A DNA stretch of 64,000 nucleotides from assembly GCA_017416505.1 (NCBI GenBank), contig JAFQCI010000062.1:1-64000 (forward strand). Reading direction: 5' to 3'. The notes beneath the pieces are model-generated. The model was not told where the DNA came from, made no database searches, and saw nothing but the letters and a program-made list of their open reading frames with translations. Below, piece by piece: positions 1 through 64,000 of this stretch. Made by a program: the position numbers and the translations under genes. Each line of letters begins with the position of its first letter. The stretch's first letter is position 1. Source of the DNA: Lachnospiraceae bacterium (GTDB lineage Bacteria > Bacillota_A > Clostridia > Lachnospirales > Lachnospiraceae).

Positions 1-1150
1 AGGCTTGTGCAACCATTAAAAGCATGATAACCTATACTTGTTACACTGTCTGGAATTTCTATACTTGTTAGGCTTTCGCAACCGAAAAAAGCATTCTCAC
101 CAATGCTTGTCACTCCTTTTGGAATTTTTATACTTGTTAAATTCTTACAATTTATAAAAACACCGTTACCTATGCTTGTCACACTGTCTGGAATTTCTAT
201 ACTTGTTAGGCTTGTACAATCATGAAAAGCATAATCATCTATGATTGTCACTCCTTCCGAGATAACTATACTTTTTAAATTCTTACAATTTCCAAAAGCA
301 CCGTTACCTATGCTTGTCACACTGTCTGGAATTTCTATACTTGTTAGGCTTTCACAACCGAAAAAAGGCTCTATACCTATGCTTGTCACTCCTTTTGGAA
401 TTTCTACACTTTTTAAATTCTTACAATTTATAAAAACACCGTTACCTATGCTTATTACACTGTCTGGAATTTCTATACTTGTTAGGCTTGTGCAACTATT
501 AAAAGCATAATCACCCATGCTTGTCACACCTTTTGGAATTTCTATACTTGTTAGACTTGTACAACCATAAAAAGCCTCTCTTCCAATGCTTGTCACACCT
601 TTTGGGATTTCTATACTTGTTAAACTTTCACAACCAGAAAAAGCATCGTAATCTATGATTGTCACACTATTCGGAATTTCTATACTTGTTAGACTTGTAC
701 AATCACAAAAAGTAAAAGCACCAATACTTGTCACAGCTTCTGGGAGTTTAATACTTGTTAGTTTTTTACAATAACGAAAAGCAGCGACACCTATGTTTGT
801 TACATTTTGAGGAATTCTTATACTTTCCAAGCTTTCACATTTAGAAAAAGCACAATCACCTATACTTGTCACGCCTTCTGGTAGTTCTACGCTTGTTAGG
901 TTTGTACAACCACGAAAAACAAATTCACCTATGCTTGTCACACCTGTTGGAATTTTTATACTTGTTAGACTTGTACAACCGTAAAAAGCACTATCACCAA
1001 TGCTTATCACACTTTCTGGAATTTCTATACTTGCTATGCTTGTACAATCAATAATCGCACAATCACCAATACTTGTCAGACTATCCGGTAGTTCTATACT
1101 TGTTAAGCTTGTGCAATCATGAAAAGCCCAATTTCCAATCCTTGTCACTC
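1..1150 (-). repeat. Tandem 69-bp repeats coding for LRR_5 units
   Basis: Near-identical units recur every 69 bp (23 codons). Each contains a version of ACTTGTCACNCCTTYTGG and TTTCTATACTTGTTAG on the plus strand. Some neighbours differ at only a few bases, so recent duplication or recombination is likely and the repeat number may vary between strains. Confidence 0.85.
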
Positions 1151-2342
1151 CTTCTTCAATAACTACCTTCTTTATATCTTTACAATAAGCTTCATTCCAA
1201 GGAGCAACATCATCATAATCCTCCATGGCCCCGGAACCTGAAATAGTTAAAGTACCTGTAGTTTCATCAAATTTCCACTGTATATTATTCTCCTGTGTTG
1301 TTCCATCTTCTGTACTTCCACTTTCTGAGTCTTCAGTGGTACTTTCCTCTGTTGTAACTTCTTCTGTGTCTTCTGTACTACTTCCAGATTCTTCGGTAGT
1401 GCTTTGTTCTGTCGTTCCGGTATTCGGTTTGCTTGTACTTCCCGTATTTGGTCTACTTGAGCTACCACTGTTTGGTCGGGTTGTACTTTGAGATTCTTCT
1501 GTGGTACTTTGCGACTCTTCTGTAGTGATCTCTTCCGTACTTCCAGATTCCTCTGTACTAATTTCTTCCGTACCTTCTTGCTCAGGATCCTTATTGCCTT
1601 CTTCTTTACTTTCTTCCTCACTGGTAAAGCCAGAAAAATCAAACTCTTTATCAATCTTAGGAAGTTTTTCATCTATGCATTTACCAGATTCATCGAAAGT
1701 ATATTCGACTCCATCAATTACTACTGTTCCCTTCTGCATGACTCCATCTTGAGCAAAGTAATATACTTTATCCTTTAGCTTCACTACACCTGTCTGCATC
1801 ACACCATCAGTATCCAGGCAATACTTATTACCCTTATACTCAATAAGAGCAGACTTTTTCATTGCTCCATCAGAACCAAGATAATACCAAGCTTCGTTTT
1901 TATCTTGTGCCCAACCATCCGTCTTCATTGCTCCATTAGATCCAACATAATACCAGTTATCATTTTTATCCTTAGCCCAGGCATTCGTCTTCATTGCTCC
2001 ATCAGCTCCAACATAATACCAGTCACCTTTTTTATCCTTAGCCCAGGCATTCGTCTTCATTGCGCCGTTTGATCCTAAATAGTACCATTTTCCTGACTTA
2101 TCTTTCGCCCACGAATTTTCCAGCATATACCCTTTTTCGTTAAAGTAATACCAGACTCCGTTAATTTTTAGCCATTGGCTTTCAAGATAAGATCCATCTG
2201 CGTTCTGATACCACCAGCCGGTTGCGTTTTTCTTCCATCCTTCTGATGCCGCTGCCACAGGATTTGAAATTGTACCAACAAGCATACCTGATGTTAAAGC
2301 TACCGCAATCGCTTTTTTGATTTTTCGTAACATTTTTGCCAT
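1..2342 (-). CDS. Secreted surface protein with cell-wall-binding repeats and BspA-type leucine-rich repeats (3' end outside window)
   Basis: The frame is open from an ATG at 2342 to the window edge, so the C-terminus is missing. AAAGGAGG precedes the start. The N-terminus reads MAKMLRKIKKAIAVALTSG followed by an Ala-rich signal-peptide end. Next come about eight aromatic/Gly repeats (AWAKDKNGDWYYVGADGAMK type, about 22 residues), the family that binds choline or glucan polymers in cell walls. A long Ser/Thr/Glu linker (TTEES, SGSTED) follows. The rest is 23-residue leucine-rich repeats of BspA/LRR_5 type (CTSLTSIEIPDSVTSIGNGA). The likely role is a surface adhesin or ligand-binding protein held to the wall by its N-terminal repeats. 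The ligand cannot be predicted. Confidence 0.88.
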   Translation of the reverse strand, partial: MAKMLRKIKKAIAVALTSGMLVGTISNPVAAASEGWKKNATGWWYQNADGSYLESQWLKINGVWYYFNEKGYMLENSWAKDKSGKWYYLGSNGAMKTNAWAKDKKGDWYYVGADGAMKTNAWAKDKNDNWYYVGSNGAMKTDGWAQDKNEAWYYLGSDGAMKKSALIEYKGNKYCLDTDGVMQTGVVKLKDKVYYFAQDGVMQKGTVVIDGVEYTFDESGKCIDEKLPKIDKEFDFSGFTSEEESKEEGNKDPEQEGTEEISTEESGSTEEITTEESQSTTEESQSTTRPNSGSSSRPNTGSTSKPNTGTTEQSTTEESGSSTEDTEEVTTEESTTEDSESGSTEDGTTQENNIQWKFDETTGTLTISGSGAMEDYDDVAPWNEAYCKDIKKVVIEEGVTRIGNWAFHDCTSLTSIELPDSLTSIGDCAIIDCTSIASIEIPESVISIGDSAFYGCTSLTSIKIPTGVTSIGEFVFRGCTNLTSVELPEGVTSIGDCAFSKCESLESIRIPQNVTNIGVAAFRYCKKLTSIKLPEAVTSIGAFTFCDCTSLTSIEIPNSVTIIDYDAFSGCESLTSIEIPKGVTSIGREAFYGCTSLTSIEIPKGVTSMGDYAFNSCTSLTSIEIPDSVISIGNGVFINCKNLKSVEIPKGVTSIGIEPFFGCESLTSIEIPDSVTSIGNGAFGNCKNLKSIVISEGVTIIDDYAFHDCTSLTSIEIPDSVTSIGNGVFINCKNLTSIKIPKGVTSIGENAFFGCESLTSIEIPDSVTSIGYHAFNGCTS

Positions 2343-3060
2343 TTCATTTTCCTCCTTTTGTAAACACAGTGAAACATTTACAAATCAGAGTCGAAATAAT
2401 AGCCACGATTTCTTTATCCTTTGTTCAGATATCAAAAATAATCGCAGCTTATTCATAAACTCCGATTTCTCACTTAGAATATCTTGATGACAGTTTTCTG
2501 CCATCAAGAATATTCCAGCGAGAAATCAAGAACGAGGTGCAAAGTATGTTGATATCCACACCTGGCACCTCGCAATTATATCGAAAGGCTCACATCCAGA
2601 TTCCTAAATACACCCAAAACTACTTATGTGTTTAAACCTATAACTAAATCATCTTTGTTCCTATCACAATCAATGAATCATACCATTACTGCATAAACTA
2701 CATACAAGTATCAGAACACCATATGAATCAAAACAATGAAAAGCTTTCAAAGAAAACTCTGATTAAAACTATGCTTGTAAACACATAAAATTTAACGTAT
2801 AATAATCTTGCGTGTATCGCAGACTCTGTCTGTATCGTGTGGTACTACGATTACCATCCCTTGCCCGATACTGTTGGCTGCAGTCTCGGGTGGTACACCA
2901 TTCAGTCCTTGAATTTCTCATAGAATATTCTACCATATCCATTTTCCTAATACAAGACAAAATACAATCTTTATCAATAATTTAACTACTCTCAGTTACT
3001 GTACAGACCCAATACAGGTAAAGACATCATCTTCAATTTCTTCACTATTTATAATTTCAA
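2343..3060. other. Long intergenic region with hairpins, no convincing gene
   Basis: This stretch of roughly 700 bp separates two minus-strand surface-protein genes. It holds two hairpins (2464-2527 and 2533-2572), which lie upstream of the leucine-rich protein and may belong to its leader. The 63-codon minus-strand ORF at 2769-2960 lacks a good ribosome site and recognisable sequence, so I do not call it. The segment 2810-2950 is richer in GC than its surroundings and could be decayed coding DNA. Confidence 0.5.
2464..2527. other. Long imperfect hairpin, 30-bp arms and TTTT loop
   Basis: Arm 2464-2493 and arm 2498-2527 are reverse complements with a few mismatches and enclose TTTT. A second hairpin follows at 2533-2540/2565-2572 (CGAGGTGC/GCACCTCG). 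Both sit 120-230 bp upstream of the leucine-rich surface-protein start. They could be a leader RNA structure or a remnant of a small mobile palindrome. No poly-T run makes this a clear terminator. Confidence 0.6.
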
Positions 3061-3125
3061 AAAAGCAGTTCACACCATTTAACCAAGATTATTCATCGAG
3101 GTTTAAAATAGTATGAACTGCTTTT
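3061..3125 (-). terminator. Rho-independent terminator-like hairpin
   Basis: The arms AAAAGCAGTTCA (3061-3072) and TGAACTGCTTTT (3114-3125) pair perfectly, with a 41-nt loop. They lie just downstream of the transglutaminase-like gene, and a T run follows on the minus strand. Confidence 0.65.
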
Positions 3126-3181
3126 TATACTAAAATCAATAAATGTATCTCCATTTGTACTTTGACAATCAGGCCAAATTT

Positions 3182-4222
3182 TTATTGCATCCATTCTACC
3201 GGATGGGAACCATACCCTGCCATACCAATCTGACCGTCAGCCCAGCCGACCTGTCCATCCATAGTTACACGACACCACTGATGTGTCCACTGATTTGGAT
3301 TTACATGCTCCCAGGAATATCCCATACATTCCAATACCATTCCAAGAGCCCGTGTCGCACCTGCACAAGAATATTCGCCTGCAATAAATACCCCATAGGC
3401 GGTATTATAATTCTCACCACTCTGCATATAAGTCGCATTAGCACAAAACAAACTTACAATATAGGCGGCCTCTGCAACACGATCTAAATCACTTCCAGCA
3501 CTAATGCTATCCGCAATCTCTTGTGCAACAGCCAACGCCTGCTCATTCTTTATCTGCTTAGTATCTGATATCCAAACACCGCTTCTATTAACATAATATG
3601 CCCCTACATATGTATCTGATGCCATGACTCCTGACTGATAGCAATAATACCATTTCCCACCTTCTTGAAACCAACCAGTTACCATTGCTCCACTGCCTGG
3701 AGCCAGATAATACCATTTTCCGCTTATCTTCTGCCAGCCTTCTGCCATGGCTCCACTACCTGGGGTTAGATAATACCATTTTCCACTTATCTTCTGCCAG
3801 CCTTCTGCCATGGCTCCACTGCCTGGAGTCAGGTAATACCACTTCCCATCTTTCACCCAGCCTTCTGCCATGGTTCCATTTGCATTGCAATAATACCATA
3901 CTTTATCGCTCTGGTACCATCCGGTTCTCATATAACCGTATTCATCAAAAGCATATCTTTTATTATCAATTTCACACCATTCATCACTTGGATAGCTTCC
4001 ATCCTCCCTTTGATAACGCCAGCCATCTGCTTCCTTTATCCATTTCGCAATTATTTCCGGTGTTTCCTCTTCTATAATATCGTTCTTTTCCTCTGTATGA
4101 TCCTTCTCTTCCTGTGTGTCTATTATTGTTGTTGCATCTGTATTTTCTTCTGCATTTACGGTTAATACCGCACTCATCATAAAAACAACAGAACATACTA
4201 CTGTTATAAATCTTTTTTTCAT
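3182..4222 (-). CDS. Secreted transglutaminase-like protein with cell-wall-binding repeats
   Basis: I chose the ATG at 4222 because AGGAGG sits six bases upstream; a TTG two codons earlier is less likely. The protein begins MKKRFITVVCSVVFMMSAV, a signal peptide ending near VNAEE. An acidic linker and about seven cell-wall-binding repeats (GWYQSDKVWYY, then three almost identical PGSGAMAEGWQKISGKWYYL units) follow. The last 110 residues look like a transglutaminase-core fold: Cys in YSCAGATRALGMVLE, His in QWTHQWCRV and Asp in GWADGQIG would form the Cys-His-Asp triad. It probably acts on cell-surface or peptide substrates outside the cell. The three near-identical 63-bp units at about 3680-3860 suggest recent duplication. 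Confidence 0.82.
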   Translation of the reverse strand: MKKRFITVVCSVVFMMSAVLTVNAEENTDATTIIDTQEEKDHTEEKNDIIEEETPEIIAKWIKEADGWRYQREDGSYPSDEWCEIDNKRYAFDEYGYMRTGWYQSDKVWYYCNANGTMAEGWVKDGKWYYLTPGSGAMAEGWQKISGKWYYLTPGSGAMAEGWQKISGKWYYLAPGSGAMVTGWFQEGGKWYYCYQSGVMASDTYVGAYYVNRSGVWISDTKQIKNEQALAVAQEIADSISAGSDLDRVAEAAYIVSLFCANATYMQSGENYNTAYGVFIAGEYSCAGATRALGMVLECMGYSWEHVNPNQWTHQWCRVTMDGQVGWADGQIGMAGYGSHPVEWMQ

Positions 4223-4244
4223 AAGCAACCTCCTAATCTCTTCA

Positions 4245-5528
4245 TTACATCAACGCAATAATACGAATCGATTTATCTTTCGATAAATCAATAATTTCGC
4301 CACTTTCTAACTGAACCATAGGGTCTGGTGGTGAAAACTGATTGATATATTTAATCACACCCACCTGTCCATCAGAAAGCTGAACATAATGGTTTAAATA
4401 ACTTTGTACAATACCATTCAAAAAGACCATTAAAAACTTCGGCTCATAAAGTTGAAATCCACCATCCTGCAACATTTTTATTACATCAAAAGGGCAAAGC
4501 CCCTGCCGATAAACCCGGTTCGCAGTCATAGCTTCGTAAATATCAGCAATGGTAACTATCTTCGCGAAATCCGTCAAAGGTACGGAAGGAGGAAGATTAG
4601 GGTATCCACTGCCATCACATTTTTTGTGATGCATTAATGCGGCAGATAAAATTCGGCTATCGACACCCTTGGATTTCAAAAGATTAAATCCTAAAACTGG
4701 ATGTTGTTTAATAATGGCAAATTCCTCATCGGTAAGTTTTCCAGGTTTTTTTATAATTTTAGGTTCAATGGAAAGTTTCCCAATATCGTGCAAAAGCCCT
4801 GCAACCGTAAGCAACTTTAAGTCTTCCTCACTATATTTCAGCCATTTTCCAAAAACATTGCAAATAATGGACACATTAAGAGAATGGGCATAGGTAGAAT
4901 CATCATAATGCCTAAGGTTATGTAAAATATCAAACACCTGCAAAGAATTCGAAGCCAGACTTATAATATCTGATGTCGTATCCATTAATTCATCAACATC
5001 TACCTTCTTCGAAGTAGATGCAATTTCGTGAAGTTCCGAATGAAATGCCTCAAGGTTATTGTTAAAGTGCTTCGCAAACTCAAAATACTCTTCACTGTTC
5101 ACGATTCTATTGGTATACTTTTCCGAAGCTACCGTCTGAATCGGTGCTTCTTGCGGTGATTCGTTACTCAAATCTTCTTCTTTTGATTCTGAACCACCCT
5201 GACCTGATTTTCCTTGTTTTTGATTTCCCTGATTGGAATCTTCTTGTTTGGAATTCTCTTCTTTCGAAGTTCCTTGCTTTTTGTTACTTTCTTTCAAAGT
5301 TTTAATTTCTTCTACCTGGTCAATGGTAATAATATTATCATCCAAAGCACTTTGAATATCATCATAAATGGCAATGTATGTAACATTGTATTTCCGGATA
5401 GCATTGATTTTTTGTCGGGTGAGGACCGTTCCGATTTGAAATAAAGTAATTTTATTCGGTGAAACTACGGGAGCAGATAAAATCATACCAGGTGTAGCTT
5501 TACTGATATGAAGCCGTTCTTTTTTCAT
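4245..5528 (-). CDS. HD-GYP domain cyclic-di-GMP phosphodiesterase
   Basis: The start is ATG at 5528, with GGGAGGAGG six bases upstream; the longer reading to 5567 is not needed. The N-terminal 75 residues resemble the domain often seen in front of HD-GYP proteins. A Glu/Lys/Gln/Ser linker (EENSKQEDSNQGNQKQGKS) follows. The HD-GYP domain then shows the HD pair in GLLHDIGK, the family motif in HHKKCDGSGYP and DIYEAMTANR. HD-GYP enzymes hydrolyse c-di-GMP in the cytoplasm and so affect adhesion, motility and surface structures. The gene lies 22 bp upstream of the transglutaminase-like gene and may be co-transcribed with it. Confidence 0.9.
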   Translation of the reverse strand: MKKERLHISKATPGMILSAPVVSPNKITLFQIGTVLTRQKINAIRKYNVTYIAIYDDIQSALDDNIITIDQVEEIKTLKESNKKQGTSKEENSKQEDSNQGNQKQGKSGQGGSESKEEDLSNESPQEAPIQTVASEKYTNRIVNSEEYFEFAKHFNNNLEAFHSELHEIASTSKKVDVDELMDTTSDIISLASNSLQVFDILHNLRHYDDSTYAHSLNVSIICNVFGKWLKYSEEDLKLLTVAGLLHDIGKLSIEPKIIKKPGKLTDEEFAIIKQHPVLGFNLLKSKGVDSRILSAALMHHKKCDGSGYPNLPPSVPLTDFAKIVTIADIYEAMTANRVYRQGLCPFDVIKMLQDGGFQLYEPKFLMVFLNGIVQSYLNHYVQLSDGQVGVIKYINQFSPPDPMVQLESGEIIDLSKDKSIRIIALM

Positions 5529-5642
5529 AGCGTTCCTCCTCCCGTTTTCTGCTTTCATACAAAACAAATCCTATTTTAATACCGAGGCGATTCCCATCCA
5601 TTCTTGTATTTCGTCGCATATTTCCAAAATTTCCCATGGTAA

Positions 5643-5673
5643 TAAAAAAGGACTCGATGGACAAGTCCTTTTC
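5643..5673. terminator. Bidirectional terminator-like hairpin
   Basis: AAAAGGACT and AGTCCTTTT pair around a short loop, with T-rich DNA beyond. It lies upstream of the HD-GYP gene and past the end of the small-gene cassettes, so it may insulate the two. Confidence 0.6.
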
Positions 5674-5754
5674 TCTATTTTTTCCGCTTCTAACTAATAT
5701 AAATATACCATGAATGCCTTAATTATGCAAGATAAGAATAGCAATCCGCAATTC

Positions 5755-5787
5755 GTTACTGTCCACTCGTGCCTCGTAAACAGTAAC
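5755..5787. repeat. Dispersed 33-bp palindromic repeat, copy 1
   Basis: The ends GTTACTGT and ACAGTAAC pair around ACTCGTGCCTCGT. Closely similar copies occur at 6573-6605 and 58110-58141, all in intergenic DNA outside the prophage. This looks like a REP-type or small non-autonomous palindromic element of the host. Confidence 0.7.
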
Positions 5788-5845
5788 CGCAATTCATCTC
5801 CTACCTATAGAGGAGAGAAGATTTCTTACTCACAACATGTTAAAA

Positions 5846-5886
5846 AGGTGTAAAGCCTTAATAACTTAATAAAAGACTTTACACCT
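5846..5886 (-). terminator. Terminator of small gene 5911-6102
   Basis: On the minus strand, GGTGTAAAG and CTTTACACC pair around an AT loop and TTTTT follows. An almost identical hairpin ends the sister gene (6247-6287). Confidence 0.75.
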
Positions 5887-5910
5887 TGATTATTAGTTAC
5901 TTATTTTGTT

Positions 5911-6102
5911 TTACTCTTCAAATTCTAGGTCATGAAGATTGATACCAAAACTTTCAAGTTTTACTCTAGTTGTTTTAATTTCATAATCCAGAACTTTATT
6001 TTCGTGACCGTTATTTGCTCTTTTGATTGCCTGTAATGCTTTGTAGTAATCAATAGTATTGTTAATAACTTCAAGTTGGTTCATATCATCACTCGCTTTC
6101 AT
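5911..6102 (-). CDS. Small protein of unknown function, 63 aa (cassette 1)
   Basis: The start MKASDDMNQLEVINNTIDYY has GAGGTGG about eight bases upstream. The protein is mostly helical and charged, without signal peptide or membrane segment. It has its own promoter (6140-6167) and terminator (5846-5886). A sister unit upstream (6317-6487) carries nearly the same flanks but an unrelated-looking ORF. I do not recognise the family. Confidence 0.7.
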   Translation of the reverse strand: MKASDDMNQLEVINNTIDYYKALQAIKRANNGHENKVLDYEIKTTRVKLESFGINLHDLEFEE

Positions 6103-6139
6103 ATTGTCACCACCTCTTTATTATGTATTTGGTACTTTT

Positions 6140-6167
6140 ATTATAGGCGATTTTATGAAGATGTAAA
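6140..6167 (-). promoter_or_regulatory. Sigma-70-type promoter of cassette 1
   Basis: On the minus strand, TTTACA (6167-6162) and TATAAT (6145-6140) are separated by 16 bp. A TTAATAAAAGGCTTTACA block shared with the second cassette covers the -35 region. Confidence 0.65.
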
Positions 6168-6246
6168 GCCTTTTATTAAGTTGTAATCCGCCATTCCTCC
6201 CTACCTTATAGAGGATAGGATATTTCCTGCTCACAACATGTTAAAA

Positions 6247-6287
6247 AGGTGTAAAGCCTTAATAACATAATAAAAGACTTTACACCC
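6247..6287 (-). terminator. Terminator of small gene 6317-6487
   Basis: The same GGTGTAAAG/CTTTACACC hairpin as at 5846-5886, with only a few base differences and a TTTTT tail on the minus strand. Confidence 0.75.
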
Positions 6288-6316
6288 TATTTATAGGTTA
6301 CTTATAAAAATTGTTG

Positions 6317-6487
6317 TTACTGCTTTTTATCGCTTTCTATTTGCTTCCCCAACTCTTCAATATATTGAAGTCGTTCTTCATCAGTTTCACACGCTTTTAA
6401 ATCAATATAAATTCGTGTGCGTTCAAGTTTTCTAGCTAAATCTTCAATAGTTTCACTTGCGTTCTTAGTTGGCATATAATCAAACAT
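6317..6487 (-). CDS. Small protein of unknown function, 56 aa (cassette 2)
   Basis: The start ATG at 6487 is preceded by AAAGGAGG. The product reads MFDYMPTKNASETIEDLARK and is helical with a charged C-terminal half (EERLQYIEELGKQIESDKK). Its promoter and terminator nearly match those of the next gene (5911-6102), yet the proteins show no clear similarity. I do not recognise the family. Confidence 0.65.
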   Translation of the reverse strand: MFDYMPTKNASETIEDLARKLERTRIYIDLKACETDEERLQYIEELGKQIESDKKQ

Positions 6488-6511
6488 CCTTTCAATACCT
6501 CCTTTACCTTT

Positions 6512-6541
6512 ATTATATCGGTAAAGAGTTGAAGATGTAAA
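6512..6541 (-). promoter_or_regulatory. Sigma-70-type promoter of cassette 2
   Basis: On the minus strand, TTTACA (6541-6536) and TATAAT (6517-6512) lie about 18 bp apart. The upstream TTAATAAAAGG block is identical to that of the cassette 1 promoter. Confidence 0.6.
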
Positions 6542-6572
6542 GCCTTTTATTAAGTTGTCAAGGTACTTTTTA

Positions 6573-6605
6573 GTTACTGTTCACTCGTACCTCGTAAACA
6601 GTAAC
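6573..6605. repeat. Dispersed 33-bp palindromic repeat, copy 2
   Basis: GTTACTGT and ACAGTAAC ends as in copy 1. The centre differs from copies 1 and 3 by two bases. Confidence 0.7.
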
Positions 6606-6825
6606 AATTCGCAGGCTCATTTAAAGTTTTGCTTCGCAAAAGGAGCCTGCGAACTCCTGAATCACGTTCTTACGCACCAAAACAGCAAGTGTTTTGGTGC
6701 TGTCTGTACAGTAACACTTTTTACAAGATATTGTATTAGTTAAATCCTACCTAAAATATAAAAATATCTTGACCTTAGGATAACTTTGTTGTAAGGTAGA
6801 GAAGACAGAATCATATATCACGTTT
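6606..6825. other. Intergenic DNA before the metK riboswitch
   Basis: It contains the inverted repeat CACCAAAACA/TGTTTTGGTG at about 6676-6700 and no plausible gene. The metK promoter should lie just before 6826; TTGACC with a partial -10 can be made out near 6770-6800, but not firmly. Confidence 0.4.
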
Positions 6826-6932
6826 TCTCTTATTCAGAGTGATGGAGGCATAAGGGCCTGTGAAGTCACGGCAACCCCAGAGATTTTTGGAAGGTGCCGA
6901 CCTGAGCGAGTGTAAATTCGAGCAATGAGAGG
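6826..6932 (+). ncRNA. SAM-I (S-box) riboswitch
   Basis: The conserved S-box core is present: GTGATGGAGG, GGGCCTGTGAAG, CACGGCAACC and AAGGTGCC, closed by CTCTT and GAGAG. It precedes a terminator (6949-6973) and metK. S-adenosylmethionine binding to this aptamer stabilises the terminator form and shuts off synthesis when SAM is abundant. Confidence 0.95.
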
Positions 6933-6948
6933 ATTTGAACCAAAAATC

Positions 6949-6973
6949 AAGTCCGAATATTCGGGCTTTTTTT
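6949..6973 (+). terminator. Riboswitch-controlled terminator
   Basis: AAGTCCGAATATTCGGGCTT folds into a compact hairpin followed by seven T residues, 17 bp past the SAM-I aptamer. It is the expression platform for metK. Confidence 0.85.
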
Positions 6974-7045
6974 CAACTTATGACTAAATGTGTGCTATAT
7001 GCACTTTATGTGCTATATGCACTTAAAAAACAAGGAGGAAGCAAA

Positions 7046-8236
7046 ATGGAAAAAAGATTATTCACTTCTGAATCAGTAACAGAAGGACATCCTGACAAAA
7101 TCTGTGACCAGATTTCAGATGCGATTCTTGATGAAATTATGGCACAGGACCCTATGAGCCGTGTAGCCTGTGAAACTTCTGTTACCACAGGATTAGTATT
7201 AGTAATGGGTGAAATTACTACAAAAGCCCAACTTGATATCCAAAAAATCGTAAGAGAAACCATTGATGAAATCGGTTACAATCGTGCAAAATATGGTTTC
7301 GATGCTCATACCTGTGGAGTCATTGTTGCATTAGACCGTCAGTCCGAAGATATTGCCATGGGTGTAGATAAAGCATTAGAGGCAAAAGAAAATAAAATGT
7401 CGGATGAAGAATTAGAAGCTATCGGTGCCGGAGACCAAGGTATGATGTTTGGTTATGCAAGCAATGAAACTGAAACTTATATGCCATATCCTATCGATTT
7501 AGCCCACGCTTTATCTAGACAATTAACCAAGGTAAGAAAAGATGGTACTTTAGATTATCTAAGACCAGATGGTAAAACTCAAGTATCGGTAGAATACGAT
7601 GAAAATGGTAAGCCACTTCGTTTAGAAGCAATAGTTCTTTCTACACAACACGACCCTGAAGTAACTCAGGAACAAATTCATGAAGATATTAAAAAATATG
7701 TATTCGGACCTATTCTTCCAAAAGAAATGGTAGATGAAAACACCAAGTTCTTTATCAACCCAACCGGAAGATTTGTAATTGGTGGTCCAAATGGTGATAG
7801 TGGATTAACCGGACGTAAAATTATCGTAGATACTTATGGTGGATATGCCCGTCACGGTGGTGGAGCTTTTTCCGGAAAGGATTGTACAAAGGTAGACAGA
7901 AGTGCCGCTTATGCTGCCAGATATGCTGCTAAGAATATTGTAGCTGCAGGTCTTGCTGACAAGTGTGAAATTCAATTATCCTATGCCATCGGCGTTGCAC
8001 AACCTACCTCTATCATGGTAGACACTTTCGGAACAGGAAAATTAAGCGATGAAAAAATCGTTAATATCCTTCGTGAAACCTTCGATTTCCGTCCTGCCGG
8101 AATCATTAAGATGCTGGATTTAAGAAGACCTATTTATAAACAAACTGCTGCTTATGGACATTTTGGCCGCCATGATATAGATTTGCCATGGGAAAAATTA
8201 GATAAGGTTGACGACTTAAAAAAATACTTAAATTAA
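7046..8236 (+). CDS. metK: S-adenosylmethionine synthetase
   Basis: The enzyme makes SAM from ATP and methionine in the cytoplasm. At 396 residues it has the usual length. Family motifs are clear: [13 protein letters not shown] at the N-terminus, [12 protein letters not shown] near residue 118, [21 protein letters not shown] and the lysine-rich [22 protein letters not shown] written in two parts, [12 protein letters not shown] and [11 protein letters not shown] placed the start at 7046, where AAGGAGG lies eight bases upstream; a longer frame running into the riboswitch is not real. Expression is controlled by the upstream SAM-I riboswitch. Confidence 0.98.
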
Positions 8237-8333
8237 GCAAAAACTAAACTATACTATACTATAATGCATCACAAAATGAGGTCCAGGGAGTGATATCACT
8301 TCCTGGACTAAATGTTACAAAGAAGGTGAATCT

Positions 8334-9035
8334 ATGAAAATAGAAATGTTATATGAAGATGATGACCTGCTGGTTTGCGTAAAACCACAGGGAATGCCGG
8401 CTCAAAGTGATAAATCCATGGAAGTTGATTTATTAAGTAACCGTAAAACCTATTTATTTGAGAAAAATGGAAAAAAAGAAGAACCTTATCTTGCCATGAT
8501 TCATCGTCTGGACCGTCCTGTAGGCGGTATCATGGTATTTGCCAAAAACAAAGAAGCTGCTGCAAATTTAAGCAAACAAATGCAGGATGGCGAAATCTAT
8601 AAATATTATCAGGCTATTCTTACCGGTACGTTAAAGCATGAAGAAGGCACTTTAGTAGATTATATGGTAAAGGATGCAAAAACCAATACCAGTAAGATTG
8701 TAAAAGAAGGAACCAAAGATGCCAAAAGGGCAGAATTATCCTATGAAGTACTGGATGTAATGGAAACTGACCAAGGTGTCATAAGTTATGTATTAATTGC
8801 ACTTGTTACCGGAAGGCACCACCAAATCCGTGTCCAACTGGCAAACCAGAAAGCTGGAATCTGGGGAGATACCAAATACAACGAAAAATTCCAGAAAGTA
8901 AAACGGACCTATAAACAAATCGGATTATATTGCACGAGGATGGAACTGATTCATCCTACCACAGGGGAAGAAATGGTCTTTAAATGTGAGCCGGAAGGCG
9001 AAGCCTTCGACCTTCTGGATTTGGAAGAATTTTAA
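8334..9035 (+). CDS. RluA-family pseudouridine synthase
   Basis: The 233-residue protein converts specific uridines of RNA to pseudouridine. The RluA catalytic motif with its aspartate is HRLDRPVGG (about residues 56-64), and the downstream signatures TGRHHQIRVQLA and YCTRMELIHPTTGE are present. There is no S4 RNA-binding domain, as in the short RluA members. AGAAGGTG lies before the ATG. The exact RNA target (rRNA or tRNA) cannot be told from sequence. Confidence 0.92.
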   Translation: MKIEMLYEDDDLLVCVKPQGMPAQSDKSMEVDLLSNRKTYLFEKNGKKEEPYLAMIHRLDRPVGGIMVFAKNKEAAANLSKQMQDGEIYKYYQAILTGTLKHEEGTLVDYMVKDAKTNTSKIVKEGTKDAKRAELSYEVLDVMETDQGVISYVLIALVTGRHHQIRVQLANQKAGIWGDTKYNEKFQKVKRTYKQIGLYCTRMELIHPTTGEEMVFKCEPEGEAFDLLDLEEF

Positions 9036-9063
9036 CCCCTCTCCAATTAAGAAGATTCTATAT

Positions 9064-9135
9064 AAAACAGGAACTAATACAAAATGGGTGATGCTAATTC
9101 GTATCCGCCATACTTTGTGGAAGCTCCTGTTTTTT
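9064..9135. terminator. Terminator-like inverted repeat between convergent genes
   Basis: AAACAGGA and TCCTGTTTTTT pair across a 50-nt loop between the ends of the pseudouridine synthase and FHA genes. Both strands have a T-rich flank. Confidence 0.5.
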
Positions 9136-9151
9136 CATATCAAATATAGAT

Positions 9152-10591
9152 TTATCCTATTCCTTCAATAATAAGTTTTCGTCTGGCTATCCTGATTTCA
9201 TCCCCTTCTCGTAAACGAACTGCCTTTCCTGTTTCAATCTCTTTTTCATTTAAAAAGGTTCCATTCGTAGAATTCAAATCCGTAATAAAATACATTCCTC
9301 CTTCAAACGAAATATCTGCGTGCATTCTACTGACTCCTTTTTCCATAATGGCATAATCACTGCCTTCCTTTCTTGAACCTATAATAAAGGGAAAATGGTC
9401 TAAAATGATTTGTTCTTCTTTTTTTCCTATACAAATGAGTTTTGGTACTGATTCTTCATATAATACTGTAGTTTTATTTTGATTCCCACTTTGGGCTTCT
9501 TTCCCCTCGATACTATATTCTTCACTCTTTATTTCTTCGTAAAAATCATCTTCCTCCTCATCCCAGGAATTCTCTTTAAAACCTTCGCTTCTTAATATTG
9601 CTTTTTGCATTTCCTCCTCTTCTTCTCTGCTATCTTCTTCCTTTCTTGCTGCAAGAAAAGACATTCCAAAGAATCCCAAGGTAAGTAACCCTAAACCTAT
9701 CATCCCCTTAAAATTTAATCCTCTGTTCATTAAAAGGACCACTAAATAAGTAATGCAAACACCTACCACAAGGTCAAACACCAAAGCAATATACCACCAT
9801 TTTCCTCTCTTTTTCTTTCCCAGATATAATTTTCCGCCTGAACCTTCTTTGATATCATCATCTTGATATTCCGGTTCTTCTTCCCATCCATTTCTCATTG
9901 GCTGCCTATCTTCCCCGGTTCCAACATCCTCCCTTTGACTTTCCAGTTCCTCCCCATAATCTGGAGATACAACACCAAATAACTCATCTAAAATCTGTTG
10001 ATTTCTACCTACATTCCTATTTTTCTTTTCGATTTTTTCTTTTCCTTCTTCCCCAATATGAGAAATAAAATCTTCCAAATCCTGCAAAGTATAATTTTCC
10101 TGTCTGGTAATCCGGTATAATCCATAAACCAAAACTACTGCCTTCTGTTCCGTATGGTTAATGGCATCCATTAACTGTTCCATTAAATTTCTTACCTGAA
10201 TCCCAATGTTTTCGCAATATCCTGGTATGTAACACAAATAAATTTCTTTTCTTTCCAATTCCATATATATGCTATCTAAATTAAGGTAAACTCTGTCTTC
10301 TTTTAAAAAAAATTCTTTTAACTGCTTAAACGCATTTAACAATCCAATTAAGATTTCTTTTAACTCTTCATATCCTATGGCTTTTAAATCTAAAATCCGC
10401 TTTAGGGACTGCTTTGAATTTATACAATAACAATACTTCCTATCCTGATTGATTCCCTGTATCTCCAATTTTAAAAAATATGACAAATCATTTTGTAATA
10501 ACATTTGTGTTTCGTATTGCTCCTCTTGTACTTCGATATCTTCTACCTGCAAATAATTCCGAAACCCATCTCTGACTAATTTAAATTCCAC
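9152..10591 (-). CDS. FHA-domain membrane protein of the tad locus
   Basis: The 479-residue protein is the last gene of the tad operon. The N-terminal half (about 1-190) resembles the DUF6382-type domain found with FHA in Clostridia. Two hydrophobic segments around residues 270-315 (WWYIALVFDLVVGVCITYLV, then GLGLLTLGFFGMSFLAA) flank an acidic linker. The C-terminal FHA domain keeps IGSRKEGSDY, GVSRMHADI and DLNSTNGTFLN, the residues that bind phosphothreonine. It may couple pilus activity to Ser/Thr phosphorylation. That role is inferred from domain and position only. Confidence 0.85.
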   Translation of the reverse strand: MEFKLVRDGFRNYLQVEDIEVQEEQYETQMLLQNDLSYFLKLEIQGINQDRKYCYCINSKQSLKRILDLKAIGYEELKEILIGLLNAFKQLKEFFLKEDRVYLNLDSIYMELERKEIYLCYIPGYCENIGIQVRNLMEQLMDAINHTEQKAVVLVYGLYRITRQENYTLQDLEDFISHIGEEGKEKIEKKNRNVGRNQQILDELFGVVSPDYGEELESQREDVGTGEDRQPMRNGWEEEPEYQDDDIKEGSGGKLYLGKKKRGKWWYIALVFDLVVGVCITYLVVLLMNRGLNFKGMIGLGLLTLGFFGMSFLAARKEEDSREEEEEMQKAILRSEGFKENSWDEEEDDFYEEIKSEEYSIEGKEAQSGNQNKTTVLYEESVPKLICIGKKEEQIILDHFPFIIGSRKEGSDYAIMEKGVSRMHADISFEGGMYFITDLNSTNGTFLNEKEIETGKAVRLREGDEIRIARRKLIIEGIG

Positions 10592-10614
10592 ACTTTCACT
10601 CTCCTGATTTCTAA

Positions 10615-11022
10615 CTATATTCCATTTATCCCTCTAACCCGCTGAACCGCTTGTTCTATTCCATTCATTTCAAAATAACTCTGATGTTCAAAGTAAAATC
10701 CATGTACCTCTCCTTTTATCAATATTCCTCTGACACCATTTTTCTCTTCCAAAGATAACTCATAATCCACCTCCCCAAAGGTTCCCTCTTCAATTTCCAT
10801 GGCAATATACTCTTTCAACTGCTGCTCCGTCAGTTCATATGTCTGAGAATTACATCCCCACTGATAAATAATACTATTTATATATGTCACATCATGACTG
10901 TAAAGTCCCACCTTCATCACAATAAAAATCACAAACAAAAACATTGGTACAATCGCACAGGCCTCTACTGTCATACTTCCTTCTTCCTCTTTTAATTTCC
11001 ATTTTTCTGACATCTTGAACAC
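10615..11022 (-). CDS. TadE-like pseudopilin
   Basis: The protein begins with a short charged stretch, then EEEGSMTVEACAIVPMFLF, which is a type IV prepilin-like signal: cleavage after Gly and Glu at +5, followed by a hydrophobic helix. The remainder (about 95 residues) would be extracytoplasmic. It overlaps the preceding gene by 31 bp. GTG at 11022 has AAGGGG at a fair distance; the ATG three codons later is an alternative start. It is probably a minor pilin processed by the prepilin peptidase at 57 kb. Confidence 0.8.
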   Translation of the reverse strand: MFKMSEKWKLKEEEGSMTVEACAIVPMFLFVIFIVMKVGLYSHDVTYINSIIYQWGCNSQTYELTEQQLKEYIAMEIEEGTFGEVDYELSLEEKNGVRGILIKGEVHGFYFEHQSYFEMNGIEQAVQRVRGINGI

Positions 11023-11801
11023 TTCTGCATCCCCTTTACTTCACTTTCCTTCACAATTCTTATATTTCGATTTAAACTTCCACAAGATAAACTATTATGA
11101 TATTTATCTCCCGTGTCCGTACAAAAAACGATATTCCCGCTTTGACTTCCCTTACAATGGGAACAAACCGTTTTTCCCAATCGTTCTGCCATTTCCTTTA
11201 ACATAGGATTTTTACTGATATTCAAATAAGTACATCGACAATCTGTGTGATATACACTTTCATTTTCTGCTATGTAAACATAATTTCCTATCTCCTTCGT
11301 TTTTTCTTCATAAGCAAATCCATTAAATGCCTTCTGTCTGATTTCATCATAGCAATGAATCTTATAATTGCCTATAAATGGAAGGTCTATTCCGATTTTA
11401 TAGCTGATTTTTATTTCCCATTCTTTTGTTGCGCTATTATACTCCACATTATCCAAGCGAATGACCCCACGGATATTTTCCGGATATTCCGGAAGAAACC
11501 CCTCGAAAATTCTACGCACCGCATTCTTGGTCACTGGTGTTTCCCCTACCTCCAATGCCAAAATTTTTCCTGTTTCCTGCAGTGCATGATTCACTTTATC
11601 CATGGAAGAATAGACTCGTCCCAAAGATAATATACCGCAAATAGCAAATAATAAGATAGGCAACACAAAAACTGCCTCCACCGTCATAGACCCCTTTTCC
11701 TCGCAAAATTTCTTTGCTGACTTTTTATAAGAAAAGCCGACATCGTTTCGTGCTTGGAGAGACGCGCTCTTAATTTTTTTATATTGTGTTTTATTTTTCA
11801 T
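10992..11801 (-). CDS. TadE-like pseudopilin with cysteine-pair C-terminal repeats
   Basis: After a 34-residue basic leader comes EEKGSMTVEAVFVLPILLF, again a prepilin-like signal with Glu at +5. The C-terminal 95 residues carry two similar motifs, VYHTDCRCTYLN with CSHCKG and KYHNSLSCGSLNR with CSRCQK. These could bind metal or form disulphides. It is a probable minor pilin of the Flp system. The cysteine repeats are unusual for TadE and may mark a tip or metal-binding function (inference). Confidence 0.78.
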   Translation of the reverse strand: MKNKTQYKKIKSASLQARNDVGFSYKKSAKKFCEEKGSMTVEAVFVLPILLFAICGILSLGRVYSSMDKVNHALQETGKILALEVGETPVTKNAVRRIFEGFLPEYPENIRGVIRLDNVEYNSATKEWEIKISYKIGIDLPFIGNYKIHCYDEIRQKAFNGFAYEEKTKEIGNYVYIAENESVYHTDCRCTYLNISKNPMLKEMAERLGKTVCSHCKGSQSGNIVFCTDTGDKYHNSLSCGSLNRNIRIVKESEVKGMQKCSRCQKNGN

Positions 11802-11977
11802 ATCTTTCTTCTTTCCTTATAAAAACATCGTTATCGAAAACTTATAAAAAGCAAAAGACTTTTTTGTTTCGTTCCTACTTCTTCGTGTTTCTTTTCCCTT
11901 CCTGCAAAAATCCTGCAGCCGTTTTCACTCCATAGGCGTAAATTCCTCGCTAACGAACAAGTACTATCCATCGGTAC
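11802..11977. other. Intergenic DNA with probable IS right-end remnant
   Basis: No gene is visible. The half nearest tnpB holds GC-richer DNA with a short inverted repeat (AGTACTATCCATCGGTACT). This fits the structured 3' end of an IS605-family element, where the guide-type RNA is normally encoded. Confidence 0.4.
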
Positions 11978-12787
11978 TCAACCTATGCCTGCTGCACTCT
12001 GGATGTTCACTAACCTGCAATTTAATTTTTGAAGTTCTTTTTCCTTTTTTATAATGTTTCTTGTTTTGTAATAAGTATCTCCTTTCTTATTTTTTTCATA
12101 TTTTCTGTTAATGGAACGTTGCATCCTGCGTTTCTTTTTCTTAAGCTTCTTCAACTTTTTTAACATTTCTTGCTTTCTGCAAACATCCCCTTTTAAACCT
12201 TCCTTATCCTTCGCCCCCTTATCTTCTTGTACCATCACACCCACCGCCACATACCAGCTACTTCCATCATAAAAAAATCGTATATCCTCGTAAGGGCCCA
12301 CAATCGGTATTTTATTTCTCTGTGCTAGCTTAATCCTGTTTCGGCCTTCCTTCTCCTCCCCGAAATTGCGAAGAGAATCATAGAAAAAATCATCTATTAT
12401 AATATGAGTGCCTGTAAACTGTACTCTTCCCTTATCCTGATAAAACCCTGGCTGACTCCTTGCTTTATGTTTAAACCTTGGGCAGTAAGAAGCTCCTGAT
12501 AAAAAGTTTTGATATGCATTTACTGCCTCTTTTATTGCCTGCCTTGTAATATCCTCTGGAATTTCAGTAAGCCACTGATATGTTTTTACCTCCTTTAGTT
12601 GCATAAATTGTTCTAAAAGTTCACTGTAAGAAAGGGATTCCTGACCCTTTTTGTGATTTTCCCTTTCTTTTCTCAATGCCCAGTTATAGGCATACCGGGA
12701 AACGTTGGCATATTGGAACAATTTTGTTTTCTGCTTGTTGTTAGGTACTAACATTACCCTCATTCTTCTTATCATTCCTTTCACCAC
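11978..12787 (-). pseudogene. tnpB: Decayed IS200/IS605-type tnpB (internally deleted)
   Basis: The first 190 residues match the TnpB N-terminus (KTKLFQYANVSRYAYNWAL, KEAVNAYQNFLSG, CPRFKHKARSQPGFYQ, and SWYVAVGVMV). The segment that should carry the first RuvC aspartate (a DLGIK-type motif) is missing; the frame jumps to the Lys-rich helix and NIIKKEKELQKLNCRLVNIQ, then stops at SAAGIG. The C-terminal RuvC and zinc-finger part is absent. It lies six bp after the DUF5702 gene inside the tad operon. The DNA at 11890-11977 looks like the element's right end. It is unlikely to be an active nuclease. Confidence 0.75.
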
Positions 12788-12793
12788 CTCGCT

Positions 12794-14299
12794 TTAATAC
12801 TCTACTTGATAATAAGTAAATAAATGATATAACTCCTCTCCTCCTACTTCAAAAGCATTGTATTTCCGGTCTAAATCCAGTTCCGCCTGGGCACTAAATC
12901 CATAAATGCAGTTTTCCAGACGGAAATTATCGTATTCTAACCGCAAATTATATTCCATTAGCTCTGCCATGGCAGAATAATCTACACCTCCTGACCAACG
13001 TATCATACAAAGCATCATAAGATATTGAGAATAATCAAATCCTTCCTTGCAAGAACTCCCCATGGATTCATCTGCCATAGTTTCAATGCTTAAGCGAAAG
13101 GTTTCCTTACTTTTTGCTAAGGGTACTTTTCCTCCAGAAAGCAGGGATTTCACATCACTGACCGACTCTGCGTAAGCCAGGGAGCATAATATTCCATATT
13201 TTGCTGCCTTAATTGCCAAAGGCCCTCCCTCTGCTGCCAGGGCAACTGCAATTGCCTCTGCCTGGGCACAAAGTTCGGCATCACCCAACACATATGCTAA
13301 GTTAAATCCATATCGTATCCCAATCAAATCGTTTACTACTGCCTCCAGATTGGCTTTATCACTTCCCTTCTTTTCTAACAGATACTCTATTTCATAATGT
13401 AAGCCTGTTTTTCCTTCCTTCTCCTGTCCATACCAGCCAAAATGCTCCATGGCATATGCCACGGCATTTCCCGTATGATTCTTAATATTAGAAACGTCCA
13501 TATTCATAATGTCAGGAAAGGTTTCTTCCTGAAATATATCAATTTTAGGAATCGAACCTGTATTCACTGTTATTTTTTCGGGGTCAAGTTCTAAATCACT
13601 AAGTTCCTCCGGATGTTCCACCACCACATTTAAAATTCCATTTTCCATCAATGACCGAAGGCTTTCTCTTGGGTCAACGGTTCCCTCCACCTGTTCTTCC
13701 GGGGAATACTCCTTCGTCACTTCCGAATAATCCCCCTGACTCTTGGGGGATTCCAAAACCATTTGGAGTATGTCTTCCCTTCCATCTTCTTTTCCCTGCT
13801 CATCAATCTGCAGCTGCAATCCATATAAATCATCCTGGGTTAGTGTCTTAACTGAAGTCACCATAGTAGTGATTTCACTTTCTCCATAACTTCCATTCCC
13901 TAAAAACTGTTCTTCTACATACCCCTTCAGTCTGAGATTCAAATACCCGTCACTACTTTGACCATAATTCTTATCTACCGCTAAAATTCCATATCTTTCC
14001 CAAAGTGGTAGATTGTAATCTCCTAAAATACTCATCATACCACTCTCTAAACTTCGCTTCATTCTGCTTTTGGCTGTATTTATATAAATTCCTTCTATCA
14101 ACGCAAAGAAAAATACCAGTAATACTAAAAACATCAAAGCCGAAAATACTGTAATAGCCCCATCTTCTTCCTTCCACGCAGATTTCAGTTTATCTTTCAT
14201 TTTCCAATTCTTCTTTTCCTTTTTCCCTTTCCATTTCTTTCTTTTCTTTTTTTCATCATTTACTTCTTTTTCTTCTATTTTCTTCTCTTTTTCCAACAT
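12794..14299 (-). CDS. DUF5702-type large pseudopilin of the tad locus
   Basis: The start ATG at 14299 has GGGGG six bases upstream. A very basic leader of about 45 residues precedes EEDGAITVFSALMFLVLLV, a prepilin-like signal and helix. The mature part is about 440 residues, probably outside the membrane. A second mildly hydrophobic stretch lies near AEAIAVALAAEGGPLAIKAA. Proteins of this type replace TadG in many Clostridia. Likely role: minor pilin or pilus-associated surface protein. Confidence 0.78.
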   Translation of the reverse strand: MLEKEKKIEEKEVNDEKKKRKKWKGKKEKKNWKMKDKLKSAWKEEDGAITVFSALMFLVLLVFFFALIEGIYINTAKSRMKRSLESGMMSILGDYNLPLWERYGILAVDKNYGQSSDGYLNLRLKGYVEEQFLGNGSYGESEITTMVTSVKTLTQDDLYGLQLQIDEQGKEDGREDILQMVLESPKSQGDYSEVTKEYSPEEQVEGTVDPRESLRSLMENGILNVVVEHPEELSDLELDPEKITVNTGSIPKIDIFQEETFPDIMNMDVSNIKNHTGNAVAYAMEHFGWYGQEKEGKTGLHYEIEYLLEKKGSDKANLEAVVNDLIGIRYGFNLAYVLGDAELCAQAEAIAVALAAEGGPLAIKAAKYGILCSLAYAESVSDVKSLLSGGKVPLAKSKETFRLSIETMADESMGSSCKEGFDYSQYLMMLCMIRWSGGVDYSAMAELMEYNLRLEYDNFRLENCIYGFSAQAELDLDRKYNAFEVGGEELYHLFTYYQVEY

Positions 14300-14414
14300 C
14301 ACATTCCCCCTTTTTATCTCCGGCAGCCTCCTAAGACCATTTCTTACTTTATTTTGCTTCTTATATTCCGGACTGCCGGATTGGAGTTTACATCCTTTTG
14401 TTTGCTATTTTTTG

Positions 14415-14585
14415 TTAGATGATTTTCTTTGCAGACTTGTTAATACTCTTAAAGATTTTGCTTACTAGATCTGTGATTTCTTCATTGAATATAACTACCA
14501 AACCAACCAATACTACAATAATAAGTACTACTTCCACTACTCCCATACCAGTTTCTTCTTTATAGAATCTTTCTAACTGTGACAT
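14415..14585 (-). CDS. flp: Flp-family major pilin precursor
   Basis: I chose ATG at 14585 because AAGGAGG sits nine bases upstream, giving 56 residues, the typical Flp size. The sequence FYKEETGMGVVEVVLIIVV has a Gly cleavage site (after residue 13) with Glu at +5 and a hydrophobic helix. The C-terminus is a short basic amphipathic helix ending KSINKSAKKII. It would be cut by the A24 peptidase (57008-57496) and assembled by CpaF/TadBC. Confidence 0.88.
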   Translation of the reverse strand: MSQLERFYKEETGMGVVEVVLIIVVLVGLVVIFNEEITDLVSKIFKSINKSAKKII

Positions 14586-14671
14586 AACTCTCACCTCCTT
14601 GTTCCCAATGTAGTAGTTTTTAACGTCCCTCTCCAAGGACATAAATTTGACCTATGCTCCTGCCGGATAAA

Positions 14672-16162
14672 TCACATAAAGCTTAAAACTGCCGGCACCA
14701 GAAGAATCAACATAACTGTTACAAGCAAGAGAATCATAGGAAATAAAAGCTTTGTACTGGCGGTTTCCCCTAATTGCCTTGCCCTTTCTTTTCTATGTTC
14801 CAGTGCTGCATGTTCTTCCTGCTCCAATGCTAAAAATAAATCTTTGGTTCCCATACTCATATTCTGAACTACCATAGAAAACAGCTTCCGATATCTCGCC
14901 ATGTTCAGTCTTTCACCCAATTCATTATATGCCTCCCGTTCGCTGATACCAGAATGCAACTGCCGCATCGTCACCTGAATTTCCTGATATAGATAATGAT
15001 TCTTTTTTTCATTCTTCTCAGCCAAATGTCGAAATGCCGCCTTCATAGTCATTCCTGCTCCTAAAAGCAACACCAGTTGGTTTAAGAATACCGGATATTC
15101 ATAATCCAGCTGCTCTTTCCTCGCTTTTTCTTCTTCCTTTCTTGACTGCCATTCTTTTGCGAAAAAATAAATGCAGATGCTAAGACCCATAAGATAAACA
15201 AACACCACTGAATTTTTTTCTTTCTGTGCCAAGGAAAAATCTCCATCTGTCGCTGAGATTACTACCATTTCTTCTTTTTCATGCTCTTTTAAATACTCCT
15301 CAATCTGACTCTTTAACCTTTGTATTTTCTCTTCCTCTTCGGAATATTCTTTTGGATAAATCGTAATCTGCCAGGTAGATTCTCCTAATTCCTCTTCCCC
15401 ATAAGAATAGTTAGCAATAATCTGAAGTGCTTGTGGTTCTGTTAATTCCTGATTATTAACCACTCCCTGATTGGTAACCAGTTCGATATCTTCACTTTGA
15501 AAAGAAATCTCAATATCATTTTCCGGAACTTCTAAAACGAATTGAAGGTCACTTCTTACTTCCTCCAGACTTTCATTCCCACCTAAAAAATGACTTTCCA
15601 CATATTCTTTTGCCTCTTTATATTTTTCTTTTAACTCACTTTCGGAATAAGAAATTTCCTGCACTTCTATGGTGACATTCCCGATTTTCTCTTTTTTCTC
15701 ATATACCGTAAAGTCATAATATGCCTCCCCCTCTCCATAAGCATTTCGTTCTATTACAATCTCACTTTGTTTTTGCTTCTCCAGAATTTCCATCGCCAAT
15801 GCCATAACATTCGTCACAAGAAAAACAATTAGAATTTTATAAATTGCCTGCATCCATTGCTTTTTTCGCATTTCCAGAAAAGCTTGTTTTGACATGGTTG
15901 GCAGAATCCGTTCGCTTTTTCCTCTTTTTTGCTCCATCGAAAAACATTTTTCATAAATCCACCTGGTCATAGGGTATAATAAATTCCCGCCATTCCTTTT
16001 CTGGTTACGCTCTCCTAGATACTGTCTTTTGCAGTAAAGAAACCATATCAAAAATAATATTAAATTTATCCCTGCAATCAACCTTTCCCACCTTCTTTCT
16101 AAACCATATAAATGAGGTTCGCAATACATTAAACTTTTATATCCATAATTTTTTCTGACCAA
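14672..16162 (-). CDS. tadC: TadC-like inner-membrane platform protein with extra domain
   Basis: The C-terminal 150 residues are a type II secretion F domain (YEYPVFLNQLVLLLGAGMTM, GISEREAYNELGERLN, ending in TKLLFPMILLLVTVMLILLV). Unusually long for TadC at 496 residues, it also has two N-terminal membrane segments (about 26-45 and 105-126) and a Glu-rich, probably extracytoplasmic domain at about 130-310 that I do not recognise. It overlaps tadB by 34 bp, which indicates coupled translation. It works with TadB as the platform on which the CpaF ATPase acts. Confidence 0.85.
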   Translation of the reverse strand: MVRKNYGYKSLMYCEPHLYGLERRWERLIAGINLILFLIWFLYCKRQYLGERNQKRNGGNLLYPMTRWIYEKCFSMEQKRGKSERILPTMSKQAFLEMRKKQWMQAIYKILIVFLVTNVMALAMEILEKQKQSEIVIERNAYGEGEAYYDFTVYEKKEKIGNVTIEVQEISYSESELKEKYKEAKEYVESHFLGGNESLEEVRSDLQFVLEVPENDIEISFQSEDIELVTNQGVVNNQELTEPQALQIIANYSYGEEELGESTWQITIYPKEYSEEEEKIQRLKSQIEEYLKEHEKEEMVVISATDGDFSLAQKEKNSVVFVYLMGLSICIYFFAKEWQSRKEEEKARKEQLDYEYPVFLNQLVLLLGAGMTMKAAFRHLAEKNEKKNHYLYQEIQVTMRQLHSGISEREAYNELGERLNMARYRKLFSMVVQNMSMGTKDLFLALEQEEHAALEHRKERARQLGETASTKLLFPMILLLVTVMLILLVPAVLSFM

Positions 16163-16854
16163 AAGGCAGCCAGCAGCATAACACCTAAGCTTACGGTCAT
16201 TACAATTACTCCAACCACATTGCCGTATAATACACTGATATAGTCCCCATTGGTGAGACGAAGATATAAAACAATCAATGCGGGAAATAGAATCATAATT
16301 CTTGTTTCCATCTTTTTTGCTGCTATCATGGTTTTTATCTCTTCTTCTGTTTCAATTTTTAAACAGATGGAGTGAACGGACTTTTCTATAATTCGAACTA
16401 AATTACCGCCACTTTTTTTACCGATTGCAACAATCTGGGCAAAATTTTCCGCCTCTTCAAGCTGACAGTCCTTAGAAAACTCCAACAATGCCTGTTCTAG
16501 GGAGGTGTTCATTTTTAATTTCCGCAAAGCCTTTTCCAAATGAGAAATTAAAACACTTTTTTCCCCATACAAAATACCCAATTCTTTTTTCGCAACCCAA
16601 AACGCATTTTCCAAGGAATACCCTGCATTTAAAGCCCCGGATACAAAACCTATCATTTCACGAAATTCCTCCAACATCCTCCTTTTCTCTTTTTCTTTTT
16701 TTACCCTCTCCATCACCTTCAAAAATACTTTCAAACATGGAAGAAAACAAAAAAACGCAATAAAGCTTTCATAAAACAGATAAGAAACTACTGCATCCAA
16801 GAAGAGAAAGCAAAGCAGATTACCCACCATTTCAAGCGATATCCTATTCTTCAT
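16129..16854 (-). CDS. tadB: TadB-like inner-membrane platform protein
   Basis: The 241-residue protein has two N-terminal membrane segments, a T2SSF domain (FVSGALNAGYSLENAFW, KMNTSLEQALLEFS, AIGKKSGGNLVRIIEKS) and two C-terminal membrane segments. It is the partner of TadC. It overlaps the cpaF fragment by 11 bp at its start, the usual arrangement of a polycistronic tad operon. With cpaF split, its expression depends on transcription from inside or across the prophage left end. Confidence 0.88.
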   Translation of the reverse strand: MKNRISLEMVGNLLCFLFLDAVVSYLFYESFIAFFCFLPCLKVFLKVMERVKKEKEKRRMLEEFREMIGFVSGALNAGYSLENAFWVAKKELGILYGEKSVLISHLEKALRKLKMNTSLEQALLEFSKDCQLEEAENFAQIVAIGKKSGGNLVRIIEKSVHSICLKIETEEEIKTMIAAKKMETRIMILFPALIVLYLRLTNGDYISVLYGNVVGVIVMTVSLGVMLLAAFWSEKIMDIKV

Positions 16855-17277
16855 ACTCTGCCACCCTCCCTGCCATTTGTAATTTCTTTTTATTCTTCAA
16901 TTCATTTCTTTTTTCAAGAAAACCTTTGATTTTCCCATTCTCCTGTCCTGTTTCCTTAAATTCATATAAGGGACGAATTAAAATTTCCTGTTCTTTCACT
17001 CCCACAATTTCAATAATCTCCAATACACGACGGCTTCTGTCTCTTAATCTTCCTAAATGCACAATAATATCAATGGCGGATGCGATTTGTTGTCTGACCG
17101 CCGCAACCGGCATATCTACTGCCATCAGAACCATGGTTTCCAGTCGTTTCAACATATCACAGGCTGAATTGGCATGTCCGGTGCTTAAAGAACCGTCATG
17201 TCCGGTTGCCATGGCTGCAATCATGTCCAAGGCTGCACCATCTCTTACTTCCCCGACAATTATTCTGTCACCACGCA
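16844..17277 (-). pseudogene. cpaF: CpaF/TadA secretion ATPase, C-terminal part cut off by the prophage
   Basis: It begins directly at the attL core. The first native residues are RGDRIIVGEVRDGAALDM, which is Walker B, followed by the His box TGHDGSLSTGHANS. Walker A is missing; it lies in the other piece at 55185-55974, 38 kb away. A TTG in phage DNA could start translation in frame but without a good ribosome site. Fusing the two pieces at the core gives an unbroken frame of normal length. The protein would power Flp pilus assembly. Confidence 0.92.
17274..17277. other. attL core
   Basis: Host DNA reads CTGTCACCA up to the core CGCA and phage DNA continues AAATAAAAAGGGG. Only these four bases are shared with attR. 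That is the short identity expected for a large serine recombinase. Confidence 0.8.
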
Positions 17278-17290
17278 AAATAAAAAGGGG
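17276..17290. repeat. Left arm of 15-bp phage-end inverted repeat
   Basis: CAAAATAAAAAGGGG is the exact reverse complement of 55154-55168. In the circular phage the two arms would flank the attP core with a 14-bp spacer, so this is probably part of the integrase binding site. Confidence 0.75.
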
Positions 17291-17390
17291 AAAGATTCCT
17301 GAATTGTTTTTTCTAATATTGTGGATAAGAAAAAATTATGCTAAAATCAAGATGACTTAAGAGATGGTTAATAGATGGGAGGTTGAAGTT

Positions 17391-17627
17391 TTGCACAAAC
17401 AATACAGTGCAAAGATAATGCTTAAAAGAACTGGTGATTCTTTTTATCTTATAAATCTAAAACATCGCAGTGCTATAGATATCGTGATATTTGATAGCTT
17501 CGATGAGGTCGCCGAAGCGATTGAGGCGGCAAAAGTAGAATATAAAGATGATAACCCTTCTTTTAATGTTTTTGTTCAGAACGTTACCGAATGGGAGATA
17601 ATGAGCCAGGAATTTAAAACCAACTAA
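17391..17627 (+). CDS. Small protein of unknown function next to attL
   Basis: The frame is open from 17364, but GGGAGG sits eight bases before a TTG at 17391, which I prefer (78 residues). The product reads HKQYSAKIMLKRTGDSFYLI at the start and contains FDSFDEVAEAIEAAKVEY. It looks like a small alpha/beta protein. It is transcribed against the late genes, beside attL, with its own terminator, the typical position of a lysogenic-conversion gene. Function is unknown. Confidence 0.65.
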   Translation: MHKQYSAKIMLKRTGDSFYLINLKHRSAIDIVIFDSFDEVAEAIEAAKVEYKDDNPSFNVFVQNVTEWEIMSQEFKTN

Positions 17628-17677
17628 AAAAACTGTTGCATCCACGATTTTTACTCGTTAATGCAACAGTTTTTTTA
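17628..17677. terminator. Strong bidirectional terminator
   Basis: AAAAACTGTTGCAT and ATGCAACAGTTTTT form a perfect stem directly after the stop of the attL-proximal gene, with a T run on the plus strand. Confidence 0.85.
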
Positions 17678-17720
17678 TTTTTTCTACTTTCTTATTTGAA
17701 TTGCCTTATCTATAAAAATA

Positions 17721-17744
17721 GGTCGAGGAACTTCATCCTAGACC
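17721..17744 (-). terminator. Terminator-like hairpin after the lysis genes
   Basis: GGTCTAGG and CCTCGACC on the minus strand pair with one mismatch around an 8-nt loop and are followed by TATTTTTAT. It would end the late operon. Confidence 0.6.
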
Positions 17745-17758
17745 AATCAAAAAAATTA

Positions 17759-18565
17759 TTATAATCTCGTTACATAATCCAACGAAATCCAACCTTGTCC
17801 AGATTTTAATTTACCCCAGCCTTTCATGGAACCCTTACCACTTTTAACCTGTACGATTGTATATGTTCCAGGTTTAATGGTTCCTTTTTTACCGCAGTTG
17901 GTACCAGCTCCGGCTCTAATGTTTAGATTCTTAATGCTTACTTTAATTTTGAAAGTATCAGAGTCATTGCTTGCATTAGTAGTATTGTTTTTTGTCTGGG
18001 TAGAGGTCACCTCTTGTATTTTACTGATACCCAACGTTTTTAGTATTCCTCTTGCATAGGCTCTTCCGAATTCCTGTTGCTCCTCCAGGGTGTCTACAAT
18101 TTTAACATCTTCTGCATTATCAACAAATACGCCCTCTACAATGACAGCAGGACATTTAGTGGAGCGAATAAAACCGAAATAATCTTTGCCACTTGAATTC
18201 TTTCGTGTTTTTAATCCTCGACTGTTCTGACCTATTTTCTTGACTTCATCCTCTATGTTTTTAGCCAGGATTTTTCCTGTTCCTCCGTTGCCAGAATGAA
18301 TTACTTCGAATCCATCTCCTCCTCCTGCGTTATTATGTATGTCTACTGCCAAATCCGGATTAAATGCATTGCACTCTTTTACCTCTTCGTTCAATGGATC
18401 ATTTTCGTCTTTAATTCGACTCATTTTAACAATGACACCATTTGTTTCAAGATAGTCCCTGCAGGCTAGAGCCATGTTTAAATTAGCATCTGCTTCTTTT
18501 AAATATTTAACTGCTCCTGGGTCTGAACCTCCATGTCCTACCCCTAAAAATACTTTTTTACTCAT
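17759..18565 (-). CDS. Phage endolysin, N-acetylmuramoyl-L-alanine amidase with SH3-like domain
   Basis: Residues 1-180 form an Amidase_3 domain: the zinc ligands are likely His in GVGHGGSDPGA, Glu in KEADANLN and His in AVDIHNNAGGGDG, with the catalytic Glu in VIVEGVFVDNAED. An Asn/Thr-rich linker leads to a C-terminal bacterial SH3 domain (NLNIRAGAGTNCGKKGTIKP) that should bind the wall. It cuts the bond between MurNAc and the stem peptide. It lies one base after the holin gene, the standard lysis pair. Confidence 0.92.
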   Translation of the reverse strand: MSKKVFLGVGHGGSDPGAVKYLKEADANLNMALACRDYLETNGVIVKMSRIKDENDPLNEEVKECNAFNPDLAVDIHNNAGGGDGFEVIHSGNGGTGKILAKNIEDEVKKIGQNSRGLKTRKNSSGKDYFGFIRSTKCPAVIVEGVFVDNAEDVKIVDTLEEQQEFGRAYARGILKTLGISKIQEVTSTQTKNNTTNASNDSDTFKIKVSIKNLNIRAGAGTNCGKKGTIKPGTYTIVQVKSGKGSMKGWGKLKSGQGWISLDYVTRL

Positions 18566-18566
18566 A

Positions 18567-18965
18567 TCATTTTTCCTCCTTGTCTCTTAATTGAATTAAT
18601 GTCTCTTTCAACTTTTCCGGAATTGGAACAAATTCCGAAGCATTTTCTAATAACGAAATTCCTTCATTGCATAAGAAAAACACAATTACTATTTCTCTTA
18701 GCGGTACCGCCTCGCCTACCACAGACTGAACTACTACCGCAGTTGCGACTACAATAAATATCACTACTTTTTTTACTAGTCCTTTAAATCCAACTGAGCT
18801 GGATAGTGATTTAGTTACGATAGCCTTCAATACACCCGTAATATAGTCCAGGATAACAAGTGCAATCAATGCACTTAAAATCGTATCCCAGCCTCCTAGT
18901 AATTTGCAAAAAAAACCGCCGACGATACCGCCGACGATACTTAATTGATTAAAGAATTTCCCCAT
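18567..18965 (-). CDS. Holin
   Basis: The ATG at 18965 has AAGGAG at suitable spacing. The product has a glycine-rich N-terminal segment and three hydrophobic stretches (including TILSALIALVILDYITGVLK and VVIFIVVATAVVVQSVVG), with a charged C-terminus. LDYITGVLKA is the signature of the toxin-secretion/phage-lysis holin family (Phage_holin_4). It opens the membrane for the amidase encoded next door. Confidence 0.9.
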   Translation of the reverse strand: MGKFFNQLSIVGGIVGGFFCKLLGGWDTILSALIALVILDYITGVLKAIVTKSLSSSVGFKGLVKKVVIFIVVATAVVVQSVVGEAVPLREIVIVFFLCNEGISLLENASEFVPIPEKLKETLIQLRDKEEK

Positions 18966-18988
18966 TCCTATCATCTCCTTATTTTGTT

Positions 18989-20380
18989 TTAATTTTTAGT
19001 TAATACATATCTTATGGTAAGGTTCTGAATTGTTATATCTGCAGTGCTTTGGTTTATCACTGAGATGTTAGCTTTATCAAGTCTTATTTGTATGTTTAAT
19101 GATTCGTTTCCGTCACCTTCCATACATACAACGCTAGCACTGATGATTGTATATCCTTCTGTATCTGGCAACGAAAAATCTGTGATGTTTAACACTTCAC
19201 CGGCACTGATTGTTTTTGATTCCTCAATAACAACATCCTCGTATTTAATAGTTGTGTTAATCGACGAATACAGTTCGTCGATTCTTTCATCGATGCTATC
19301 TGTTTTTACATTCCGGTTCAAGCTTGTATCTGTAAAGCTTGAGAAGGTGTGTCCTATCGTAACAGTGTCATTATCTGGAAGCAACAGGTTGATTGTTTGC
19401 TTAGTTAATAGCATAATGTCATCAAGATCGTGAGGTTCGCTGGTGGCTTGAATATAATCACCAAGAGAAAAGCTGCTGATTGAGCGGTCCAAGATTGATA
19501 AGTCTAGGGCTGTTAGCTGGATGCTTGTGTTCTGCTTTATCAATTTCGATAAATAAGCTTTGCCTTCGTTTAGTAATTCCTCCGGGTTGCTCGTTTCGAA
19601 TATTACCGGCTTTTCAATCCATCCATATTTTTTTACCGCTACTTCATCATAAATATAATCCATATCATTATTTACACTTTTGATTGTCAGTCTGGATGTA
19701 TTCTTCCCACTTCCTACTTTGGCACCCAGTGGAATGATTACGGTAGCAATCTCTGTACCATCATTTGTTTTCAAAAAATCCAAAAGGTTTTCACCAAACT
19801 CAATATTCTGTGTATTGGTGTGAGGATAATCGTGCAGCCAATTTAAAACAGGCATCCCGCTTTCATTTCTGGTAATGTGCAGATAGCCTCCGTATGTTTT
19901 TAGCAATTCGTTTACAACGGTCAGAGTGTCCGGATAATTTGAATTCTCAATACTGATATAATCATCATCGTTGGCTGCAGTAATATCCCCTATTAAAAAA
20001 CGCTTTTCATCCTCAACCTGCAGGTTGTGACTCACTAGATACTGCACAAACAAATCTCTTGGATTTCCGTAAAAGGTATATGGTCTTTGCACTGAATCCA
20101 ACAAAAAAGAAAGTTCACCTTCACAGGTAAAAGTTTTTTCGTTGTAAAAGCCTGCACTATCCATGATAACTCTTCCACGGAATATAATTGATTCTCTTTT
20201 TAACACTGTTATAATCGTTTTTAATTTTTGAATATAATGATAATATTCATGTTCCGGATATGCTCCGAAAATAAAGGAACCTGCTTTATTCACTTCTTTC
20301 GTAATGGTTCCTTTTGTTATTGTATTATCATCCAGTGTACTGTCATAGAACAGATTCCCGTCGGCATAGATTTTATACAC
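18989..20380 (-). CDS. Tail-associated lysin/endopeptidase-type tail protein (Tal)
   Basis: The 463-residue protein matches the minor structural/prophage endopeptidase tail family in its N-terminal 300 residues (FRGRVIMDSAGFYNEKTFTC, NSNYPDTLTVVNELLKTYGG, LDFLKTNDGTEIATVIIPLG). The C-terminal 120 residues are beta-rich. It forms the tail tip below Dit. The start overlaps the dit stop at 20380. No separate peptidase domain is visible, so it may be structural only. Confidence 0.85.
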   Translation of the reverse strand: MYKIYADGNLFYDSTLDDNTITKGTITKEVNKAGSFIFGAYPEHEYYHYIQKLKTIITVLKRESIIFRGRVIMDSAGFYNEKTFTCEGELSFLLDSVQRPYTFYGNPRDLFVQYLVSHNLQVEDEKRFLIGDITAANDDDYISIENSNYPDTLTVVNELLKTYGGYLHITRNESGMPVLNWLHDYPHTNTQNIEFGENLLDFLKTNDGTEIATVIIPLGAKVGSGKNTSRLTIKSVNNDMDYIYDEVAVKKYGWIEKPVIFETSNPEELLNEGKAYLSKLIKQNTSIQLTALDLSILDRSISSFSLGDYIQATSEPHDLDDIMLLTKQTINLLLPDNDTVTIGHTFSSFTDTSLNRNVKTDSIDERIDELYSSINTTIKYEDVVIEESKTISAGEVLNITDFSLPDTEGYTIISASVVCMEGDGNESLNIQIRLDKANISVINQSTADITIQNLTIRYVLTKN

Positions 20381-21033
20381 TACAGCACCCCCTCTCTATA
20401 AATGAGTGTTAATGTTCCAGTACCCTCTACCGTGACTACTGTCGTTCCTGATTTCAATTTCAGATCTGAAAGCTTATGCTTTCCATTTGTCAATGACATT
20501 GTTTTGCCATTGGAAGAAATGATAATATTTCCTGTTACCTCAGCTTCCGGTATGGCGGTTCTTATCCCCATATTGGTACATATCAGGTTCACAGTCGAAT
20601 TATCAACTGTTACCGTCCGTACCGTTTCATTTATGGCATATCTCCACGGTTCACAGTTACATTCAATTTTTATTGTTGCGAACGCTTTGTTATTGGTTGA
20701 ATCTGTGACAGTGCATCTTGCGTATAGATAATGATACGGATCGTCGTCTAATATCACCGGAATTTTTCTTCCATGAATTTTTGCAGTGATTTCTTCTAAT
20801 ACTTCTTCCCGGTAATAATAGTTTCCTTTACCTAAAGTAAATGAAAACGCGGCCGGGCGATTTTCATATTTGATTTCTCCGGCCAGTTCCTCTGATAGAT
20901 CAATGCTTCCGTCTCGCCCAGGTACGCTTACATAAAGCGTCTTTGGAGTTGGTTTTGAAATGCTTTTATCTGTAAGAATAAGTCCCCACTCTGCAGAATG
21001 ATACGGTCCGAATTTTATTCCTCTTACATGCAT
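20380..21033 (-). CDS. Distal tail protein (Dit)
   Basis: The 217-residue protein begins MHVRGIKFGPYHSAEWGLIL and contains VPGRDGSIDLSEELAG, typical of the siphovirus Dit family. It forms the hexameric hub linking tail tube and tip. Start and stop codons overlap by single bases with the tape-measure and Tal genes. Confidence 0.88.
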   Translation of the reverse strand: MHVRGIKFGPYHSAEWGLILTDKSISKPTPKTLYVSVPGRDGSIDLSEELAGEIKYENRPAAFSFTLGKGNYYYREEVLEEITAKIHGRKIPVILDDDPYHYLYARCTVTDSTNNKAFATIKIECNCEPWRYAINETVRTVTVDNSTVNLICTNMGIRTAIPEAEVTGNIIISSNGKTMSLTNGKHKLSDLKLKSGTTVVTVEGTGTLTLIYREGVL

Positions 21034-24000
21034 CAGATTCCCCTCGCTTTCAACATATAATTACTGGCCAGTTTTTCATCAATCTTATTGATGGTCTCTC
21101 CTACCAGAATCCCGCTATCCAATACTATAGATTTTTGAGATGCTTCGACCAACTTAGGAAAATATTCAGATACTAAACTTACCAGGTCTCCAATGTCGCC
21201 CCTCGTATTAATTTCTCCGGAAAATGTATGTTCTAACTGGCGATTAAGAGTAATGCCGTTGATTCCCTTAGCGCTGCTCATCATATCGTCTCCAAGCTTT
21301 TCAAGGGCGTTTAGTGGGCTATTCTCATTTTCGAGAATACCTATTCCAATACCTTCGGCTATGTACTTACCTACTTCGTCACGGAACACCCTTGATGGAG
21401 AATGGATTCCTAACGATTCCTTCATCCCGTCAAGAATTTGACATGCGAACTCTCCAACCTTTTCTTTTATCCATTCGACTGAGTTCTGAATACCTTGCCA
21501 TAGTCCTTCAACAATATTAGTACCTATAGCCATTACTGTATCGGGAACGGAGTCCAGTCCACCTTTAATTGTATCTGCTACGTCCCCCATGGCAGTTTTC
21601 GCTTTTGATACCATATCACTTCCCCAAGACATCACATTAATAATCGCCTGTGCGATAGCAGTCTTTACTTTGTCCGGTATCTGCTGCGCTATGGTAAATA
21701 TTATTGATACCGTCGAAAGCATGCCATCGCTGGCTTTCGTTTTCATTTCCTGTCCCCAGGAATACACTTTAGTAACTGCTCCTATGATAGCATTGAATAT
21801 CTTTTCCGGTAATTCGGATAAGAAGGAAACTACAGAAGATACCAAGCTACCGACTGCTGCATTTGCTTCATTCTGAATTTCAATGCCCCATGATATCATT
21901 TTTTCAATGATATCTAGTAAAAAGTTCCATATATCTTCTGGTAACGTTTCTAATGTATCAGTTACTTTTTGGCACAATTCATTCATTGCATTTTCAGCTT
22001 TTTCTCTTAACTGGGCACCCCATTCCACTAATTTTGTAACTGCGCCTACGATGCAGTTCCATATTACACCTGGGAGTTGTAATAATATCTCGTTGACTTT
22101 GTTTAGTAAGTCCCACATAAGTGTGGCTATTTCTGTATTTGCCGGAGCCAGTCCTTCAACAATGGCTATGACAATTTGAGGTAAATTTTCAACTAAAATC
22201 GGAAGTGCTTCTAATAATCCAGTCACTAATGAAACAATAATCTCTCCGGCACTTTCTACTAATAAAGGTAAAGTTTCCGAAATTCCATTGATAATACTTA
22301 CTATGATTTGAGGTAATTGTTCAGCCAGCAAAGGCAAAGACTGTATCAATCCATTTGCAAGTCCTGTGATGATTTGACTTGCTGCACTTATAATTGTAGG
22401 TATATTTTCAGCCAATGTCTGCACAATAAAAAGCATGAGATTTACGATTTGAGGTACTAGTTCTGGAAGGGACTTCGAAATTCCCTGCGCCAGCGAAACA
22501 ATAATTTGCACTGCTCCTTCGACTATATTAGGCAACAGATTCACGATTCCACCTAATAATGAATCCATAATCTGGATTGCCCCTTCAGCTATCTGAGGTA
22601 TTGCCTGATTGAATCCTGAAACTAAATTCTCGACTAATCCAATGCCGGCAGTTACAATCTGCGGTGCGCTGCTTACTAGTCCGTCAGCCAGTCCCAATAT
22701 TAGTTCAGATGCTAGTGTGGTAATGTTTGGTATCAGTTCACCGATTCCACTTACTAACTGTTCCAGCGCTTCGCCAAATGTATCTGCCAGAGCTCCGATA
22801 TCGCCATTAGCTTCTTTCGCTCCTTCTGATAGTGTGTTTGCAAACTCTGTAAATATAGGAAGTGCTTCTTCGCCTATCGGCATTATGAAACTGGTTTGCA
22901 GTATCCTTCCAGTTCCTTGTAATGCAGAATTCAAATCATCATATCTTATTTCATTAATATCGTTTAGCGCCGTAGAAAGTGTAGAAAGTTCTCCTTGCAT
23001 ATTCATAACAGATTTGACACCCTCGGCTCCCAAGTCTTCCCACGTGGTTCCGAAAAGCTCTACTCCAAGCAGATTTTGAGCTACAGGGTCTTCCATGGCG
23101 AAAAGAGCTGTCGTTATCTCTTGTAGTGCAGATTTTGCACTCTCGCCACCCTCTGCAAATTTCTGTTTCGTTTCATCCACTGCAAATCCCAATTCTTTAA
23201 ATGCATCATCTGCAGTTCCATCCTTAACGCGGATACCAAACTCTTTTACTGCATCGCCCAGCTTATCCACCGAAAAAGTTCCGTTCTCAGCACCATTTAC
23301 TAGCATGTTGAACATATCTTCGGCTGAAAGTCCCAACTGCGCAAAATGGACACCATATTCATTTATGGTGTCCAACAAATCTCCATTCTTATCAAGTCCG
23401 TTTTGTGCGCCCTGGGCGATGAAATTATAAGCCTCTTCGGCTGAAAGTCCGTACTGGTCCATCAGCATCTTGGCTGTTCTGGTGGACTCATTTACTTCAA
23501 ACTCAAAGGTATCTCTCATTAATAGAGCGTATTCTGTCGTTTTCTCCAGTTCTTCTCCTGTCAGCTTTGTATTTACTTTTGTTATAGACATTGCATCTGC
23601 AACATCTTCGATAGATTCACCGAAGTTGTTGTTGTAAATATTTTTCATCGCTGTTTCAAGAGATTCCATTTCATTAGCAGTCGCTCCGGTTTTTGCCTGA
23701 AACGTATTAAAAGCCTGCTCGAAATCATCTGCTGCATTTGTGGCATAGCCACCAAATGCCCCTACTGCTCCCGCTGCTGCAGTAAATGCTACCGCTCCGT
23801 TTTTCATGACATCAAACGTATTGGAAGCTACGTCTTTAAAATCTACTAATTCCTTCTTGGCATCTTCTACACTCTCTTCGTAGTCGCTTGTATGTTTTCT
23901 TGCATCGCTGGTACCATTCGCAAGATCTTCAATTGCTTTTTCTGTACTGCTTAGGTTGCCTTTCATATCATCCAAGCTGTTCTGTGTTTTTATTATTTCC

Positions 24001-24305
24001 CTTTGAAAAGATCTAAGCTGTTCTTCTCCTATTTCGCCTTTTTCAAATTGAGCGACCACCTGTTTCTCTGCTTCTTTCAAGATTTCCATTTTTTTAGTGG
24101 TCTCTTCTATCTCAGAAGTTAGGATTGCTTGCTTTTGTGCTAATAGTTCGGTGTTGGTTGGATCGAATTTCAAAAGTCTTTCAACGCTCTTCAATTCGAA
24201 CTGCAGGGATGTTACTTTCTTTTCACTGTCCTTAAGAGCGTCAATCAGTTTACTTGCATCTCCGCCAAGTTCGATGGTGATGCCTTTTATCCTCTTACTT
24301 GCCAT
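21033..24305 (-). CDS. Tape measure protein
   Basis: At 1,090 residues it is the longest phage gene. It has an N-terminal coiled-coil region (KDSEKKVTSLQFELKSVERL), a TMP family core (DDFEQAFNTFQAKTGATANE, LSAEEAYNFIAQGAQNGLDK) and a central run of degenerate hydrophobic repeats of about 32 residues (IVSLVTGLLEALPILVENLP, IVIAIVEGL). The C-terminus has ESLGIHSPSRVFRDEVGKYI. It sets tail length, is packed in the tail tube and probably helps DNA cross the membrane. Confidence 0.95.
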   Translation of the reverse strand: MASKRIKGITIELGGDASKLIDALKDSEKKVTSLQFELKSVERLLKFDPTNTELLAQKQAILTSEIEETTKKMEILKEAEKQVVAQFEKGEIGEEQLRSFQREIIKTQNSLDDMKGNLSSTEKAIEDLANGTSDARKHTSDYEESVEDAKKELVDFKDVASNTFDVMKNGAVAFTAAAGAVGAFGGYATNAADDFEQAFNTFQAKTGATANEMESLETAMKNIYNNNFGESIEDVADAMSITKVNTKLTGEELEKTTEYALLMRDTFEFEVNESTRTAKMLMDQYGLSAEEAYNFIAQGAQNGLDKNGDLLDTINEYGVHFAQLGLSAEDMFNMLVNGAENGTFSVDKLGDAVKEFGIRVKDGTADDAFKELGFAVDETKQKFAEGGESAKSALQEITTALFAMEDPVAQNLLGVELFGTTWEDLGAEGVKSVMNMQGELSTLSTALNDINEIRYDDLNSALQGTGRILQTSFIMPIGEEALPIFTEFANTLSEGAKEANGDIGALADTFGEALEQLVSGIGELIPNITTLASELILGLADGLVSSAPQIVTAGIGLVENLVSGFNQAIPQIAEGAIQIMDSLLGGIVNLLPNIVEGAVQIIVSLAQGISKSLPELVPQIVNLMLFIVQTLAENIPTIISAASQIITGLANGLIQSLPLLAEQLPQIIVSIINGISETLPLLVESAGEIIVSLVTGLLEALPILVENLPQIVIAIVEGLAPANTEIATLMWDLLNKVNEILLQLPGVIWNCIVGAVTKLVEWGAQLREKAENAMNELCQKVTDTLETLPEDIWNFLLDIIEKMISWGIEIQNEANAAVGSLVSSVVSFLSELPEKIFNAIIGAVTKVYSWGQEMKTKASDGMLSTVSIIFTIAQQIPDKVKTAIAQAIINVMSWGSDMVSKAKTAMGDVADTIKGGLDSVPDTVMAIGTNIVEGLWQGIQNSVEWIKEKVGEFACQILDGMKESLGIHSPSRVFRDEVGKYIAEGIGIGILENENSPLNALEKLGDDMMSSAKGINGITLNRQLEHTFSGEINTRGDIGDLVSLVSEYFPKLVEASQKSIVLDSGILVGETINKIDEKLASNYMLKARGI

Positions 24306-24314
24306 TTATATTTT

Positions 24315-24515
24315 TCACCCCTTTCCAAACCGTTCTTTTAATGACTTTCTATCCGGTTCCGTCTGTTCCAACCTGTACGCATTGTCCAGGTATTCCTGAC
24401 CTTGTTCCGTTTTGCTTAAGCTATAAATAAAAGCATCTCTTCGATACTGCAGGTAATCAAAGTAATCAAGTTCTTCAACCTCAAGCATGTTGAGTCCAGT
24501 ATATTGAGACACCAT
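24315..24515 (-). CDS. Tail assembly chaperone, T part (made by -1 frameshift as gpG-T)
   Basis: The annotated methionine is internal. The reading frame continues upstream to the slippery site of the preceding gene in the -1 frame, giving a fused product of about 204 residues that passes through TLPYYPLEDSEGHAYKIETY. The C-terminal part is helical and acidic (EVEELDYFDYLQYRRDAFIY). The gpG-T fusion guides tape-measure assembly before tail-tube polymerisation. Confidence 0.85.
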   Translation of the reverse strand: MVSQYTGLNMLEVEELDYFDYLQYRRDAFIYSLSKTEQGQEYLDNAYRLEQTEPDRKSLKERFGKG

Positions 24516-24583
24516 GTGTTCCCAGTAGGTTTCTATTTTGTATGCGTGCCCCTCGCTATCTTCAAGTGGATAGTAGGGCAGTG

Positions 24584-24928
24584 TTAGTTTTTTAACTTAC
24601 TAATTTCACCGATGAAAGACATGTAGGCACCAAGGAATGCAACGATGTCCTGGTAGTCAAAATCCGGGATGTTTTCCAGCTGTTCTTTGGTAATCTGGAT
24701 TCCTCCCTTGTTGCAACTCATAATCTCAACGCAGATTTCATACATTTCATCAATGACATCTGCTTCTCCCTGCCTTTGAATATTCCGGATATTATCCTTC
24801 ATGTATTGCAGCCTCTTGAATAATGCTTTCGTCGGTGTCTTAATCATAAGGGTTGTTTTGTTTTCGTCTGCCAAAGTGACAGTGAGGTATTGCTTTTCAA
24901 TATTGTTGAAATTAAATGTTCTGCTCAT
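24584..24928 (-). CDS. Tail assembly chaperone, G part
   Basis: The 114-residue protein lies between the major tail protein and tape measure, the fixed place for gpG. It ends KLKN-stop, and the last codons contain the slippery heptamer A AAA AAC at 24587-24593. A stem (TGCCC/GGGGCA with inner CTATC/GATAG) starts six bases downstream. Most ribosomes stop here; a minority shift to make gpG-T. Confidence 0.88.
   Translation of the reverse strand: MSRTFNFNNIEKQYLTVTLADENKTTLMIKTPTKALFKRLQYMKDNIRNIQRQGEADVIDEMYEICVEIMSCNKGGIQITKEQLENIPDFDYQDIVAFLGAYMSFIGEISKLKN
24587..24593 (-). promoter_or_regulatory. Programmed -1 ribosomal frameshift site
   Basis: A AAA AAC is the classical -1 heptamer in the correct zero-frame phase, directly before the TAA stop of gpG. 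The stimulating hairpin follows after six bases (TAACAC). The -1 frame is open to the stop at 24315. Confidence 0.88.
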
Positions 24929-24997
24929 CTTTCAAACCTCCATAAAAAATGGAGAAAGATATTAAAATCCTTCTCCATAACTACTTTTATTTATTTG

Positions 24998-25753
24998 CTA
25001 GCCTACTGTTTCCTCCGGATCTTCCGGCTCAGTGTTTTCACCAGTGTCCGTATTGCCTGTTTCATCACCTTCGGTTTCCGTTTGAGTTTCCGATTCGGTA
25101 TTTTCTCCATCGTCTGTATTATCCGTTTCGTTTCCTTCAGTTTCTGTTTCGGTACTTTCTTCAGTGTCTGTACTGTCCGCTTCATCACCTTCGGTCGATT
25201 GACCAATGGATTCATCTTTTTCTATGTACTGAATTAAGGTACCTTCGTCATCCTGTGTCAAGGCTTTGAACTCCGCATCGATTACAGTCTCTTTGTCTTT
25301 TGTAAATGCCAAAGAGAATCCAGATTTATTTGAGCCAACAACAATAACCCAAACGTCTCCCCTTTTTTTGTCTTCGTGGTGAAAGCAAATAAGGTACTTC
25401 GCATGTTTCGCATTGCCGACACCGCCGAATTTTACGATTCGTAATTTCTTTTCTACATCTTCAGTAACTCTTGCCGTATCGCATAGCTTTTCCAATGTGG
25501 TACCATTGAATGTCAAGATGCCTGTTTTAAGTGATGCTTCTTCATCTGTCAGATATGTTTCAACAATATATCCTAAATCGTCCTTTACATCATAAAAGGT
25601 AGGCTTGTACTCAATAGTAGCACCGCCTTGTATATAGCCTAGTAAATTTTCCGGTAAAGTAATGTTTTCCAGTTCAGGAACCTCGCCATCAAATTCCATT
25701 AAGTATAATTTTCCGGAACCTAACAATATCTTTTCTGTTTTGTTTTTTGACAT
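24998..25753 (-). CDS. Major tail tube protein with acidic repeat tail
   Basis: Residues 1-180 fit the major tail protein family of Gram-positive siphoviruses (KILLGSGKLYLMEFDG, GGATIEYKPTFYDVKDDLG, DKETVIDAEFKAL). The final 70 residues are a low-complexity run of Glu, Thr, Asp and Gly made of near-repeats (TEGDEADSTDTEEST, TEGNETDNTDDGENT, TEGDETGNTDTGENT). That tail would be displayed on the tube surface. Its repetitive DNA suggests variable length. Confidence 0.85.
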   Translation of the reverse strand: MSKNKTEKILLGSGKLYLMEFDGEVPELENITLPENLLGYIQGGATIEYKPTFYDVKDDLGYIVETYLTDEEASLKTGILTFNGTTLEKLCDTARVTEDVEKKLRIVKFGGVGNAKHAKYLICFHHEDKKRGDVWVIVVGSNKSGFSLAFTKDKETVIDAEFKALTQDDEGTLIQYIEKDESIGQSTEGDEADSTDTEESTETETEGNETDNTDDGENTESETQTETEGDETGNTDTGENTEPEDPEETVG

Positions 25754-25758
25754 ATTTA

Positions 25759-26088
25759 TTATTCTCCCTTCTTTTTTGTGTAATTAAATTCATAGATCAC
25801 TTGGTATAATTGTTCCTGTTCAATCCAGACTCTCGGCTGCTTTTCATATTCGACACCTCTTTCATCCAGCTGTTCTTCGATTCTTTTTTCAGCATCCGGA
25901 TCCGTAGAATATTCATACAGTTCAACTGTGATTTCATGTTCTTCAATAAGATTTAAATTATCTGCACCCCGACTGCCCATGTAATCATGGAACACTGCGT
26001 AGGTGTCTTTGGGAGGTTTTAAAAACCGTGTTTCCCGATATGTTTCATTTAAAACAAAGCTTGCACCCTGAAGAATTTCATCCACCAT
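25759..26088 (-). CDS. Tail completion/terminator-type protein
   Basis: The 109-residue protein sits between the gp10-like protein and the major tail protein, the place of the tail terminator. YRETRFLKPPKDTYAVFHDY and VELYEYSTDPDAEKRIEEQL resemble this small family. Assignment rests mainly on position. Confidence 0.65.
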   Translation of the reverse strand: MVDEILQGASFVLNETYRETRFLKPPKDTYAVFHDYMGSRGADNLNLIEEHEITVELYEYSTDPDAEKRIEEQLDERGVEYEKQPRVWIEQEQLYQVIYEFNYTKKKGE

Positions 26089-26476
26089 TTTTGCAAACCT
26101 CCTCCACTGCTTTTTCGTATTCTTCCAATATGTTTTCTTCCGCCTTGCTTATAAAGCCGGTGCCTTTTGTGCGACCTCCGTCCCTTTTTGCGTGGCCGTT
26201 TTCCAGCAAATGCGAAAGGCGATATTCCGGTGATTTTACATACCACTGATATTCTACCGACCGTTCCGTTTCGTTTGTTTTTCTCGAGCTGATGCTATCG
26301 CGGTAATGGTTGTCTCTATGCCCAACAGGTGCAGTGTCTTTTGTCTTTTTCACAAGCTTCGCCATGCTTTTTTTCGTTTCTCTTTTCACTCCTTCCACAA
26401 TATCGCTGGAGTATACGGTTAATTCTTTTTTTAGCGCCTCGCCCAACTGGTCTATTGAAATATTACCCATTAGCAA
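26078..26476 (-). CDS. HK97 gp10-like head-tail protein
   Basis: TKDTAPVGHRDNHYRDSI and LSHLLENGHAKRDGGRTKG with a C-terminal helix are characteristic of the HK97-gp10 family. It joins head and tail. The start may be the second methionine (MGNIS) at 26470, which follows the stop of the preceding gene closely. Confidence 0.85.
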   Translation of the reverse strand: MLMGNISIDQLGEALKKELTVYSSDIVEGVKRETKKSMAKLVKKTKDTAPVGHRDNHYRDSISSRKTNETERSVEYQWYVKSPEYRLSHLLENGHAKRDGGRTKGTGFISKAEENILEEYEKAVEEVCKNGG

Positions 26477-26772
26477 TTCACCCCTTGTAGCTTGACTGTT
26501 TCGTGTCGCTCCTGAAAATCGTCATAATCCACAATGTTATACACATTTCCACGATATATCACGCGATACAGTCCCCTATTCTGGTCGATATCTTCCAGTG
26601 CTTTAAAATACCGAAGTTCAAATATCCTGGTGGATTTTGACTGGTTGGCTCCGGCACTTAAATACTCGGAGCCTTTTGTCTTGTTTACTTTTGCATGTGG
26701 TGTAAACACATCTGCCCACTGCTCCGTGGATTCATTCATTTTTTGAATAATGATAAGCTTATCGAATATCAT
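26470..26772 (-). CDS. Phage head closure (head-tail adaptor) protein
   Basis: The 100-residue beta-rich protein has the family pattern MNESTEQWADVFTPHAKVNK, FELRYFKALEDIDQN and RVIYRGNVYNIVDYDDFQE (SPP1 gp16-like stopper). It overlaps the gp10-like gene by a few bases. It closes the head after DNA packaging. Confidence 0.85.
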   Translation of the reverse strand: MIFDKLIIIQKMNESTEQWADVFTPHAKVNKTKGSEYLSAGANQSKSTRIFELRYFKALEDIDQNRGLYRVIYRGNVYNIVDYDDFQERHETVKLQGVNC

Positions 26773-26773
26773 G

Positions 26774-27055
26774 CTATTTCCTCCTTGCTTCCAGCTGGAG
26801 TTGCAACATGGAATCGTTTACCAGTTTTCGAACATTTCCTGACACCTTTTCTATCATGCAACGATTTTCATATAGGTCAGCAATGAAGATAAGTGCCAGT
26901 TCTTTTGCGCGTGGGTCTTCGGCAGGATAGCTTTCCCCGACCGCTCCTTTAAGATATGCATCGGCGGTCTTTATGGCTCTTTCGATATTTTTCGTGACCA
27001 TATTATCCGGATAGTCGATACCTAAATAATCCAATACATCTTGTACACTCGGCAT
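26774..27055 (-). CDS. Head-tail connector (gp6-like/QLRG) protein
   Basis: The 93-residue helical protein reads VQDVLDYLGIDYPDNMVTKN with DPRAKELALIFIADLYENR, typical of the phage gp6-like connector family. It binds the portal ring. Confidence 0.85.
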   Translation of the reverse strand: MPSVQDVLDYLGIDYPDNMVTKNIERAIKTADAYLKGAVGESYPAEDPRAKELALIFIADLYENRCMIEKVSGNVRKLVNDSMLQLQLEARRK

Positions 27056-27067
27056 TCATTGCACCTC

Positions 27068-27172
27068 CTACGTATTTAAAATAGCTGCGATGATTTCAGC
27101 TTTTGTATTCTTGGACGTCACTCCCTCGATACCAAGCTCTTCCACCATGACTAAAAGCTCAGCTTTGGTCAT
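27068..27172 (-). CDS. Small HeH/LEM-type helical domain, start unclear
   Basis: The product contains MTKAELLVMVEELGIEGVTS and KNTKAEIIAAIL, the helix-extended-helix pattern of small phage proteins found after capsid genes. The open frame runs upstream to about 27258 without ATG, GTG or TTG. The called ATG at 27172 has no strong ribosome site. The upstream frame is -1 relative to the capsid gene. It may be translated from a weak start, be a remnant, or be joined by frameshifting. Confidence 0.5.
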   Translation of the reverse strand: MTKAELLVMVEELGIEGVTSKNTKAEIIAAILNT

Positions 27173-27240
27173 GGCATTAAGCTCGTCCTCTGTATAGTCC
27201 GGGCTTGTTGGTCTCAGACTATACGTAGATACCTGGGATT

Positions 27241-28407
27241 CTATTCCCCCGTCGTTGCACTAGCTGATGCTGTATCAATGTATCCGTTTACGATAGAGTC
27301 AGCATCTTTCACTTTGTAATCATCTCTCACAATCGCTCTTAAAAGAGTCATATTGTTAGCAAATGCATTAAAGTTTCCAATAACTGCAACTGTAGAAGCT
27401 GCAATGCTGATTTTTTTACGGACATATTTTCTTACATAATCGAATAAATTTCCAATGATGAATGGTGCCTTTGTTTCATCAGACGCAAGTATTTTATTTG
27501 GCAATACCTTAATATCAAGTACGGTGGTTCCGCAACGTAATTGCAATTTAGCTGGGTCTGTCGGATTTGGATTAAGCAAATCTCTTCCGTTCTTATCCTT
27601 AAGAGTATCTAAGTAATTAAGACCATCATCGTTAGTGTAGATCTTTGCATCATTCTTATATGCCTGTCCCAAAGTTACATTAACAGCCTTCTTAATTCCA
27701 TCAATGTTCTGCAAGTCTACTTTTTCTTTTTCATTCACCTTTTCGATTACCTTTTTGTTGGTAGTTGCTACGTCTGCTTTTCCTAACCATTCCGCTACCA
27801 CATTCATGATATTGTTGTCTGAATCTTCTGCTAAATCATTAGATACCGGCATAAATCCGGCTCTGTCCTGAATGTTGTAAGGCAAACGTTCGAACTTAGG
27901 AGCTTCAATCTCTTCTGTAATTTCTCCATTTTCATCAATGTCTACAAATGTAGAAACATCCGTTTTCTTTTGAAAGGTGCGTGAACCCTTATTGGTTGTA
28001 ACCGGTACTACATCGATATCCTGTTCAAGTGAGTAGTCTACATCTTTGTAATACTCAATCTTAGTAGATACATCCTCAGGTACTGTGTAACCACCATCTT
28101 CATCCACACCCTCTACCAGTCTTTTTCTGATAAATCCTCTGACTGCTTTAGCGAATTTAGAGATATCCTCAAGTGCTTCTTTATTCTTCTCTGCTTCTAA
28201 TAATTCACCCTCTGTAGGTGTGTTCGCTTCTTTCTCGGCTTCATACAAACGCTTTTCAGTATCATAATTCTTTTTTAGGGCATCAACTTCATCTAACAAT
28301 TCATTAGCTTTGTCAATATCTTTATTTTCCCCTTCCTGCATAAGTGCTTTTGCTTCCTCTGTTTTTTGCTGGATTTTTGCCATAAGCTCTCTCATTTTCT
28401 TATTCAT
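27241..28407 (-). CDS. Major capsid protein, HK97 fold
   Basis: The 388-residue protein has an N-terminal coiled-coil delta domain (residues 1-75, KKMRELMAKIQQKTEEAKAL) that is normally removed by the protease. The capsid body follows: VDEDGGYTVPEDVSTKI, GFMPVSNDLAEDSDNNIMN and NKILASDETKAPFIIGNLFD. It overlaps the protease gene by eight bp. Confidence 0.95.
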   Translation of the reverse strand: MNKKMRELMAKIQQKTEEAKALMQEGENKDIDKANELLDEVDALKKNYDTEKRLYEAEKEANTPTEGELLEAEKNKEALEDISKFAKAVRGFIRKRLVEGVDEDGGYTVPEDVSTKIEYYKDVDYSLEQDIDVVPVTTNKGSRTFQKKTDVSTFVDIDENGEITEEIEAPKFERLPYNIQDRAGFMPVSNDLAEDSDNNIMNVVAEWLGKADVATTNKKVIEKVNEKEKVDLQNIDGIKKAVNVTLGQAYKNDAKIYTNDDGLNYLDTLKDKNGRDLLNPNPTDPAKLQLRCGTTVLDIKVLPNKILASDETKAPFIIGNLFDYVRKYVRKKISIAASTVAVIGNFNAFANNMTLLRAIVRDDYKVKDADSIVNGYIDTASASATTGE

Positions 28408-29239
28408 CTGTCATTCCTCCTATTGAATTTTGTATAAAAATAAAAGACTCAAGAGCTTTCACCCGTAGGTTTAACTCCAAGTCTTTGTTAGCTGGTTCAT
28501 TATTTACTTGATTTTCATTTGGTTCTTGCGTTTCTTTTGCAGTTGGATCCGGATTTTCTTCACCTTCCTCGGGTGGCTTTACTCCATAATTTTTCGTAGT
28601 TCCGGCTCTTGGCTGTGCGGGTACCGCTACAAGTGACAGTTCGTAAGCTTCCTTCGCTCCATCGATCGTCATTTGACAAATTACTTTTCCGGTATCTTTG
28701 TCGTATTCTCTTCCTGGCCAGTGCGGGCAATAAGTCTTCATATTGTCAACACCGCAAATATTACAGATTAATTTTTTAGGTATGCATCCTGTTGAAGCTT
28801 CTTTTTTGATACCGGCTTTAATTTCCTTGATAAGGTCCTCATTGCTTTTTGTTTTAACCATATAACATTTTGCCAGCAACTTCGCAAAGGGTTCTCCAGC
28901 TTTCGTGTTCTTCGGTTCTGTAATCAGTTCTGTATCATAGATTCTTGCCACCTGATTGTCCGCAAGTCGTCTGTGGTCTTTTATAACAGTCTTTCCTATG
29001 TACAACTTCTTAAGGTCTTTTAATGCATTCAGATTAAAAGGTTCATTGTTGCGATCGTCTGTTTCGTTATCACCCATGATGATTTTGAAAGCGAATACTT
29101 CTTCCTTGGAGAGTGGCGCGAGTGCAAACTTATTAATCTTTTTCAGGTCTTCGTCAGTTACTTCCTGGTTCTGCACCTCTGCTGCCTTTAGCAGGATACC
29201 TTCCTCAATATCTTTATTTACTTCATTATCCACTGTCAT
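28400..29239 (-). CDS. Putative prohead maturation protease with C-terminal scaffold-like tail
   Basis: Positioned between portal and capsid. Candidate catalytic residues are His in KTVIKDHRRLADN and Ser in KKEASTGCIPK. A Cys/His cluster (CNICGVDNMKTYCPHWPG) could bind zinc. The last 60 residues are Pro/Glu/Asn-rich and end in a short helix, fitting a scaffold tail. It would cleave itself and the capsid delta domain. The family assignment rests on position and these motifs. Confidence 0.75.
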   Translation of the reverse strand: MTVDNEVNKDIEEGILLKAAEVQNQEVTDEDLKKINKFALAPLSKEEVFAFKIIMGDNETDDRNNEPFNLNALKDLKKLYIGKTVIKDHRRLADNQVARIYDTELITEPKNTKAGEPFAKLLAKCYMVKTKSNEDLIKEIKAGIKKEASTGCIPKKLICNICGVDNMKTYCPHWPGREYDKDTGKVICQMTIDGAKEAYELSLVAVPAQPRAGTTKNYGVKPPEEGEENPDPTAKETQEPNENQVNNEPANKDLELNLRVKALESFIFIQNSIGGMTDE

Positions 29240-29306
29240 TTCCTCCTCTCTTGATTTCTTTTATCTGAGTCCCATGTGGGATTACTCACTTTTCCTTTGA
29301 AGATAA

Positions 29307-30653
29307 TTATCCGGAAGAAGACTGCTGCGTGGATTCCTTTACTGCATCAAGCATCTTAATAATCTCTTCGCAATACTTCCTTACATCTTCCTGAATTTTC
29401 TTCATTTCTTCCGAATTTCCAATATCGACATACTGACTGCCGGCATATCGAACCGGAATACTTGCACCGTTACCAAGAAGCTCGTCACCACCCTCTTTAC
29501 TTTCCAAATCAAGTAAGGCTCTTGCCTCGTTTGGTGTATAAATAAAACTATTTACCGCGGTAGATAAGCTTTCAATCTGGGTCTTTAAGTCTGCCCTCAG
29601 GATAACCGCTACATTGAATTTAAAATGCAATCCATTCATTGTCTCTTCCGGAGACAGAAGCTTATATGTTATTTCCTCTTCATATTGTTTTATGATATAG
29701 AGCAGAGTGTCAACGTAGAATGAAAGCTGCTGCGCTTCCGCACTTGCATAGCTTGACTTCGTATAATCTCCAATCTGATAAGGCTTAATACCAAATGCAG
29801 ATGCAATCTGCAGGCTTGTGTATTGCTTCACTTCAATAAATTGGTTATCCGCCAGCTTCACATTAAGAGGTTGTAGTGATGCACCCAGTGGGATAGGAAT
29901 AATATTTTCTATTCCCCTATCCTTTAATTCACCTTTTGCATATGACTCAATCCCTGCAGTAAATGTCTTTACGTTTTCATCGTTCAGGGAACCTGTGTAC
30001 TGTAATACCGCCTTAGCTGTGAATCCTGCATCGTACATTTTGTTGATCATTCTTTGCGCTTTATGATTTCCCTTGATAGTGGTTTTCAGCTGCTCCTGCA
30101 CTGATATTCCAACAATGCCATCCAGTGTATTAAAGCTTTTAAAATGCAGTATCTCCTGAGAACCAAACTTATACATCTTTCCACCTGCAGAATACATGTA
30201 ATAGATGTCCGGTATCTCACTAAGAATCTTGGCATCATCGTACCATACTTCCACCTGGTTGCTTGGCAGTATCCAAAGTTTTGTATTCATGCCAGCTCCA
30301 TCAATCAAGACATATGCATTTCCGTAGTGATTTCGATTGAATTCTACTGTTGACCAAAAAGTCGCACTTGTCATATACGGGTTTGGTCTGTCATGCAATA
30401 CTCTGTATAATGGATGTTTTCTCACGGCCGATACTCCGTTTTTATCATTATGCTGCAGTAACTTGAGTGGTAGTTTACCGATAGATTCGCTTAACACTTT
30501 CATGCATGCAAAGTATGTGGCTTCGGATAATGCATCTTTATCCGTTCCACTTAAACCTAAAAATTTTATCAGCTCATTCAATTCAAACGTTTCACGGGTT
30601 GACTTGTTTCTTAATACGTTGTAGGCACATTTCAGTCTTTCTCTAAACTTCAC
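29307..30653 (-). CDS. Portal protein, HK97 family
   Basis: The 448-residue protein shows portal-family landmarks: FACMKVLSESIGKLPLKLL, HPLYRVLHDRPNPYMTSATF, IPLGASLQPLNVKLADNQF and FGIKPYQIGDYTKSSYASAE. It forms the dodecameric DNA channel at one capsid vertex and docks the terminase. Confidence 0.95.
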   Translation of the reverse strand: MKFRERLKCAYNVLRNKSTRETFELNELIKFLGLSGTDKDALSEATYFACMKVLSESIGKLPLKLLQHNDKNGVSAVRKHPLYRVLHDRPNPYMTSATFWSTVEFNRNHYGNAYVLIDGAGMNTKLWILPSNQVEVWYDDAKILSEIPDIYYMYSAGGKMYKFGSQEILHFKSFNTLDGIVGISVQEQLKTTIKGNHKAQRMINKMYDAGFTAKAVLQYTGSLNDENVKTFTAGIESYAKGELKDRGIENIIPIPLGASLQPLNVKLADNQFIEVKQYTSLQIASAFGIKPYQIGDYTKSSYASAEAQQLSFYVDTLLYIIKQYEEEITYKLLSPEETMNGLHFKFNVAVILRADLKTQIESLSTAVNSFIYTPNEARALLDLESKEGGDELLGNGASIPVRYAGSQYVDIGNSEEMKKIQEDVRKYCEEIIKMLDAVKESTQQSSSG

Positions 30654-30710
30654 TTTTTCACCCCTTCACATTAGATTAACGTTTTACCCAACGTCTGGGA
30701 GATATCCGGA

Positions 30711-30899
30711 TCACCTCCTATCAACCGCATATCGTGGGATTATATCGCCTACAGAATAAAACTCTGTATTGTTTATAATGCAACCGGTTATATTTCCTGC
30801 TCTGGTTTCGCATTTCACTTCTCCGGAATCTATGGCACTTTGAAACCATTCCGGAAATTCGTCTGTGCCGAAAACAAAAGTTTCCATCGCTTCATTCAT
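30711..30899 (-). CDS. Small phage protein between terminase and portal
   Basis: The 62-residue product reads MNEAMETFVFGTDEFPEWFQ and ends VGDIIPRYAVDRR. Short proteins of this kind occur at this position in related phages. It lies four bp after the terminase stop. No function can be assigned. Confidence 0.65.
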   Translation of the reverse strand: MNEAMETFVFGTDEFPEWFQSAIDSGEVKCETRAGNITGCIINNTEFYSVGDIIPRYAVDRR

Positions 30900-30903
30900 C
30901 GTA

Positions 30904-32643
30904 TCACTCCTTTTTCCAGCCCATTTGTTTTAGGTACTTATCCATCTCGGATTCTACGTCTATAATTTCCTTCGTCTTATGTTTCAACATTACATCGTGT
31001 GCATCCACACAGGCATCCACGGGGTCGATACGTTTGAACTTCTGTCTCGGCTTTTTATCCACCTTAATTTCGTCAAATGAATTTCTAGTGATGGAAGCGT
31101 TTACAAAACTCCATGTTAATAATTCATTGTGACGGTCGTATTCCAGTTTTCCGGACTTGCAGGAAAGCTGTATATCTTCCGTTGCATCATTAAGATTCTT
31201 CGCAGACTGGGTTACGATTACAACCGGACATCCAAACTCTTCAAGGTCGGAAAGAACACCGTCTGCATTATGAGGGTCAATACCGATTCCCAAAAATTCA
31301 AGATTATATTCCTCTTTCAGGTCCTTTAAATGCCTGATGATAAATTTATAATCATTCTTGAAATCATCAGCACCACCGGTTACGGTTATCAGTCCCATGG
31401 ATTCCCACAGGTCATAAGGTGCGAGGTCTGTTTCAATATGTTCCTCAAGCCTTCCTCGTGGCATGAATGAATGGGAATAAAGATAATATCTATCATTCTC
31501 TTCCGGAAATTCCAGTGCAACTGTTGTTAAGTCACCACCGGAAGATAAGTCTAAACCTACCCAGCATTTACGTCCGACAAAATCTTTTAATGTTCTGTCA
31601 GATGCACATGCTTTCCATTTCTCCGTATTTACAAACTGATCATCCGTATTTTGAACCCACATGTTCAAACATTTTGTCAGGAAGTCTCTTAATTCCGAAC
31701 CTCCCATGTCTCTTGCAGTTTGTGCATCCTGCTTCAATACTTCGAACTGCTCCGGATCTGTGCAAATGAATGGATTTGCTTTTATCCAGTTGTCCGGATT
31801 CCAGATGTCATCATCCGGGTCAAGGCAGTATATGTCTACAAACATATCTTCTGCAGTCGTAATTTCTCGAAGAACATTGACGCAATAATCATCCATTTCC
31901 TTGCAGAACGAATTAAGCTTATCGCCCCTTGTGGTAATCATTGATACCAGTGTTTCAGGCAATGACCTTGTACCATTGTAAAGAGCTTTGTATATTTTGT
32001 TGTCCCTGTGCTGATGCAGTTCGTCAATCGACGAATAGATAGAACGGAAGCCATCATCCAGACCTGCTTCTTTCGACAACGCTTCAATGGTGCAGAATGT
32101 GTCCAGTGACTCAATTACATTCTTGTAATCTTTGATACTGAAATATTCTGCCAAGTCTGGGTCGATATTGATGAACTTACTCATTTCTTCCCATGCAAGA
32201 CGGGCTTGTCTTTTCTTGGTGGCAACTGTGAATAGCTTTCCGTAATAGTAACCACCGAATCCACCAATGTACGTTCCCATGATACCGTTTTCAAAAGTCT
32301 TTCCGTTCTGCCTACCCATACATTTATACCGCCTACGGAAACGTCTTTTGTTGTTTGATGCCTTGAACCATCCAAACGTACAGCCAAGGTCGAACGCTTG
32401 ACTATCTAACAGTTTTACCGGCTTTGGAGATTCTCCTTCTGCTATGGTAAGTGTTTCAGCATAATCAATAATTTCTGCTGCCTTTTCCGGTGAGTAATAA
32501 TAAGGGAACTCATCTGTCCTTTGCCGCTCAAGGTCTTTCAGATGTCTTTGGCATGCAAGCCTGTGTAATTCACCTGCGACTACTTTCCCGGCTACGACCT
32601 TGCTTGCGTATTCAGTGACCCTGTCCCAAATCGGACTAGCCAT
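30904..32643 (-). CDS. Terminase large subunit
   Basis: I prefer the ATG at 32643 (MASPIWDRVTEYA), overlapping the small subunit stop. ATPase domain: Walker A-like KCMGRQNGKTF, Walker B region YSSIDELHQHRDNK and the motif III area SMITTRGDKLNSFC. The nuclease domain has GLDLSSGGDLTTVAL, GIGIDPHNADGV and DPVDACVDAHDVM with the conserved aspartates. It packages DNA into the prohead. Confidence 0.95.
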   Translation of the reverse strand: MASPIWDRVTEYASKVVAGKVVAGELHRLACQRHLKDLERQRTDEFPYYYSPEKAAEIIDYAETLTIAEGESPKPVKLLDSQAFDLGCTFGWFKASNNKRRFRRRYKCMGRQNGKTFENGIMGTYIGGFGGYYYGKLFTVATKKRQARLAWEEMSKFINIDPDLAEYFSIKDYKNVIESLDTFCTIEALSKEAGLDDGFRSIYSSIDELHQHRDNKIYKALYNGTRSLPETLVSMITTRGDKLNSFCKEMDDYCVNVLREITTAEDMFVDIYCLDPDDDIWNPDNWIKANPFICTDPEQFEVLKQDAQTARDMGGSELRDFLTKCLNMWVQNTDDQFVNTEKWKACASDRTLKDFVGRKCWVGLDLSSGGDLTTVALEFPEENDRYYLYSHSFMPRGRLEEHIETDLAPYDLWESMGLITVTGGADDFKNDYKFIIRHLKDLKEEYNLEFLGIGIDPHNADGVLSDLEEFGCPVVIVTQSAKNLNDATEDIQLSCKSGKLEYDRHNELLTWSFVNASITRNSFDEIKVDKKPRQKFKRIDPVDACVDAHDVMLKHKTKEIIDVESEMDKYLKQMGWKKE

Positions 32644-33115
32644 TAGCCGCGCCTTTCTGGAATCTTTCGAATTTATTCTTTTTCTTTTCCTCTTTATTAG
32701 CTGCCGGGACAACTAATTTGCATCGACTCGAAATGGTTAGGCCTAAATCAATAGCACAGGACCGGCATTGTTTGAAAAGCCGGTCCTGGTTCTTTAGGTA
32801 CTGTTCCAATATTATGGGGTCGTTGAGAACTTGAGGTTTATTCAACTGCTTTGATACTTTGATATATAATTCTTTTGAAATAATATATCTGGCCAGAGCG
32901 TCAACATCTGTTTCACCCATAACTTTTAGCTTTATTAATTGTTCAGAGATTATATTGAATTCTTCTTTTTGTTTCTTCGTAAGATAGTCTGGAGCGGTAA
33001 TATTGTCAGTGACAGGCTTTACTTCGCTTTCCAGCCGCTCCTGAATCTCTGCTTTGGTTAAATGCTTTTTGCCGGTTGCTACTAATAATTCAACCGGTTG
33101 CCTTGAACCTGCCAT
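32636..33115 (-). CDS. Terminase small subunit, P27 family
   Basis: The 159-residue protein has LTKAEIQERLESEVKPVTDN, LTKKQKEEFNIISEQLIKL and LGLTISSRCKLVVP, which fit the P27 small terminase. It recognises the packaging site and hands it to the large subunit, with which it overlaps by eight bp. Confidence 0.9.
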   Translation of the reverse strand: MAGSRQPVELLVATGKKHLTKAEIQERLESEVKPVTDNITAPDYLTKKQKEEFNIISEQLIKLKVMGETDVDALARYIISKELYIKVSKQLNKPQVLNDPIILEQYLKNQDRLFKQCRSCAIDLGLTISSRCKLVVPAANKEEKKKNKFERFQKGAANG

Positions 33116-33134
33116 ATATTACCCTCCTCCTTCC

Positions 33135-33608
33135 CTACTGACTGCCCTCCAGTTCCTGAACCCTGGCTTCCAATCCCTCATGCTTTACCAACAATTCCTC
33201 ATACTTTGCCAGCTGTTCCTGCGCCCACTGTGTCATTTTTGCATTAATCTCCGAAAGAGTTACTGCGATCTCTTCTCCAGTGTAAGCAAATTCATCCGGT
33301 TGTGCCCGGGGCACGATTGGAATATTAATAATATGTGTGGTACTTCCTGCGTCACCATCATATTGATATACGTAAGCTGTGATATTATGTGGTTCCTCAA
33401 GTAAAACATTTGGAATTTTGGCAGTGACAATATTGGTTTCAATATCAAATTCCGCAATTACAACATGGGCTTTCTCGCTTTTTTTGTTGTTGAAATGAAT
33501 TGACGGAGCCTTTGTCAGTCCATGGATTGCAAGCGTTTGGTTTACATCCCACTGGTACAAGTTTTCTGCGGTGTAGTGAATTGAATTGCTGATATATACG
33601 TTCAACAT
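33135..33608 (-). CDS. BppU-like baseplate/fibre-attachment protein with coiled-coil end
   Basis: The N-terminal 110 residues are a beta domain (MLNVYISNSIHYTAENLYQW, EKAHVVIAEFDIETNIVTA). The C-terminal 45 residues are a coiled coil (KYEELLVKHEGLEARVQELE). This is the architecture of small baseplate upper proteins. It is probably structural and oligomeric. Its place just upstream of the small terminase is unusual. Confidence 0.6.
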   Translation of the reverse strand: MLNVYISNSIHYTAENLYQWDVNQTLAIHGLTKAPSIHFNNKKSEKAHVVIAEFDIETNIVTAKIPNVLLEEPHNITAYVYQYDGDAGSTTHIINIPIVPRAQPDEFAYTGEEIAVTLSEINAKMTQWAQEQLAKYEELLVKHEGLEARVQELEGSQ

Positions 33609-33675
33609 ACCTCATTTCCTCCACTTTCAAAATAGTAATGCCCTGAGAGTTTGTATCTCAGGGCATCCGGCAGAA

Positions 33676-33864
33676 CTATACCGCTAATAACATTCCGGTC
33701 AGTTCTTCGTATTGGGTCTGTGTGATTCTGTCGCAAGTCAAGAAGATATCCAGCTTGTTCATGGTGGAATTCTTCCACATAGCGTATGAATCTGCGTCCA
33801 CAGCTCCATTACCGTACTTAATGTTTTGATTTGCAATTAATTTTTTCATACTCGTGTATGCCAT
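33676..33864 (-). CDS. Small phage protein near fibre genes
   Basis: The 62-residue protein reads MKKLIANQNIKYGNGAVD and TMNKLDIFLTCDRITQTQYE. It resembles the short XkdX-like proteins found beside tail fibre genes. Function is unknown. Confidence 0.6.
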   Translation of the reverse strand: MAYTSMKKLIANQNIKYGNGAVDADSYAMWKNSTMNKLDIFLTCDRITQTQYEELTGMLLAV

Positions 33865-33939
33865 TTTTCATCATCCTTTCTTTTATGGCTTAATATATTA
33901 TCAACTCTCAGTGAGAGTGGATATCGATTTTGTAATTAA

Positions 33940-34230
33940 TTAAAGGCCTAATTCCTGAAGTGCTATCAGGTACTCAACGTTTAGGTTGGTGTTTAGGATT
34001 GCCTCGTCAGTTTCTGACAAAGCTACTTCCGGTTCTGTATATACCTGATAATAAATTTCGTCGGTTTTAATGTTGTAGAATGCTTCTCGTCCGTCTGTCA
34101 TTTGTTCTGGGTCAAGTTCCTTGTCTGTCCATATGAAATGAGGGTTGTTAGCAAATCCTACAGTGTCTTTGGTGATACTATCAATGGTGGTTGAACTTAT
34201 CTTGCAATTGCTTTCTACGGTTATGTACAT
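33940..34230 (-). CDS. Small tail/fibre-cluster protein
   Basis: The ATG at 34230 has GGGGG seven bases before it. The product is acidic, with TVGFANNPHFIWTDKELDPE in the middle and NTNLNVEYLIALQELG at the end, a pattern of small proteins encoded with phage side fibres. Function is unknown. Confidence 0.6.
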   Translation of the reverse strand: MYITVESNCKISSTTIDSITKDTVGFANNPHFIWTDKELDPEQMTDGREAFYNIKTDEIYYQVYTEPEVALSETDEAILNTNLNVEYLIALQELGL

Positions 34231-34244
34231 TGTCAATCCCCCTT

Positions 34245-34889
34245 TTATCCGCTTATTTTTGATATATTTGCGGTAACTGTTAAATTGTCTACGTGTAAAG
34301 TATCTCCATCGTCACTTATTATTTTTATGTAATAAGGTTTTCCCTGCTCTACAGATATGTTGAATGTCTTTGTGATTGTTGAATAGTAACCTATGTCCGC
34401 TCCACTGTACACTACTTTCTCATATGTAACTGAGCTAGCTTTTTCGCCAGTCGGCGTATAAATAACGCCCTCGATATAATGTGTATGTTTTAAGCTGAAA
34501 CTTGTTTGGTAACTATTTTCGTTACGAACCGTTATGCTGACTGTTACCGTTCCGTTCAATGGGGCGACAAAGTTTCCAAGTGTTGTATAACTGCTATCGC
34601 TGTAAAATATCGTGTCAGAACTAATTAATGTAGCTATGGTTTTCGTTGTTCCAGGCGAAAAGATAGCCCCGACATATGACGTATTTGTTTTTATCGTGTT
34701 TAATATTGTCTTCAATGCAGACAATCCATAGGTCGAATTATCTAATTTAGAGATGACGCTATTGATTAATGTTTTTTCTTCCTGACTTAATCCTTCGAAT
34801 TGACTAAGTAATTCTTCTATCTTCTCATTCAATGGTGTGTTTAGGTCGCTATTAATTGAATGCTTTGTAACCGCTAGTATTTCCTCCAC
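34245..34889 (-). CDS. Putative tail fibre/receptor-contact protein
   Basis: A helical N-terminus (residues 1-70, PLNEKIEELLSQFEGLSQEE) is followed by a beta-rich domain (IFYSDSSYTTLGNFVAPLNG, HTHYIEGVIYTPTGEKASS, YYIKIISDDGDTLHVDNLT). A helix stalk with a jelly-roll-like head is typical of receptor-binding proteins. The identity is an inference from architecture and neighbours. Confidence 0.55.
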   Translation of the reverse strand: MEEILAVTKHSINSDLNTPLNEKIEELLSQFEGLSQEEKTLINSVISKLDNSTYGLSALKTILNTIKTNTSYVGAIFSPGTTKTIATLISSDTIFYSDSSYTTLGNFVAPLNGTVTVSITVRNENSYQTSFSLKHTHYIEGVIYTPTGEKASSVTYEKVVYSGADIGYYSTITKTFNISVEQGKPYYIKIISDDGDTLHVDNLTVTANISKISG

Positions 34890-34891
34890 TT

Positions 34892-35668
34892 TTATTCACC
34901 GCCCTCTGTCGTTTCTGTATCTCCGTCAGATACCGTTGTTCGTATTGTATCTCCATCGAACACTGTTGTTTTTATTTTAGTTATTCCATTCCCAAAATCA
35001 TATCTGCTGGTAATGGAGCCATCCTCATTGAACGTTATATTAACTGTGTTGCTTGATGTGGTTTTCGTAATAGTTCCATCTTCATTGAATGTGAGTACGC
35101 TGTCTTGCAGTGCGGACGTTGCAATATTGTCTAAAGCTATGCTTTCAGCTGATTCAATCGATTGCACTGCATTGTCTTTTAATCCTGTAATCTCTTCTAC
35201 TGCCGCACTCCGATTGTTTTCAATTTGCTCCAAAGCTTCGTTTCTTGCACCCACGACAACACTCTCTGCCTGTTCAATGTTCTGTACTGCTTCCACCACT
35301 TTTTCATATATATTTTTTGGTGGTTCTAATGGAGGGTTTCCTTCTGCTAATCCTGATTTATTAATCTTGATGCGAACCTTTTCTGTTGTTATAACTTTGT
35401 TGTCGGCATTTGCTCCGTAGACACTAACATCCATATATGGCGGACGAATACACTCTGCCGGTACCAGGCACACTCCGGAATTGATATCTATTTGTACCGG
35501 ATTTTTTGCACCATTTACGTAAAAAAGAGCATATTTATTCACGTCACTCCAGTCACCTGAAAAGTAGAATTGTGCTTTTAAATATTTCACCGAATCCGAC
35601 ACTGGAGCGTCGCCAGTGACACTTATCTTTTGATTGATAATCTTAAAAGTCAACATCTTTTTAGCCAT
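34892..35668 (-). CDS. BppU-type baseplate upper protein/tail fibre stalk
   Basis: I prefer MAKKMLTFKI (ATG at 35668) or the ATG at 35656; the open frame extends to 35758. The N-terminal domain (ISVTGDAPVSDSVKYLKAQF, YFSGDWSDVNKYALFYVNG, YMDVSVYGA) matches the BppU N-terminal fold. A helical stalk follows (YEKVVEAVQNIEQAESVV), then beta hairpins of FNEDGTITKTTSSNTV type. It probably carries the host-binding proteins. Confidence 0.72.
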   Translation of the reverse strand: MAKKMLTFKIINQKISVTGDAPVSDSVKYLKAQFYFSGDWSDVNKYALFYVNGAKNPVQIDINSGVCLVPAECIRPPYMDVSVYGANADNKVITTEKVRIKINKSGLAEGNPPLEPPKNIYEKVVEAVQNIEQAESVVVGARNEALEQIENNRSAAVEEITGLKDNAVQSIESAESIALDNIATSALQDSVLTFNEDGTITKTTSSNTVNITFNEDGSITSRYDFGNGITKIKTTVFDGDTIRTTVSDGDTETTEGGE

Positions 35669-35768
35669 CCCTCCTTTAAAATCGCCGTGGGGAATTTTTT
35701 CTACAAAGAACCCCCCTTGTACCGTTATCCCCAAAAAGGTGTGTAGAATTTCAACCACCCCTACCCTA

Positions 35769-35858
35769 ACGTCGTCTAATGCCCCGTAATTTAATTTTTT
35801 TCAAGTTTAGGTAGGTAACTAAGGGTAAAGTTGTGCGCCACCCTCCCAGGGGCGAATA
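35769..35858. other. GC-richer gap, possible packaging (cos) region
   Basis: Between the HNH gene and the fibre cluster is a short GC-rich stretch (GTGCGCCACCCTCCCAGG) in otherwise AT-rich DNA. HNH nuclease next to terminase is a hallmark of cohesive-end phages, and cos sites lie near these genes. The sequence alone cannot prove it. Confidence 0.3.
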
Positions 35859-36260
35859 TTATGTATCGTTTTGTTTATTTTTCTTTTGAAATCTTTTATG
35901 TTTAGCATTGTGGCAGTCGATGCATAGTGATTGTAGGTTGTTGTAATCAAGCCGCAACTCCCAGCCCTCTGGTGTCTGTATCGGTTTAATATGATCTACT
36001 TCGCTTGCTATAGCTTTGCATTTCACACATTTATATCCATCATCTTGTAATCGTCTGGCAGAGAGTATTCTCCATTCACTCGAATTATAGAATCTTATAT
36101 ATTTCGGGTCTCTAGTCTTGTTATACTTTTTATTACCCTTTCTCTTTTGTTCTACCAGTCTCTGTTCTTTCTCTGCTTCCACAATAGGTTTGCACGTTGA
36201 GCAATATGCTGAACCGTATGCGATAAGATTTCCGCATCTTCTACATGATTTTAATAACAT
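35859..36260 (-). CDS. HNH endonuclease (terminase-associated type)
   Basis: The N-terminal zinc-type cluster CRRCGNLIAYGSAYCSTC is followed by YIRFYNSSEWRILSARRL and the HNH core: CVKCKAIASEVDHIKPI, then NNLQSLCIDCHNAKH. This small HNH type stimulates cos cleavage together with the terminase in many phages. Here 2.7 kb of fibre genes separate it from the small terminase. Confidence 0.92.
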   Translation of the reverse strand: MLLKSCRRCGNLIAYGSAYCSTCKPIVEAEKEQRLVEQKRKGNKKYNKTRDPKYIRFYNSSEWRILSARRLQDDGYKCVKCKAIASEVDHIKPIQTPEGWELRLDYNNLQSLCIDCHNAKHKRFQKKNKQNDT

Positions 36261-36282
36261 AGCCTGCCCCCTTTCCTTCTGT

Positions 36283-36312
36283 CCCCTGATGCACAGGGAT
36301 ACATCAGGGGTA
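36283..36312. other. Perfect 9-bp hairpin upstream of the late operon
   Basis: CCCCTGATG (36283-36291) and CATCAGGGG (36304-36312) enclose 12 bases. The site lies 22 bp upstream of the HNH gene and may be an operator or a leader hairpin of the late transcript, perhaps the target of the ArpU-like regulator. Confidence 0.5.
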
Positions 36313-36334
36313 AGGAGTAAAAAGAAAATAAAAA

Positions 36335-36387
36335 AATAGTAGCTGACTGTTGCATCTTTTTACGACTGCTGCCTGCTACTATTTTCA
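36335..36387 (-). terminator. Terminator between early and late genes
   Basis: AAAATAGTAGC and GCTACTATTTT pair, and the minus strand continues TTTTATTTTC. It closes the early operon after the gene at 36450-36845. Confidence 0.75.
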
Positions 36388-36449
36388 TGTTATCATATTA
36401 ACATTTTAAATTTACCATGAAAACCCCAACTTTTTACCATGGTTTTCCC

Positions 36450-36845
36450 TTAGCTTTCCAAAGTATCTTCCTGGGTTATTGTCCTCTTTACTTTGATTAC
36501 CCCTTTTTTATCTTTATCCATACTAACCCTAGTTCTCATTCCTAGATTCAGAGTAAGTCCTGTTATTTTATCGTCTACTAGCACGTCTACTGCTGCCTTT
36601 AACAGCTTTGTAGCTTCCGGATGGTAGATACCAAACAGCTCTTCTATATTGCTTTTTGTACGTTCTTTAGTTTTAATTTTATATTGATAGCTTCTTGCAT
36701 CACCACATTTACATTGCATTGTTGCCTGGTGGTCTAGTAATTCTTCCTCTCTAAGACCCTCCCCCCCTGCTACTTCTTCCATCTGTTCATCGTCCAATAT
36801 GTACATCTGTCCGCAAAATATACAAGCTCCTGTATTATCCTTCAT
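36450..36845 (-). CDS. Phage protein of unknown function with cysteine motifs
   Basis: ATG at 36845 follows GAGG. The N-terminus CIFCGQMY and later MQCKCGD suggest a zinc knuckle (residues 6-52). The C-terminal half is helical then beta (LLKAAVDVLVDDKITGLTLN). It sits between the ArpU-like regulator and the late operon, so a role in late-gene control is conceivable but unproven. Confidence 0.65.
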   Translation of the reverse strand: MKDNTGACIFCGQMYILDDEQMEEVAGGEGLREEELLDHQATMQCKCGDARSYQYKIKTKERTKSNIEELFGIYHPEATKLLKAAVDVLVDDKITGLTLNLGMRTRVSMDKDKKGVIKVKRTITQEDTLES

Positions 36846-36867
36846 ATGTATTTCCTCACTTTCTTTT

Positions 36868-37437
36868 TTATGTTGTAATTTCATCTTCTAAGCCCCATAG
36901 TAGAACAGACATTTCATTAATGATGCCAGTTATCCACCGCCTTGGTGTGTTCTTTCCCAAGCGTTCTCCGGTATCTTTTTCTATCTGCTCGATAATCTGT
37001 TCGTAACTTAAGCCTTCCATAAAGTACAATTCAAATACCGTGTACTCTATTTCTCTTCCAGCCTCCTTTCTCCTCCTAGCCATTTCGTTAATAACCTTAT
37101 CGATATTTGCAGTCATTAACATGGTTCTAAACCTGGTCTTTCGAACACTTCTTAGATATGACTCCTGCTGCTCTTCTGTCATTTCATCTGAATAAATTCC
37201 AAGCTCCATCCCCTCACTGATTGCATTTTCAATATGAAACGTAGCATCGCGGTAACATTTCATCAGACTAAAAGTATCATGATATTTTCCCTTCTGTTTT
37301 ACCTTCGCTTCTTCCTTGCGCAATCTTTTGAGTGCCTGCTCTGCTGCTGCCTCTAACATTGATTGTAGTTTTTCCTCTGTAAGTATGATAGTTTCTGATG
37401 ATTTTGCATCTTCTTTTTCCGTAGCTGCTACGTTCAT
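36868..37437 (-). CDS. ArpU/RinA-type late transcription regulator
   Basis: ATG at 37437 has GAGGAGG at good spacing. The protein has a central helical region (YHDTFSLMKCYRDATFHIEN) and a C-terminal sigma-like HTH (ELYFMEGLSYEQIIEQIEKD, GKNTPRRWITGIINEMSVLL). Such proteins switch on phage late genes and usually lie just upstream of HNH/terminase, as here. Confidence 0.8.
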   Translation of the reverse strand: MNVAATEKEDAKSSETIILTEEKLQSMLEAAAEQALKRLRKEEAKVKQKGKYHDTFSLMKCYRDATFHIENAISEGMELGIYSDEMTEEQQESYLRSVRKTRFRTMLMTANIDKVINEMARRRKEAGREIEYTVFELYFMEGLSYEQIIEQIEKDTGERLGKNTPRRWITGIINEMSVLLWGLEDEITT

Positions 37438-37452
37438 GTTATACCTCCTCAT

Positions 37453-37749
37453 TTAAAGCAAATATCCATTTCTCATAGCCATGTATTTCCCATAGCTCAT
37501 GCCACATTCATGTGCTTCTTGGATTGCTTGACTAAGTTCCATTTTTTTGGATTCATTTTTACTTTTTTCTTCTTTCTTCTTATCGCGACATATTTTCATC
37601 ATTTGCTTTCGTCTGATTTTCCTGCATTTTTCACTACACACAATTGCATTTCGACAACTGTTGAATAATGAACCACATATCGCGCATTCTATTTCTTTCA
37701 AATCAAATCGCCTTCTTTTTTCATAGCTTTCACTCCTATAATATGGCAC
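37453..37749 (-). CDS. Small zinc-knuckle phage protein
   Basis: The start is probably GTG at 37749, overlapping the end of the previous gene by 14 bp. Two cysteine pairs, CAICG and CSEKC (about residues 22-40), fit a zinc ribbon, followed by a Lys/Glu-rich helix and HECGMSYGKYMAMRNGY. It may bind DNA. Function is unknown. Confidence 0.6.
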   Translation of the reverse strand: MPYYRSESYEKRRRFDLKEIECAICGSLFNSCRNAIVCSEKCRKIRRKQMMKICRDKKKEEKSKNESKKMELSQAIQEAHECGMSYGKYMAMRNGYLL

Positions 37750-38416
37750 TGTCCATATTCCATTTCATATCACATGGAATGTTTCCGTTTTTATCTCGTA
37801 TCCCACAATCCTCACGCATTTTATTGAAAAATCTGCATCTTTCACAATTTAAACAACTACCACATATATTACATATAGTGTTCCTAACTATATTTTTCTT
37901 TTCAAGGCTTGCCATACCTATTTCTTCACTCTTTTTTGAATCATTAATAATCTCGTAAATAATATCGTCATGATAATTCCCTAATCTGTCCTTAAATGCG
38001 TCTTTCAATATATGCTTGTTTCCATCGTATTTTTTACAAAACTTATCATAATGTTTTTCGATTGGATTTCCACCAACCATGCTCCATTCAATCCTATGTA
38101 GCTTATATTGATTTATCAGTTTATCCATTTCTTCAAATAAATCTTTCCCGATAATCGGATTTCCCCTATCAAAAGATATTATTCCGAAACAGTGAGCGCG
38201 AGAAGAATACCAATCTATCTTATATGTAAAATATCCCAGCAAATCTTTATTGCTGTTTACTATTGCATATTGAAATGTGGAGGCATCCGGACAATCTGAT
38301 ATTTCTGGTATCCAATTATCCATACAACCATTTTCATACAACATATCTGTTGAATAAAAGTATTCTTTCATACGTTCTTGAATTTCTACTTTTTTAACTG
38401 CTGCTGGTATCAACAT
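37736..38416 (-). CDS. GNAT-like acetyltransferase with cysteine-rich C-terminus
   Basis: Residues 1-150 look like a GNAT fold: FQYAIVNSNKDLLGYFTYKI, RAHCFGIISFDRGNPIIG (strand and acetyl-CoA-loop region), LHRIEWSMVGGNPIEKHYDK, ending DDIIYEII. The C-terminus has CNICGSCLNCERC (about 184-196) and CGIRDKNGNIPCDM, probably metal binding. The substrate is unknown. Phage acetyltransferases can modify host or anti-host proteins (inference). Confidence 0.65.
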   Translation of the reverse strand: MLIPAAVKKVEIQERMKEYFYSTDMLYENGCMDNWIPEISDCPDASTFQYAIVNSNKDLLGYFTYKIDWYSSRAHCFGIISFDRGNPIIGKDLFEEMDKLINQYKLHRIEWSMVGGNPIEKHYDKFCKKYDGNKHILKDAFKDRLGNYHDDIIYEIINDSKKSEEIGMASLEKKNIVRNTICNICGSCLNCERCRFFNKMREDCGIRDKNGNIPCDMKWNMDSAIL

Positions 38417-38720
38417 CCCTCCATACCTCCTTTTTCCCTCTTATTATTCTGTCTGGATGTTCACGACAAAAATTATACATTTCCTTTTTTAGCGGACCAT
38501 CTTTTAACACAATAACTGTTCCTTTTTGTACATTTGGGTCGCAAATAAAAAAGATATTGTTAGGAAAATCGTTTAAATCTACACTTTCCCCGATAAGAAA
38601 ATCTTCCGAATTTATAAAAACGATTTGTGTTGTCTGGTATAAATTTTCTTCCAATTTTTCAATTGCTTTTATAATGTCTTTTAATGGTTCTGCCATTCCC
38701 TTACTTCCTTTCATTCCCAA
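38394..38720 (-). CDS. Phage protein of unknown function
   Basis: The 108-residue protein starts close to a helix (MAEPLKDIIKAIEKLEENLY) and contains TQIVFINSEDFLIGESVDLN and NNIFFICDPNVQKGTVIVLK, an alpha/beta pattern. Its end overlaps the next gene by 23 bp. The start may be the third methionine (MAEPL). No family recognised. Confidence 0.6.
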   Translation of the reverse strand: MGMKGSKGMAEPLKDIIKAIEKLEENLYQTTQIVFINSEDFLIGESVDLNDFPNNIFFICDPNVQKGTVIVLKDGPLKKEMYNFCREHPDRIIRGKKEVWRDVDTSSS

Positions 38721-39056
38721 TCAAGTATCAAAAGCTTGTCCGCAACTCCAACAATAATTTTGATGTTCACCTACTGTTTTCCCACAGCAGGGACAAATAC
38801 ATAATTCATCCTTGTTATCAAAAATAGCTTTCTTCGGCTCATTCTTTTCTTTTAAAGCTTTAAATTCTTCAACCGCTCCCAACTCTCTGTACTGTTGGAT
38901 TTCTTCAAGGGCTTGGATTGCTGTTTTTAATACGGTGATATTTTCTTCACAAATAGAAGTATCAGCATCTGAATTGCTTACCATAAAGCCTAAAATATTG
39001 CCGATTCTTTGTTCACATTCTTCAATATGCTTTTTAATTGCTTCATTCTCCGTCAT
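38721..39056 (-). CDS. Zinc-ribbon phage protein
   Basis: ATG at 39056 follows AAGGAG. The helical N-terminus (ENEAIKKHIEECEQRIGNIL) and ALEEIQQYRELGAVEEFKAL lead to a C-terminal zinc ribbon CPCCGKTVGEHQNYCWSCG. This domain order recurs in Clostridia phage genomes. Role unknown, perhaps nucleic-acid binding. It overlaps the upstream small gene by 14 bp and shares its initiation sequence. Confidence 0.72.
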   Translation of the reverse strand: MTENEAIKKHIEECEQRIGNILGFMVSNSDADTSICEENITVLKTAIQALEEIQQYRELGAVEEFKALKEKNEPKKAIFDNKDELCICPCCGKTVGEHQNYCWSCGQAFDT

Positions 39057-39207
39057 GCTCATTCTCCTTTGCCTTTTTACTCTTATATGGCTTGTATTCA
39101 CACTTGCCATTTCTTTTTCTACAATACACATAATCATCATCTATTTTCGTATAGCAATGTTGACAGGTATTGCATTTTTCTAAAAAATTATCATTATTCT
39201 CCGTCAT
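39043..39207 (-). CDS. Small cysteine-rich protein, 54 aa
   Basis: ATG at 39207 follows AAGGAGAATGAGC, the same leader as the next gene. The sequence MTENNDNFLEKCNTCQHCYT and YVYCRKRNGKCEYKPY contains a CxxCxxC cluster with two further cysteines, a probable zinc site. Function unknown. Confidence 0.65.
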   Translation of the reverse strand: MTENNDNFLEKCNTCQHCYTKIDDDYVYCRKRNGKCEYKPYKSKKAKENEHDGE

Positions 39208-39222
39208 GCTCATTCTCCTTTG

Positions 39223-39396
39223 CTAATCTGTTTTCATACTTCTGTAAATGTTATCAATCTTGTCACAAATATTCATATATGCTAACTCATAACCTTTTAC
39301 AAACATCTTTATTTCCTCTAATGTCATAGGCTCTGTTGGTTCTACTGTCACTTCTGACATTCCTTTTAACAACATATCTCTTTCTTCTCTTGTCAT
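39223..39396 (-). CDS. Small phage protein, 57 aa
   Basis: ATG at 39396, preceded by GAGAGG. The product reads MTREERDMLLKGMSEVTVEP and LEEIKMFVKGYELAYMNICD, mostly helical. It lies in line with its neighbours, four bp after the next upstream gene. No known family. Confidence 0.6.
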   Translation of the reverse strand: MTREERDMLLKGMSEVTVEPTEPMTLEEIKMFVKGYELAYMNICDKIDNIYRSMKTD

Positions 39397-39400
39397 CCTC

Positions 39401-39868
39401 TCACTCTCCCATCTGCTCCAATGCCTGCTCTGCTTCTTCTTTGGTTAGGAATACGGTTTTGCCAATATCCTCTAATAAATAGCAGCTTTCTCCCATATCA
39501 TCATCATTGATTGCATCAATCCTTATAATTACTCTATCTTTATGCAACTGTTTCCATTGTACTTGTAAGACACGCATTTTAATAATAGGTTCTTTAGCAC
39601 CGATATTTATTCTGTAAATTGTATCTCCCACCTTGCAAGGCAACCTCAAAAACAAGCCTTGTTCTTCGGCATCTTCGTATTCGGCAAGTTTTTCTATTGC
39701 CTTTTGTATAGGACAACTATCACATTCGTATTTTTCGCAAGTTTCTCTACAAAGTTCTCCGTTTGTTCCTTTTATTTCATAATCTTCTTTTGGTATATCT
39801 GCAATTCCTAGTTTTTCTAAAACTTCATCTGGTAAATTACAAACAAATTTTTCTGTCAATCTGTCCAT
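39401..39868 (-). CDS. Phage protein with N-terminal cysteines and beta-barrel-like C-terminus
   Basis: ATG at 39868 follows AAAGG. CRETCEKYECDSCPIQKAIE (about residues 40-60) and the RLPCKVGDTIYRINIGAKEP segment are common in a Clostridia phage family of unknown role. The beta part resembles a small SH3-like barrel. It overlaps the previous gene by 32 bp. Confidence 0.65.
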   Translation of the reverse strand: MDRLTEKFVCNLPDEVLEKLGIADIPKEDYEIKGTNGELCRETCEKYECDSCPIQKAIEKLAEYEDAEEQGLFLRLPCKVGDTIYRINIGAKEPIIKMRVLQVQWKQLHKDRVIIRIDAINDDDMGESCYLLEDIGKTVFLTKEEAEQALEQMGE

Positions 39869-40181
39869 TATTTTCATCCTTTCTCACCAGGTAAATACTC
39901 CCTTTTAATCCTCGAATGATTCCGCTGGTACCGTATTCCTCTGTCAGTTTAATCTCCATATTGTCCTTGATTACCTCTGTAAGTTGCTGTGCAAGAACTG
40001 TATGTGCTATATGCAAAGGCATATCATTCTCTAATGTTATTGAGGTTGTGAACTTATCAACCTGAGAATTATTAAAGCGTATCTGTGGTACTGATGGCAT
40101 ATGTATGCGTTTTATCTCTTCTAATTCCCTTCGTAATTGTTTTTTCGTTTTAAAATTCTTAAATAGCTTCACTGGTACCAA
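39837..40181 (-). CDS. Phage protein of unknown function
   Basis: The 114-residue product begins with a basic segment (FKNFKTKKQLRRELEEIKRI) and continues with an alpha/beta part (DKFTTSITLENDMPLHIAHT). The order places it with replication genes. I cannot assign a family. Confidence 0.55.
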   Translation of the reverse strand: MVPVKLFKNFKTKKQLRRELEEIKRIHMPSVPQIRFNNSQVDKFTTSITLENDMPLHIAHTVLAQQLTEVIKDNMEIKLTEEYGTSGIIRGLKGSIYLVRKDENNGQIDRKICL

Positions 40182-40187
40182 TCCCCC

Positions 40188-40712
40188 CTATTCTACCGGT
40201 ACGGAAGTTTTCTCGCTCGCCAGCTTTGGCTTTGTTATTTTCCCGTCCTTTAAAATACTGTTGTTCGCTATGGACATTTGCGTTTTATATTGTCTTCCTG
40301 ATATTCTGCTGCTCTGCATATATGTTTTATCAGCACTATCTCGTAATTCACAGTACTCCTGCAGTATCTTAATGGCTTCTTCAGCGGAATAGCAGGTCAC
40401 TACATAATGACCTGCTGCTGCCATGTCCGAAAGAAACTCTTTCTGGGTGTCCTGCTGCTTATTGTTTCCATACTTCATTTCGATATATAGACCATGATAG
40501 ATACCTTTAGGGTATGGCAGGTGTAGATCCGATACACCTGCTTTTACTCCCATCTGTTTTAATTTCACTGCTTCCAATCTGTTCCTACTGCCACCGTTTG
40601 GACAGTGATAAAGCCATTTTAATTCAGGATACTTTTGAGTATTCCATTGCGCCCACTGGATTACATTAATCTGTTCGGTATCTTCACTCTTTAATGCAGT
40701 TCTCATATTCAC
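40188..40712 (-). CDS. VRR-NUC domain nuclease
   Basis: Residues 10-115 fit the VRR-NUC (PD-D/ExK) family: HCPNGGSRNRLEAVKLKQMG, VKAGVSDLHLPYPKG (Asp) and GLYIEMKYGNNKQQDTQKEF (Glu-x-Lys). Stand-alone VRR-NUC proteins are common in phage replication regions and may resolve branched DNA. The C-terminal 60 residues have no recognisable domain. Confidence 0.88.
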   Translation of the reverse strand: MNMRTALKSEDTEQINVIQWAQWNTQKYPELKWLYHCPNGGSRNRLEAVKLKQMGVKAGVSDLHLPYPKGIYHGLYIEMKYGNNKQQDTQKEFLSDMAAAGHYVVTCYSAEEAIKILQEYCELRDSADKTYMQSSRISGRQYKTQMSIANNSILKDGKITKPKLASEKTSVPVE

Positions 40713-40724
40713 GTTTTATTCCTC

Positions 40725-41348
40725 CTACTTGTAGAAATTATGATTTCCTACGGTTTTGACATACTCCAAGTTACGCGAATGCCAGGTATTTTCTCCATTG
40801 CTGACAGATTCGAAATAGAGTGCCCCCTGGGATTCATCCCACTTATTCACCATTATCATATTAACTGCTGCATAACATTCCTCATCCGGTTCTGTGGTCC
40901 ACCATCTGCCTCCCGGTTCTAATGGACTGAACTGATAGGTACCATTGTTATTCTGGAAAATTACTTCCTGGATGGTATCCGGAAAATCTTGGTTCTACAC
41001 ACGATTTAGTACTACCATAATTACCATGGCTTTTCCTTCGATACTTTCTCCTTCCGCCTCTGCCATTGCAATCTTGGCCAGGAGGTAACTTTCCTCTGAA
41101 TCCCAATCCATACTTATTTCATTTACTGTGAGTATGGGGTAGGTAGCATTTTGAACTCCATTCGATGCTATTTCCACAACTAATTTGTTTGGCAAATCCC
41201 ATTTTGACCGGTGTTGAGGGGTATTTTCGGCATTTAATACATTTGGTTTATATAAATTTGTAAAAACCACTATTGTAATTGCCAGCAAACCCAGTAAAGT
41301 ACCTAGTCTAGCTCGTTTTTTCTTGTACATATAATTCATGCGTTCCAT
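40725..41348 (-). pseudogene. SleB/CwlJ-like cell-wall hydrolase interrupted by an in-frame amber codon
   Basis: The first 117 codons encode an N-terminal membrane anchor (LGTLLGLLAITIVVFTNLY) and the beginning of a Hydrolase_2 domain (AKIAMAEAEGESIEGKAMVI, MVVLNRV). TAG at 40995-40997 then ends the frame. The same frame continues with NQDFPDTIQEVIFQNNNGTY, WDESQGALYFESVSNGENTW and VGNHNFYK, which completes the domain. One base change would restore it. The putative catalytic Glu is in AEAEGE. Read as a nonsense mutation, less likely readthrough. Confidence 0.85.
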
Positions 41349-42708
41349 TTAGTATTTTCTCCTCTTCTTCTGTGTCGAAAGACCATCCGTATCGTTCTAG
41401 TATCTTGTAACCTTTCAGTAGTGTCTGTCCTATTTTTGTCTTATAGGTTCCGTCGTACGCAACAATTTCACCTATATGTTCCATTCCATAATGCATTATA
41501 GTTAGCATTTGATGGATAGTTCTTAGAGACTCTGCTTGACGTTTTGCTTCGTCCTTTTCTTCCTGGGTGCTTTGATATTCCGGTTTCCCTCTGAAGAAAT
41601 CTGTTATGTTTCCCATTTCAACAAATGTTTTGGCTGCTACCAGAACATCCCATATTTCATCCTTTATTTTCTCCGTTTCCCTTATAGGTGCTATTTTTCC
41701 GGAGATAATATTCAGGATAAACTCTCTTCTTCTGGCATCCATCCGTTCTATTAATGAATTGATTTCCTTTTTATTTTTATCTCTTTGCTTACGTACAAGT
41801 TCTTCCGGAGTCGCTTTTTTCTTTTCTTTTTTGAATTTTTTTATAACTCTTACTGCTCTCCAGTATTTCATGTAATAGAGAGGATCCGTTTCTTTTTTTA
41901 AATTGATTCGTTTCGGAACTTCTTTTTCAAGCTCAAATTCTTTTACTGTTTCCCATTTGCCAGAATACATTTCATTTTCTGCACCTTTTGGTGCCGACTT
42001 AATTCCTGCTGCTTTTAGCAGTTCAATGATTTCTTTTGCTTTTTTCTCTCTTTCTGCTTCTTTCACTGCACTTTGTGCTTTCCATGCAATGTCTCTTGAA
42101 TCCCTGGCTTCTTTCAGGATTTTATTTCTGATCTCGATATCTTCTACCTTCTCCAGTTCGTAAAGGTCTTTCAAAGTTAATTGAAAGCTGCTGTCCTGTT
42201 CTTTCTTTTTCAACTCCTCTGCATCCAATTTCGCAATGCTTAATCGTCGTCTGATAGTTGTTCTACTGAAGCCGGTCTTTTCAGCGATTTGTTCTTCTGT
42301 GTCCCCAAGGTTCAGCATCATTTGAAAGCCCTGCGCCTGCTCATAGATGGTCAGATCATTTCTCTGCATGTTTTCTTCGAGCATGATGCTGACCTGTTCT
42401 TTTTTTGATATTTTGCTTATGATCTTGCAAGGAACTTCTTTCAGTCCTGCCTGCTTTGCTGCTGCCAATCTTCTATGCCCTATTAGCACATGAAAATCGC
42501 TAAGTAAAGAAATATTGTCCGCATCCGGCTGTTCATCTGGTTCATCGTGCAATGCAGTGAGTGGTATTACTGTTAGATTTTGCATGATTCCATTCTTTTT
42601 CACCGATTCCACCATTTCCGACAAGTCCCCAATTTCTTTTCTTGGATTATCCGGATGTGGATATAATTGTGCTACATTGATATTTTTAAGTACTGTTTCA
42701 CTCTTCAT
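41308..42708 (-). CDS. ParB-like nuclease-domain protein
   Basis: ATG at 42708 follows AGAGGAG. The ParB N-terminal domain is clear: NVAQLYPHPDNPRKEIGDLS, DFHVLIGHRRLAAAKQAGL and VSIMLEENMQRNDLTIYEQA. The HTH follows (GDTEEQIAEKTGFSRTTIRR). The C-terminal half is helical and highly charged. Phage ParB-like proteins may bind DNA or act as nucleases or partition factors. The next gene starts inside its end. Confidence 0.85.
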   Translation of the reverse strand: MKSETVLKNINVAQLYPHPDNPRKEIGDLSEMVESVKKNGIMQNLTVIPLTALHDEPDEQPDADNISLLSDFHVLIGHRRLAAAKQAGLKEVPCKIISKISKKEQVSIMLEENMQRNDLTIYEQAQGFQMMLNLGDTEEQIAEKTGFSRTTIRRRLSIAKLDAEELKKKEQDSSFQLTLKDLYELEKVEDIEIRNKILKEARDSRDIAWKAQSAVKEAEREKKAKEIIELLKAAGIKSAPKGAENEMYSGKWETVKEFELEKEVPKRINLKKETDPLYYMKYWRAVRVIKKFKKEKKKATPEELVRKQRDKNKKEINSLIERMDARRREFILNIISGKIAPIRETEKIKDEIWDVLVAAKTFVEMGNITDFFRGKPEYQSTQEEKDEAKRQAESLRTIHQMLTIMHYGMEHIGEIVAYDGTYKTKIGQTLLKGYKILERYGWSFDTEEEEKILNGTHELYVQEKTS

Positions 42709-42763
42709 AATGTTTTTTCTCCTCTGTTTCACTTATGTATTATGTTTATCTGCTGCATGAATT

Positions 42764-43603
42764 TTAATTCCTTAGTCTCTTTAATCTCAGGTAAATACTC
42801 CAGCCGGTATAATCGTTATATTGGAAATTGATTGAAGTAGGTTCGTATCCCGGGTATCTTTTTCTCCACACCTCTTTGTCTTCTGGAGTCTTTGCGTATT
42901 CTTTTAAGGTTCTGACGCTATACTTGTGGTCGTTCTTTTTTATCTTTGGCTTTTCAAGATTCTGCGATGCAGACCATTTCTTACATCCTTTTTTTCGTTT
43001 ATTAATGTAATTGACTAGTCCTTCGATACCATTTTCATTTGGCTGCAGTCTGTCACAATTTGCAAATCCTAAAAAATCCACTTCTTGTCTATATGTAGGG
43101 TCAGATGCTTTTTTCCAGTTGATACGGGTGGTACTCCAAAGAAGCTCCACCTCTTCCCTGCTTAAAGCTCCATTGATAATAATGTGATGGTGTATTCTTA
43201 CCGCTTTAGTACCCTCTCCAGTATCACCCTCTTCCGGATCCATGGGAGTAAATTCTGTTACCAACATATATTTAAGATCTACCCCTTTATCCTTTTTCAT
43301 TTTTCTTTTGATTCGGTTTAAGTAGTTTCGAACTATCCTCTCAGCATCTTCCAATGTCTCCGGCATATATTTATCGTTGTATGTAGCAGATAGATGATAA
43401 TCTGCTTCGGTGAAGTTGGCATTGGCTATCTGAACGAACCTCCGCTTTGAATTTTTATCATTCAGGTTCTGTTGCTTCAAGCTGGATGCTTTCTCTTTGA
43501 CCTTTCCTGTTTCCGGTATGTTGGTTACTGGTATTATGTCTACCTCTAACCATCTTTCTCCACAGTATATCCTCTTTTCTCTTATGAAATTTTTTCTTGC
43601 CAT
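42764..43603 (-). CDS. HUH-type rolling-circle replication initiator (Rep)
   Basis: The HUH motif is RIHHHIIINGALS (about residues 135-147) and the catalytic tyrosine motif is LVNYINKRKKG (about 195-205). Other family landmarks are RRFVQIANANFTEADYHLSA, LKYMLVTEFTP and LGFANCDRLQPNENGIEGL. Such Rep proteins nick one strand and start rolling-circle synthesis. An SSB-like gene lies directly upstream. No helicase loader or polymerase is visible, so Rep may be the phage's replication starter. Confidence 0.82.
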   Translation of the reverse strand: MARKNFIREKRIYCGERWLEVDIIPVTNIPETGKVKEKASSLKQQNLNDKNSKRRFVQIANANFTEADYHLSATYNDKYMPETLEDAERIVRNYLNRIKRKMKKDKGVDLKYMLVTEFTPMDPEEGDTGEGTKAVRIHHHIIINGALSREEVELLWSTTRINWKKASDPTYRQEVDFLGFANCDRLQPNENGIEGLVNYINKRKKGCKKWSASQNLEKPKIKKNDHKYSVRTLKEYAKTPEDKEVWRKRYPGYEPTSINFQYNDYTGWSIYLRLKRLRN

Positions 43604-43935
43604 CCTCTATGCTCTCCTTATACCCATACCATGCCTTTCTTACATACTTTGTATTAATATCCTTTTATCTCTTATATTGATATATAATTTATAAATGATT
43701 GAAATGTTAATACCCTATACAAGCTCTCTAACGAGCCTTCCGTCTGCTCGTAATTTTTCTTTATCCGGTTATGCTTTTATTTCAAGGTCCATGGTATTTT
43801 ATGTTGATTTTTTACAATCCTTATAGTATAATTCAAGCGGATAGAGTTATTGCTATAAGGCAATGATTGAAGAGAGCATTTGCATTGCCACCGCTACGCA
43901 AATGCTCTTTTTACTGGCTTTTCTTTGTAAATATT
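43604..43935. other. Intergenic region between Rep and SSB-like genes, candidate origin
   Basis: This 332-bp AT-rich stretch contains no gene. It has a perfect hairpin at 43873-43908 (AGAGCATTTGC/GCAAATGCTCT) followed on the plus strand by TTTTT, and TATACT (minus strand, near 43826) as a likely -10 for rep. Placed next to a nicking Rep, it is a reasonable place for a double-strand origin. Confidence 0.45.
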
Positions 43936-44697
43936 TTACTTTTCATTAATTTGTGATGAAATACTTCCTACAGGTTTCGACTCTCCAAAAGAACAATTTT
44001 CTGTTTCTGCATCAAGTTTCGATATGCTGACTTCCCAGGTGGAAAATCTTTTTTCGGTGCCATCGTTATAGTTCTTCCAATAGTCCCGCTTCTGAATCCT
44101 TCCGTCTATCGTTACTACAGTTCCTTCCTTAAGTTCCTTTGCCCGGTCTGCTATCTTTTGCCATGTTATACAGGGAATATAACTGTAATATCCGGGTGTA
44201 AATATGGATGGTATCCGGAGCGAAAATTCAGTAATATGGATTCCTTTGGATGTCACCTTATAATGAGGTGTTTTTTCAATCACACCTTTGATATAGGCTA
44301 CATTCATTTGAATGTTACGGATGTTATCTGATTCATTACTTTTGTCTGCTATGTAGTCAGCCCATACGAATAGCTGAGTACGTCCGGTGACTTTGTTTTT
44401 ATGTGTCTGCAGAACCCCTGTCACTTCAATAATGCTTCCTTCTTTTATCAAAGACACCCAGGCTTTTTCATCTTCCGGATTCAGACGTTCATCAATCGTT
44501 GTTGGCAATGTTGCTCTATTTAGCTTGTCTTCCTGGAAGATTACAAGAATGCGGTCCGGTGTTCCGCTATCTCTCAACACATCCATGTACAAAGCGTAAA
44601 CTCCACTTTTTCCATATATATTTCCGTATGGTTCGGGTGCTGATGTTACTGTTCCTTGCAACCCAGCTATATTCAGGTTTGTTATTTTAAATTTCAT
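43936..44697 (-). CDS. Single-strand DNA-binding-like (OB-fold) protein
   Basis: Two OB-like halves can be seen. The C-terminal one has GVIEKTPHYKVTSKGIHITE, FSLRIPSIFTPGYYSYIPCI and VVTIDGRIQKRDYWKNYNDG, the SSB pattern. The N-terminal one has IIEVTGVLQTHKNKVTGRTQ. It would protect single-stranded DNA during replication, matching the Rep gene downstream. Confidence 0.78.
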   Translation of the reverse strand: MKFKITNLNIAGLQGTVTSAPEPYGNIYGKSGVYALYMDVLRDSGTPDRILVIFQEDKLNRATLPTTIDERLNPEDEKAWVSLIKEGSIIEVTGVLQTHKNKVTGRTQLFVWADYIADKSNESDNIRNIQMNVAYIKGVIEKTPHYKVTSKGIHITEFSLRIPSIFTPGYYSYIPCITWQKIADRAKELKEGTVVTIDGRIQKRDYWKNYNDGTEKRFSTWEVSISKLDAETENCSFGESKPVGSISSQINEK

Positions 44698-44726
44698 TCC
44701 TTAAGTTCTCCTTGTTAAAATTCGAT

Positions 44727-44900
44727 TTAAGTAAGACGGTCAAGAGGACAATCTTTTCCACTTCTAGTAATTTCACATAAATTATCCTCATCCGTGGTAT
44801 CTCTGTACTTGCAATAGTTGTCGCATATATCCTCTGTTACTTCCTCAATAGTCTTTTGAATACTTTTTTGTAAACTTGATTTTTCTTCTTTCTTTTCCAT
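44727..44900 (-). CDS. Small phage protein with cysteine motif, 57 aa
   Basis: ATG at 44900 follows AAAGGAG. A helix (KSSLQKSIQKTIEEVTEDIC) precedes CDNYCKYRD, LCEITRSGKDCPLD. The four cysteines could bind zinc. This type is frequent in Clostridia phages. Function unknown. Confidence 0.65.
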   Translation of the reverse strand: MEKKEEKSSLQKSIQKTIEEVTEDICDNYCKYRDTTDEDNLCEITRSGKDCPLDRLT

Positions 44901-44918
44901 ATCCTGCTCCTTTAAAAC

Positions 44919-45545
44919 TCATTCCTGCCATTCGAATTCCACTTCCGGTGCCTTTGGCATATATCCGGCTGCAAGTTCTATTTTTCTTACGGCCTTTCTC
45001 ATACTGACTTCGCTGTCTTCCCAAGCATAAGCGAATCCATCCGGGGCAAAAGGACTCTTGCATTTTCCGTTGCATCTGTCTATTACAGTCTGGTAGCTCA
45101 TATAATTCTTTCTCGCACATTCCCTTGCAGACGAATAAACTTCAACAATTTCTCCGTTGCTATCAATCTTTGCAACCGGCTTTCTTCTTGAACTCGCCCC
45201 GGTTTTCTTTCCAAGTTCTTTTCTTGATATGTAGCCAATATTGCTCACATAATTATCGTTTTGGCATCCATTTTTATGATACGGAACGCATCCTTCAGGA
45301 GCCGCTCCCAGAAAAGTTTCAGCTACAATCTGCATCACAATTGCTTGCTTCGATTTACCTCCTATTGTCAGCTTCACAACAAGTCTTTGACTTCCACTCA
45401 TTTTTTTGTGATAAGGTGTCATAAGTCTTGTTTTTCCTGATGCAAATACTCTTCTAATTCTGCCTTCTCGGTCTATTTGATACTTACCGTTATATCCTTG
45501 TATATCTGTCCAGGATTCAACCATCATCTGTACCTCATTTTTCAT
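44919..45545 (-). CDS. NUMOD4/HNH homing-endonuclease-like protein
   Basis: The start is probably MVESWTDIQGYNGKYQIDRE, which is NUMOD4. The HNH_3 core follows (GCVPYHKNGCQNDNYVSNIG, ISRKELGKKTGASS), then a NUMOD1-like DNA-binding part (VEVYSSARECARKNYMSYQT). It is probably a free-standing homing endonuclease or its relative. The usual second histidine of HNH is hard to place, so activity is uncertain. Confidence 0.82.
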   Translation of the reverse strand: MKNEVQMMVESWTDIQGYNGKYQIDREGRIRRVFASGKTRLMTPYHKKMSGSQRLVVKLTIGGKSKQAIVMQIVAETFLGAAPEGCVPYHKNGCQNDNYVSNIGYISRKELGKKTGASSRRKPVAKIDSNGEIVEVYSSARECARKNYMSYQTVIDRCNGKCKSPFAPDGFAYAWEDSEVSMRKAVRKIELAAGYMPKAPEVEFEWQE

Positions 45546-45564
45546 GGTATTATTGAAATTTTAA

Positions 45565-45849
45565 TCAATGTTTCTTCTTGCTGTTTCTGTTCTTGGCTAG
45601 TTCTTTTCCAAAAATATAAACATCCATGCTTGCTATATTCCCATCCACGATGCCTCGGTTCCGGTACCACCATCCACCGGAATTATCCCGGTAATAGTCA
45701 TATATCCTATTTCCTTTTGTGCAACTTCCCATATACTCAGGTTCGAGCTGTTCCTTTTTATGTGAATCCATATTTTCAATGCTCCAAGCATTGTTGAAAG
45801 CCTGCTCTAGTAGTTCTGGGGATATTTCTTTGTATTCCTGGTCTTCCAC
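45565..45849 (-). CDS. Phage protein of unknown function
   Basis: The 94-residue protein contains YMGSCTKGNRIYDYYRDNSG and GWWYRNRGIVDGNIASMDVY and ends in a Lys-rich tail. Aromatic-rich beta strands suggest a small compact fold. No family recognised. Confidence 0.55.
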   Translation of the reverse strand: MEDQEYKEISPELLEQAFNNAWSIENMDSHKKEQLEPEYMGSCTKGNRIYDYYRDNSGGWWYRNRGIVDGNIASMDVYIFGKELAKNRNSKKKH

Positions 45850-45908
45850 GGTTTTTCACCACCGTTCTCTTCCTTTCTTAAATTTTTATTAATACTTTCC
45901 TCGCGAGA

Positions 45909-46024
45909 ATGGAGCAGGGTGGATTCGAACCACCGACACAGACACTTTTTTATTCAAAGGGGGAGGAACAAAAATGTCAGATTAACATTGCGTGTCTGCC
46001 TCTTTGCCAACCGAGTACTACTCC
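45909..46024 (-). tRNA. tRNA-like gene with about 50-nt anticodon loop
   Basis: On the minus strand a complete tRNA body can be drawn: acceptor GGAGTAG/CTGCTCC plus A, D arm CTC-GGTTGGCAAA-GAG, anticodon stem CAGAC/GTCTG (extended by AC/GT), variable loop TGTC and T arm GGTGG-TTCGAAT-CCACC. The anticodon loop is about 50 nt instead of 7 and holds its own small stem AATGT/ACATT. A TGTTAA segment could be a displaced Asn anticodon loop. It may be an interrupted tRNA, a tRNA mimic or a pseudogene. No CCA is encoded. Confidence 0.6.
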
Positions 46025-46059
46025 TGATGCCCCTCGTCGGGGCTTATGAATTTGTTTGA

Positions 46060-46290
46060 TTACATTTTTGATTCTGATGGTTGTTTTCGTATTTCCCGTA
46101 ATTCATTATCAATATTTCTTCCTACATAAGCGGCCAGCCTGTCCCGGCTAATGTTATAGGTCCATATGCTGGACATCTTAATAGCACATCCTATCGGAAG
46201 CTTTCCAGTCTGCATCCCAATTCGGACAAACTGAGGTGATGTTCCCATGATGATGGCAGCTTCTGTTGGAAGGATTTTATCTATTTTCAT
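46060..46290 (-). CDS. Small HTH protein, excisionase-like
   Basis: ATG at 46290 follows AAGGAG. MKIDKILPTEAAIIMGTSPQ, FVRIGMQTGKLPIGCAIKM and YNISRDRLAAYVG match the winged-helix excisionase/DNA-binding type. It may act in excision or early regulation. It lies far from the integrase, so this role is uncertain. Confidence 0.65.
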   Translation of the reverse strand: MKIDKILPTEAAIIMGTSPQFVRIGMQTGKLPIGCAIKMSSIWTYNISRDRLAAYVGRNIDNELREIRKQPSESKM

Positions 46291-46295
46291 AGCTT

Positions 46296-46646
46296 TCACT
46301 CCTTTTCGCGTTTCGCATCTTCAATGTTGGATTCATATGTGTATTCGATATGAATGTTGTGATTTCTTGCATACCGGATTTCCCTTTCCATTCCTTCTGA
46401 TATCCCGTATTTCGTTCCGACAAGCATTTCATCGCATCTTTTGATAAGTTCCAGTCCGGCTTCTAAGCCAATTTCTCTTTCAGGTCCCGTATCATCTAGG
46501 CACTGTGTCATGTACAGATGCGGTGTAATAGCTGTATCTCCATTTAATAAGACCGCTCTTGTAAGTTCCTGGGCATAATCAAGATTTCTTAATGCCGTTT
46601 CTACGTGATTTGCTCTATAAGGTGAGCATATGTATATTGCTTTCAT
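46296..46646 (-). CDS. DUF4406/nucleoside deoxyribosyltransferase-like protein
   Basis: The family pattern is clear: MKAIYICSPYRANHVETALR, ALRNLDYAQELTRAVLLNGD, ITPHLYMTQCLDDTGPEREI, LIKRCDEMLVGTKYGISEGM. The glutamate in SEGM fits the deoxyribosyltransferase active site. It may modify nucleotides during phage replication. The substrate is unknown. Confidence 0.82.
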   Translation of the reverse strand: MKAIYICSPYRANHVETALRNLDYAQELTRAVLLNGDTAITPHLYMTQCLDDTGPEREIGLEAGLELIKRCDEMLVGTKYGISEGMEREIRYARNHNIHIEYTYESNIEDAKREKE

Positions 46647-46671
46647 AGTGCCTCCTATAATAAATTCAAAG

Positions 46672-47406
46672 CTACTCTAACCATTTATTGTCCAAATAAT
46701 AAAATCCACATACAGAAATACCTGTGAGAATAATCCATAGGAACCAAAATGCAATTGACCAATCAGTCTCTAAGTATTCGATGGTTTCTTTAATATCCTT
46801 ATTGATATAGAACGAAGTATTGTCTGAGATAGTATTGTTCCTTAGTTCAGTGAATATGGTTCCTTTGTATTCTGTTCCGGTCCCATAGTACTTATATCTG
46901 ATATATGCTGATTCATTTATGGTATCAATATAAGTCGGGTTTGGAAGGTTAAATCTATTGCTATTAAAAGCAATTCCGCAAAAGGATACTTCTTTACATC
47001 TTATCGATTCGCTTCCTACTGTGTCCCAGCTCCAGTATGTTTCTGTGGTATAATATGTTTCAGTTTTTCCATTTACAGTTTTCGTGTGAGCCACTTGTCT
47101 GGTGTGCATCGTATATTGTTCTTCCACTTTCTTTACATACATGTACGCTCCTCCAAGTTCTGGATACGTTACCGTATCAACAGGCTTCAAATCACCATAC
47201 ACGAAAGCATAACCTACATTAGTTTCCATTCCATACTGAAACAATTCTGCCTCTTCTATCTTAACTGCCTTGTTATAAATCTCATTTTCATCCATTTGCT
47301 TTTCCGAAATCTTTCCGGAAATTAAAATTCCAAGTAATAACATTATGGCTACAATGGACACGCTTGCTATAACTTCTCTTTTAGTTATTTCCATCATTGT
47401 TCTCAT
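46672..47406 (-). CDS. Membrane protein of unknown function (TMEM43-like layout)
   Basis: ATG at 47406 follows AAAGG. One membrane helix near the N-terminus (EVIASVSIVAIMLLLGILIS) and one near the C-terminus (SIAFWFLWIILTGISVCGFY) flank a 190-residue domain with conserved-looking strings VEEQYTMHTRQVAHTKTVNG and ETYWSWDTVGSESIRCKEV. It overlaps no gene but begins five bp before the lemA stop. The pair may act in the envelope. Confidence 0.7.
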   Translation of the reverse strand: MRTMMEITKREVIASVSIVAIMLLLGILISGKISEKQMDENEIYNKAVKIEEAELFQYGMETNVGYAFVYGDLKPVDTVTYPELGGAYMYVKKVEEQYTMHTRQVAHTKTVNGKTETYYTTETYWSWDTVGSESIRCKEVSFCGIAFNSNRFNLPNPTYIDTINESAYIRYKYYGTGTEYKGTIFTELRNNTISDNTSFYINKDIKETIEYLETDWSIAFWFLWIILTGISVCGFYYLDNKWLE

Positions 47407-47410
47407 ACCT

Positions 47411-47959
47411 TTAGTCCCCAAATAGATTTTGTGGTGCATCAACTGGCGCATTATAATTCAAGTATGTATATTCCTGTGCTTCATATCCGGTCATGTTCAG
47501 GAAAATTCTTGTCGGGAACTTTCGGACATACCTGTTATATTCCTTGATTTGCTTATTGTAATTGCTCCGATACTCCGCAATTAGATTCTCAGTCATTGCC
47601 AGTTCGGTCATAAGCTGCTTATAATTCTCATTCGATTTCAATTCTGGATATGCTTCCGATACTGCAGTAATGCTTGTAGTCACATTTTCAATATCTCCGG
47701 CTGAACCACGTCCTTCCACTATGGCGGTTAATGTTTCCGCTTCATGCTTATCGTACTGCATCACGCAATCTGCCAGATTGTAAATGAGATCTATCCTTCG
47801 TTTCTCCTGTATATTAATATCTGATTCTGCAGTATTTATTTGTTCCTCTAAGGCAATAGCTTTGTTCTGTGAGCCTTGAACTCCAAATATGCAGAGTAAA
47901 GTAATGCTGATAACAGCCACTCCAATGATTAATGGTATTTTCCAATTTGTTTTACTCAT
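47411..47959 (-). CDS. LemA family protein
   Basis: An N-terminal membrane helix (IPLIIGVAVISITLLCIFGV) is followed by the LemA helical domain: RRIDLIYNLADCVMQYDKHE, ITAVSEAYPELKSNENYKQL and SNYNKQIKEYNRYVRKFPTR. LemA proteins occur with TMEM43-like proteins in phage early regions. The cellular role is unknown; envelope stress or exclusion is possible. Confidence 0.85.
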   Translation of the reverse strand: MSKTNWKIPLIIGVAVISITLLCIFGVQGSQNKAIALEEQINTAESDINIQEKRRIDLIYNLADCVMQYDKHEAETLTAIVEGRGSAGDIENVTTSITAVSEAYPELKSNENYKQLMTELAMTENLIAEYRSNYNKQIKEYNRYVRKFPTRIFLNMTGYEAQEYTYLNYNAPVDAPQNLFGD

Positions 47960-47990
47960 GCTGTGTCTCCCTTCTTGCCTGCATGTTTTT

Positions 47991-48197
47991 TTATTGTCTG
48001 CAGGTTATGTGCTTATCCCGCTTGTCTTCAATTACTTCTAAAATCCCCTGTATCTCGGACTTTGGTGCTTCTACCGTACCTTTTCCCGGCATTTTAATTA
48101 TGATATAACCTCTATCTTCCTTTGCTTCAAAGATTTCTCCTTTGTCAACTTTTATTTTTCCGCTAATATCTGCATTTACTAAGAATCTAACTTTCAC
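47991..48197 (-). CDS. Small beta-barrel-like phage protein
   Basis: The GTG start at 48197 follows AAAGGA. The 68-residue product (VRFLVNADISGKIKVDKGEI, DRGYIIIKMPGKGTVEAPKS) fits a short SH3/KOW-like barrel. The upstream 130 bp carry the tandem 20-bp repeats. Function unknown. Confidence 0.6.
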   Translation of the reverse strand: MKVRFLVNADISGKIKVDKGEIFEAKEDRGYIIIKMPGKGTVEAPKSEIQGILEVIEDKRDKHITCRQ

Positions 48198-48224
48198 AGA
48201 ATCATTCCTTTCTTGATATTAAAG

Positions 48225-48334
48225 TGGTTGTTTTCGTTATCAAAGTACCTATTTTTGTTATCAAAATAATTGTTTTGTAGTAAAAATAGTCGTTTTGTTA
48301 TAAAAACAGTTGCTTTGTTATCAAAGTACTGGCT
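48225..48334. repeat. Five tandem 20-21-bp repeats (iteron-like)
   Basis: Read on the minus strand each unit resembles GATAACAAAACAACTATTTT; successive units are 20, 20, 20, 21 and 21 bp long. The spacing of two helical turns and the variation are typical of iterons or operator arrays. They lie between a truncated Rep relative (48389-48559) and the gene at 47991-48197. Confidence 0.7.
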
Positions 48335-48388
48335 TGTATGAGGTGCTGTGTGATATGTATATTTTTCAACTGCCGGTACCTTTGTTAT

Positions 48389-48559
48389 TTACCCTTGATT
48401 CTCATAAGTGAGTTTGATTTTCATGTCCTTATTCGTGAAGTTTGTATTTGCAATTTCTAAAAATTTTGATTTCGTTCTACTCGCCAGTTTTGATTCTTGT
48501 TCTCTTAGAACCGTTCCATCTCTCCTGCTTCTTTTACTATATTCGCCATATACTTTCAT
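48389..48559 (-). pseudogene. Truncated Rep-like protein (N-terminal remnant), 56 aa
   Basis: ATG at 48559 follows GAGG. The segment KSKFLEIANTNFTNKDMKIK aligns with RRFVQIANANFTEADYHLSA in the full Rep at 42764-43603, and both continue with TY. The HUH and tyrosine motifs are missing because the frame ends after LTYENQG. It may be a remnant of a second rep or a short regulatory version. Confidence 0.6.
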
Positions 48560-48571
48560 ATGTGTTTTCCT

Positions 48572-48720
48572 CTAGTCTGTCTTGCTAAGCTTTCTTGTTC
48601 TTGGTTTCTTTCCGGTTGTATCCTGCTTTTTTAATGCTGTTCGGCTTACTATCTCCAGCATCTCCGGAGTATTTTTTACTACTAAATGATTGTCCGGATC
48701 CAGTCCATGGCTTTTAATCA
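48572..48720 (-). CDS. DUF6906-type small protein, start unclear (possible frameshift product)
   Basis: The frame encodes RKKLIKSHGLDPDNHLVVKN and TPEMLEIVSRTALKKQDTTG, close to DUF6906 proteins. It lacks ATG and ribosome site. It is in the -1 frame of the gene at 48718-49239, whose last codons carry A AAA AAT before TGA. It may be made as a fused extension, from the TTG, or not at all. Confidence 0.5.
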
Positions 48721-49239
48721 ATTTTTTTCTGACTCAATGTTGGTGCCTTTCCGTTCTTCAACCTTTACCGCCTCCTCTCTCGAATGCTTCCAACGTTCCA
48801 ATTCTTTTTTTAAATCATCCTGCATTATGCTTGTGTACTCATGCTTGCCACCTTGTGCATAATAGTTATAATTCGATGATTTATCCACAAGCATTTCCCA
48901 CAGTCCACTGTTTTTTACTGGTTTTCCCCTAGCAGTGTGCCAATCATTATCCTTCCACTGCATATGCCAACCATTTTGAATAGTGCTCAAAATATGCTCG
49001 CAACCAGTCATGACTGGTACTGAGTGGCATTTTAGAGGTATGTTTTTTATTACACAAAACGCATTGATGATCGCCATCAAACATCCTTGTGCTTCGGTTC
49101 CATTCTCAACATGAATGAAACCTTGTCTCGTTATGGGTTCGCCATCTTTTATGCATTCCACAAGCCACATAGCTACACCGTCTTTTACTGCCGGTCCTTT
49201 CCAGGAAGATTCAATGAATATCTTCACTTCCGCCTCCAC
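48718..49239 (-). CDS. RNase H-like fold protein
   Basis: Residues 1-130 follow the RNase H order: VKIFIESSWKGPAVKDGVAM, NGTEAQGCLMAIINAFCVIK (Glu), SVPVMTGCEHILSTIQNGWH and ARGKPVKNSGLWEMLVDKSS. Some catalytic acidic residues are replaced, so activity is doubtful. The C-terminal 45 residues form a charged helix. Phage homologues occur with replication genes. Confidence 0.68.
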   Translation of the reverse strand: MEAEVKIFIESSWKGPAVKDGVAMWLVECIKDGEPITRQGFIHVENGTEAQGCLMAIINAFCVIKNIPLKCHSVPVMTGCEHILSTIQNGWHMQWKDNDWHTARGKPVKNSGLWEMLVDKSSNYNYYAQGGKHEYTSIMQDDLKKELERWKHSREEAVKVEERKGTNIESEKN

Positions 49240-49273
49240 CTATATCACCTCCCTCTCCTGCTGCCTTTATTGA

Positions 49274-49822
49274 TTAACCAATGTAATCTCCTATCTCTTC
49301 CAAATCAACTCCACAAATCTCTTTTATCCAGCTATAAAATATCTCAACATATCCGTACAATCCCTCATAATTTAGAACAGCATCTAGTATTTCTCTAGTC
49401 GAATAAAGACTTCTGATATAATCTATTGAATCATCCGGATCCAGGTCTAGTTCATGGCACAGTGCTTCCATGATTCGTTTACTGTATTGTTCTGCTGCCT
49501 GAATGTTATCTTCTTCCAAGGCATTATTTTCTTTCTGAATTTCATCCACTTTCGAAACTTCCTTCGCTTCCGGATATTCTTCTTCCATAAATTCATCTTC
49601 ATTCGTAATTTCATCACTTGGGTAGATGTTATGTAGTCTTAATAATTTGCAGTTCTTTAAGCTTTCTATGCTATATGGTCTTTTATCAAAAAATGCGCAA
49701 AACGTACTTCCTTCGATTACTGCCTTTACCATAATGTGCGAACCTGTATCATAAAATTCGCATTCTTCCGGTGAGCAATGTGCAACTGTAAATCTTGCTA
49801 GTTTTTCTGTTATAATTCCCAT
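49274..49822 (-). CDS. Phage protein of unknown function
   Basis: The 182-residue acidic protein has a beta-rich N-terminus (FYDTGSHIMVKAVIEGSTFC), an acidic linker (DEFMEEEYPEAKEVSKVDE) and a helical C-terminus (VEIFYSWIKEICGVDLEEIG). No family recognised. It is the first gene of the leftward early run below the duplicated cassettes. Confidence 0.6.
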   Translation of the reverse strand: MGIITEKLARFTVAHCSPEECEFYDTGSHIMVKAVIEGSTFCAFFDKRPYSIESLKNCKLLRLHNIYPSDEITNEDEFMEEEYPEAKEVSKVDEIQKENNALEEDNIQAAEQYSKRIMEALCHELDLDPDDSIDYIRSLYSTREILDAVLNYEGLYGYVEIFYSWIKEICGVDLEEIGDYIG

Positions 49823-49861
49823 ACGTAATTTTCTCCTTTCTTCGTTTTGTTACTTCGCTTC

Positions 49862-49891
49862 TTGCCTTGCTAATTCATCTTGTCGTATAAT
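49862..49891 (+). promoter_or_regulatory. Promoter of cassette gene A1
   Basis: TTGCCT (49862-49867) and TATAAT (49886-49891) with an 18-bp spacer. The sequence TTCATCTTGTCRTATAATAAG is shared with the A2 promoter apart from one base (written here as R). Confidence 0.7.
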
Positions 49892-49930
49892 AAGTTTGCC
49901 ACCACTCTCAACGACAGGAGGTGAGTAATA

Positions 49931-50116
49931 ATGTCCGATAAAGAAAGACGTGCCCATGAACTTGCTCTGAAAACGGTATCAGCCATCATGTCCCGTGATT
50001 TAGAAGTAATGAGAAATTCAGATGGTGATGAAGATGAAGTTCGTGAGGTTCTTGCTGCATCGGTGCTTGAAGCGTACAATTTTCACTATGCTTCATTCTT
50101 GAAGTCTATAAAATAG
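49931..50116 (+). CDS. Cassette gene A1, 61 aa, unknown function
   Basis: ATG at 49931 follows AGGAGG. The protein (MSDKERRAHELALKTVSAIM, EVREVLAASVLEAYNFHYAS) is helical and charged and is clearly homologous to A2 at 50456-50641. It is read toward and overlaps by 11 bp the minus-strand gene B1. It has its own strong promoter, unusual in this leftward early region. No known family recognised. Confidence 0.75.
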   Translation: MSDKERRAHELALKTVSAIMSRDLEVMRNSDGDEDEVREVLAASVLEAYNFHYASFLKSIK

Positions 50117-50339
50117 TGTCAAATTGCATCGCGCTATCAATTATGTCTATTGCTAATTTTGAAGCATATATAGCTCTGTTCGGAGTTGTGTTTTCTTCTT
50201 TACATATTGCTTTTATTATGGCAATAGACATCTTTGATATTTCTATTTGACTCGATGGGATATTTTCCCCTGATGACGAATCTTTTTTTATACGTTCCAA
50301 TCGTTTTTCCGCTCTTTTGATTAAACTTTCTTTTTCCAT
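50106..50339 (-). CDS. Cassette gene B1, 77 aa, unknown function
   Basis: ATG at 50339 follows TAGGAG. The product (MEKESLIKRAEKRLERIKKD, ISKMSIAIIKAICKEENTTP, AIYASKLAIDIIDSAMQFDT) is helical and is homologous to B2 at 50631-50861. It converges on A1 with an 11-bp overlap of 3' ends. Function unknown. Confidence 0.75.
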   Translation of the reverse strand: MEKESLIKRAEKRLERIKKDSSSGENIPSSQIEISKMSIAIIKAICKEENTTPNRAIYASKLAIDIIDSAMQFDTIL

Positions 50340-50388
50340 TTTGCATCTCCTATTTATTCAATTTTTATGCATATTTTCGTCTCGTTTC

Positions 50389-50417
50389 TTGTCCTATCGT
50401 TCATCTTGTCATATAAT
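50389..50417 (+). promoter_or_regulatory. Promoter of cassette gene A2
   Basis: TTGTCC (50389-50394) and TATAAT (50412-50417) with a 17-bp spacer, followed by AAGTTTGC as in the A1 promoter. Confidence 0.75.
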
Positions 50418-50455
50418 AAGTTTGCTATTACTTTTATTGATAGGAGGTGAACTTG

Positions 50456-50641
50456 ATGTCTGACAAAGAAACACGTGCTCATGAACTTGCCCTGTGTGTT
50501 GTATCTGAGGTTATGCGACATGATTTCGAATTAATGAAGAAACCTCAAAAAGATAGTCAGAAGCCTGAAGCAGCTTTCTTAGCGTCGGTGACTGCCGACT
50601 ATAATTTCTACTTTGACAAGTTTAAGGACTCTATAAAATAG
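50456..50641 (+). CDS. Cassette gene A2, 61 aa, paralogue of A1
   Basis: ATG at 50456 follows TAGGAGG; a GTG three codons earlier is unlikely. MSDKETRAHELALCVVSEVM and AAFLASVTADYNFYFDKFKD align with A1 along the full length, with the same size and the same end (SIK). It overlaps B2 by 11 bp tail to tail, exactly as A1 overlaps B1. Function unknown. Confidence 0.75.
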   Translation: MSDKETRAHELALCVVSEVMRHDFELMKKPQKDSQKPEAAFLASVTADYNFYFDKFKDSIK

Positions 50642-50861
50642 GTGCGTATTTCATCTCTGACTCAATTATGTCTATTGCCATCGTCAGAGCGCTCTTTGCG
50701 ATAAATGGAGTTGCATTCTCTGATTCGCATATTGCTTCTATGATGGCAATGGACAGTTTTGTCATTTCCTCTTGGTGTTGTCTTGGGTATCCCATTAATG
50801 GCATTTTCTTGGAATCTTCATGCCATTTTCGAGCTCTTTTAATTAGTTGTTCCTTTTTCAT
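50631..50861 (-). CDS. Cassette gene B2, 76 aa, paralogue of B1
   Basis: ATG at 50861 follows AAAGGA. MKKEQLIKRARKWHEDSKKM, MTKLSIAIIEAICESENATP and KSALTMAIDIIESEMKYAPI align with B1. Both B proteins end in the same pattern (DII-S-M, IL). Function unknown. Confidence 0.75.
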   Translation of the reverse strand: MKKEQLIKRARKWHEDSKKMPLMGYPRQHQEEMTKLSIAIIEAICESENATPFIAKSALTMAIDIIESEMKYAPIL

Positions 50862-50907
50862 TATTCATCCTTTCTACATGACTTTATGTGTTGCCACTGT
50901 TTTTTAA

Positions 50908-51069
50908 CTAGCTTGCCTCTTCTTTGTATGTATTATCTGACAGTTCCGCCTCACTCTCTGCCCTTCTTTTTGCATATATCTTTAATATTGCTGATGTGAA
51001 CCTTTCCTGATATCCTTCTGTATATTCAACTTCAACTGGTATCTTGGCTTTTTCTGTTTTTCTCTTCAT
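50908..51069 (-). CDS. Small phage early protein, 53 aa
   Basis: ATG at 51069 follows TAGGAGG. The sequence MKRKTEKAKIPVEVEYTEGY and FTSAILKIYAKRRAESEAEL is basic then acidic. It lies in the early leftward run near the control region. No family recognised. Confidence 0.65.
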   Translation of the reverse strand: MKRKTEKAKIPVEVEYTEGYQERFTSAILKIYAKRRAESEAELSDNTYKEEAS

Positions 51070-51090
51070 AAGCTACCTCCTATGCTGTCC

Positions 51091-51249
51091 TTATAATTGC
51101 TGATTTCTGCTTGCGACCGCTGCAGCAAAACCTTGTATGTAATATGATATCTTCTCCTGTTGCTGCTCATTTAGATTTGCTACTTGTGTCATGAGTTTTA
51201 CAAACTCTTGGTTTTTATCGGTTATTGGTCTTTCAAGCGTTGTATTCAT
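51091..51249 (-). CDS. Small early protein, 52 aa, first leftward gene
   Basis: ATG at 51249 follows GAAGG. The product (MNTTLERPITDKNQEFVKLM, LNEQQQEKISYYIQGFAAAV) fits a group of short helical proteins encoded opposite phage repressors. It is the first gene of the leftward transcript, divergent from the repressor. Confidence 0.68.
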   Translation of the reverse strand: MNTTLERPITDKNQEFVKLMTQVANLNEQQQEKISYYIQGFAAAVASRNQQL

Positions 51250-51411
51250 CTTTGCACCTTCTTTCGATGTTTTCACATTGTTTTGTTGCTTATGTTATCA
51301 TTATAGTTGCTTGAATCACTATTGTCAATATATTTTTCAGTTTTTTGTTGCTTATGTTTACAAACTATGATAATATAATTGTATAAAATATGCAGAAAGG
51401 GGGATTGTTTA
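51250..51411. promoter_or_regulatory. Divergent control region with repeated operator sequence
   Basis: TTTTGTTGCTTATGTT occurs at 51281-51296 and at 51343-51358, with a partial third copy AGTTGCTTGA near 51305. For the repressor gene TTGCTT and TAATAT near 51349-51377 give a plausible promoter. The repeats are likely binding sites of the XRE protein at 51412. Confidence 0.7.
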
Positions 51412-51789
51412 ATGAATGAACGTGTAAAGGAATTACGCACAGCTCTAGGATTATCAGCTGAAAAGTTTGGTGAACGCGTCGGTGTTACTCGTTCTGCTAT
51501 TAGTAGGATAGAGAACGGTGTGGTAAATATAACCGAACAAATGCAGAAAAGTATTTGTCGAGAATTTAATGTAAACGAAGAGTGGTTAAGAAATGGCGCC
51601 GGAGAAATGTTTAATATTTTATCGCAAGATGAAGAACTAGCATACATAGTTGGTCAGGTATTGCCACAGGCGAATGACTTCGTTAAAAATGCTTTTATTT
51701 CATTTGGTCGACTATCACAAGAATTTACTCCAGATGATTGGGTGGTAGTAAAAAAATTCATAGACGCACTGGCTGGGGAGGGCAAATAA
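51412..51789 (+). CDS. XRE-family phage repressor (CI-like)
   Basis: ATG at 51412 follows AAAGGGGG. The HTH is MNERVKELRTALGLSAEKFG, GVTRSAISRIENGVVNITEQ. The C-terminal part is short (FVKNAFISFGRLSQEFTPDD), and no LexA-like self-cleavage domain is visible. It should hold the prophage silent by binding the operators next to its start. Confidence 0.88.
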   Translation: MNERVKELRTALGLSAEKFGERVGVTRSAISRIENGVVNITEQMQKSICREFNVNEEWLRNGAGEMFNILSQDEELAYIVGQVLPQANDFVKNAFISFGRLSQEFTPDDWVVVKKFIDALAGEGK

Positions 51790-51816
51790 AAAGCAGCCTA
51801 TTTATGGCTGCTTTTT
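51788..51816. terminator. Terminator of the repressor gene
   Basis: AAAAAGCAGCC and GGCTGCTTTTT pair around ATTTAT directly at the repressor stop codon. The small minus-strand ORF 51798-51908 ends inside it. Confidence 0.85.
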
Positions 51817-51908
51817 ATCCCTCTAATGAATTGATATATCATTTTGAGGGTATCTAAGTCTTTTATTTCTTGTACCAGCAATATTATATCACTGCGTAAT
51901 TTATGCAT
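51798..51908 (-). CDS. Tiny phage protein, 36 aa
   Basis: ATG at 51908 follows AAGGAGGTGTACT, a very strong ribosome site. The product MHKLRSDIILLVQEIKDLDT and KMIYQFIRGIKSSHK resembles short helical proteins found beside phage repressors. It runs antisense into the repressor terminator, so transcripts may meet here. Confidence 0.6.
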   Translation of the reverse strand: MHKLRSDIILLVQEIKDLDTLKMIYQFIRGIKSSHK

Positions 51909-52020
51909 AGTACACCTCCTTTTTTCGGATTGTACCTGCATTATAATTTGCACTGTCATTATTTGCAATACTTTCGACCGTCTTTTCCGATATATAGGAA
52001 ATAGGTGCGAAAGGTAGTGA

Positions 52021-52230
52021 CTAATTTCCGGAATCTGTTATACTACTTTTGTAAAGGTCGCAGATATTAACGCCCAATCCTGCTGCCAAACTTTCTAAAG
52101 TTTCCAGTCTGGGACTTACTTTTCCATTTTCAATCGCGTTAATTTCGCTTTTACTTATTCCGGTGATTTCGGCAAGTTGCATCAAGGTATAATTGTTCCT
52201 GGTGCGTAACTGCCATAATAGTATTTCCAT
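52021..52230 (-). CDS. XRE-family HTH protein (Cro-like or second repressor)
   Basis: ATG at 52230 follows GAGGGGG. The HTH is clear: MEILLWQLRTRNNYTLMQLA, EITGISKSEINAIENGKVSP, and LETLESLAAGLGVNICDLYK. At 69 residues it is a single domain. It diverges from the HsdR_N-like gene and may control that gene or the lysogeny switch. Confidence 0.85.
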   Translation of the reverse strand: MEILLWQLRTRNNYTLMQLAEITGISKSEINAIENGKVSPRLETLESLAAGLGVNICDLYKSSITDSGN

Positions 52231-52323
52231 TGCTATGCCCCCTCTTTTTTTATCTTGGTATAGCATAATATTAACAATAAAATTAAACATTTACTTGAGG
52301 AAAAATTACAGGAGGACTTAATT

Positions 52324-53388
52324 ATGGGATTTTCAGAAGATATTAAAGCACTGGCAGAAAGGATTACGCAAATTGGGGATAAGATTACAACAGAAGAAGC
52401 CACTAAAATGTCGTTAATATTACCGTTTTTTCAATTGCTCGGATATGATGTATTTAATCCATCCGAGTTTTGTCCCGAATATACCGCTGACGTCGGAATA
52501 AAGAAAGGTGAAAAAGTCGATTATGCAATTTTACAGAATGACGAACCGGTAATATTAATTGAATGTAAATGGTGTGGAGAGCCATTGACAAAACATGCTT
52601 CTCAGCTATTTAGATATTTCAGTACAACCCCGGCTAAGTTTGGTATATTAACAAATGGTTATGTATATCGTTTTTATACTGACTTGGATGAAACAAATAA
52701 AATGGATCTTACTCCATTCTTGGAACTTGATCTACACTCAATCAAGGAAGCTCAAATAGCCGAATTAAAGAAATTTAGTAAGGACGTATTTGATAAGGAT
52801 AGTATTTTTAGTACGGCCGAGGAACTTAAGTATAGTAATTTGATTAAAGAGGTGCTACAAAAAGAACTTGACTCACCATCCGACGAATTTACTCGTTTCA
52901 TTCTATCAGATATATACGATGCGCTAAAAACTCAAAAGGTTATTAATAAGTTTAAACCAATCGTAAAGAAATCCTTTTCTTCTTTTATTAACGAACTTTT
53001 GAATCAAAGAATTTCAAGCGCTTTAAAATCGGACGAAGAAAAAGAATCTGCTGCAACTGCAGAATCAGTTCCCGAAGAAGCCGATATAAAGGCAAACAAA
53101 ATCATTACAACAGAGCAGGAAATAGAGGCTTATTATATTATCAAAGGAATCATTTCCAGTGTTATTGATGTCAAAAGAATTACATACCGTGATGCCGAAA
53201 GCTATTTTAGTATATTGATTGATGATAACAATCGCAAGCCGGTATGTCGTTTAAATCTAGATACAAAGAAAATGCAAATATTTTTACTTAACGAAGACAA
53301 GACTTTCGAACGAATATATATAGAATCATTGAATGATATATACAACTATAAAGATCGTCTTATTGATACGGCTCAAAAATATATTTAA
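52324..53388 (+). CDS. Orphan type I restriction HsdR_N-like nuclease
   Basis: ATG at 52324 follows AGGAGG. Residues 20-140 form the HSDR_N-type PD-(D/E)xK fold: Asp in KKGEKVDYAILQNDEPVILI and Glu-x-Lys in IECKWCGEP, with QLFRYFSTTPAKFGILTNGY. A helical middle and a small C-terminal alpha/beta domain (YYIIKGIISSVIDVKRITYR) follow. No HsdM or HsdS and no ATPase are present. Position between repressor and integrase suggests expression in the lysogen, perhaps as phage defence. Confidence 0.8.
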   Translation: MGFSEDIKALAERITQIGDKITTEEATKMSLILPFFQLLGYDVFNPSEFCPEYTADVGIKKGEKVDYAILQNDEPVILIECKWCGEPLTKHASQLFRYFSTTPAKFGILTNGYVYRFYTDLDETNKMDLTPFLELDLHSIKEAQIAELKKFSKDVFDKDSIFSTAEELKYSNLIKEVLQKELDSPSDEFTRFILSDIYDALKTQKVINKFKPIVKKSFSSFINELLNQRISSALKSDEEKESAATAESVPEEADIKANKIITTEQEIEAYYIIKGIISSVIDVKRITYRDAESYFSILIDDNNRKPVCRLNLDTKKMQIFLLNEDKTFERIYIESLNDIYNYKDRLIDTAQKYI

Positions 53389-53402
53389 TTCATAAAAGCA
53401 AA

Positions 53403-53426
53403 AGGTTCCAGGCGGCAACCTGAAAC
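53403..53426 (+). terminator. Hairpin after the HsdR_N-like gene
   Basis: AGGTTCCAGG and CCTGAAACCT pair with one mismatch around CGGCAA. It lacks a long T run, so it may be a weak terminator or a structural element of the leader that follows. Confidence 0.45.
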
Positions 53427-53460
53427 CTCTGCGTGATAGATTGTAACCCGTAAACTAAAA

Positions 53461-53535
53461 GCTTATGGTACAATACCACCCTAGACAAGTGATATTATAC
53501 CATAAGCCCGATATTTTATAAAGGGCTTATTTTTT
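53461..53535 (+). promoter_or_regulatory. Mutually exclusive hairpins before the integrase (attenuator-like)
   Basis: GCTTATGGTA (53461-53470) is complementary to TACCATAAGC (53498-53507). The latter overlaps TAAGCCC (53503-53509), which pairs with GGGCTTA (53523-53529), followed by TTTTTT: a terminator. Only one of the two stems can form fully. This is the logic of an attenuator or riboregulator 30 bp before the recombinase start. Confidence 0.72.
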
Positions 53536-53566
53536 ATACCCAAAAATAAAAGGTAGGTGTATTATC

Positions 53567-55144
53567 ATGATTTTAAAAATAGGTTGCTATGGTAGAAAAT
53601 CTGTATATTCCGATAATTCAGATTCGACCGACGTTCAATATGCGCTGGCTGTAGAATATTGCAAATCCCATTACAGCGATTATGAAGTATACAGGTATGA
53701 GGATGAAGGTTACACGGGTGCGAATACCGACCGCCCGGATTATAACCGTCTTATTGCTGATGTTAAAAATGATATGTTGGATGTAGTTATCTGCTATAAA
53801 ATAGACCGAATCAGTCGAAATGTACTTGATTTTTCCGGTTTCTTTTCTTTATTATCTGAGCATAATGTAGAATTTGTAAGTATCAAGGAGCAAATTGATA
53901 CATCCACTCCTTTAGGAAGAGCCATGATGTATATTTGTTCTGTTTTTGCCCAAATGGAAAGAGAGACTATTGCAGAACGAGTCACTGACAATATGGTTCA
54001 ATTATCAAAATCCGGCAAGTGGGCCGGCGGAAAGGCACCAATAGGATTCAAACGTGAAAGGGTAGAGATTGGCGGAAAGATGCATACAATGCTTGTAGAA
54101 AACCCAGAAGAGATTCCGTTTTTAAATCTAATCGTAGATACCTTTATAGATGGTGGATATTCTCTAGGAGGATTAGAAACACATTTTCGCAAACAAGGAG
54201 TTAAGACTTTGAAAGGAAATTACTTATCAGCTTCGCAATTATATAATATTCTCAAAAACCCTCATTACGCACCTGCCGACGCTTCTACTCTTGAATATTT
54301 CAAATCTCTCGGTTGCGAAATTGGTTGTGAAGAAAGTAAATTTACCGGAGAATACGGTATAATGGCATATAGAAGAACTTCAGGCGGTGGAAAAGAAAAA
54401 CACGTTTCTAGAACTCCTGAAAACTGGATTATTTCCGTTGGACTGCATCAACCCCTTATGAGCTCAGAGAAATGGTTGTCTGTACAAGCACGTTTCGGAC
54501 ATAATGTAATAGATAAGACCCGAAAACACAAGATAGGTATATTAAAAGGTGTATTGCGTTGTTCTTGTGGGTATGCCATGCGAGTGCGACACAAAGTGGA
54601 TAAAACCTATCATAAAACCTATGATAATTACTTTTGTCAAAACCGCAATCGTCGTGGTAAAGAATTTTGCGACCGTTCCTTCGTACCTGTGGCAGACCTG
54701 GATAATGCCGCCATTGAATTACTTAAAAATATTGCTTTGGACAAATCAATAATAGATGCGTATGTATATGAGGACAAAACTATACATGCTTGTATGCGTT
54801 CCAGGTCAGAAGTTCAAAGAGATATTGATAGTTTTGAATCGAAAATAGAAAATCTTGCTTCTGCTCTTGGATCCAACTCTTCTTCTACTGCTGCAAAATA
54901 TATAGTATCTGAGATGGAAAAGATAGATAAGCAAATAACTTCATTAAAATATGAGTTGATGGAAATAGAGCAGAATGATCGCAAACGTGCCAAGACCAGA
55001 AAGAGTACTGATGATAAATATAAAATGGTGTGTCATATCGTAGAAAATTTAGAAACTGCAGATTATGACGAGTTGAACGGACTTATAAAAAACCTTTTTA
55101 AAGAATGTATCTGGGATGGTAAAAACCTAAAGATAAAACTTTAG
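53567..55144 (+). CDS. Large serine recombinase (integrase)
   Basis: The 525-residue protein has a resolvase domain (residues 4-150) with catalytic Ser in YGRKSVYSDNSDS, YKIDRISRN and FAQMERETIAERV. The recombinase domain (about 155-300) contains GGKAPIGFKRER and LYNILKNPHY. The zinc ribbon has CSCGYAMRVRHKVDK with CQNRNRRGKEFC, and a coiled coil lies near 415-465. It ends 37 bp before attR. It joins attP to attB in cpaF; excision would need a directionality factor, not identified here. Confidence 0.95.
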   Translation: MILKIGCYGRKSVYSDNSDSTDVQYALAVEYCKSHYSDYEVYRYEDEGYTGANTDRPDYNRLIADVKNDMLDVVICYKIDRISRNVLDFSGFFSLLSEHNVEFVSIKEQIDTSTPLGRAMMYICSVFAQMERETIAERVTDNMVQLSKSGKWAGGKAPIGFKRERVEIGGKMHTMLVENPEEIPFLNLIVDTFIDGGYSLGGLETHFRKQGVKTLKGNYLSASQLYNILKNPHYAPADASTLEYFKSLGCEIGCEESKFTGEYGIMAYRRTSGGGKEKHVSRTPENWIISVGLHQPLMSSEKWLSVQARFGHNVIDKTRKHKIGILKGVLRCSCGYAMRVRHKVDKTYHKTYDNYFCQNRNRRGKEFCDRSFVPVADLDNAAIELLKNIALDKSIIDAYVYEDKTIHACMRSRSEVQRDIDSFESKIENLASALGSNSSSTAAKYIVSEMEKIDKQITSLKYELMEIEQNDRKRAKTRKSTDDKYKMVCHIVENLETADYDELNGLIKNLFKECIWDGKNLKIKL

Positions 55145-55153
55145 GCTTTTTCT

Positions 55154-55168
55154 CCCCTTTTTATTTTG
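55154..55168. repeat. Right arm of 15-bp phage-end inverted repeat
   Basis: CCCCTTTTTATTTTG is the exact reverse complement of 17276-17290. It lies 12 bp before the attR core. Confidence 0.75.
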
Positions 55169-55180
55169 AGAGGTTCCGGG

Positions 55181-55184
55181 CGCA
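55181..55184. other. attR core
   Basis: Phage DNA GGTTCCGGG runs into the core CGCA, followed by host cpaF sequence TTCGAAGGC. Joining host DNA on both sides at the core gives ATGCGTGGTGAC on the coding strand, Met-Arg-Gly-Asp, the residues expected in CpaF. Confidence 0.8.
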
Positions 55185-55974
55185 TTCGAAGGCTTGATTT
55201 AATCAAATCCCGCATGGAAATTTCGTTTTCTCCTTCAATATTGGCATTTCGCACTTCCAGTCGAACCAGATTTTCAATCTGCATCAACCTTAATTCTGCT
55301 GAATCTTCAATCGTAATAATTCTTTGGTCTTTGGGAATAAATTGTGATAATGCGTTTAGAAATGTGGTTTTTCCACTTCCGGTTCCTCCGGAAATAAAGA
55401 TATTGTACTTACTTTCAACCAGAATTTTAAGACGTTTTGCTACTTCTTTATCAATGGATTCCATGGCAATCAGTTTTTCCATGGTAAATCCCTCTTTTGC
55501 AAATTTACGGATGGTAAGAATGGAACCATCCAAAGAAATGGGACTCAATAATACATTTACTCTGGAACCGTCACTAAGGCGGGTATCTACGATAGGACTC
55601 GCCTTATTTACCCTGCGGTTTGCCTTTGCTACAATTTGCTGAATTACATTCTCAAGCCTCGCCTCACTTTCAAATTTTAAATTGGTTCGATATATCTTTC
55701 CATCCTCTTCTACAAAAATCTTCTCATGTCCATTTATCATAATTTCTGTTATACTGTCCTTGGAGAGTAGTTGGGACAATACATCCAGTCCCCTGAGTCT
55801 GTGAAAGATATCCTTTCTCAACATAATTTTATCCTTTACGCTTAAAAAATGTTCCTTGGAATACCAGTCCAATTTATCATCTATCATGTGATAGATTTCA
55901 TCATCCTTAATATCCACGGACAAATCCATTTCCTCTAATATTTCCTCTTGAATCTGTTTTTTTAGTTCCTCCAT
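55181..55974 (-). pseudogene. cpaF: CpaF/TadA secretion ATPase, N-terminal part cut off by the prophage
   Basis: Residues 1-265 are native: the N-terminal domain (SITEIMINGHEKIFVEEDGK), VDTRLSDGSRVNVLLSPISL and Walker A GGTGSGKTTF (about 196-205), Asp box ITIEDSAELRL, ending SSLRMR. The frame then runs into phage DNA for 12 foreign codons (to PEPLKIKRGEKA) and stops at 55141, overlapping the integrase end. Without Walker B and His box the truncated protein cannot be an active ATPase. Confidence 0.92.
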
Positions 55975-55986
55975 TCCTCCTCTACC

Positions 55987-56925
55987 TTACCCCTTTCCTT
56001 CCTGCTTCTTCTCCCATTCCATTTCCTTCTTTCCAGCATATTCTACCAGCTTAGGAGAAAAAAATGCTTCCTTGGGTACTCTGATTTTCCTTCTTACCTC
56101 CGGGTTTAATTCCTGCATATGACTTAACAGTTCTTCAAAGCGTTCTAACTTTTTTACGCTGATTTCATCCCCCAAGACCGGAAGATACCAGCGGCCAAAC
56201 AAAGAGAAAATCCGATAATCATTTAGACAGCCATTTCCCATATCTACGATAATACGTTCAAAAAAGCCTGATTTCTTTAGCTGTTCTAAAAACCACTGAA
56301 CATCCTCATAATTTAACACCTTACTGTCTAAGAAAGAACGGGATGCACTTAGAATTTCCCTGTTACCCTTCCTTATGGACAATGCCTGTACCTTAGATAC
56401 CACTGTATCCATTCTTTCTTTTATGGCTAATATAATTTCCTCCATCTGCCCTTCTTCCTCTAAAGAAGACACTTCCTCAAAGGAAAGATATAAATTCGGT
56501 TTCTCACCTTTAAGACCTGCCAAGGCTAAAGAAAATGTAGTTTTCCCACACCTTCCCAAGGGCGAATATACCAAAATCATACGACTGGACTGTTCCCCCT
56601 CCATATACACCGCATCCTTTAAGGTATAATACAATGCTTTTTTCAGATTCGTAGCACTTTGATATTTATATATTTTCCCCTCCCTTTGCTGTGTCTGTAC
56701 CGTTTCCTTACTTAAAAGAACTACCTTCTCTTGGGCTGGAAAAACATTCTCCCTACAACTTAAAATCAAGGACACTTCATTCTTTTCCAGATACTCCAAG
56801 GCTTTATTTAAGTCACTAAAACCTACCGCCAAAAAAGGAAACGAAATATCTGAATTCAATTGCTCTATAACAGCCATCAGATAATCCTCTTCTATTTCAT
56901 AAATTAATATGTTAAACTTTTTCAA
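55987..56925 (-). CDS. TadZ/CpaE-like ATPase of the pilus locus
   Basis: An N-terminal receiver-like domain (NILIYEIEEDYLMAVIEQLN) is followed by a MinD/ParA-type domain with deviant Walker A in LVYSPLGRCGKTTFSLALAG and ERIIVDMGNGCLNDYRIFSL as the later motif. Such proteins localise the Tad machine at the cell pole. The gene lies 12 bp upstream of cpaF and is cotranscribed with its N-terminal piece. Confidence 0.82.
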   Translation of the reverse strand: MKKFNILIYEIEEDYLMAVIEQLNSDISFPFLAVGFSDLNKALEYLEKNEVSLILSCRENVFPAQEKVVLLSKETVQTQQREGKIYKYQSATNLKKALYYTLKDAVYMEGEQSSRMILVYSPLGRCGKTTFSLALAGLKGEKPNLYLSFEEVSSLEEEGQMEEIILAIKERMDTVVSKVQALSIRKGNREILSASRSFLDSKVLNYEDVQWFLEQLKKSGFFERIIVDMGNGCLNDYRIFSLFGRWYLPVLGDEISVKKLERFEELLSHMQELNPEVRRKIRVPKEAFFSPKLVEYAGKKEMEWEKKQEGKG

Positions 56926-57007
56926 AATCCCATTCTCCTTCTTTTCATAATACTGAAAAAACTCTTTTCATAGAGGTAAAATAAGCTTTCTATGGTTTCG
57001 CAAGTAC

Positions 57008-57496
57008 CTAAAAACACTGTAAAAGAACAGCCGCAAATATTGCTACCGAAAAGTGCATGGCATTTTTATATTCATCCTGCTCCGGATTATAATATGCCGA
57101 TACTGTTCCAGTTTTTATGGCATGAAAACAATATCCAATAAAATATGAAATTCTTTTTCGAAACTTCTTTTGAATGATAAGTTGAAAGAAAGATATTACT
57201 GCTGCTATGCAAAAAGACTGCCAAATCACAGCAAAAATAGATGTTCCAAGAAATATGCCTGTCATGGATAATAATTTAATATCCCCTGCTCCAAGCATAT
57301 GAAGATAAAACAATAAGAATAAAACCACTATAGGAATCAACATTCCTAATAAAATATCCGAAAATGCAGCGGTTCTATCAAAAAACTGATACGTTATTCC
57401 AGTCATCATACCAACTGCAATTAAAACATTAGGGATTCGGAAATAACGGATATCATAATACACCGCCAGCCCTAATAAAATCATCAAATATAGCAA
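57008..57496 (-). CDS. Type IV prepilin peptidase (A24 family)
   Basis: The 162-residue membrane protein carries the two catalytic aspartates in YDIRYFRIPN and GAGDIKLLSM and about five membrane helices (MLIPIVVLFLLFYLHML). It is the short TadV/CpaA type. It would cleave Flp pilin and the TadE-like pseudopilins. It is the first gene of the tad operon. Confidence 0.92.
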   Translation of the reverse strand: MLYLMILLGLAVYYDIRYFRIPNVLIAVGMMTGITYQFFDRTAAFSDILLGMLIPIVVLFLLFYLHMLGAGDIKLLSMTGIFLGTSIFAVIWQSFCIAAVISFFQLIIQKKFRKRISYFIGYCFHAIKTGTVSAYYNPEQDEYKNAMHFSVAIFAAVLLQCF

Positions 57497-57700
57497 TTAC
57501 CTTCTCCTTTCTTTTCATTTTTCACATTGTATCACATAACTTTCATTTTGTCTATACATATTTGTAATAATTAAGTAAAAAATATTTTTTACTGCTAACT
57601 CCTCAATTATTCACGAATTATCTCGTTTTGTTTGTCCGATTTTTATGCATAATTTTCCCACTTTTTGATTAAGATATATATTAAAAAGGGATGCATTATC
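57497..57700. other. Divergent intergenic region upstream of the tad operon
   Basis: A strongly AT-rich 200-bp region that must contain promoters for the leftward tad operon and the rightward DUF2508 gene. On the minus strand TTGACA-like and TATAAT-like boxes are not clear enough to call. No hairpin of note. Confidence 0.4.
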
Positions 57701-57934
57701 ATGACAAAAACGAAAAAATCCACAGAACCTCTCACTTACAAAGAACAATTATTAATGGACATCCGTCAGGCAGTCTGCACCTTGGATACTGTTTTCATCC
57801 AGTTAAACAGTAACACGGACCCTGATTTAATTGACTGTTACATCTATGAGCTAAAAGCTGCACAAAAAAGATATAAATACCTATTAGAGCAGGCCAGAAA
57901 AAATGGTATTACCAACCATGATAAATTCTACTAA
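57701..57934 (+). CDS. DUF2508 (YaaL-like) protein
   Basis: ATG at 57701 follows AAAGGG. The pattern YKEQLLMDIRQAVCTLDTVF and DPDLIDCYIYELKAAQKRYK, YLLEQARKNG matches DUF2508, a small helical family of Firmicutes. Function unknown. It is transcribed alone and ends before a bidirectional terminator. Confidence 0.82.
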   Translation: MTKTKKSTEPLTYKEQLLMDIRQAVCTLDTVFIQLNSNTDPDLIDCYIYELKAAQKRYKYLLEQARKNGITNHDKFY

Positions 57935-58068
57935 AATACAAAAGAAAACCGCATTTTATATCAGGTGTGCTTTGCACACTACTGTCCGGCCCCGTTACAT
58001 AAACTCTGCTAATGTCCACTCATAAACAGTAATAAACTTTTTTAAACTGAATTTTACTTGTACCAAAA

Positions 58069-58099
58069 CAGGCTATGTGAACCTTTGTCACATAGCCTG
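58069..58099. terminator. Bidirectional terminator between convergent genes
   Basis: CAGGCTATGTGA and TCACATAGCCTG form a perfect 12-bp stem with a 7-nt loop. TTTTT follows on the plus strand and TTTT on the minus strand. Confidence 0.85.
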
Positions 58100-58109
58100 C
58101 ATTCTTTTT

Positions 58110-58141
58110 GTTACTGTCCACTCGTGCCTCGTAAACAGTAC
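58110..58141. repeat. Dispersed palindromic repeat, copy 3
   Basis: GTTACTGTCCACTCGTGCCT continues as in copy 1 with CGTAAACAGTA and ends one base short. It lies between the terminator and the end of the sensor kinase gene. Confidence 0.7.
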
Positions 58142-58155
58142 ATAGCAAAACCTTT

Positions 58156-60339
58156 TTATCCCTCGTTTATTGCTTCATCCTTATCCTTGGTATATTTATC
58201 AATCATTTCTGCAATATCATTGATACTATATGGTTTTGCAATATAATCATCAAACTGTGCCTCTAAAATACGTTCCTTATCTCCAAACATAGCCAATGCA
58301 GTTACGGCAATAATTGGTGTCCGAGGTACATCATTGATTTTTTCATAAGAACGTATGACACTAACTGCCTCCAAACCATCCATAACCGGCATTTGAACAT
58401 CAAACAATGCAATATCAAACTTCTTCTTTTGGAATAATTCCACTGCCACCTGTCCATTTTCCGCAATATCATAAGAATATCCAGCCATGCCTAATAATTT
58501 ACCGATAACCAATTGATTTACCGGTTCATCTTCTGCAACCAGAATGCGAATTCGTTTCTTTCCCTGTATTGCAAATACTGCCTGTTCTTTTTCTGTCTCT
58601 TCCTCATTGGAGCGCTCTACTACCTCCAATGGAATTTCTACAATAAAGGTACTTCCTACATCTTCCTTACTCTGAACGCTGATATTACCACCCATCAATT
58701 CGACAATCTGTTTGGTAATGACCAATCCCAGACCGGAGCCTCCATACTTTCTGGTATTTGAACCATCAACCTGGCTAAAGCGCTTGAATAATTTATCTTT
58801 ATTTTCCTCCGCAATACCAATACCGGAGTCCACTACTGCCATACGAAGAATAATATTGCTTGGACCTTCATCTATAAATGCCACCTTCACCCTGACACCG
58901 CCGGTTGCAGTAAATTTAATGGCATTGGATAACAGACAATTCAATACCTGTTCAATTCTTTGAGCATCTCCCTTTAAGGTCTTTGGCATATTTGGAACAA
59001 TGTTATAATCCAGAGTAAGTCCCTTATCTGCTGCAATTGGAACCTGAACACTTACCGTATTCTCGATCACCTCATAGATATCAAAGTCATCAATTCGAAT
59101 CTTATATTTTCCGGATTCCAGCTTAGTGAAATCCAAAATATCATTAATCAGACGAAGCAAGGTATCCGCACAATTTTGTGCGGTCACAAGGTTATCCCGG
59201 TAATCATCCTGTAAATCATCTGCCATCAAAGTAAGCTGAAGCATACCTAAAATTCCGTTAATTGGAGTTCGGATTTCATGGGACATATTCGCAAGAAATT
59301 CGCTTTGTGTATGGTAAGCTGCATTGGCATCCTTGATAGCCTTGGAAAGTTTTTCCTGTGTTTCCTTTTCTTCGGTAATATCCGTGAGCACCATATTTAA
59401 AATATCTGCTTCATTCTTATACATAATGGTATTGAAAACTTTTCCAATCTGCTCTACTTCAATTTCTACATTTAAAATTTCTTCTTCTACTGCACTCTTA
59501 TTATAAACTGCAAACCAGGCATTCATGCTTTTCAGTAATTCATTGTCACTTCTGCTAAGATAAGTATCCTTGCATTCCTCTTTCGTCACACCAAAATAGG
59601 ACATAAACTGGGTATTCACATCCAACAGTTTATATAAATCTTCCCCTCCCATTGCCTCATTCGGGCAAATCTGAGCCTGGGCAAAACCGATTGGCAATCC
59701 CATAAATAATTTCTTATACTTCTTTCCTGCTGCTGCTGCCAAAAGTTCATCCCTCTTTAACGCATCACAAAAAATACAGGTCAATACCGTAAGAAAAATC
59801 ATAACTACGCACAAAACCAAAAGTTCATCCACTTGCATCCATTGCCCTGTACCCATATAGATAAAATCAAAAATATGTAATACATTCCCGGCCAATAAAA
59901 TAACAATCTCTGCTACCGTAGTTAAAATAATGTATATTTTTCTTCGTTGCAAAATTGCCAGACAAATCGGAATCAATAACATACAGTTTAACATTATGAA
60001 GTCCTGATGCACAATAATCAGATTCACAAAAATAAAAACAATCAATGCCTGCATTAAAAAGGACCTTAATCTCCGCTTTTTCTTATTTAGCCTTCCTATA
60101 ATGTAACACAAAAAGAGCTGCAAAATAAAAGGAAGTAAGATTACAATTTGAAAATAATCTACCAAATCCCGTCCTCCAATGATATCCGAGGGTCTTATTT
60201 CCAAATAAAAATATATTAATTCTATTCCAGCCGAGAAAAACAATAGAACATATATGATTCTTCTCGCCAGCACATCCCATATTTCATTTATATTTTTTTC
60301 TTTCTCCATACGCATCCTACTTTCCTTCATTTTCTTCAT
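58156..60339 (-). CDS. Hybrid sensor histidine kinase/response regulator
   Basis: The 727-residue protein starts with six or so membrane helices (residues 20-195, e.g. RIIYVLLFFSAGIELIYFYL), then a PAS-like region. The HisKA box is NMSHEIRTPINGILGM with the phospho-accepting His. The ATPase domain has LLSNAIKFTATGG, DSGIGIAEEN and GGSGLGL. A C-terminal receiver (RILVAEDEPVNQLV, FDVQMPVMDGLE, AVTAL and the lysine in IAKPY) ends the protein. The signal and output partner are unknown. Confidence 0.93.
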   Translation of the reverse strand: MKKMKESRMRMEKEKNINEIWDVLARRIIYVLLFFSAGIELIYFYLEIRPSDIIGGRDLVDYFQIVILLPFILQLFLCYIIGRLNKKKRRLRSFLMQALIVFIFVNLIIVHQDFIMLNCMLLIPICLAILQRRKIYIILTTVAEIVILLAGNVLHIFDFIYMGTGQWMQVDELLVLCVVMIFLTVLTCIFCDALKRDELLAAAAGKKYKKLFMGLPIGFAQAQICPNEAMGGEDLYKLLDVNTQFMSYFGVTKEECKDTYLSRSDNELLKSMNAWFAVYNKSAVEEEILNVEIEVEQIGKVFNTIMYKNEADILNMVLTDITEEKETQEKLSKAIKDANAAYHTQSEFLANMSHEIRTPINGILGMLQLTLMADDLQDDYRDNLVTAQNCADTLLRLINDILDFTKLESGKYKIRIDDFDIYEVIENTVSVQVPIAADKGLTLDYNIVPNMPKTLKGDAQRIEQVLNCLLSNAIKFTATGGVRVKVAFIDEGPSNIILRMAVVDSGIGIAEENKDKLFKRFSQVDGSNTRKYGGSGLGLVITKQIVELMGGNISVQSKEDVGSTFIVEIPLEVVERSNEEETEKEQAVFAIQGKKRIRILVAEDEPVNQLVIGKLLGMAGYSYDIAENGQVAVELFQKKKFDIALFDVQMPVMDGLEAVSVIRSYEKINDVPRTPIIAVTALAMFGDKERILEAQFDDYIAKPYSINDIAEMIDKYTKDKDEAINEG

Positions 60340-60390
60340 CCTACTCCAGCATTATCTTCCCGTCTTACCACCTGGAGATTTCCTTCTCTC

Positions 60391-61278
60391 CTATTCTTTA
60401 TTTTTCTCTGCCAGTTCATAAATATAATCCAACAATGGCTGTCTTAAACTTTCCCGTTCTAATGCAAAATCTAAAATAGCCTTTAAATATCCTATTTTAT
60501 CCCCGATGTCATATCGCTTTCCTGTAAACTGGTAAGCATAAACCTTTTCCTCTCTCATCAGACTTGCAATGGCATCCGTCAATTGAATTTCCCCTAAGGC
60601 TCCCGGTTTTTGCTCCTTCAAATGCTCAAAAATGGCTGGTGATAAAATATAACGTCCCATAACTGCCAGATTTCCAGGAGGATTTTCCTTCGGTTTTTCA
60701 ACCATGTCCTCCAAGGCGTATAAACCTTCTCCCACCTTATCGGAAGTCTTTACGATTCCATACTTTCCCGTTTCTTCCAAAGGCACTTCCTGGACTCCTA
60801 ATATACTGGAACCAGTAAGTTCATACTGGCGGATAAGCTGTTTCATAGCTGGTTCTTCCTCCCGGTTCACCACTACATCATCCCCCAGCATAACTGCAAA
60901 GGGTTCATTTCCTACAAATGCCTTGGTACACAAAATCGCATGCCCCAATCCCTTAGGCTCCTTCTGTCGTACAAAGAACAAATCTGCCATTTCGCTAATC
61001 TTATGAATCATTTCCAGCTCTTTCGTCTTCCCAGAACGATTTAAACGTTCTTCCAATTCAAAAGTTTTATCAAAATGGTCCTCAATACACTTTTTATAAG
61101 GATTGGTAATAATCAATATTTCTTCGATTCCACTTTTTACCGCTTCTTCTACAATATATTGTATGGAAGGCACATCAACAATAGGAAGCATTTCCTTAGG
61201 CATTGACTTTGTAGCTGGTAAAAATCTGGTTCCCAGTCCCGCTGCTGGTATAATAGCTTTTTTTACTACTTGCTTCAT
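60391..61278 (-). CDS. galU: UTP-glucose-1-phosphate uridylyltransferase
   Basis: The enzyme makes UDP-glucose for glycolipid, teichoic acid and capsule synthesis. The nucleotidyltransferase motif AAGLGTRFLPATKSMPKEML is at residues 12-31, with VEEAVKSGIEEILIITN, AVMLGDDVVV and VEKPKENPPGNLAVMGRYIL following. Length 295 is normal for bacterial GalU. Its start overlaps the YfhO stop by four bp, so both are one operon, fitting a cell-envelope polysaccharide role. Confidence 0.95.
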   Translation of the reverse strand: MKQVVKKAIIPAAGLGTRFLPATKSMPKEMLPIVDVPSIQYIVEEAVKSGIEEILIITNPYKKCIEDHFDKTFELEERLNRSGKTKELEMIHKISEMADLFFVRQKEPKGLGHAILCTKAFVGNEPFAVMLGDDVVVNREEEPAMKQLIRQYELTGSSILGVQEVPLEETGKYGIVKTSDKVGEGLYALEDMVEKPKENPPGNLAVMGRYILSPAIFEHLKEQKPGALGEIQLTDAIASLMREEKVYAYQFTGKRYDIGDKIGYLKAILDFALERESLRQPLLDYIYELAEKNKE

Positions 61279-63983
61279 TTCGTCCCTTCTTTCTCCTTCT
61301 TCTGAATTTCCTTAAGACATAAAATCAAGATAAAGATAAGAATACTGCTTATGGATATAATAATTCCTTCTTTTAAACCAATCGGAACAAATTTTATCAC
61401 AATCTTATGTTCCTCCTGACCTTCTTTCAAAGGCTCCAGTTCAAAACCTAAAAAGGAATCTGCCAAAATTCTTGCATCCTGTTTTTCCCCATCCACCGTA
61501 ATTTCGAAACCATCATCATACGGAATGGAGGTAAAATAAAGCCCTCCTTCTTTATCTTGACTGGTACACTCTAAAATATTGGCATCGGTCTGTTTTACAT
61601 TCAGTTGGTTCTGGCTTAAAATTTCATAATGTGTTTCAAAGTTCTCCGGATCATATTTTGCCAAACGGGTTCGAACATAACCTGAAGTTTCTCCATTGGC
61701 CTTCATTTTAAATTTCACGGTAAGAAGCTGACCTGCTTCCACCCTTCCAACATAAACACACTGCAAAAATAGTCTGCCGGAAGAAATCATATCCGAATCC
61801 AGCCATACTACAATTTCACTTAAACTTGTTCCGGATGGATAAATATATAAGTCCATATCTTCTTCGATTCGAATCTGCATGGTAATAAATGCGTCCTCGT
61901 TATTACTCTTCTCAAAAGAATAATACGTTCCACCCTTGGCTTCTGTAGTTATATTACTTGATAATTCAAGGGTAGAATCATATTTTACCGTAGTGAAAAT
62001 CGGACTTTCTTCCCCTGTCATTTTCTCTGCAAGCTGATTTTGAACTTCAAACACCGTTCCCTGTTCTTTATTAAAATAACGGATATCAGGACTAACCTTA
62101 AATCCAAGAGCCAGAGGATATTGATTTTCATACACTCCAACAGTTCCAAAGTCATTTACCAAAGAAAAGGTATTCTGATGAAAATCATCTTCCCTTTTTA
62201 AGGTATAGCGAACACCTAAAATAGAATCCGTAAACTGGGTTGCTCCCCGGTATAAGTGTTCATTGGTTGCAGTATAAAATCCTAGTTTTCCTAAGATTCG
62301 AATGGTATCTGCATCCGCAGTAGAACCAAATAAAGAAATACCATTTAAATTATGATAAGTCACCTCATCCAAGTACTGGCTCACATTTAATTCCATACGA
62401 TAAAAATCGTCCTTTAAACCTTCTTTCGCCCATGCCTTAGCTGCTTCTAATCCTTCTTCTTTTTCATATTTTTCCCCACCGGAATAGCCGCAATTTGAGA
62501 TTCCTATTGTACCTAAAACAGCCACTTCCAGGCTCAATAATATCGTAAATACAATATTAAATACAGGATTTTTTATCTTTTTTGACTTCGCAACAACAAA
62601 AAGGATGGCATAAACCAATAAGATTATCAAGCTGATGATAAAAATAACATTCTTTGCAGTAGGGTTCTCCTTCCAAAGATAGATAACAAAACCTACTGCG
62701 AACAAAAATCCAAGTCCATAACCGTACCAAGGAACCCGTTTTCTCTCTTTTACCACCTCATATCCTATCATCAAAAGAAGGAAATTACACAAAAATACCA
62801 TACGGTTTGGGATTCCGTACTGATTATGAAATCCATGCCAGATATAATTTAATAATTCATTCTCATAGCTTACATAAAAAAATAAAATCAATGCAGTTAT
62901 GGTTATTTTCCGATACCAACTGGTTTTTGTCTTAAATAAGAACATAGGCACCAAAAAGAGAACTACCATGGAACAATATAAGTTTGCCTTTCCATCAAAG
63001 GTATCTGTAGTAATCGGCATATGATATGCCAACTGGGATACCAAGGTTTCCTTAATGGAGCCATACCATTGTGACTCCGGAATTTTACTTGTTATGGTTT
63101 CTCCGGAAGAGGTCATTTTAATCCCCCAATATGCCGGAAGCAGTAAAACCGCACTGATGCCCCCACCAAGTAAGGAGGAAACTGCAAACCTTAAACCATT
63201 CATTATAAATTCTTTGATAGAAGATGGCTTAAAGGTGAAAAAGAACAACACAAGGAAAAGACATACCATAAAAGCCATATAATAATTACAATACAGACAA
63301 TACGCCAAAGTAATCACATACAAAGCAATCTTTTTTTCCTTCATTAACCGTTCCATTCCAAGTATGACTAACGGAAGAATATAGATGCAATCCAGCCACA
63401 TGATATTCCAATAATACCCCATACAATAACTGCTTAGGGCATAGGCAAGGGAAAATCCCGCAATATAAAATTCTTTTTTTCTTCTTTGGATTAAATCTAA
63501 GGAAGAAATCTCTTCTTCCTTCTTCTTATCATTTGGTCTATGTATTAAATAATATGCAAAAAACAAGCCTGCAAGCAAGATTTTAATGTATACCAGAAGA
63601 CTCATGGAAAAATACAACTTTTCCTTTGGAAAAAGCAAAACCAGAAGATTCAATGGTCCTGCCAGATAATAAGTAAACAAAGAAAGGAAGTTATTTCCCA
63701 TTCCTACATGAAAGCTGTATAGCAGACTCTCTCCATTTTTTATCTTTTCATAATACTCAGAAAAGAATGGAATATATTGATGCACACCATCTACGATAAT
63801 AAGAGAATGCTTTCCAAAAGGATAGATTTTATTCACACCCCACACAACTCCGAAAGCAATGGTAATCACCAAGGCAATCCAAAAGTAAATATAATTGTGT
63901 CTTGCATTAAGAAGCGATTGTTTCCCCTTTAAACGCAATTTTATCATACATTTTTTTATTCTTTTTTTTATTTCTTCCCACAT
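61275..63983 (-). CDS. YfhO-family membrane glycosyltransferase-like protein
   Basis: ATG at 63983 follows AAAGGG. The 902-residue protein has about 13 membrane helices in the first 490 residues and one at the end. The family motif is DGVHQYIPFFSEYYEKIKNG with YSFHVGMGNNFLSLFTYYLA. The 380-residue extracytoplasmic part (CGYSGGEKYEKEEGLEAAKA onwards) is beta-rich. YfhO relatives add sugars to lipoteichoic acid or glycolipids at the outer face. The 3' neighbour galU supplies UDP-glucose. Confidence 0.9.
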   Translation of the reverse strand: MWEEIKKRIKKCMIKLRLKGKQSLLNARHNYIYFWIALVITIAFGVVWGVNKIYPFGKHSLIIVDGVHQYIPFFSEYYEKIKNGESLLYSFHVGMGNNFLSLFTYYLAGPLNLLVLLFPKEKLYFSMSLLVYIKILLAGLFFAYYLIHRPNDKKKEEEISSLDLIQRRKKEFYIAGFSLAYALSSYCMGYYWNIMWLDCIYILPLVILGMERLMKEKKIALYVITLAYCLYCNYYMAFMVCLFLVLFFFTFKPSSIKEFIMNGLRFAVSSLLGGGISAVLLLPAYWGIKMTSSGETITSKIPESQWYGSIKETLVSQLAYHMPITTDTFDGKANLYCSMVVLFLVPMFLFKTKTSWYRKITITALILFFYVSYENELLNYIWHGFHNQYGIPNRMVFLCNFLLLMIGYEVVKERKRVPWYGYGLGFLFAVGFVIYLWKENPTAKNVIFIISLIILLVYAILFVVAKSKKIKNPVFNIVFTILLSLEVAVLGTIGISNCGYSGGEKYEKEEGLEAAKAWAKEGLKDDFYRMELNVSQYLDEVTYHNLNGISLFGSTADADTIRILGKLGFYTATNEHLYRGATQFTDSILGVRYTLKREDDFHQNTFSLVNDFGTVGVYENQYPLALGFKVSPDIRYFNKEQGTVFEVQNQLAEKMTGEESPIFTTVKYDSTLELSSNITTEAKGGTYYSFEKSNNEDAFITMQIRIEEDMDLYIYPSGTSLSEIVVWLDSDMISSGRLFLQCVYVGRVEAGQLLTVKFKMKANGETSGYVRTRLAKYDPENFETHYEILSQNQLNVKQTDANILECTSQDKEGGLYFTSIPYDDGFEITVDGEKQDARILADSFLGFELEPLKEGQEEHKIVIKFVPIGLKEGIIISISSILIFILILCLKEIQKKEKEGTK

Positions 63984-64000
63984 TATTTATTCCCTTTCAA

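Follow-up and report, generated by a model that had tools for sequence, protein, structure and literature searches.

The Tad pilus ATPase gene cpaF as a recurrent integration site for phages and other mobile elements in Lachnospiraceae

Several genes for DNA uptake and pili are known to be interrupted by mobile genetic elements (MGEs). PMC4774983 describes such insertions, by prophages into comYC in streptococci and lactococci and by MGEs into comM, comFA and comK: the integrases are related, and in several species they use an orthologous place within a conserved gene for DNA uptake or pili, which is left inactive. The words Tad, Flp and CpaF are absent from the main text of that paper. Two further systems are described in PMC5025042. 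The Listeria comK prophage is an intact phage within a host gene that is restored by precise excision, and its regulated, non-lytic excision is established. The skin element in sigK of Clostridioides difficile is prophage-like, is inserted in a host gene by a large serine recombinase, has a known directionality factor and occurs in most strains.

The locus described here has features of all three. As with the comYC kind, one site is used in several species by related integrases, but the gene concerned encodes the Tad/Flp pilus ATPase, a single codon is hit in all window-type cases found, and a role of this gene in DNA uptake is putative in these hosts. As in Listeria, an intact phage sits in a host gene that precise excision would restore, although here this is known from sequence alone. 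The element shares with skin a large serine recombinase and a host-gene location, but unlike skin it carries the virion genes of a phage, and elements of the window type occupy this cpaF codon in at least five of 397 genomes of the family. As an integration site, cpaF is comparable to comYC, comM and comK elsewhere. No previous account of integration into a Tad ATPase gene was recognised in literature that included few subscription papers, which is weak evidence.

In the window, a 64-kb stretch of Lachnospiraceae DNA, the Tad-pilus ATPase gene cpaF (tadA) is interrupted by a siphophage prophage of 37,907 bp (17270-55176, one copy of the core counted). The N-terminal piece (55141-55974, minus strand; 277 aa; PF00437 profile positions 7-213) is host-derived down to 55175 and then runs through about ten phage-encoded codons to a stop, and the C-terminal piece (16844-17278, minus strand; 144 aa; PF00437 profile positions 210-288) is read from a TTG inside the phage arm. 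The former carries the Walker A motif (GGTGSGKTT, 55363-55389) and the Asp box (TIEDSAEL, 55291-55314), and the latter the Walker B motif (DRIIVGEVR, 17243-17269) and the His box (17171-17209), so that the T2SSE family signature is complete in the window but divided over two ORFs. An earlier note on this DNA had located both pieces and placed the break between Walker A and Walker B, and both points hold.

In a sister genome, G138, the corresponding site of this locus is unoccupied. Its cpaF is open (411 aa) with the signature intact and its tad locus is full, so G138 provides the empty-site relative that the earlier note had proposed to look for. The N- and C-terminal pieces are 95.9% and 91.7% identical to its CpaF at the amino acid level. 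Residues 40-382 of G138 CpaF match the solved structures 8rkd, 8rjf and 9e24 (E about 1e-94), which belong to the same ATPase family and whose chains span the whole ATPase, whereas the window gene is in two pieces. The window sequence on either side of the prophage aligns collinearly with G138 (about 82-84% DNA identity), and the two flanks join at neighbouring bases of the G138 locus (window 55175 corresponds to L079 10447, and window 17269 to L079 10446).

On the minus strand around the split gene, TadB, TadC, TadE, a prepilin peptidase and a Flp pilin candidate occur as neighbours, as in a Tad/Flp locus. Upstream of cpaF are the TadV-like prepilin peptidase (57008-57496; PF01478) and a gene in the TadZ/CpaE position (55987-56925), which has no Pfam match and whose role is suggested by its place. 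Beyond the C-terminal piece are TadB (16129-16854) and TadC (14672-16162), both matching PF00482 and told apart by their order, a Flp-type pilin candidate of 75 aa proposed from reading its sequence (14415-14642), a DUF5702 gene (12794-14302), TadE (10992-11801), an unknown gene (10615-11022) and an FHA protein (9152-10591). A truncated IS605-type TnpB remnant (11978-12787) lies within the tad locus of both the window and G138. The eight other tad-locus ORFs are open and similar in length in the two genomes, the largest differences being a small gene of 135 against 156 aa and TadC at 496 against 473 aa, where the start is uncertain; as far as compared, the remaining tad genes are therefore intact, as the earlier note had maintained.

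Between the attachment sites the prophage has the full module set of a temperate siphophage as judged from its genes, namely integrase, packaging, head, tail and lysis. The large serine integrase (53567-55144, plus strand; 525 aa; phrog_95) adjoins the N-terminal junction and has the Resolvase N-terminal, Recombinase and zinc-ribbon domains of its class (PF00239, PF07508, PF13408). Near it are an endonuclease-like gene (52324-53388, plus; phrog_4225), a candidate Cro/CI-type HTH regulator (52021-52290, minus) and a candidate CI-like HTH regulator (51379-51789, plus). All of the following genes are on the minus strand: replication initiation (42764-43603; phrog_3584), a ParB-like gene (41308-42732; phrog_6218), the terminase large subunit (30904-32712; phrog_9), portal (29307-30653; phrog_12), an unknown gene between the portal and head genes (28400-29239; phrog_16951), the major head protein (27241-28407; phrog_10), tape measure (21033-24305), Dit (20380-21033), a tail protein (18989-20380), holin (18567-18974) and endolysin (17759-18565).

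Comparison with G138 places the crossover at the dinucleotide GA with which the Asp/Glu codon of the cpaF motif LRMRP[DE]R begins; this central pair lies at 17268-17269 on the C-piece side and at 55175-55176 on the N-piece side (TC on the plus strand, GA in the sense of cpaF). Joining the window pieces at GA gives LRMRPDRII, identical to the G138 reading, and the same operation gives LRMRP[DE]R in all seven two-sided lysogens. CGCA, which the earlier note had taken for the shared core, was rejected, as that join would read LRMRGDRII, with Gly replacing a conserved Pro. The window attP can be reconstructed from its two arms, one adjoining the integrase (55154-55174; a 15-bp dyad arm CCCCTTTTTATTTTG plus 6 bp) and the other opposite (17270-17290; 6 bp plus CAAAATAAAAAGGGG, a perfect 15-bp complement of the first), and forms a strong dyad centred on GA, with 21 of 24 symmetric pairs, a score reached by 0 of 2000 shuffles. 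Across the seven two-sided lysogens the dyad is strong in five, weak in G005 (12/24; 49/2000 shuffles) and absent in G320 (9/24; 660/2000 shuffles).

Eight further genomes have cpaF broken at this same codon and carry a related large serine integrase at the junction (G002, G003, G005, G168, G180, G271, G320 and, with the element in the opposite orientation, L007). Searching IMG/VR with each cpaF piece as a single protein gave no match, and searching it with alignments of the pieces gave twelve loci, among which L014, L138, L144 and L148 have the same-codon break, with the integrase seen in two; L139 and L143 proved to be one unbroken cpaF, and L140 a distant unbroken relative. Many of the relatives are draft assemblies, and in several the cpaF pieces are on different contigs. 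None of the five lysogens with an element at this site in the 397-genome panel yielded a second cpaF, which the earlier note, for an intact copy, had named as counter-evidence (E<=1e-60; six candidates scored per genome; draft genomes). Moreover, recombinases of several types strike one stretch of about 30 cpaF codons. In G138 CpaF numbering, the window-type serine integrases use codon 267, as does an element with three tyrosine recombinases in G064; another large serine recombinase is found about 18 codons further on in G239, the place at which cpaF of G145 is also broken, and a further one about 23 codons beyond codon 267 in G292, the place of the break in G011, which has a weak serine-recombinase match. 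Taken with a cpaF match in 382 of the 397 Lachnospiraceae genomes, these breaks make cpaF a recurrent integration site in the family.

In the integrase tree, cpaF users are spread across the clade. The L001 integrase (72% identical) has other flanking sequence, and the L006 integrase, at zero tree distance from that of G002 over the part compared, is located elsewhere; cpaF is intact in both genomes, so targeting of cpaF is strong but not absolute. Three related phages show free attP forms with a dyad at a TC centre, namely L009 (15/24; 2/2000 shuffles), L010/L011 (18/24; 0/2000) and L012 (16/24; 0/2000). These loci have no cpaF match, and lysis genes are found beyond the site (amidase and holin in L009, lysozyme and holin in L012, and an amidase further on in L011). 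L001 (10/24; 166/2000) and L006 (9/24; 514/2000) were rejected as free forms. Neither the exact attP of the window phage nor a degenerate form of it was found in IMG/VR, the window integrase DNA gave one partial match among phage records, and among 391 genomes searched across the class the integrase had two matches, neither with a cpaF match in the DNA examined.

Very probably, the large serine integrase encoded next to the junction placed a temperate siphophage of Lachnospiraceae at the conserved Asp/Glu codon of cpaF, leaving a lysogen that should have no working Tad ATPase, since the N piece lacks Walker B and the C piece lacks Walker A. The attachment site would be that codon in the lead-in to Walker B. 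Whichever of Asp and Glu a cpaF copy encodes, it would offer the two-base crossover, and a single site could thus suit most of the family; 31 of the 33 cpaF loci inspected do have GA at the codon. Exact excision would restore the gene and its reading frame, as the earlier note had predicted, and precise excision normally requires the integrase together with a directionality factor. That phage and host contigs were wrongly joined during assembly or binning is hardly credible. The draft state of many relatives, with cpaF pieces on separate contigs, would allow it, but both junctions fall within the one window with flanks collinear with G138, the G271 pieces are about 39 kb apart on a single 223-kb contig, and the crossover is at the identical two bases in 7/7 two-sided cases; it was rejected on these grounds. 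It is also very improbable that both halves are translated and function together, with the phage arm giving the C half its start. At each of the ten C-side junctions read, the phage arm places an in-frame NTG where the host gene has its Met codon (TTG in the window, G168 and G002; ATG in G003, G005, G320, L144 and L148; CTG in G271 and L007), but in the window this codon is dictated by attP dyad symmetry, with CAA opposite TTG, rather than by selection for expression, and a working enzyme with Walker A on one chain and Walker B on another would call for an unusual assembly.

A regulated switch, in the manner of the active lysogeny of Listeria comK, is an unlikely reading of the locus. Here particular conditions would lead the host, alone or with the phage, to remove the prophage without lysing, and the Tad pilus would thereby be turned on. 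The hallmark of active lysogeny, insertion in a functional gene that precise excision restores, is present as far as sequence can tell, precedents are the comK prophage and skin elements (PMC5025042), and the cpaF pieces and their tad neighbours are undecayed: dN/dS is 0.037 and 0.059 in the two pieces, compared with 0.06-0.19 in eight further ORFs of the tad locus (not counting the TnpB remnant), and the six other lysogens aligned have open, motif-bearing N pieces. Undecayed pieces are, however, equally expected from a recent insertion, which divergence from G138 does not date; the phage carries lysis and virion modules; and the different phage body at the same site in G271 indicates generic attachment. 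Ordinary lysogeny, for which the phage has lysis, packaging and tail modules, accounts for all that is observed, and the earlier note's interpretation is, overall, partly supported. Somewhat more plausible, yet still doubtful, is that MGEs are selected to hit cpaF because the element gains from a disabled Tad pilus, either since DNA taken up by the cell could otherwise lead to its removal or since competing phages lose a pilus that they use. The convergence of several recombinase types (G064, G239 and G292 beside the window type) on one short stretch would fit, as would MGE insertions in comYC, comM, comK and comFA (PMC4774983), the requirement for Flp pili in transformation of Micrococcus luteus (PMC4322843), and the finding that the split cpaF is the sole PF00437 gene above the cut-off in G002 and G168. 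Nevertheless, a near-universal motif conserved in DNA makes a good attachment site without any gain from inactivation, and G138 and others have an additional, separate ATPase of PilB size. ComEC (PF03772) was found in 16 of 16 genomes tested, but the search also matches 10 of 14 control genomes, including E. coli and Caulobacter, and is weak evidence. To our knowledge, Tad-dependent DNA uptake has not been reported in Lachnospiraceae.

Ordinary lysogeny at a conserved cpaF codon, the preferred explanation, would amount to a recurrent, exactly placed and reversible natural knockout, and so would offer ready-made off/on pairs for testing the role of the Tad pilus in this family of the gut and rumen. 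It is a more speculative thought that the Tad ATPase is a family-wide battleground, in which phages and other MGEs converge on the Walker-B/His-box codons of cpaF because a pilus-off state protects the resident element from DNA uptake or rival phages; excision would then re-arm the pilus, and lysogeny would be an off state that reverts in a subpopulation. Independently of that thought, the recurrent knockout extends the pattern of MGEs hitting DNA-uptake and pilus genes to Tad pili, and whether Lachnospiraceae take up DNA by means of these pili becomes a direct question.

The tad genes of the window, whose GC content is low (34-41% as 2-kb means), run right to left, with a prepilin peptidase (57008-57496) followed by a gene at the TadZ position (55987-56925) and by the N-terminal piece of cpaF (55141-55974; PF00437 positions 7-213). 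The C-terminal piece (16844-17278; PF00437 positions 210-288) lies beyond a prophage, and downstream of it are, in order, TadB, TadC, a Flp-type pilin candidate, DUF5702, a TnpB remnant, TadE, a small gene and an FHA protein. The N piece carries Walker A and the Asp box, and the C piece Walker B and the His box; the PF00437 ranges and motif positions bear out the claim of an earlier note that cpaF is cut between Walker A and Walker B. A large serine integrase adjoins the N piece, and the prophage also encodes two HTH regulators, ParB-like and replication functions, terminase, portal, major head protein, tape measure, Dit, tail, holin and endolysin. From the part of its ORFs scanned, the element looks like a complete siphophage prophage. 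A NUMOD4/HNH homing-endonuclease-like gene (44919-45545) and a LemA-family gene (47411-47959) are also present in it. Elsewhere in the window, a SAM riboswitch (6827-6931) lies directly upstream of an S-adenosylmethionine synthetase gene (6935-8236), an arrangement as expected.

The closest relative among the matches listed is genome G138 (95% amino acid identity over the N piece), in which the corresponding cpaF is open over 411 codons. The two flanks of the window, about 82-84% identical to G138, meet there at 10446/10447 of its cpaF locus (L079), so the site that is occupied in the window is empty in G138; G138 is thus the empty-site relative with an intact cpaF that the earlier note had proposed to look for. 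The TnpB remnant of the tad locus (IS605-type, truncated; 11978-12787) also has a counterpart in G138 (56.7% amino acid identity, 288 aa), and for that reason is probably older than the split of the two species.

Host sequence extends to ATGCGCCCGGA on the N side and begins with GACAGAATAATTG on the C side, and the two joined at GA match G138 around the site. Rejoining at GA would restore a G138-like cpaF, as had been predicted, but the shared CGCA previously taken as the core is not the crossover. The element is 37,907 bp long, with TC (forward strand) at 17268-17269 and 55175-55176. Joined to each other, the phage arms give the attP CCCCTTTTTATTTTGCGTGGT-GA-ACCTCTCAAAATAAAAAGGGG, which forms a dyad about GA with 21/24 symmetric pairs (no more than 14 at any other centre; 0/2000 shuffles reach it). 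Since the codons of Asp (GAY) and Glu (GAR) both open with GA, neither synonymous change nor Asp/Glu exchange removes the crossover dinucleotide. It was found at the crossover codon in 31 of 33 cpaF loci (lysogen G168 among the 31), a set of the 30 best family matches fetched plus three others rather than a random sample; G346 and G004 have Ser codons instead. This count comes from a separate reading of the 33 loci, because the pattern used for per-column counts (29/33 loci) itself fixed several columns. Two IMG/VR copies (L137, L139) have Asn at this codon.

The search for relatives of the integrase covered GTDB contigs (7 loci), IMG/VR (12 loci), the family (17 of 397 genomes with E<=1e-80) and the class (2 of 391 with E<=1e-95). 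The same cpaF codon is broken beside a related integrase in G002 (69% integrase identity), G003 (63%), G005 (49%), G180 (40%), G320 (39%) and G271 (36%), in G168 (80% over 137 residues, the contig stopping within the integrase), and in the IMG/VR contigs L014 (53%) and L138 (40%). In L007 (genome G007; 1205-3137) a 39% identical integrase at this codon adjoins the C piece instead of the N piece, so this element is inserted in the opposite orientation. Only the C-side junction is in view in L144 and L148, with no integrase in the sequence seen; L138 and L148, both from one sample, may represent the two ends of a single prophage. C pieces were recovered in six of the seven same-orientation genomes (G180 being the exception); in these six and in the window, 7 of 7 cases, the GA join yields LRMRP[DE]R. 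The attP dyad recurs in G168 (19/24; 0/2000 shuffles; best other centre 12), G002 (18/24; 1/2000; 15), G003 (15/24; 8/2000; 13) and G271 (14/24; 4/2000; 10), is weak in G005 (12/24; 49/2000; 11) and is absent in G320 (9/24; 660/2000; 12). The two junctions of G271 lie about 39 kb apart on one contig, and the best PHROGs of its terminase and portal differ from those of the window; different phage bodies therefore share the site. The G271 prophage (L136) has a diversity-generating retroelement, with two 124-nt repeats (13203-13326 and 13845-13968; 92% identical) whose 10 differences all fall at adenines of the template copy, an adjoining reverse transcriptase (14254-15468) and a variable copy at the end of a 319-aa ORF (12382-13341).

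Among the 17 family genomes, the integrase lies beside the cpaF N piece in four (G002, G180, G271, G320) and not in 13; with G168, at least 5/397 family genomes are lysogenic at the GA codon. Related integrases also occur outside it. No cpaF match was found in the locus DNA fetched for L001, L006, L013 and L131, and cpaF is intact in G001 and G006, the genomes of L001 and L006, even though the L006 and G002 integrases are at zero tree distance over the part compared. L132-L134, in a sister clade of the integrase, have another attachment sequence in common, which seems to lie in a different conserved host gene (judged by eye to be M23-peptidase-like). L004, L008 and L015 end at a contig edge, and the L015 integrase is the same as that of G005.

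Other elements enter the same stretch of cpaF. In G064 (L086) the break falls at the same RMRP codon, beside three consecutive tyrosine recombinases in a Tn554-like arrangement. G239 (L083) and G145 (L084) carry elements of about 20 kb, with nearly identical ends, whose insertion point is about 18 codons downstream of GA. The G239 element encodes an IS110 transposase, an MmeI-type restriction enzyme and a large serine recombinase of 621 aa; the one in G145, in which no recombinase was identified, encodes a BpuJI-like restriction enzyme and a protein with a DprA domain. In G292 (609-aa large serine recombinase) and G011 (weak serine-recombinase match only) cpaF is broken at the NTGH codons, and breaks near there also occur in IMG/VR contigs L137, L145, L146 and L147. 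A cpaF match at E<=1e-50 was present in 136 of 140 family genomes drawn; the matches listed include four frames below 350 aa (G145, G064, G061, G011), none a known lysogen of the window's type, and one that a contig end truncates (G141). Short frames occur in G061, G164, G199 and G204. In G199 (L087) one extra C in a run just before the crossover, either a sequencing error or a real indel, shifts the frame. Contigs L130 (G141) and L082 (G204) stop precisely at the RMRP and NTGH sites, perhaps from coexisting occupied and empty sites in the sample.

Evidence bearing on excision comes from L009, L010 and L012 (L011 being the same site as L010), in which sequence past the integrase crosses a TC-centred dyad (15/24, 18/24 and 16/24; 2, 0 and 0 of 2000 shuffles) into phage genes. 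Pfam matches there are amidase and holin (L009), phage lysozyme and holin (L012), and amidase after two other genes (L011). No cpaF match was found in these loci, which look like circular, permuted or excised forms. The dyad test for a free attP fails for L001 and L006, and a search of IMG/VR for the attP of the window phage itself found no match.

The earlier note had suggested that excision could switch the pilus on. Relative to G138, both cpaF pieces (dN/dS 0.037 and 0.059) and the other tad genes (0.06-0.19 for eight ORFs, TnpB remnant excluded) are under purifying selection, and the N pieces of six other lysogens aligned retain their motifs; these observations are compatible both with a recent insertion and with pieces maintained through excision, and do not separate the two. 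A second intact cpaF, which would have counted against a switch, was not found at E<=1e-60 in the draft genomes of five relative lysogens (G002, G168, G180, G271, G320; six candidates scored each), and G002 and G168 have no other PF00437 gene above cut-off. An extra ATPase, named PilB-size from its length (563-596 aa), is present in G138, G003, G004, G005, G011, G292 and G320, so in some genomes the Tad motor is not the sole one. ComEC was present in 16/16 genomes tested, weak evidence of competence because the same search was positive in 10/14 controls.

In the literature, comYC prophages and elements in comM, comFA and comK are described as recurrent, with related integrases (PMC4774983), and "Tad", "Flp" and "CpaF" are absent from the main text of that paper. 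Other papers report that transformation of Micrococcus luteus needs Flp pili (PMC4322843), that skin is excised by a serine recombinase and a directionality factor, with comK mentioned (PMC5025042), and that prophage attachment sites in pneumococcus inhibit transformation (PMC12637031). No earlier report of a Tad ATPase as integration site was recognised in the literature searched. The pilus-switch reading is a hypothesis that may hold; the attachment site that splits the Tad ATPase gene is true, exact and recurrent, and adds a new target to a known kind of behaviour of mobile elements.
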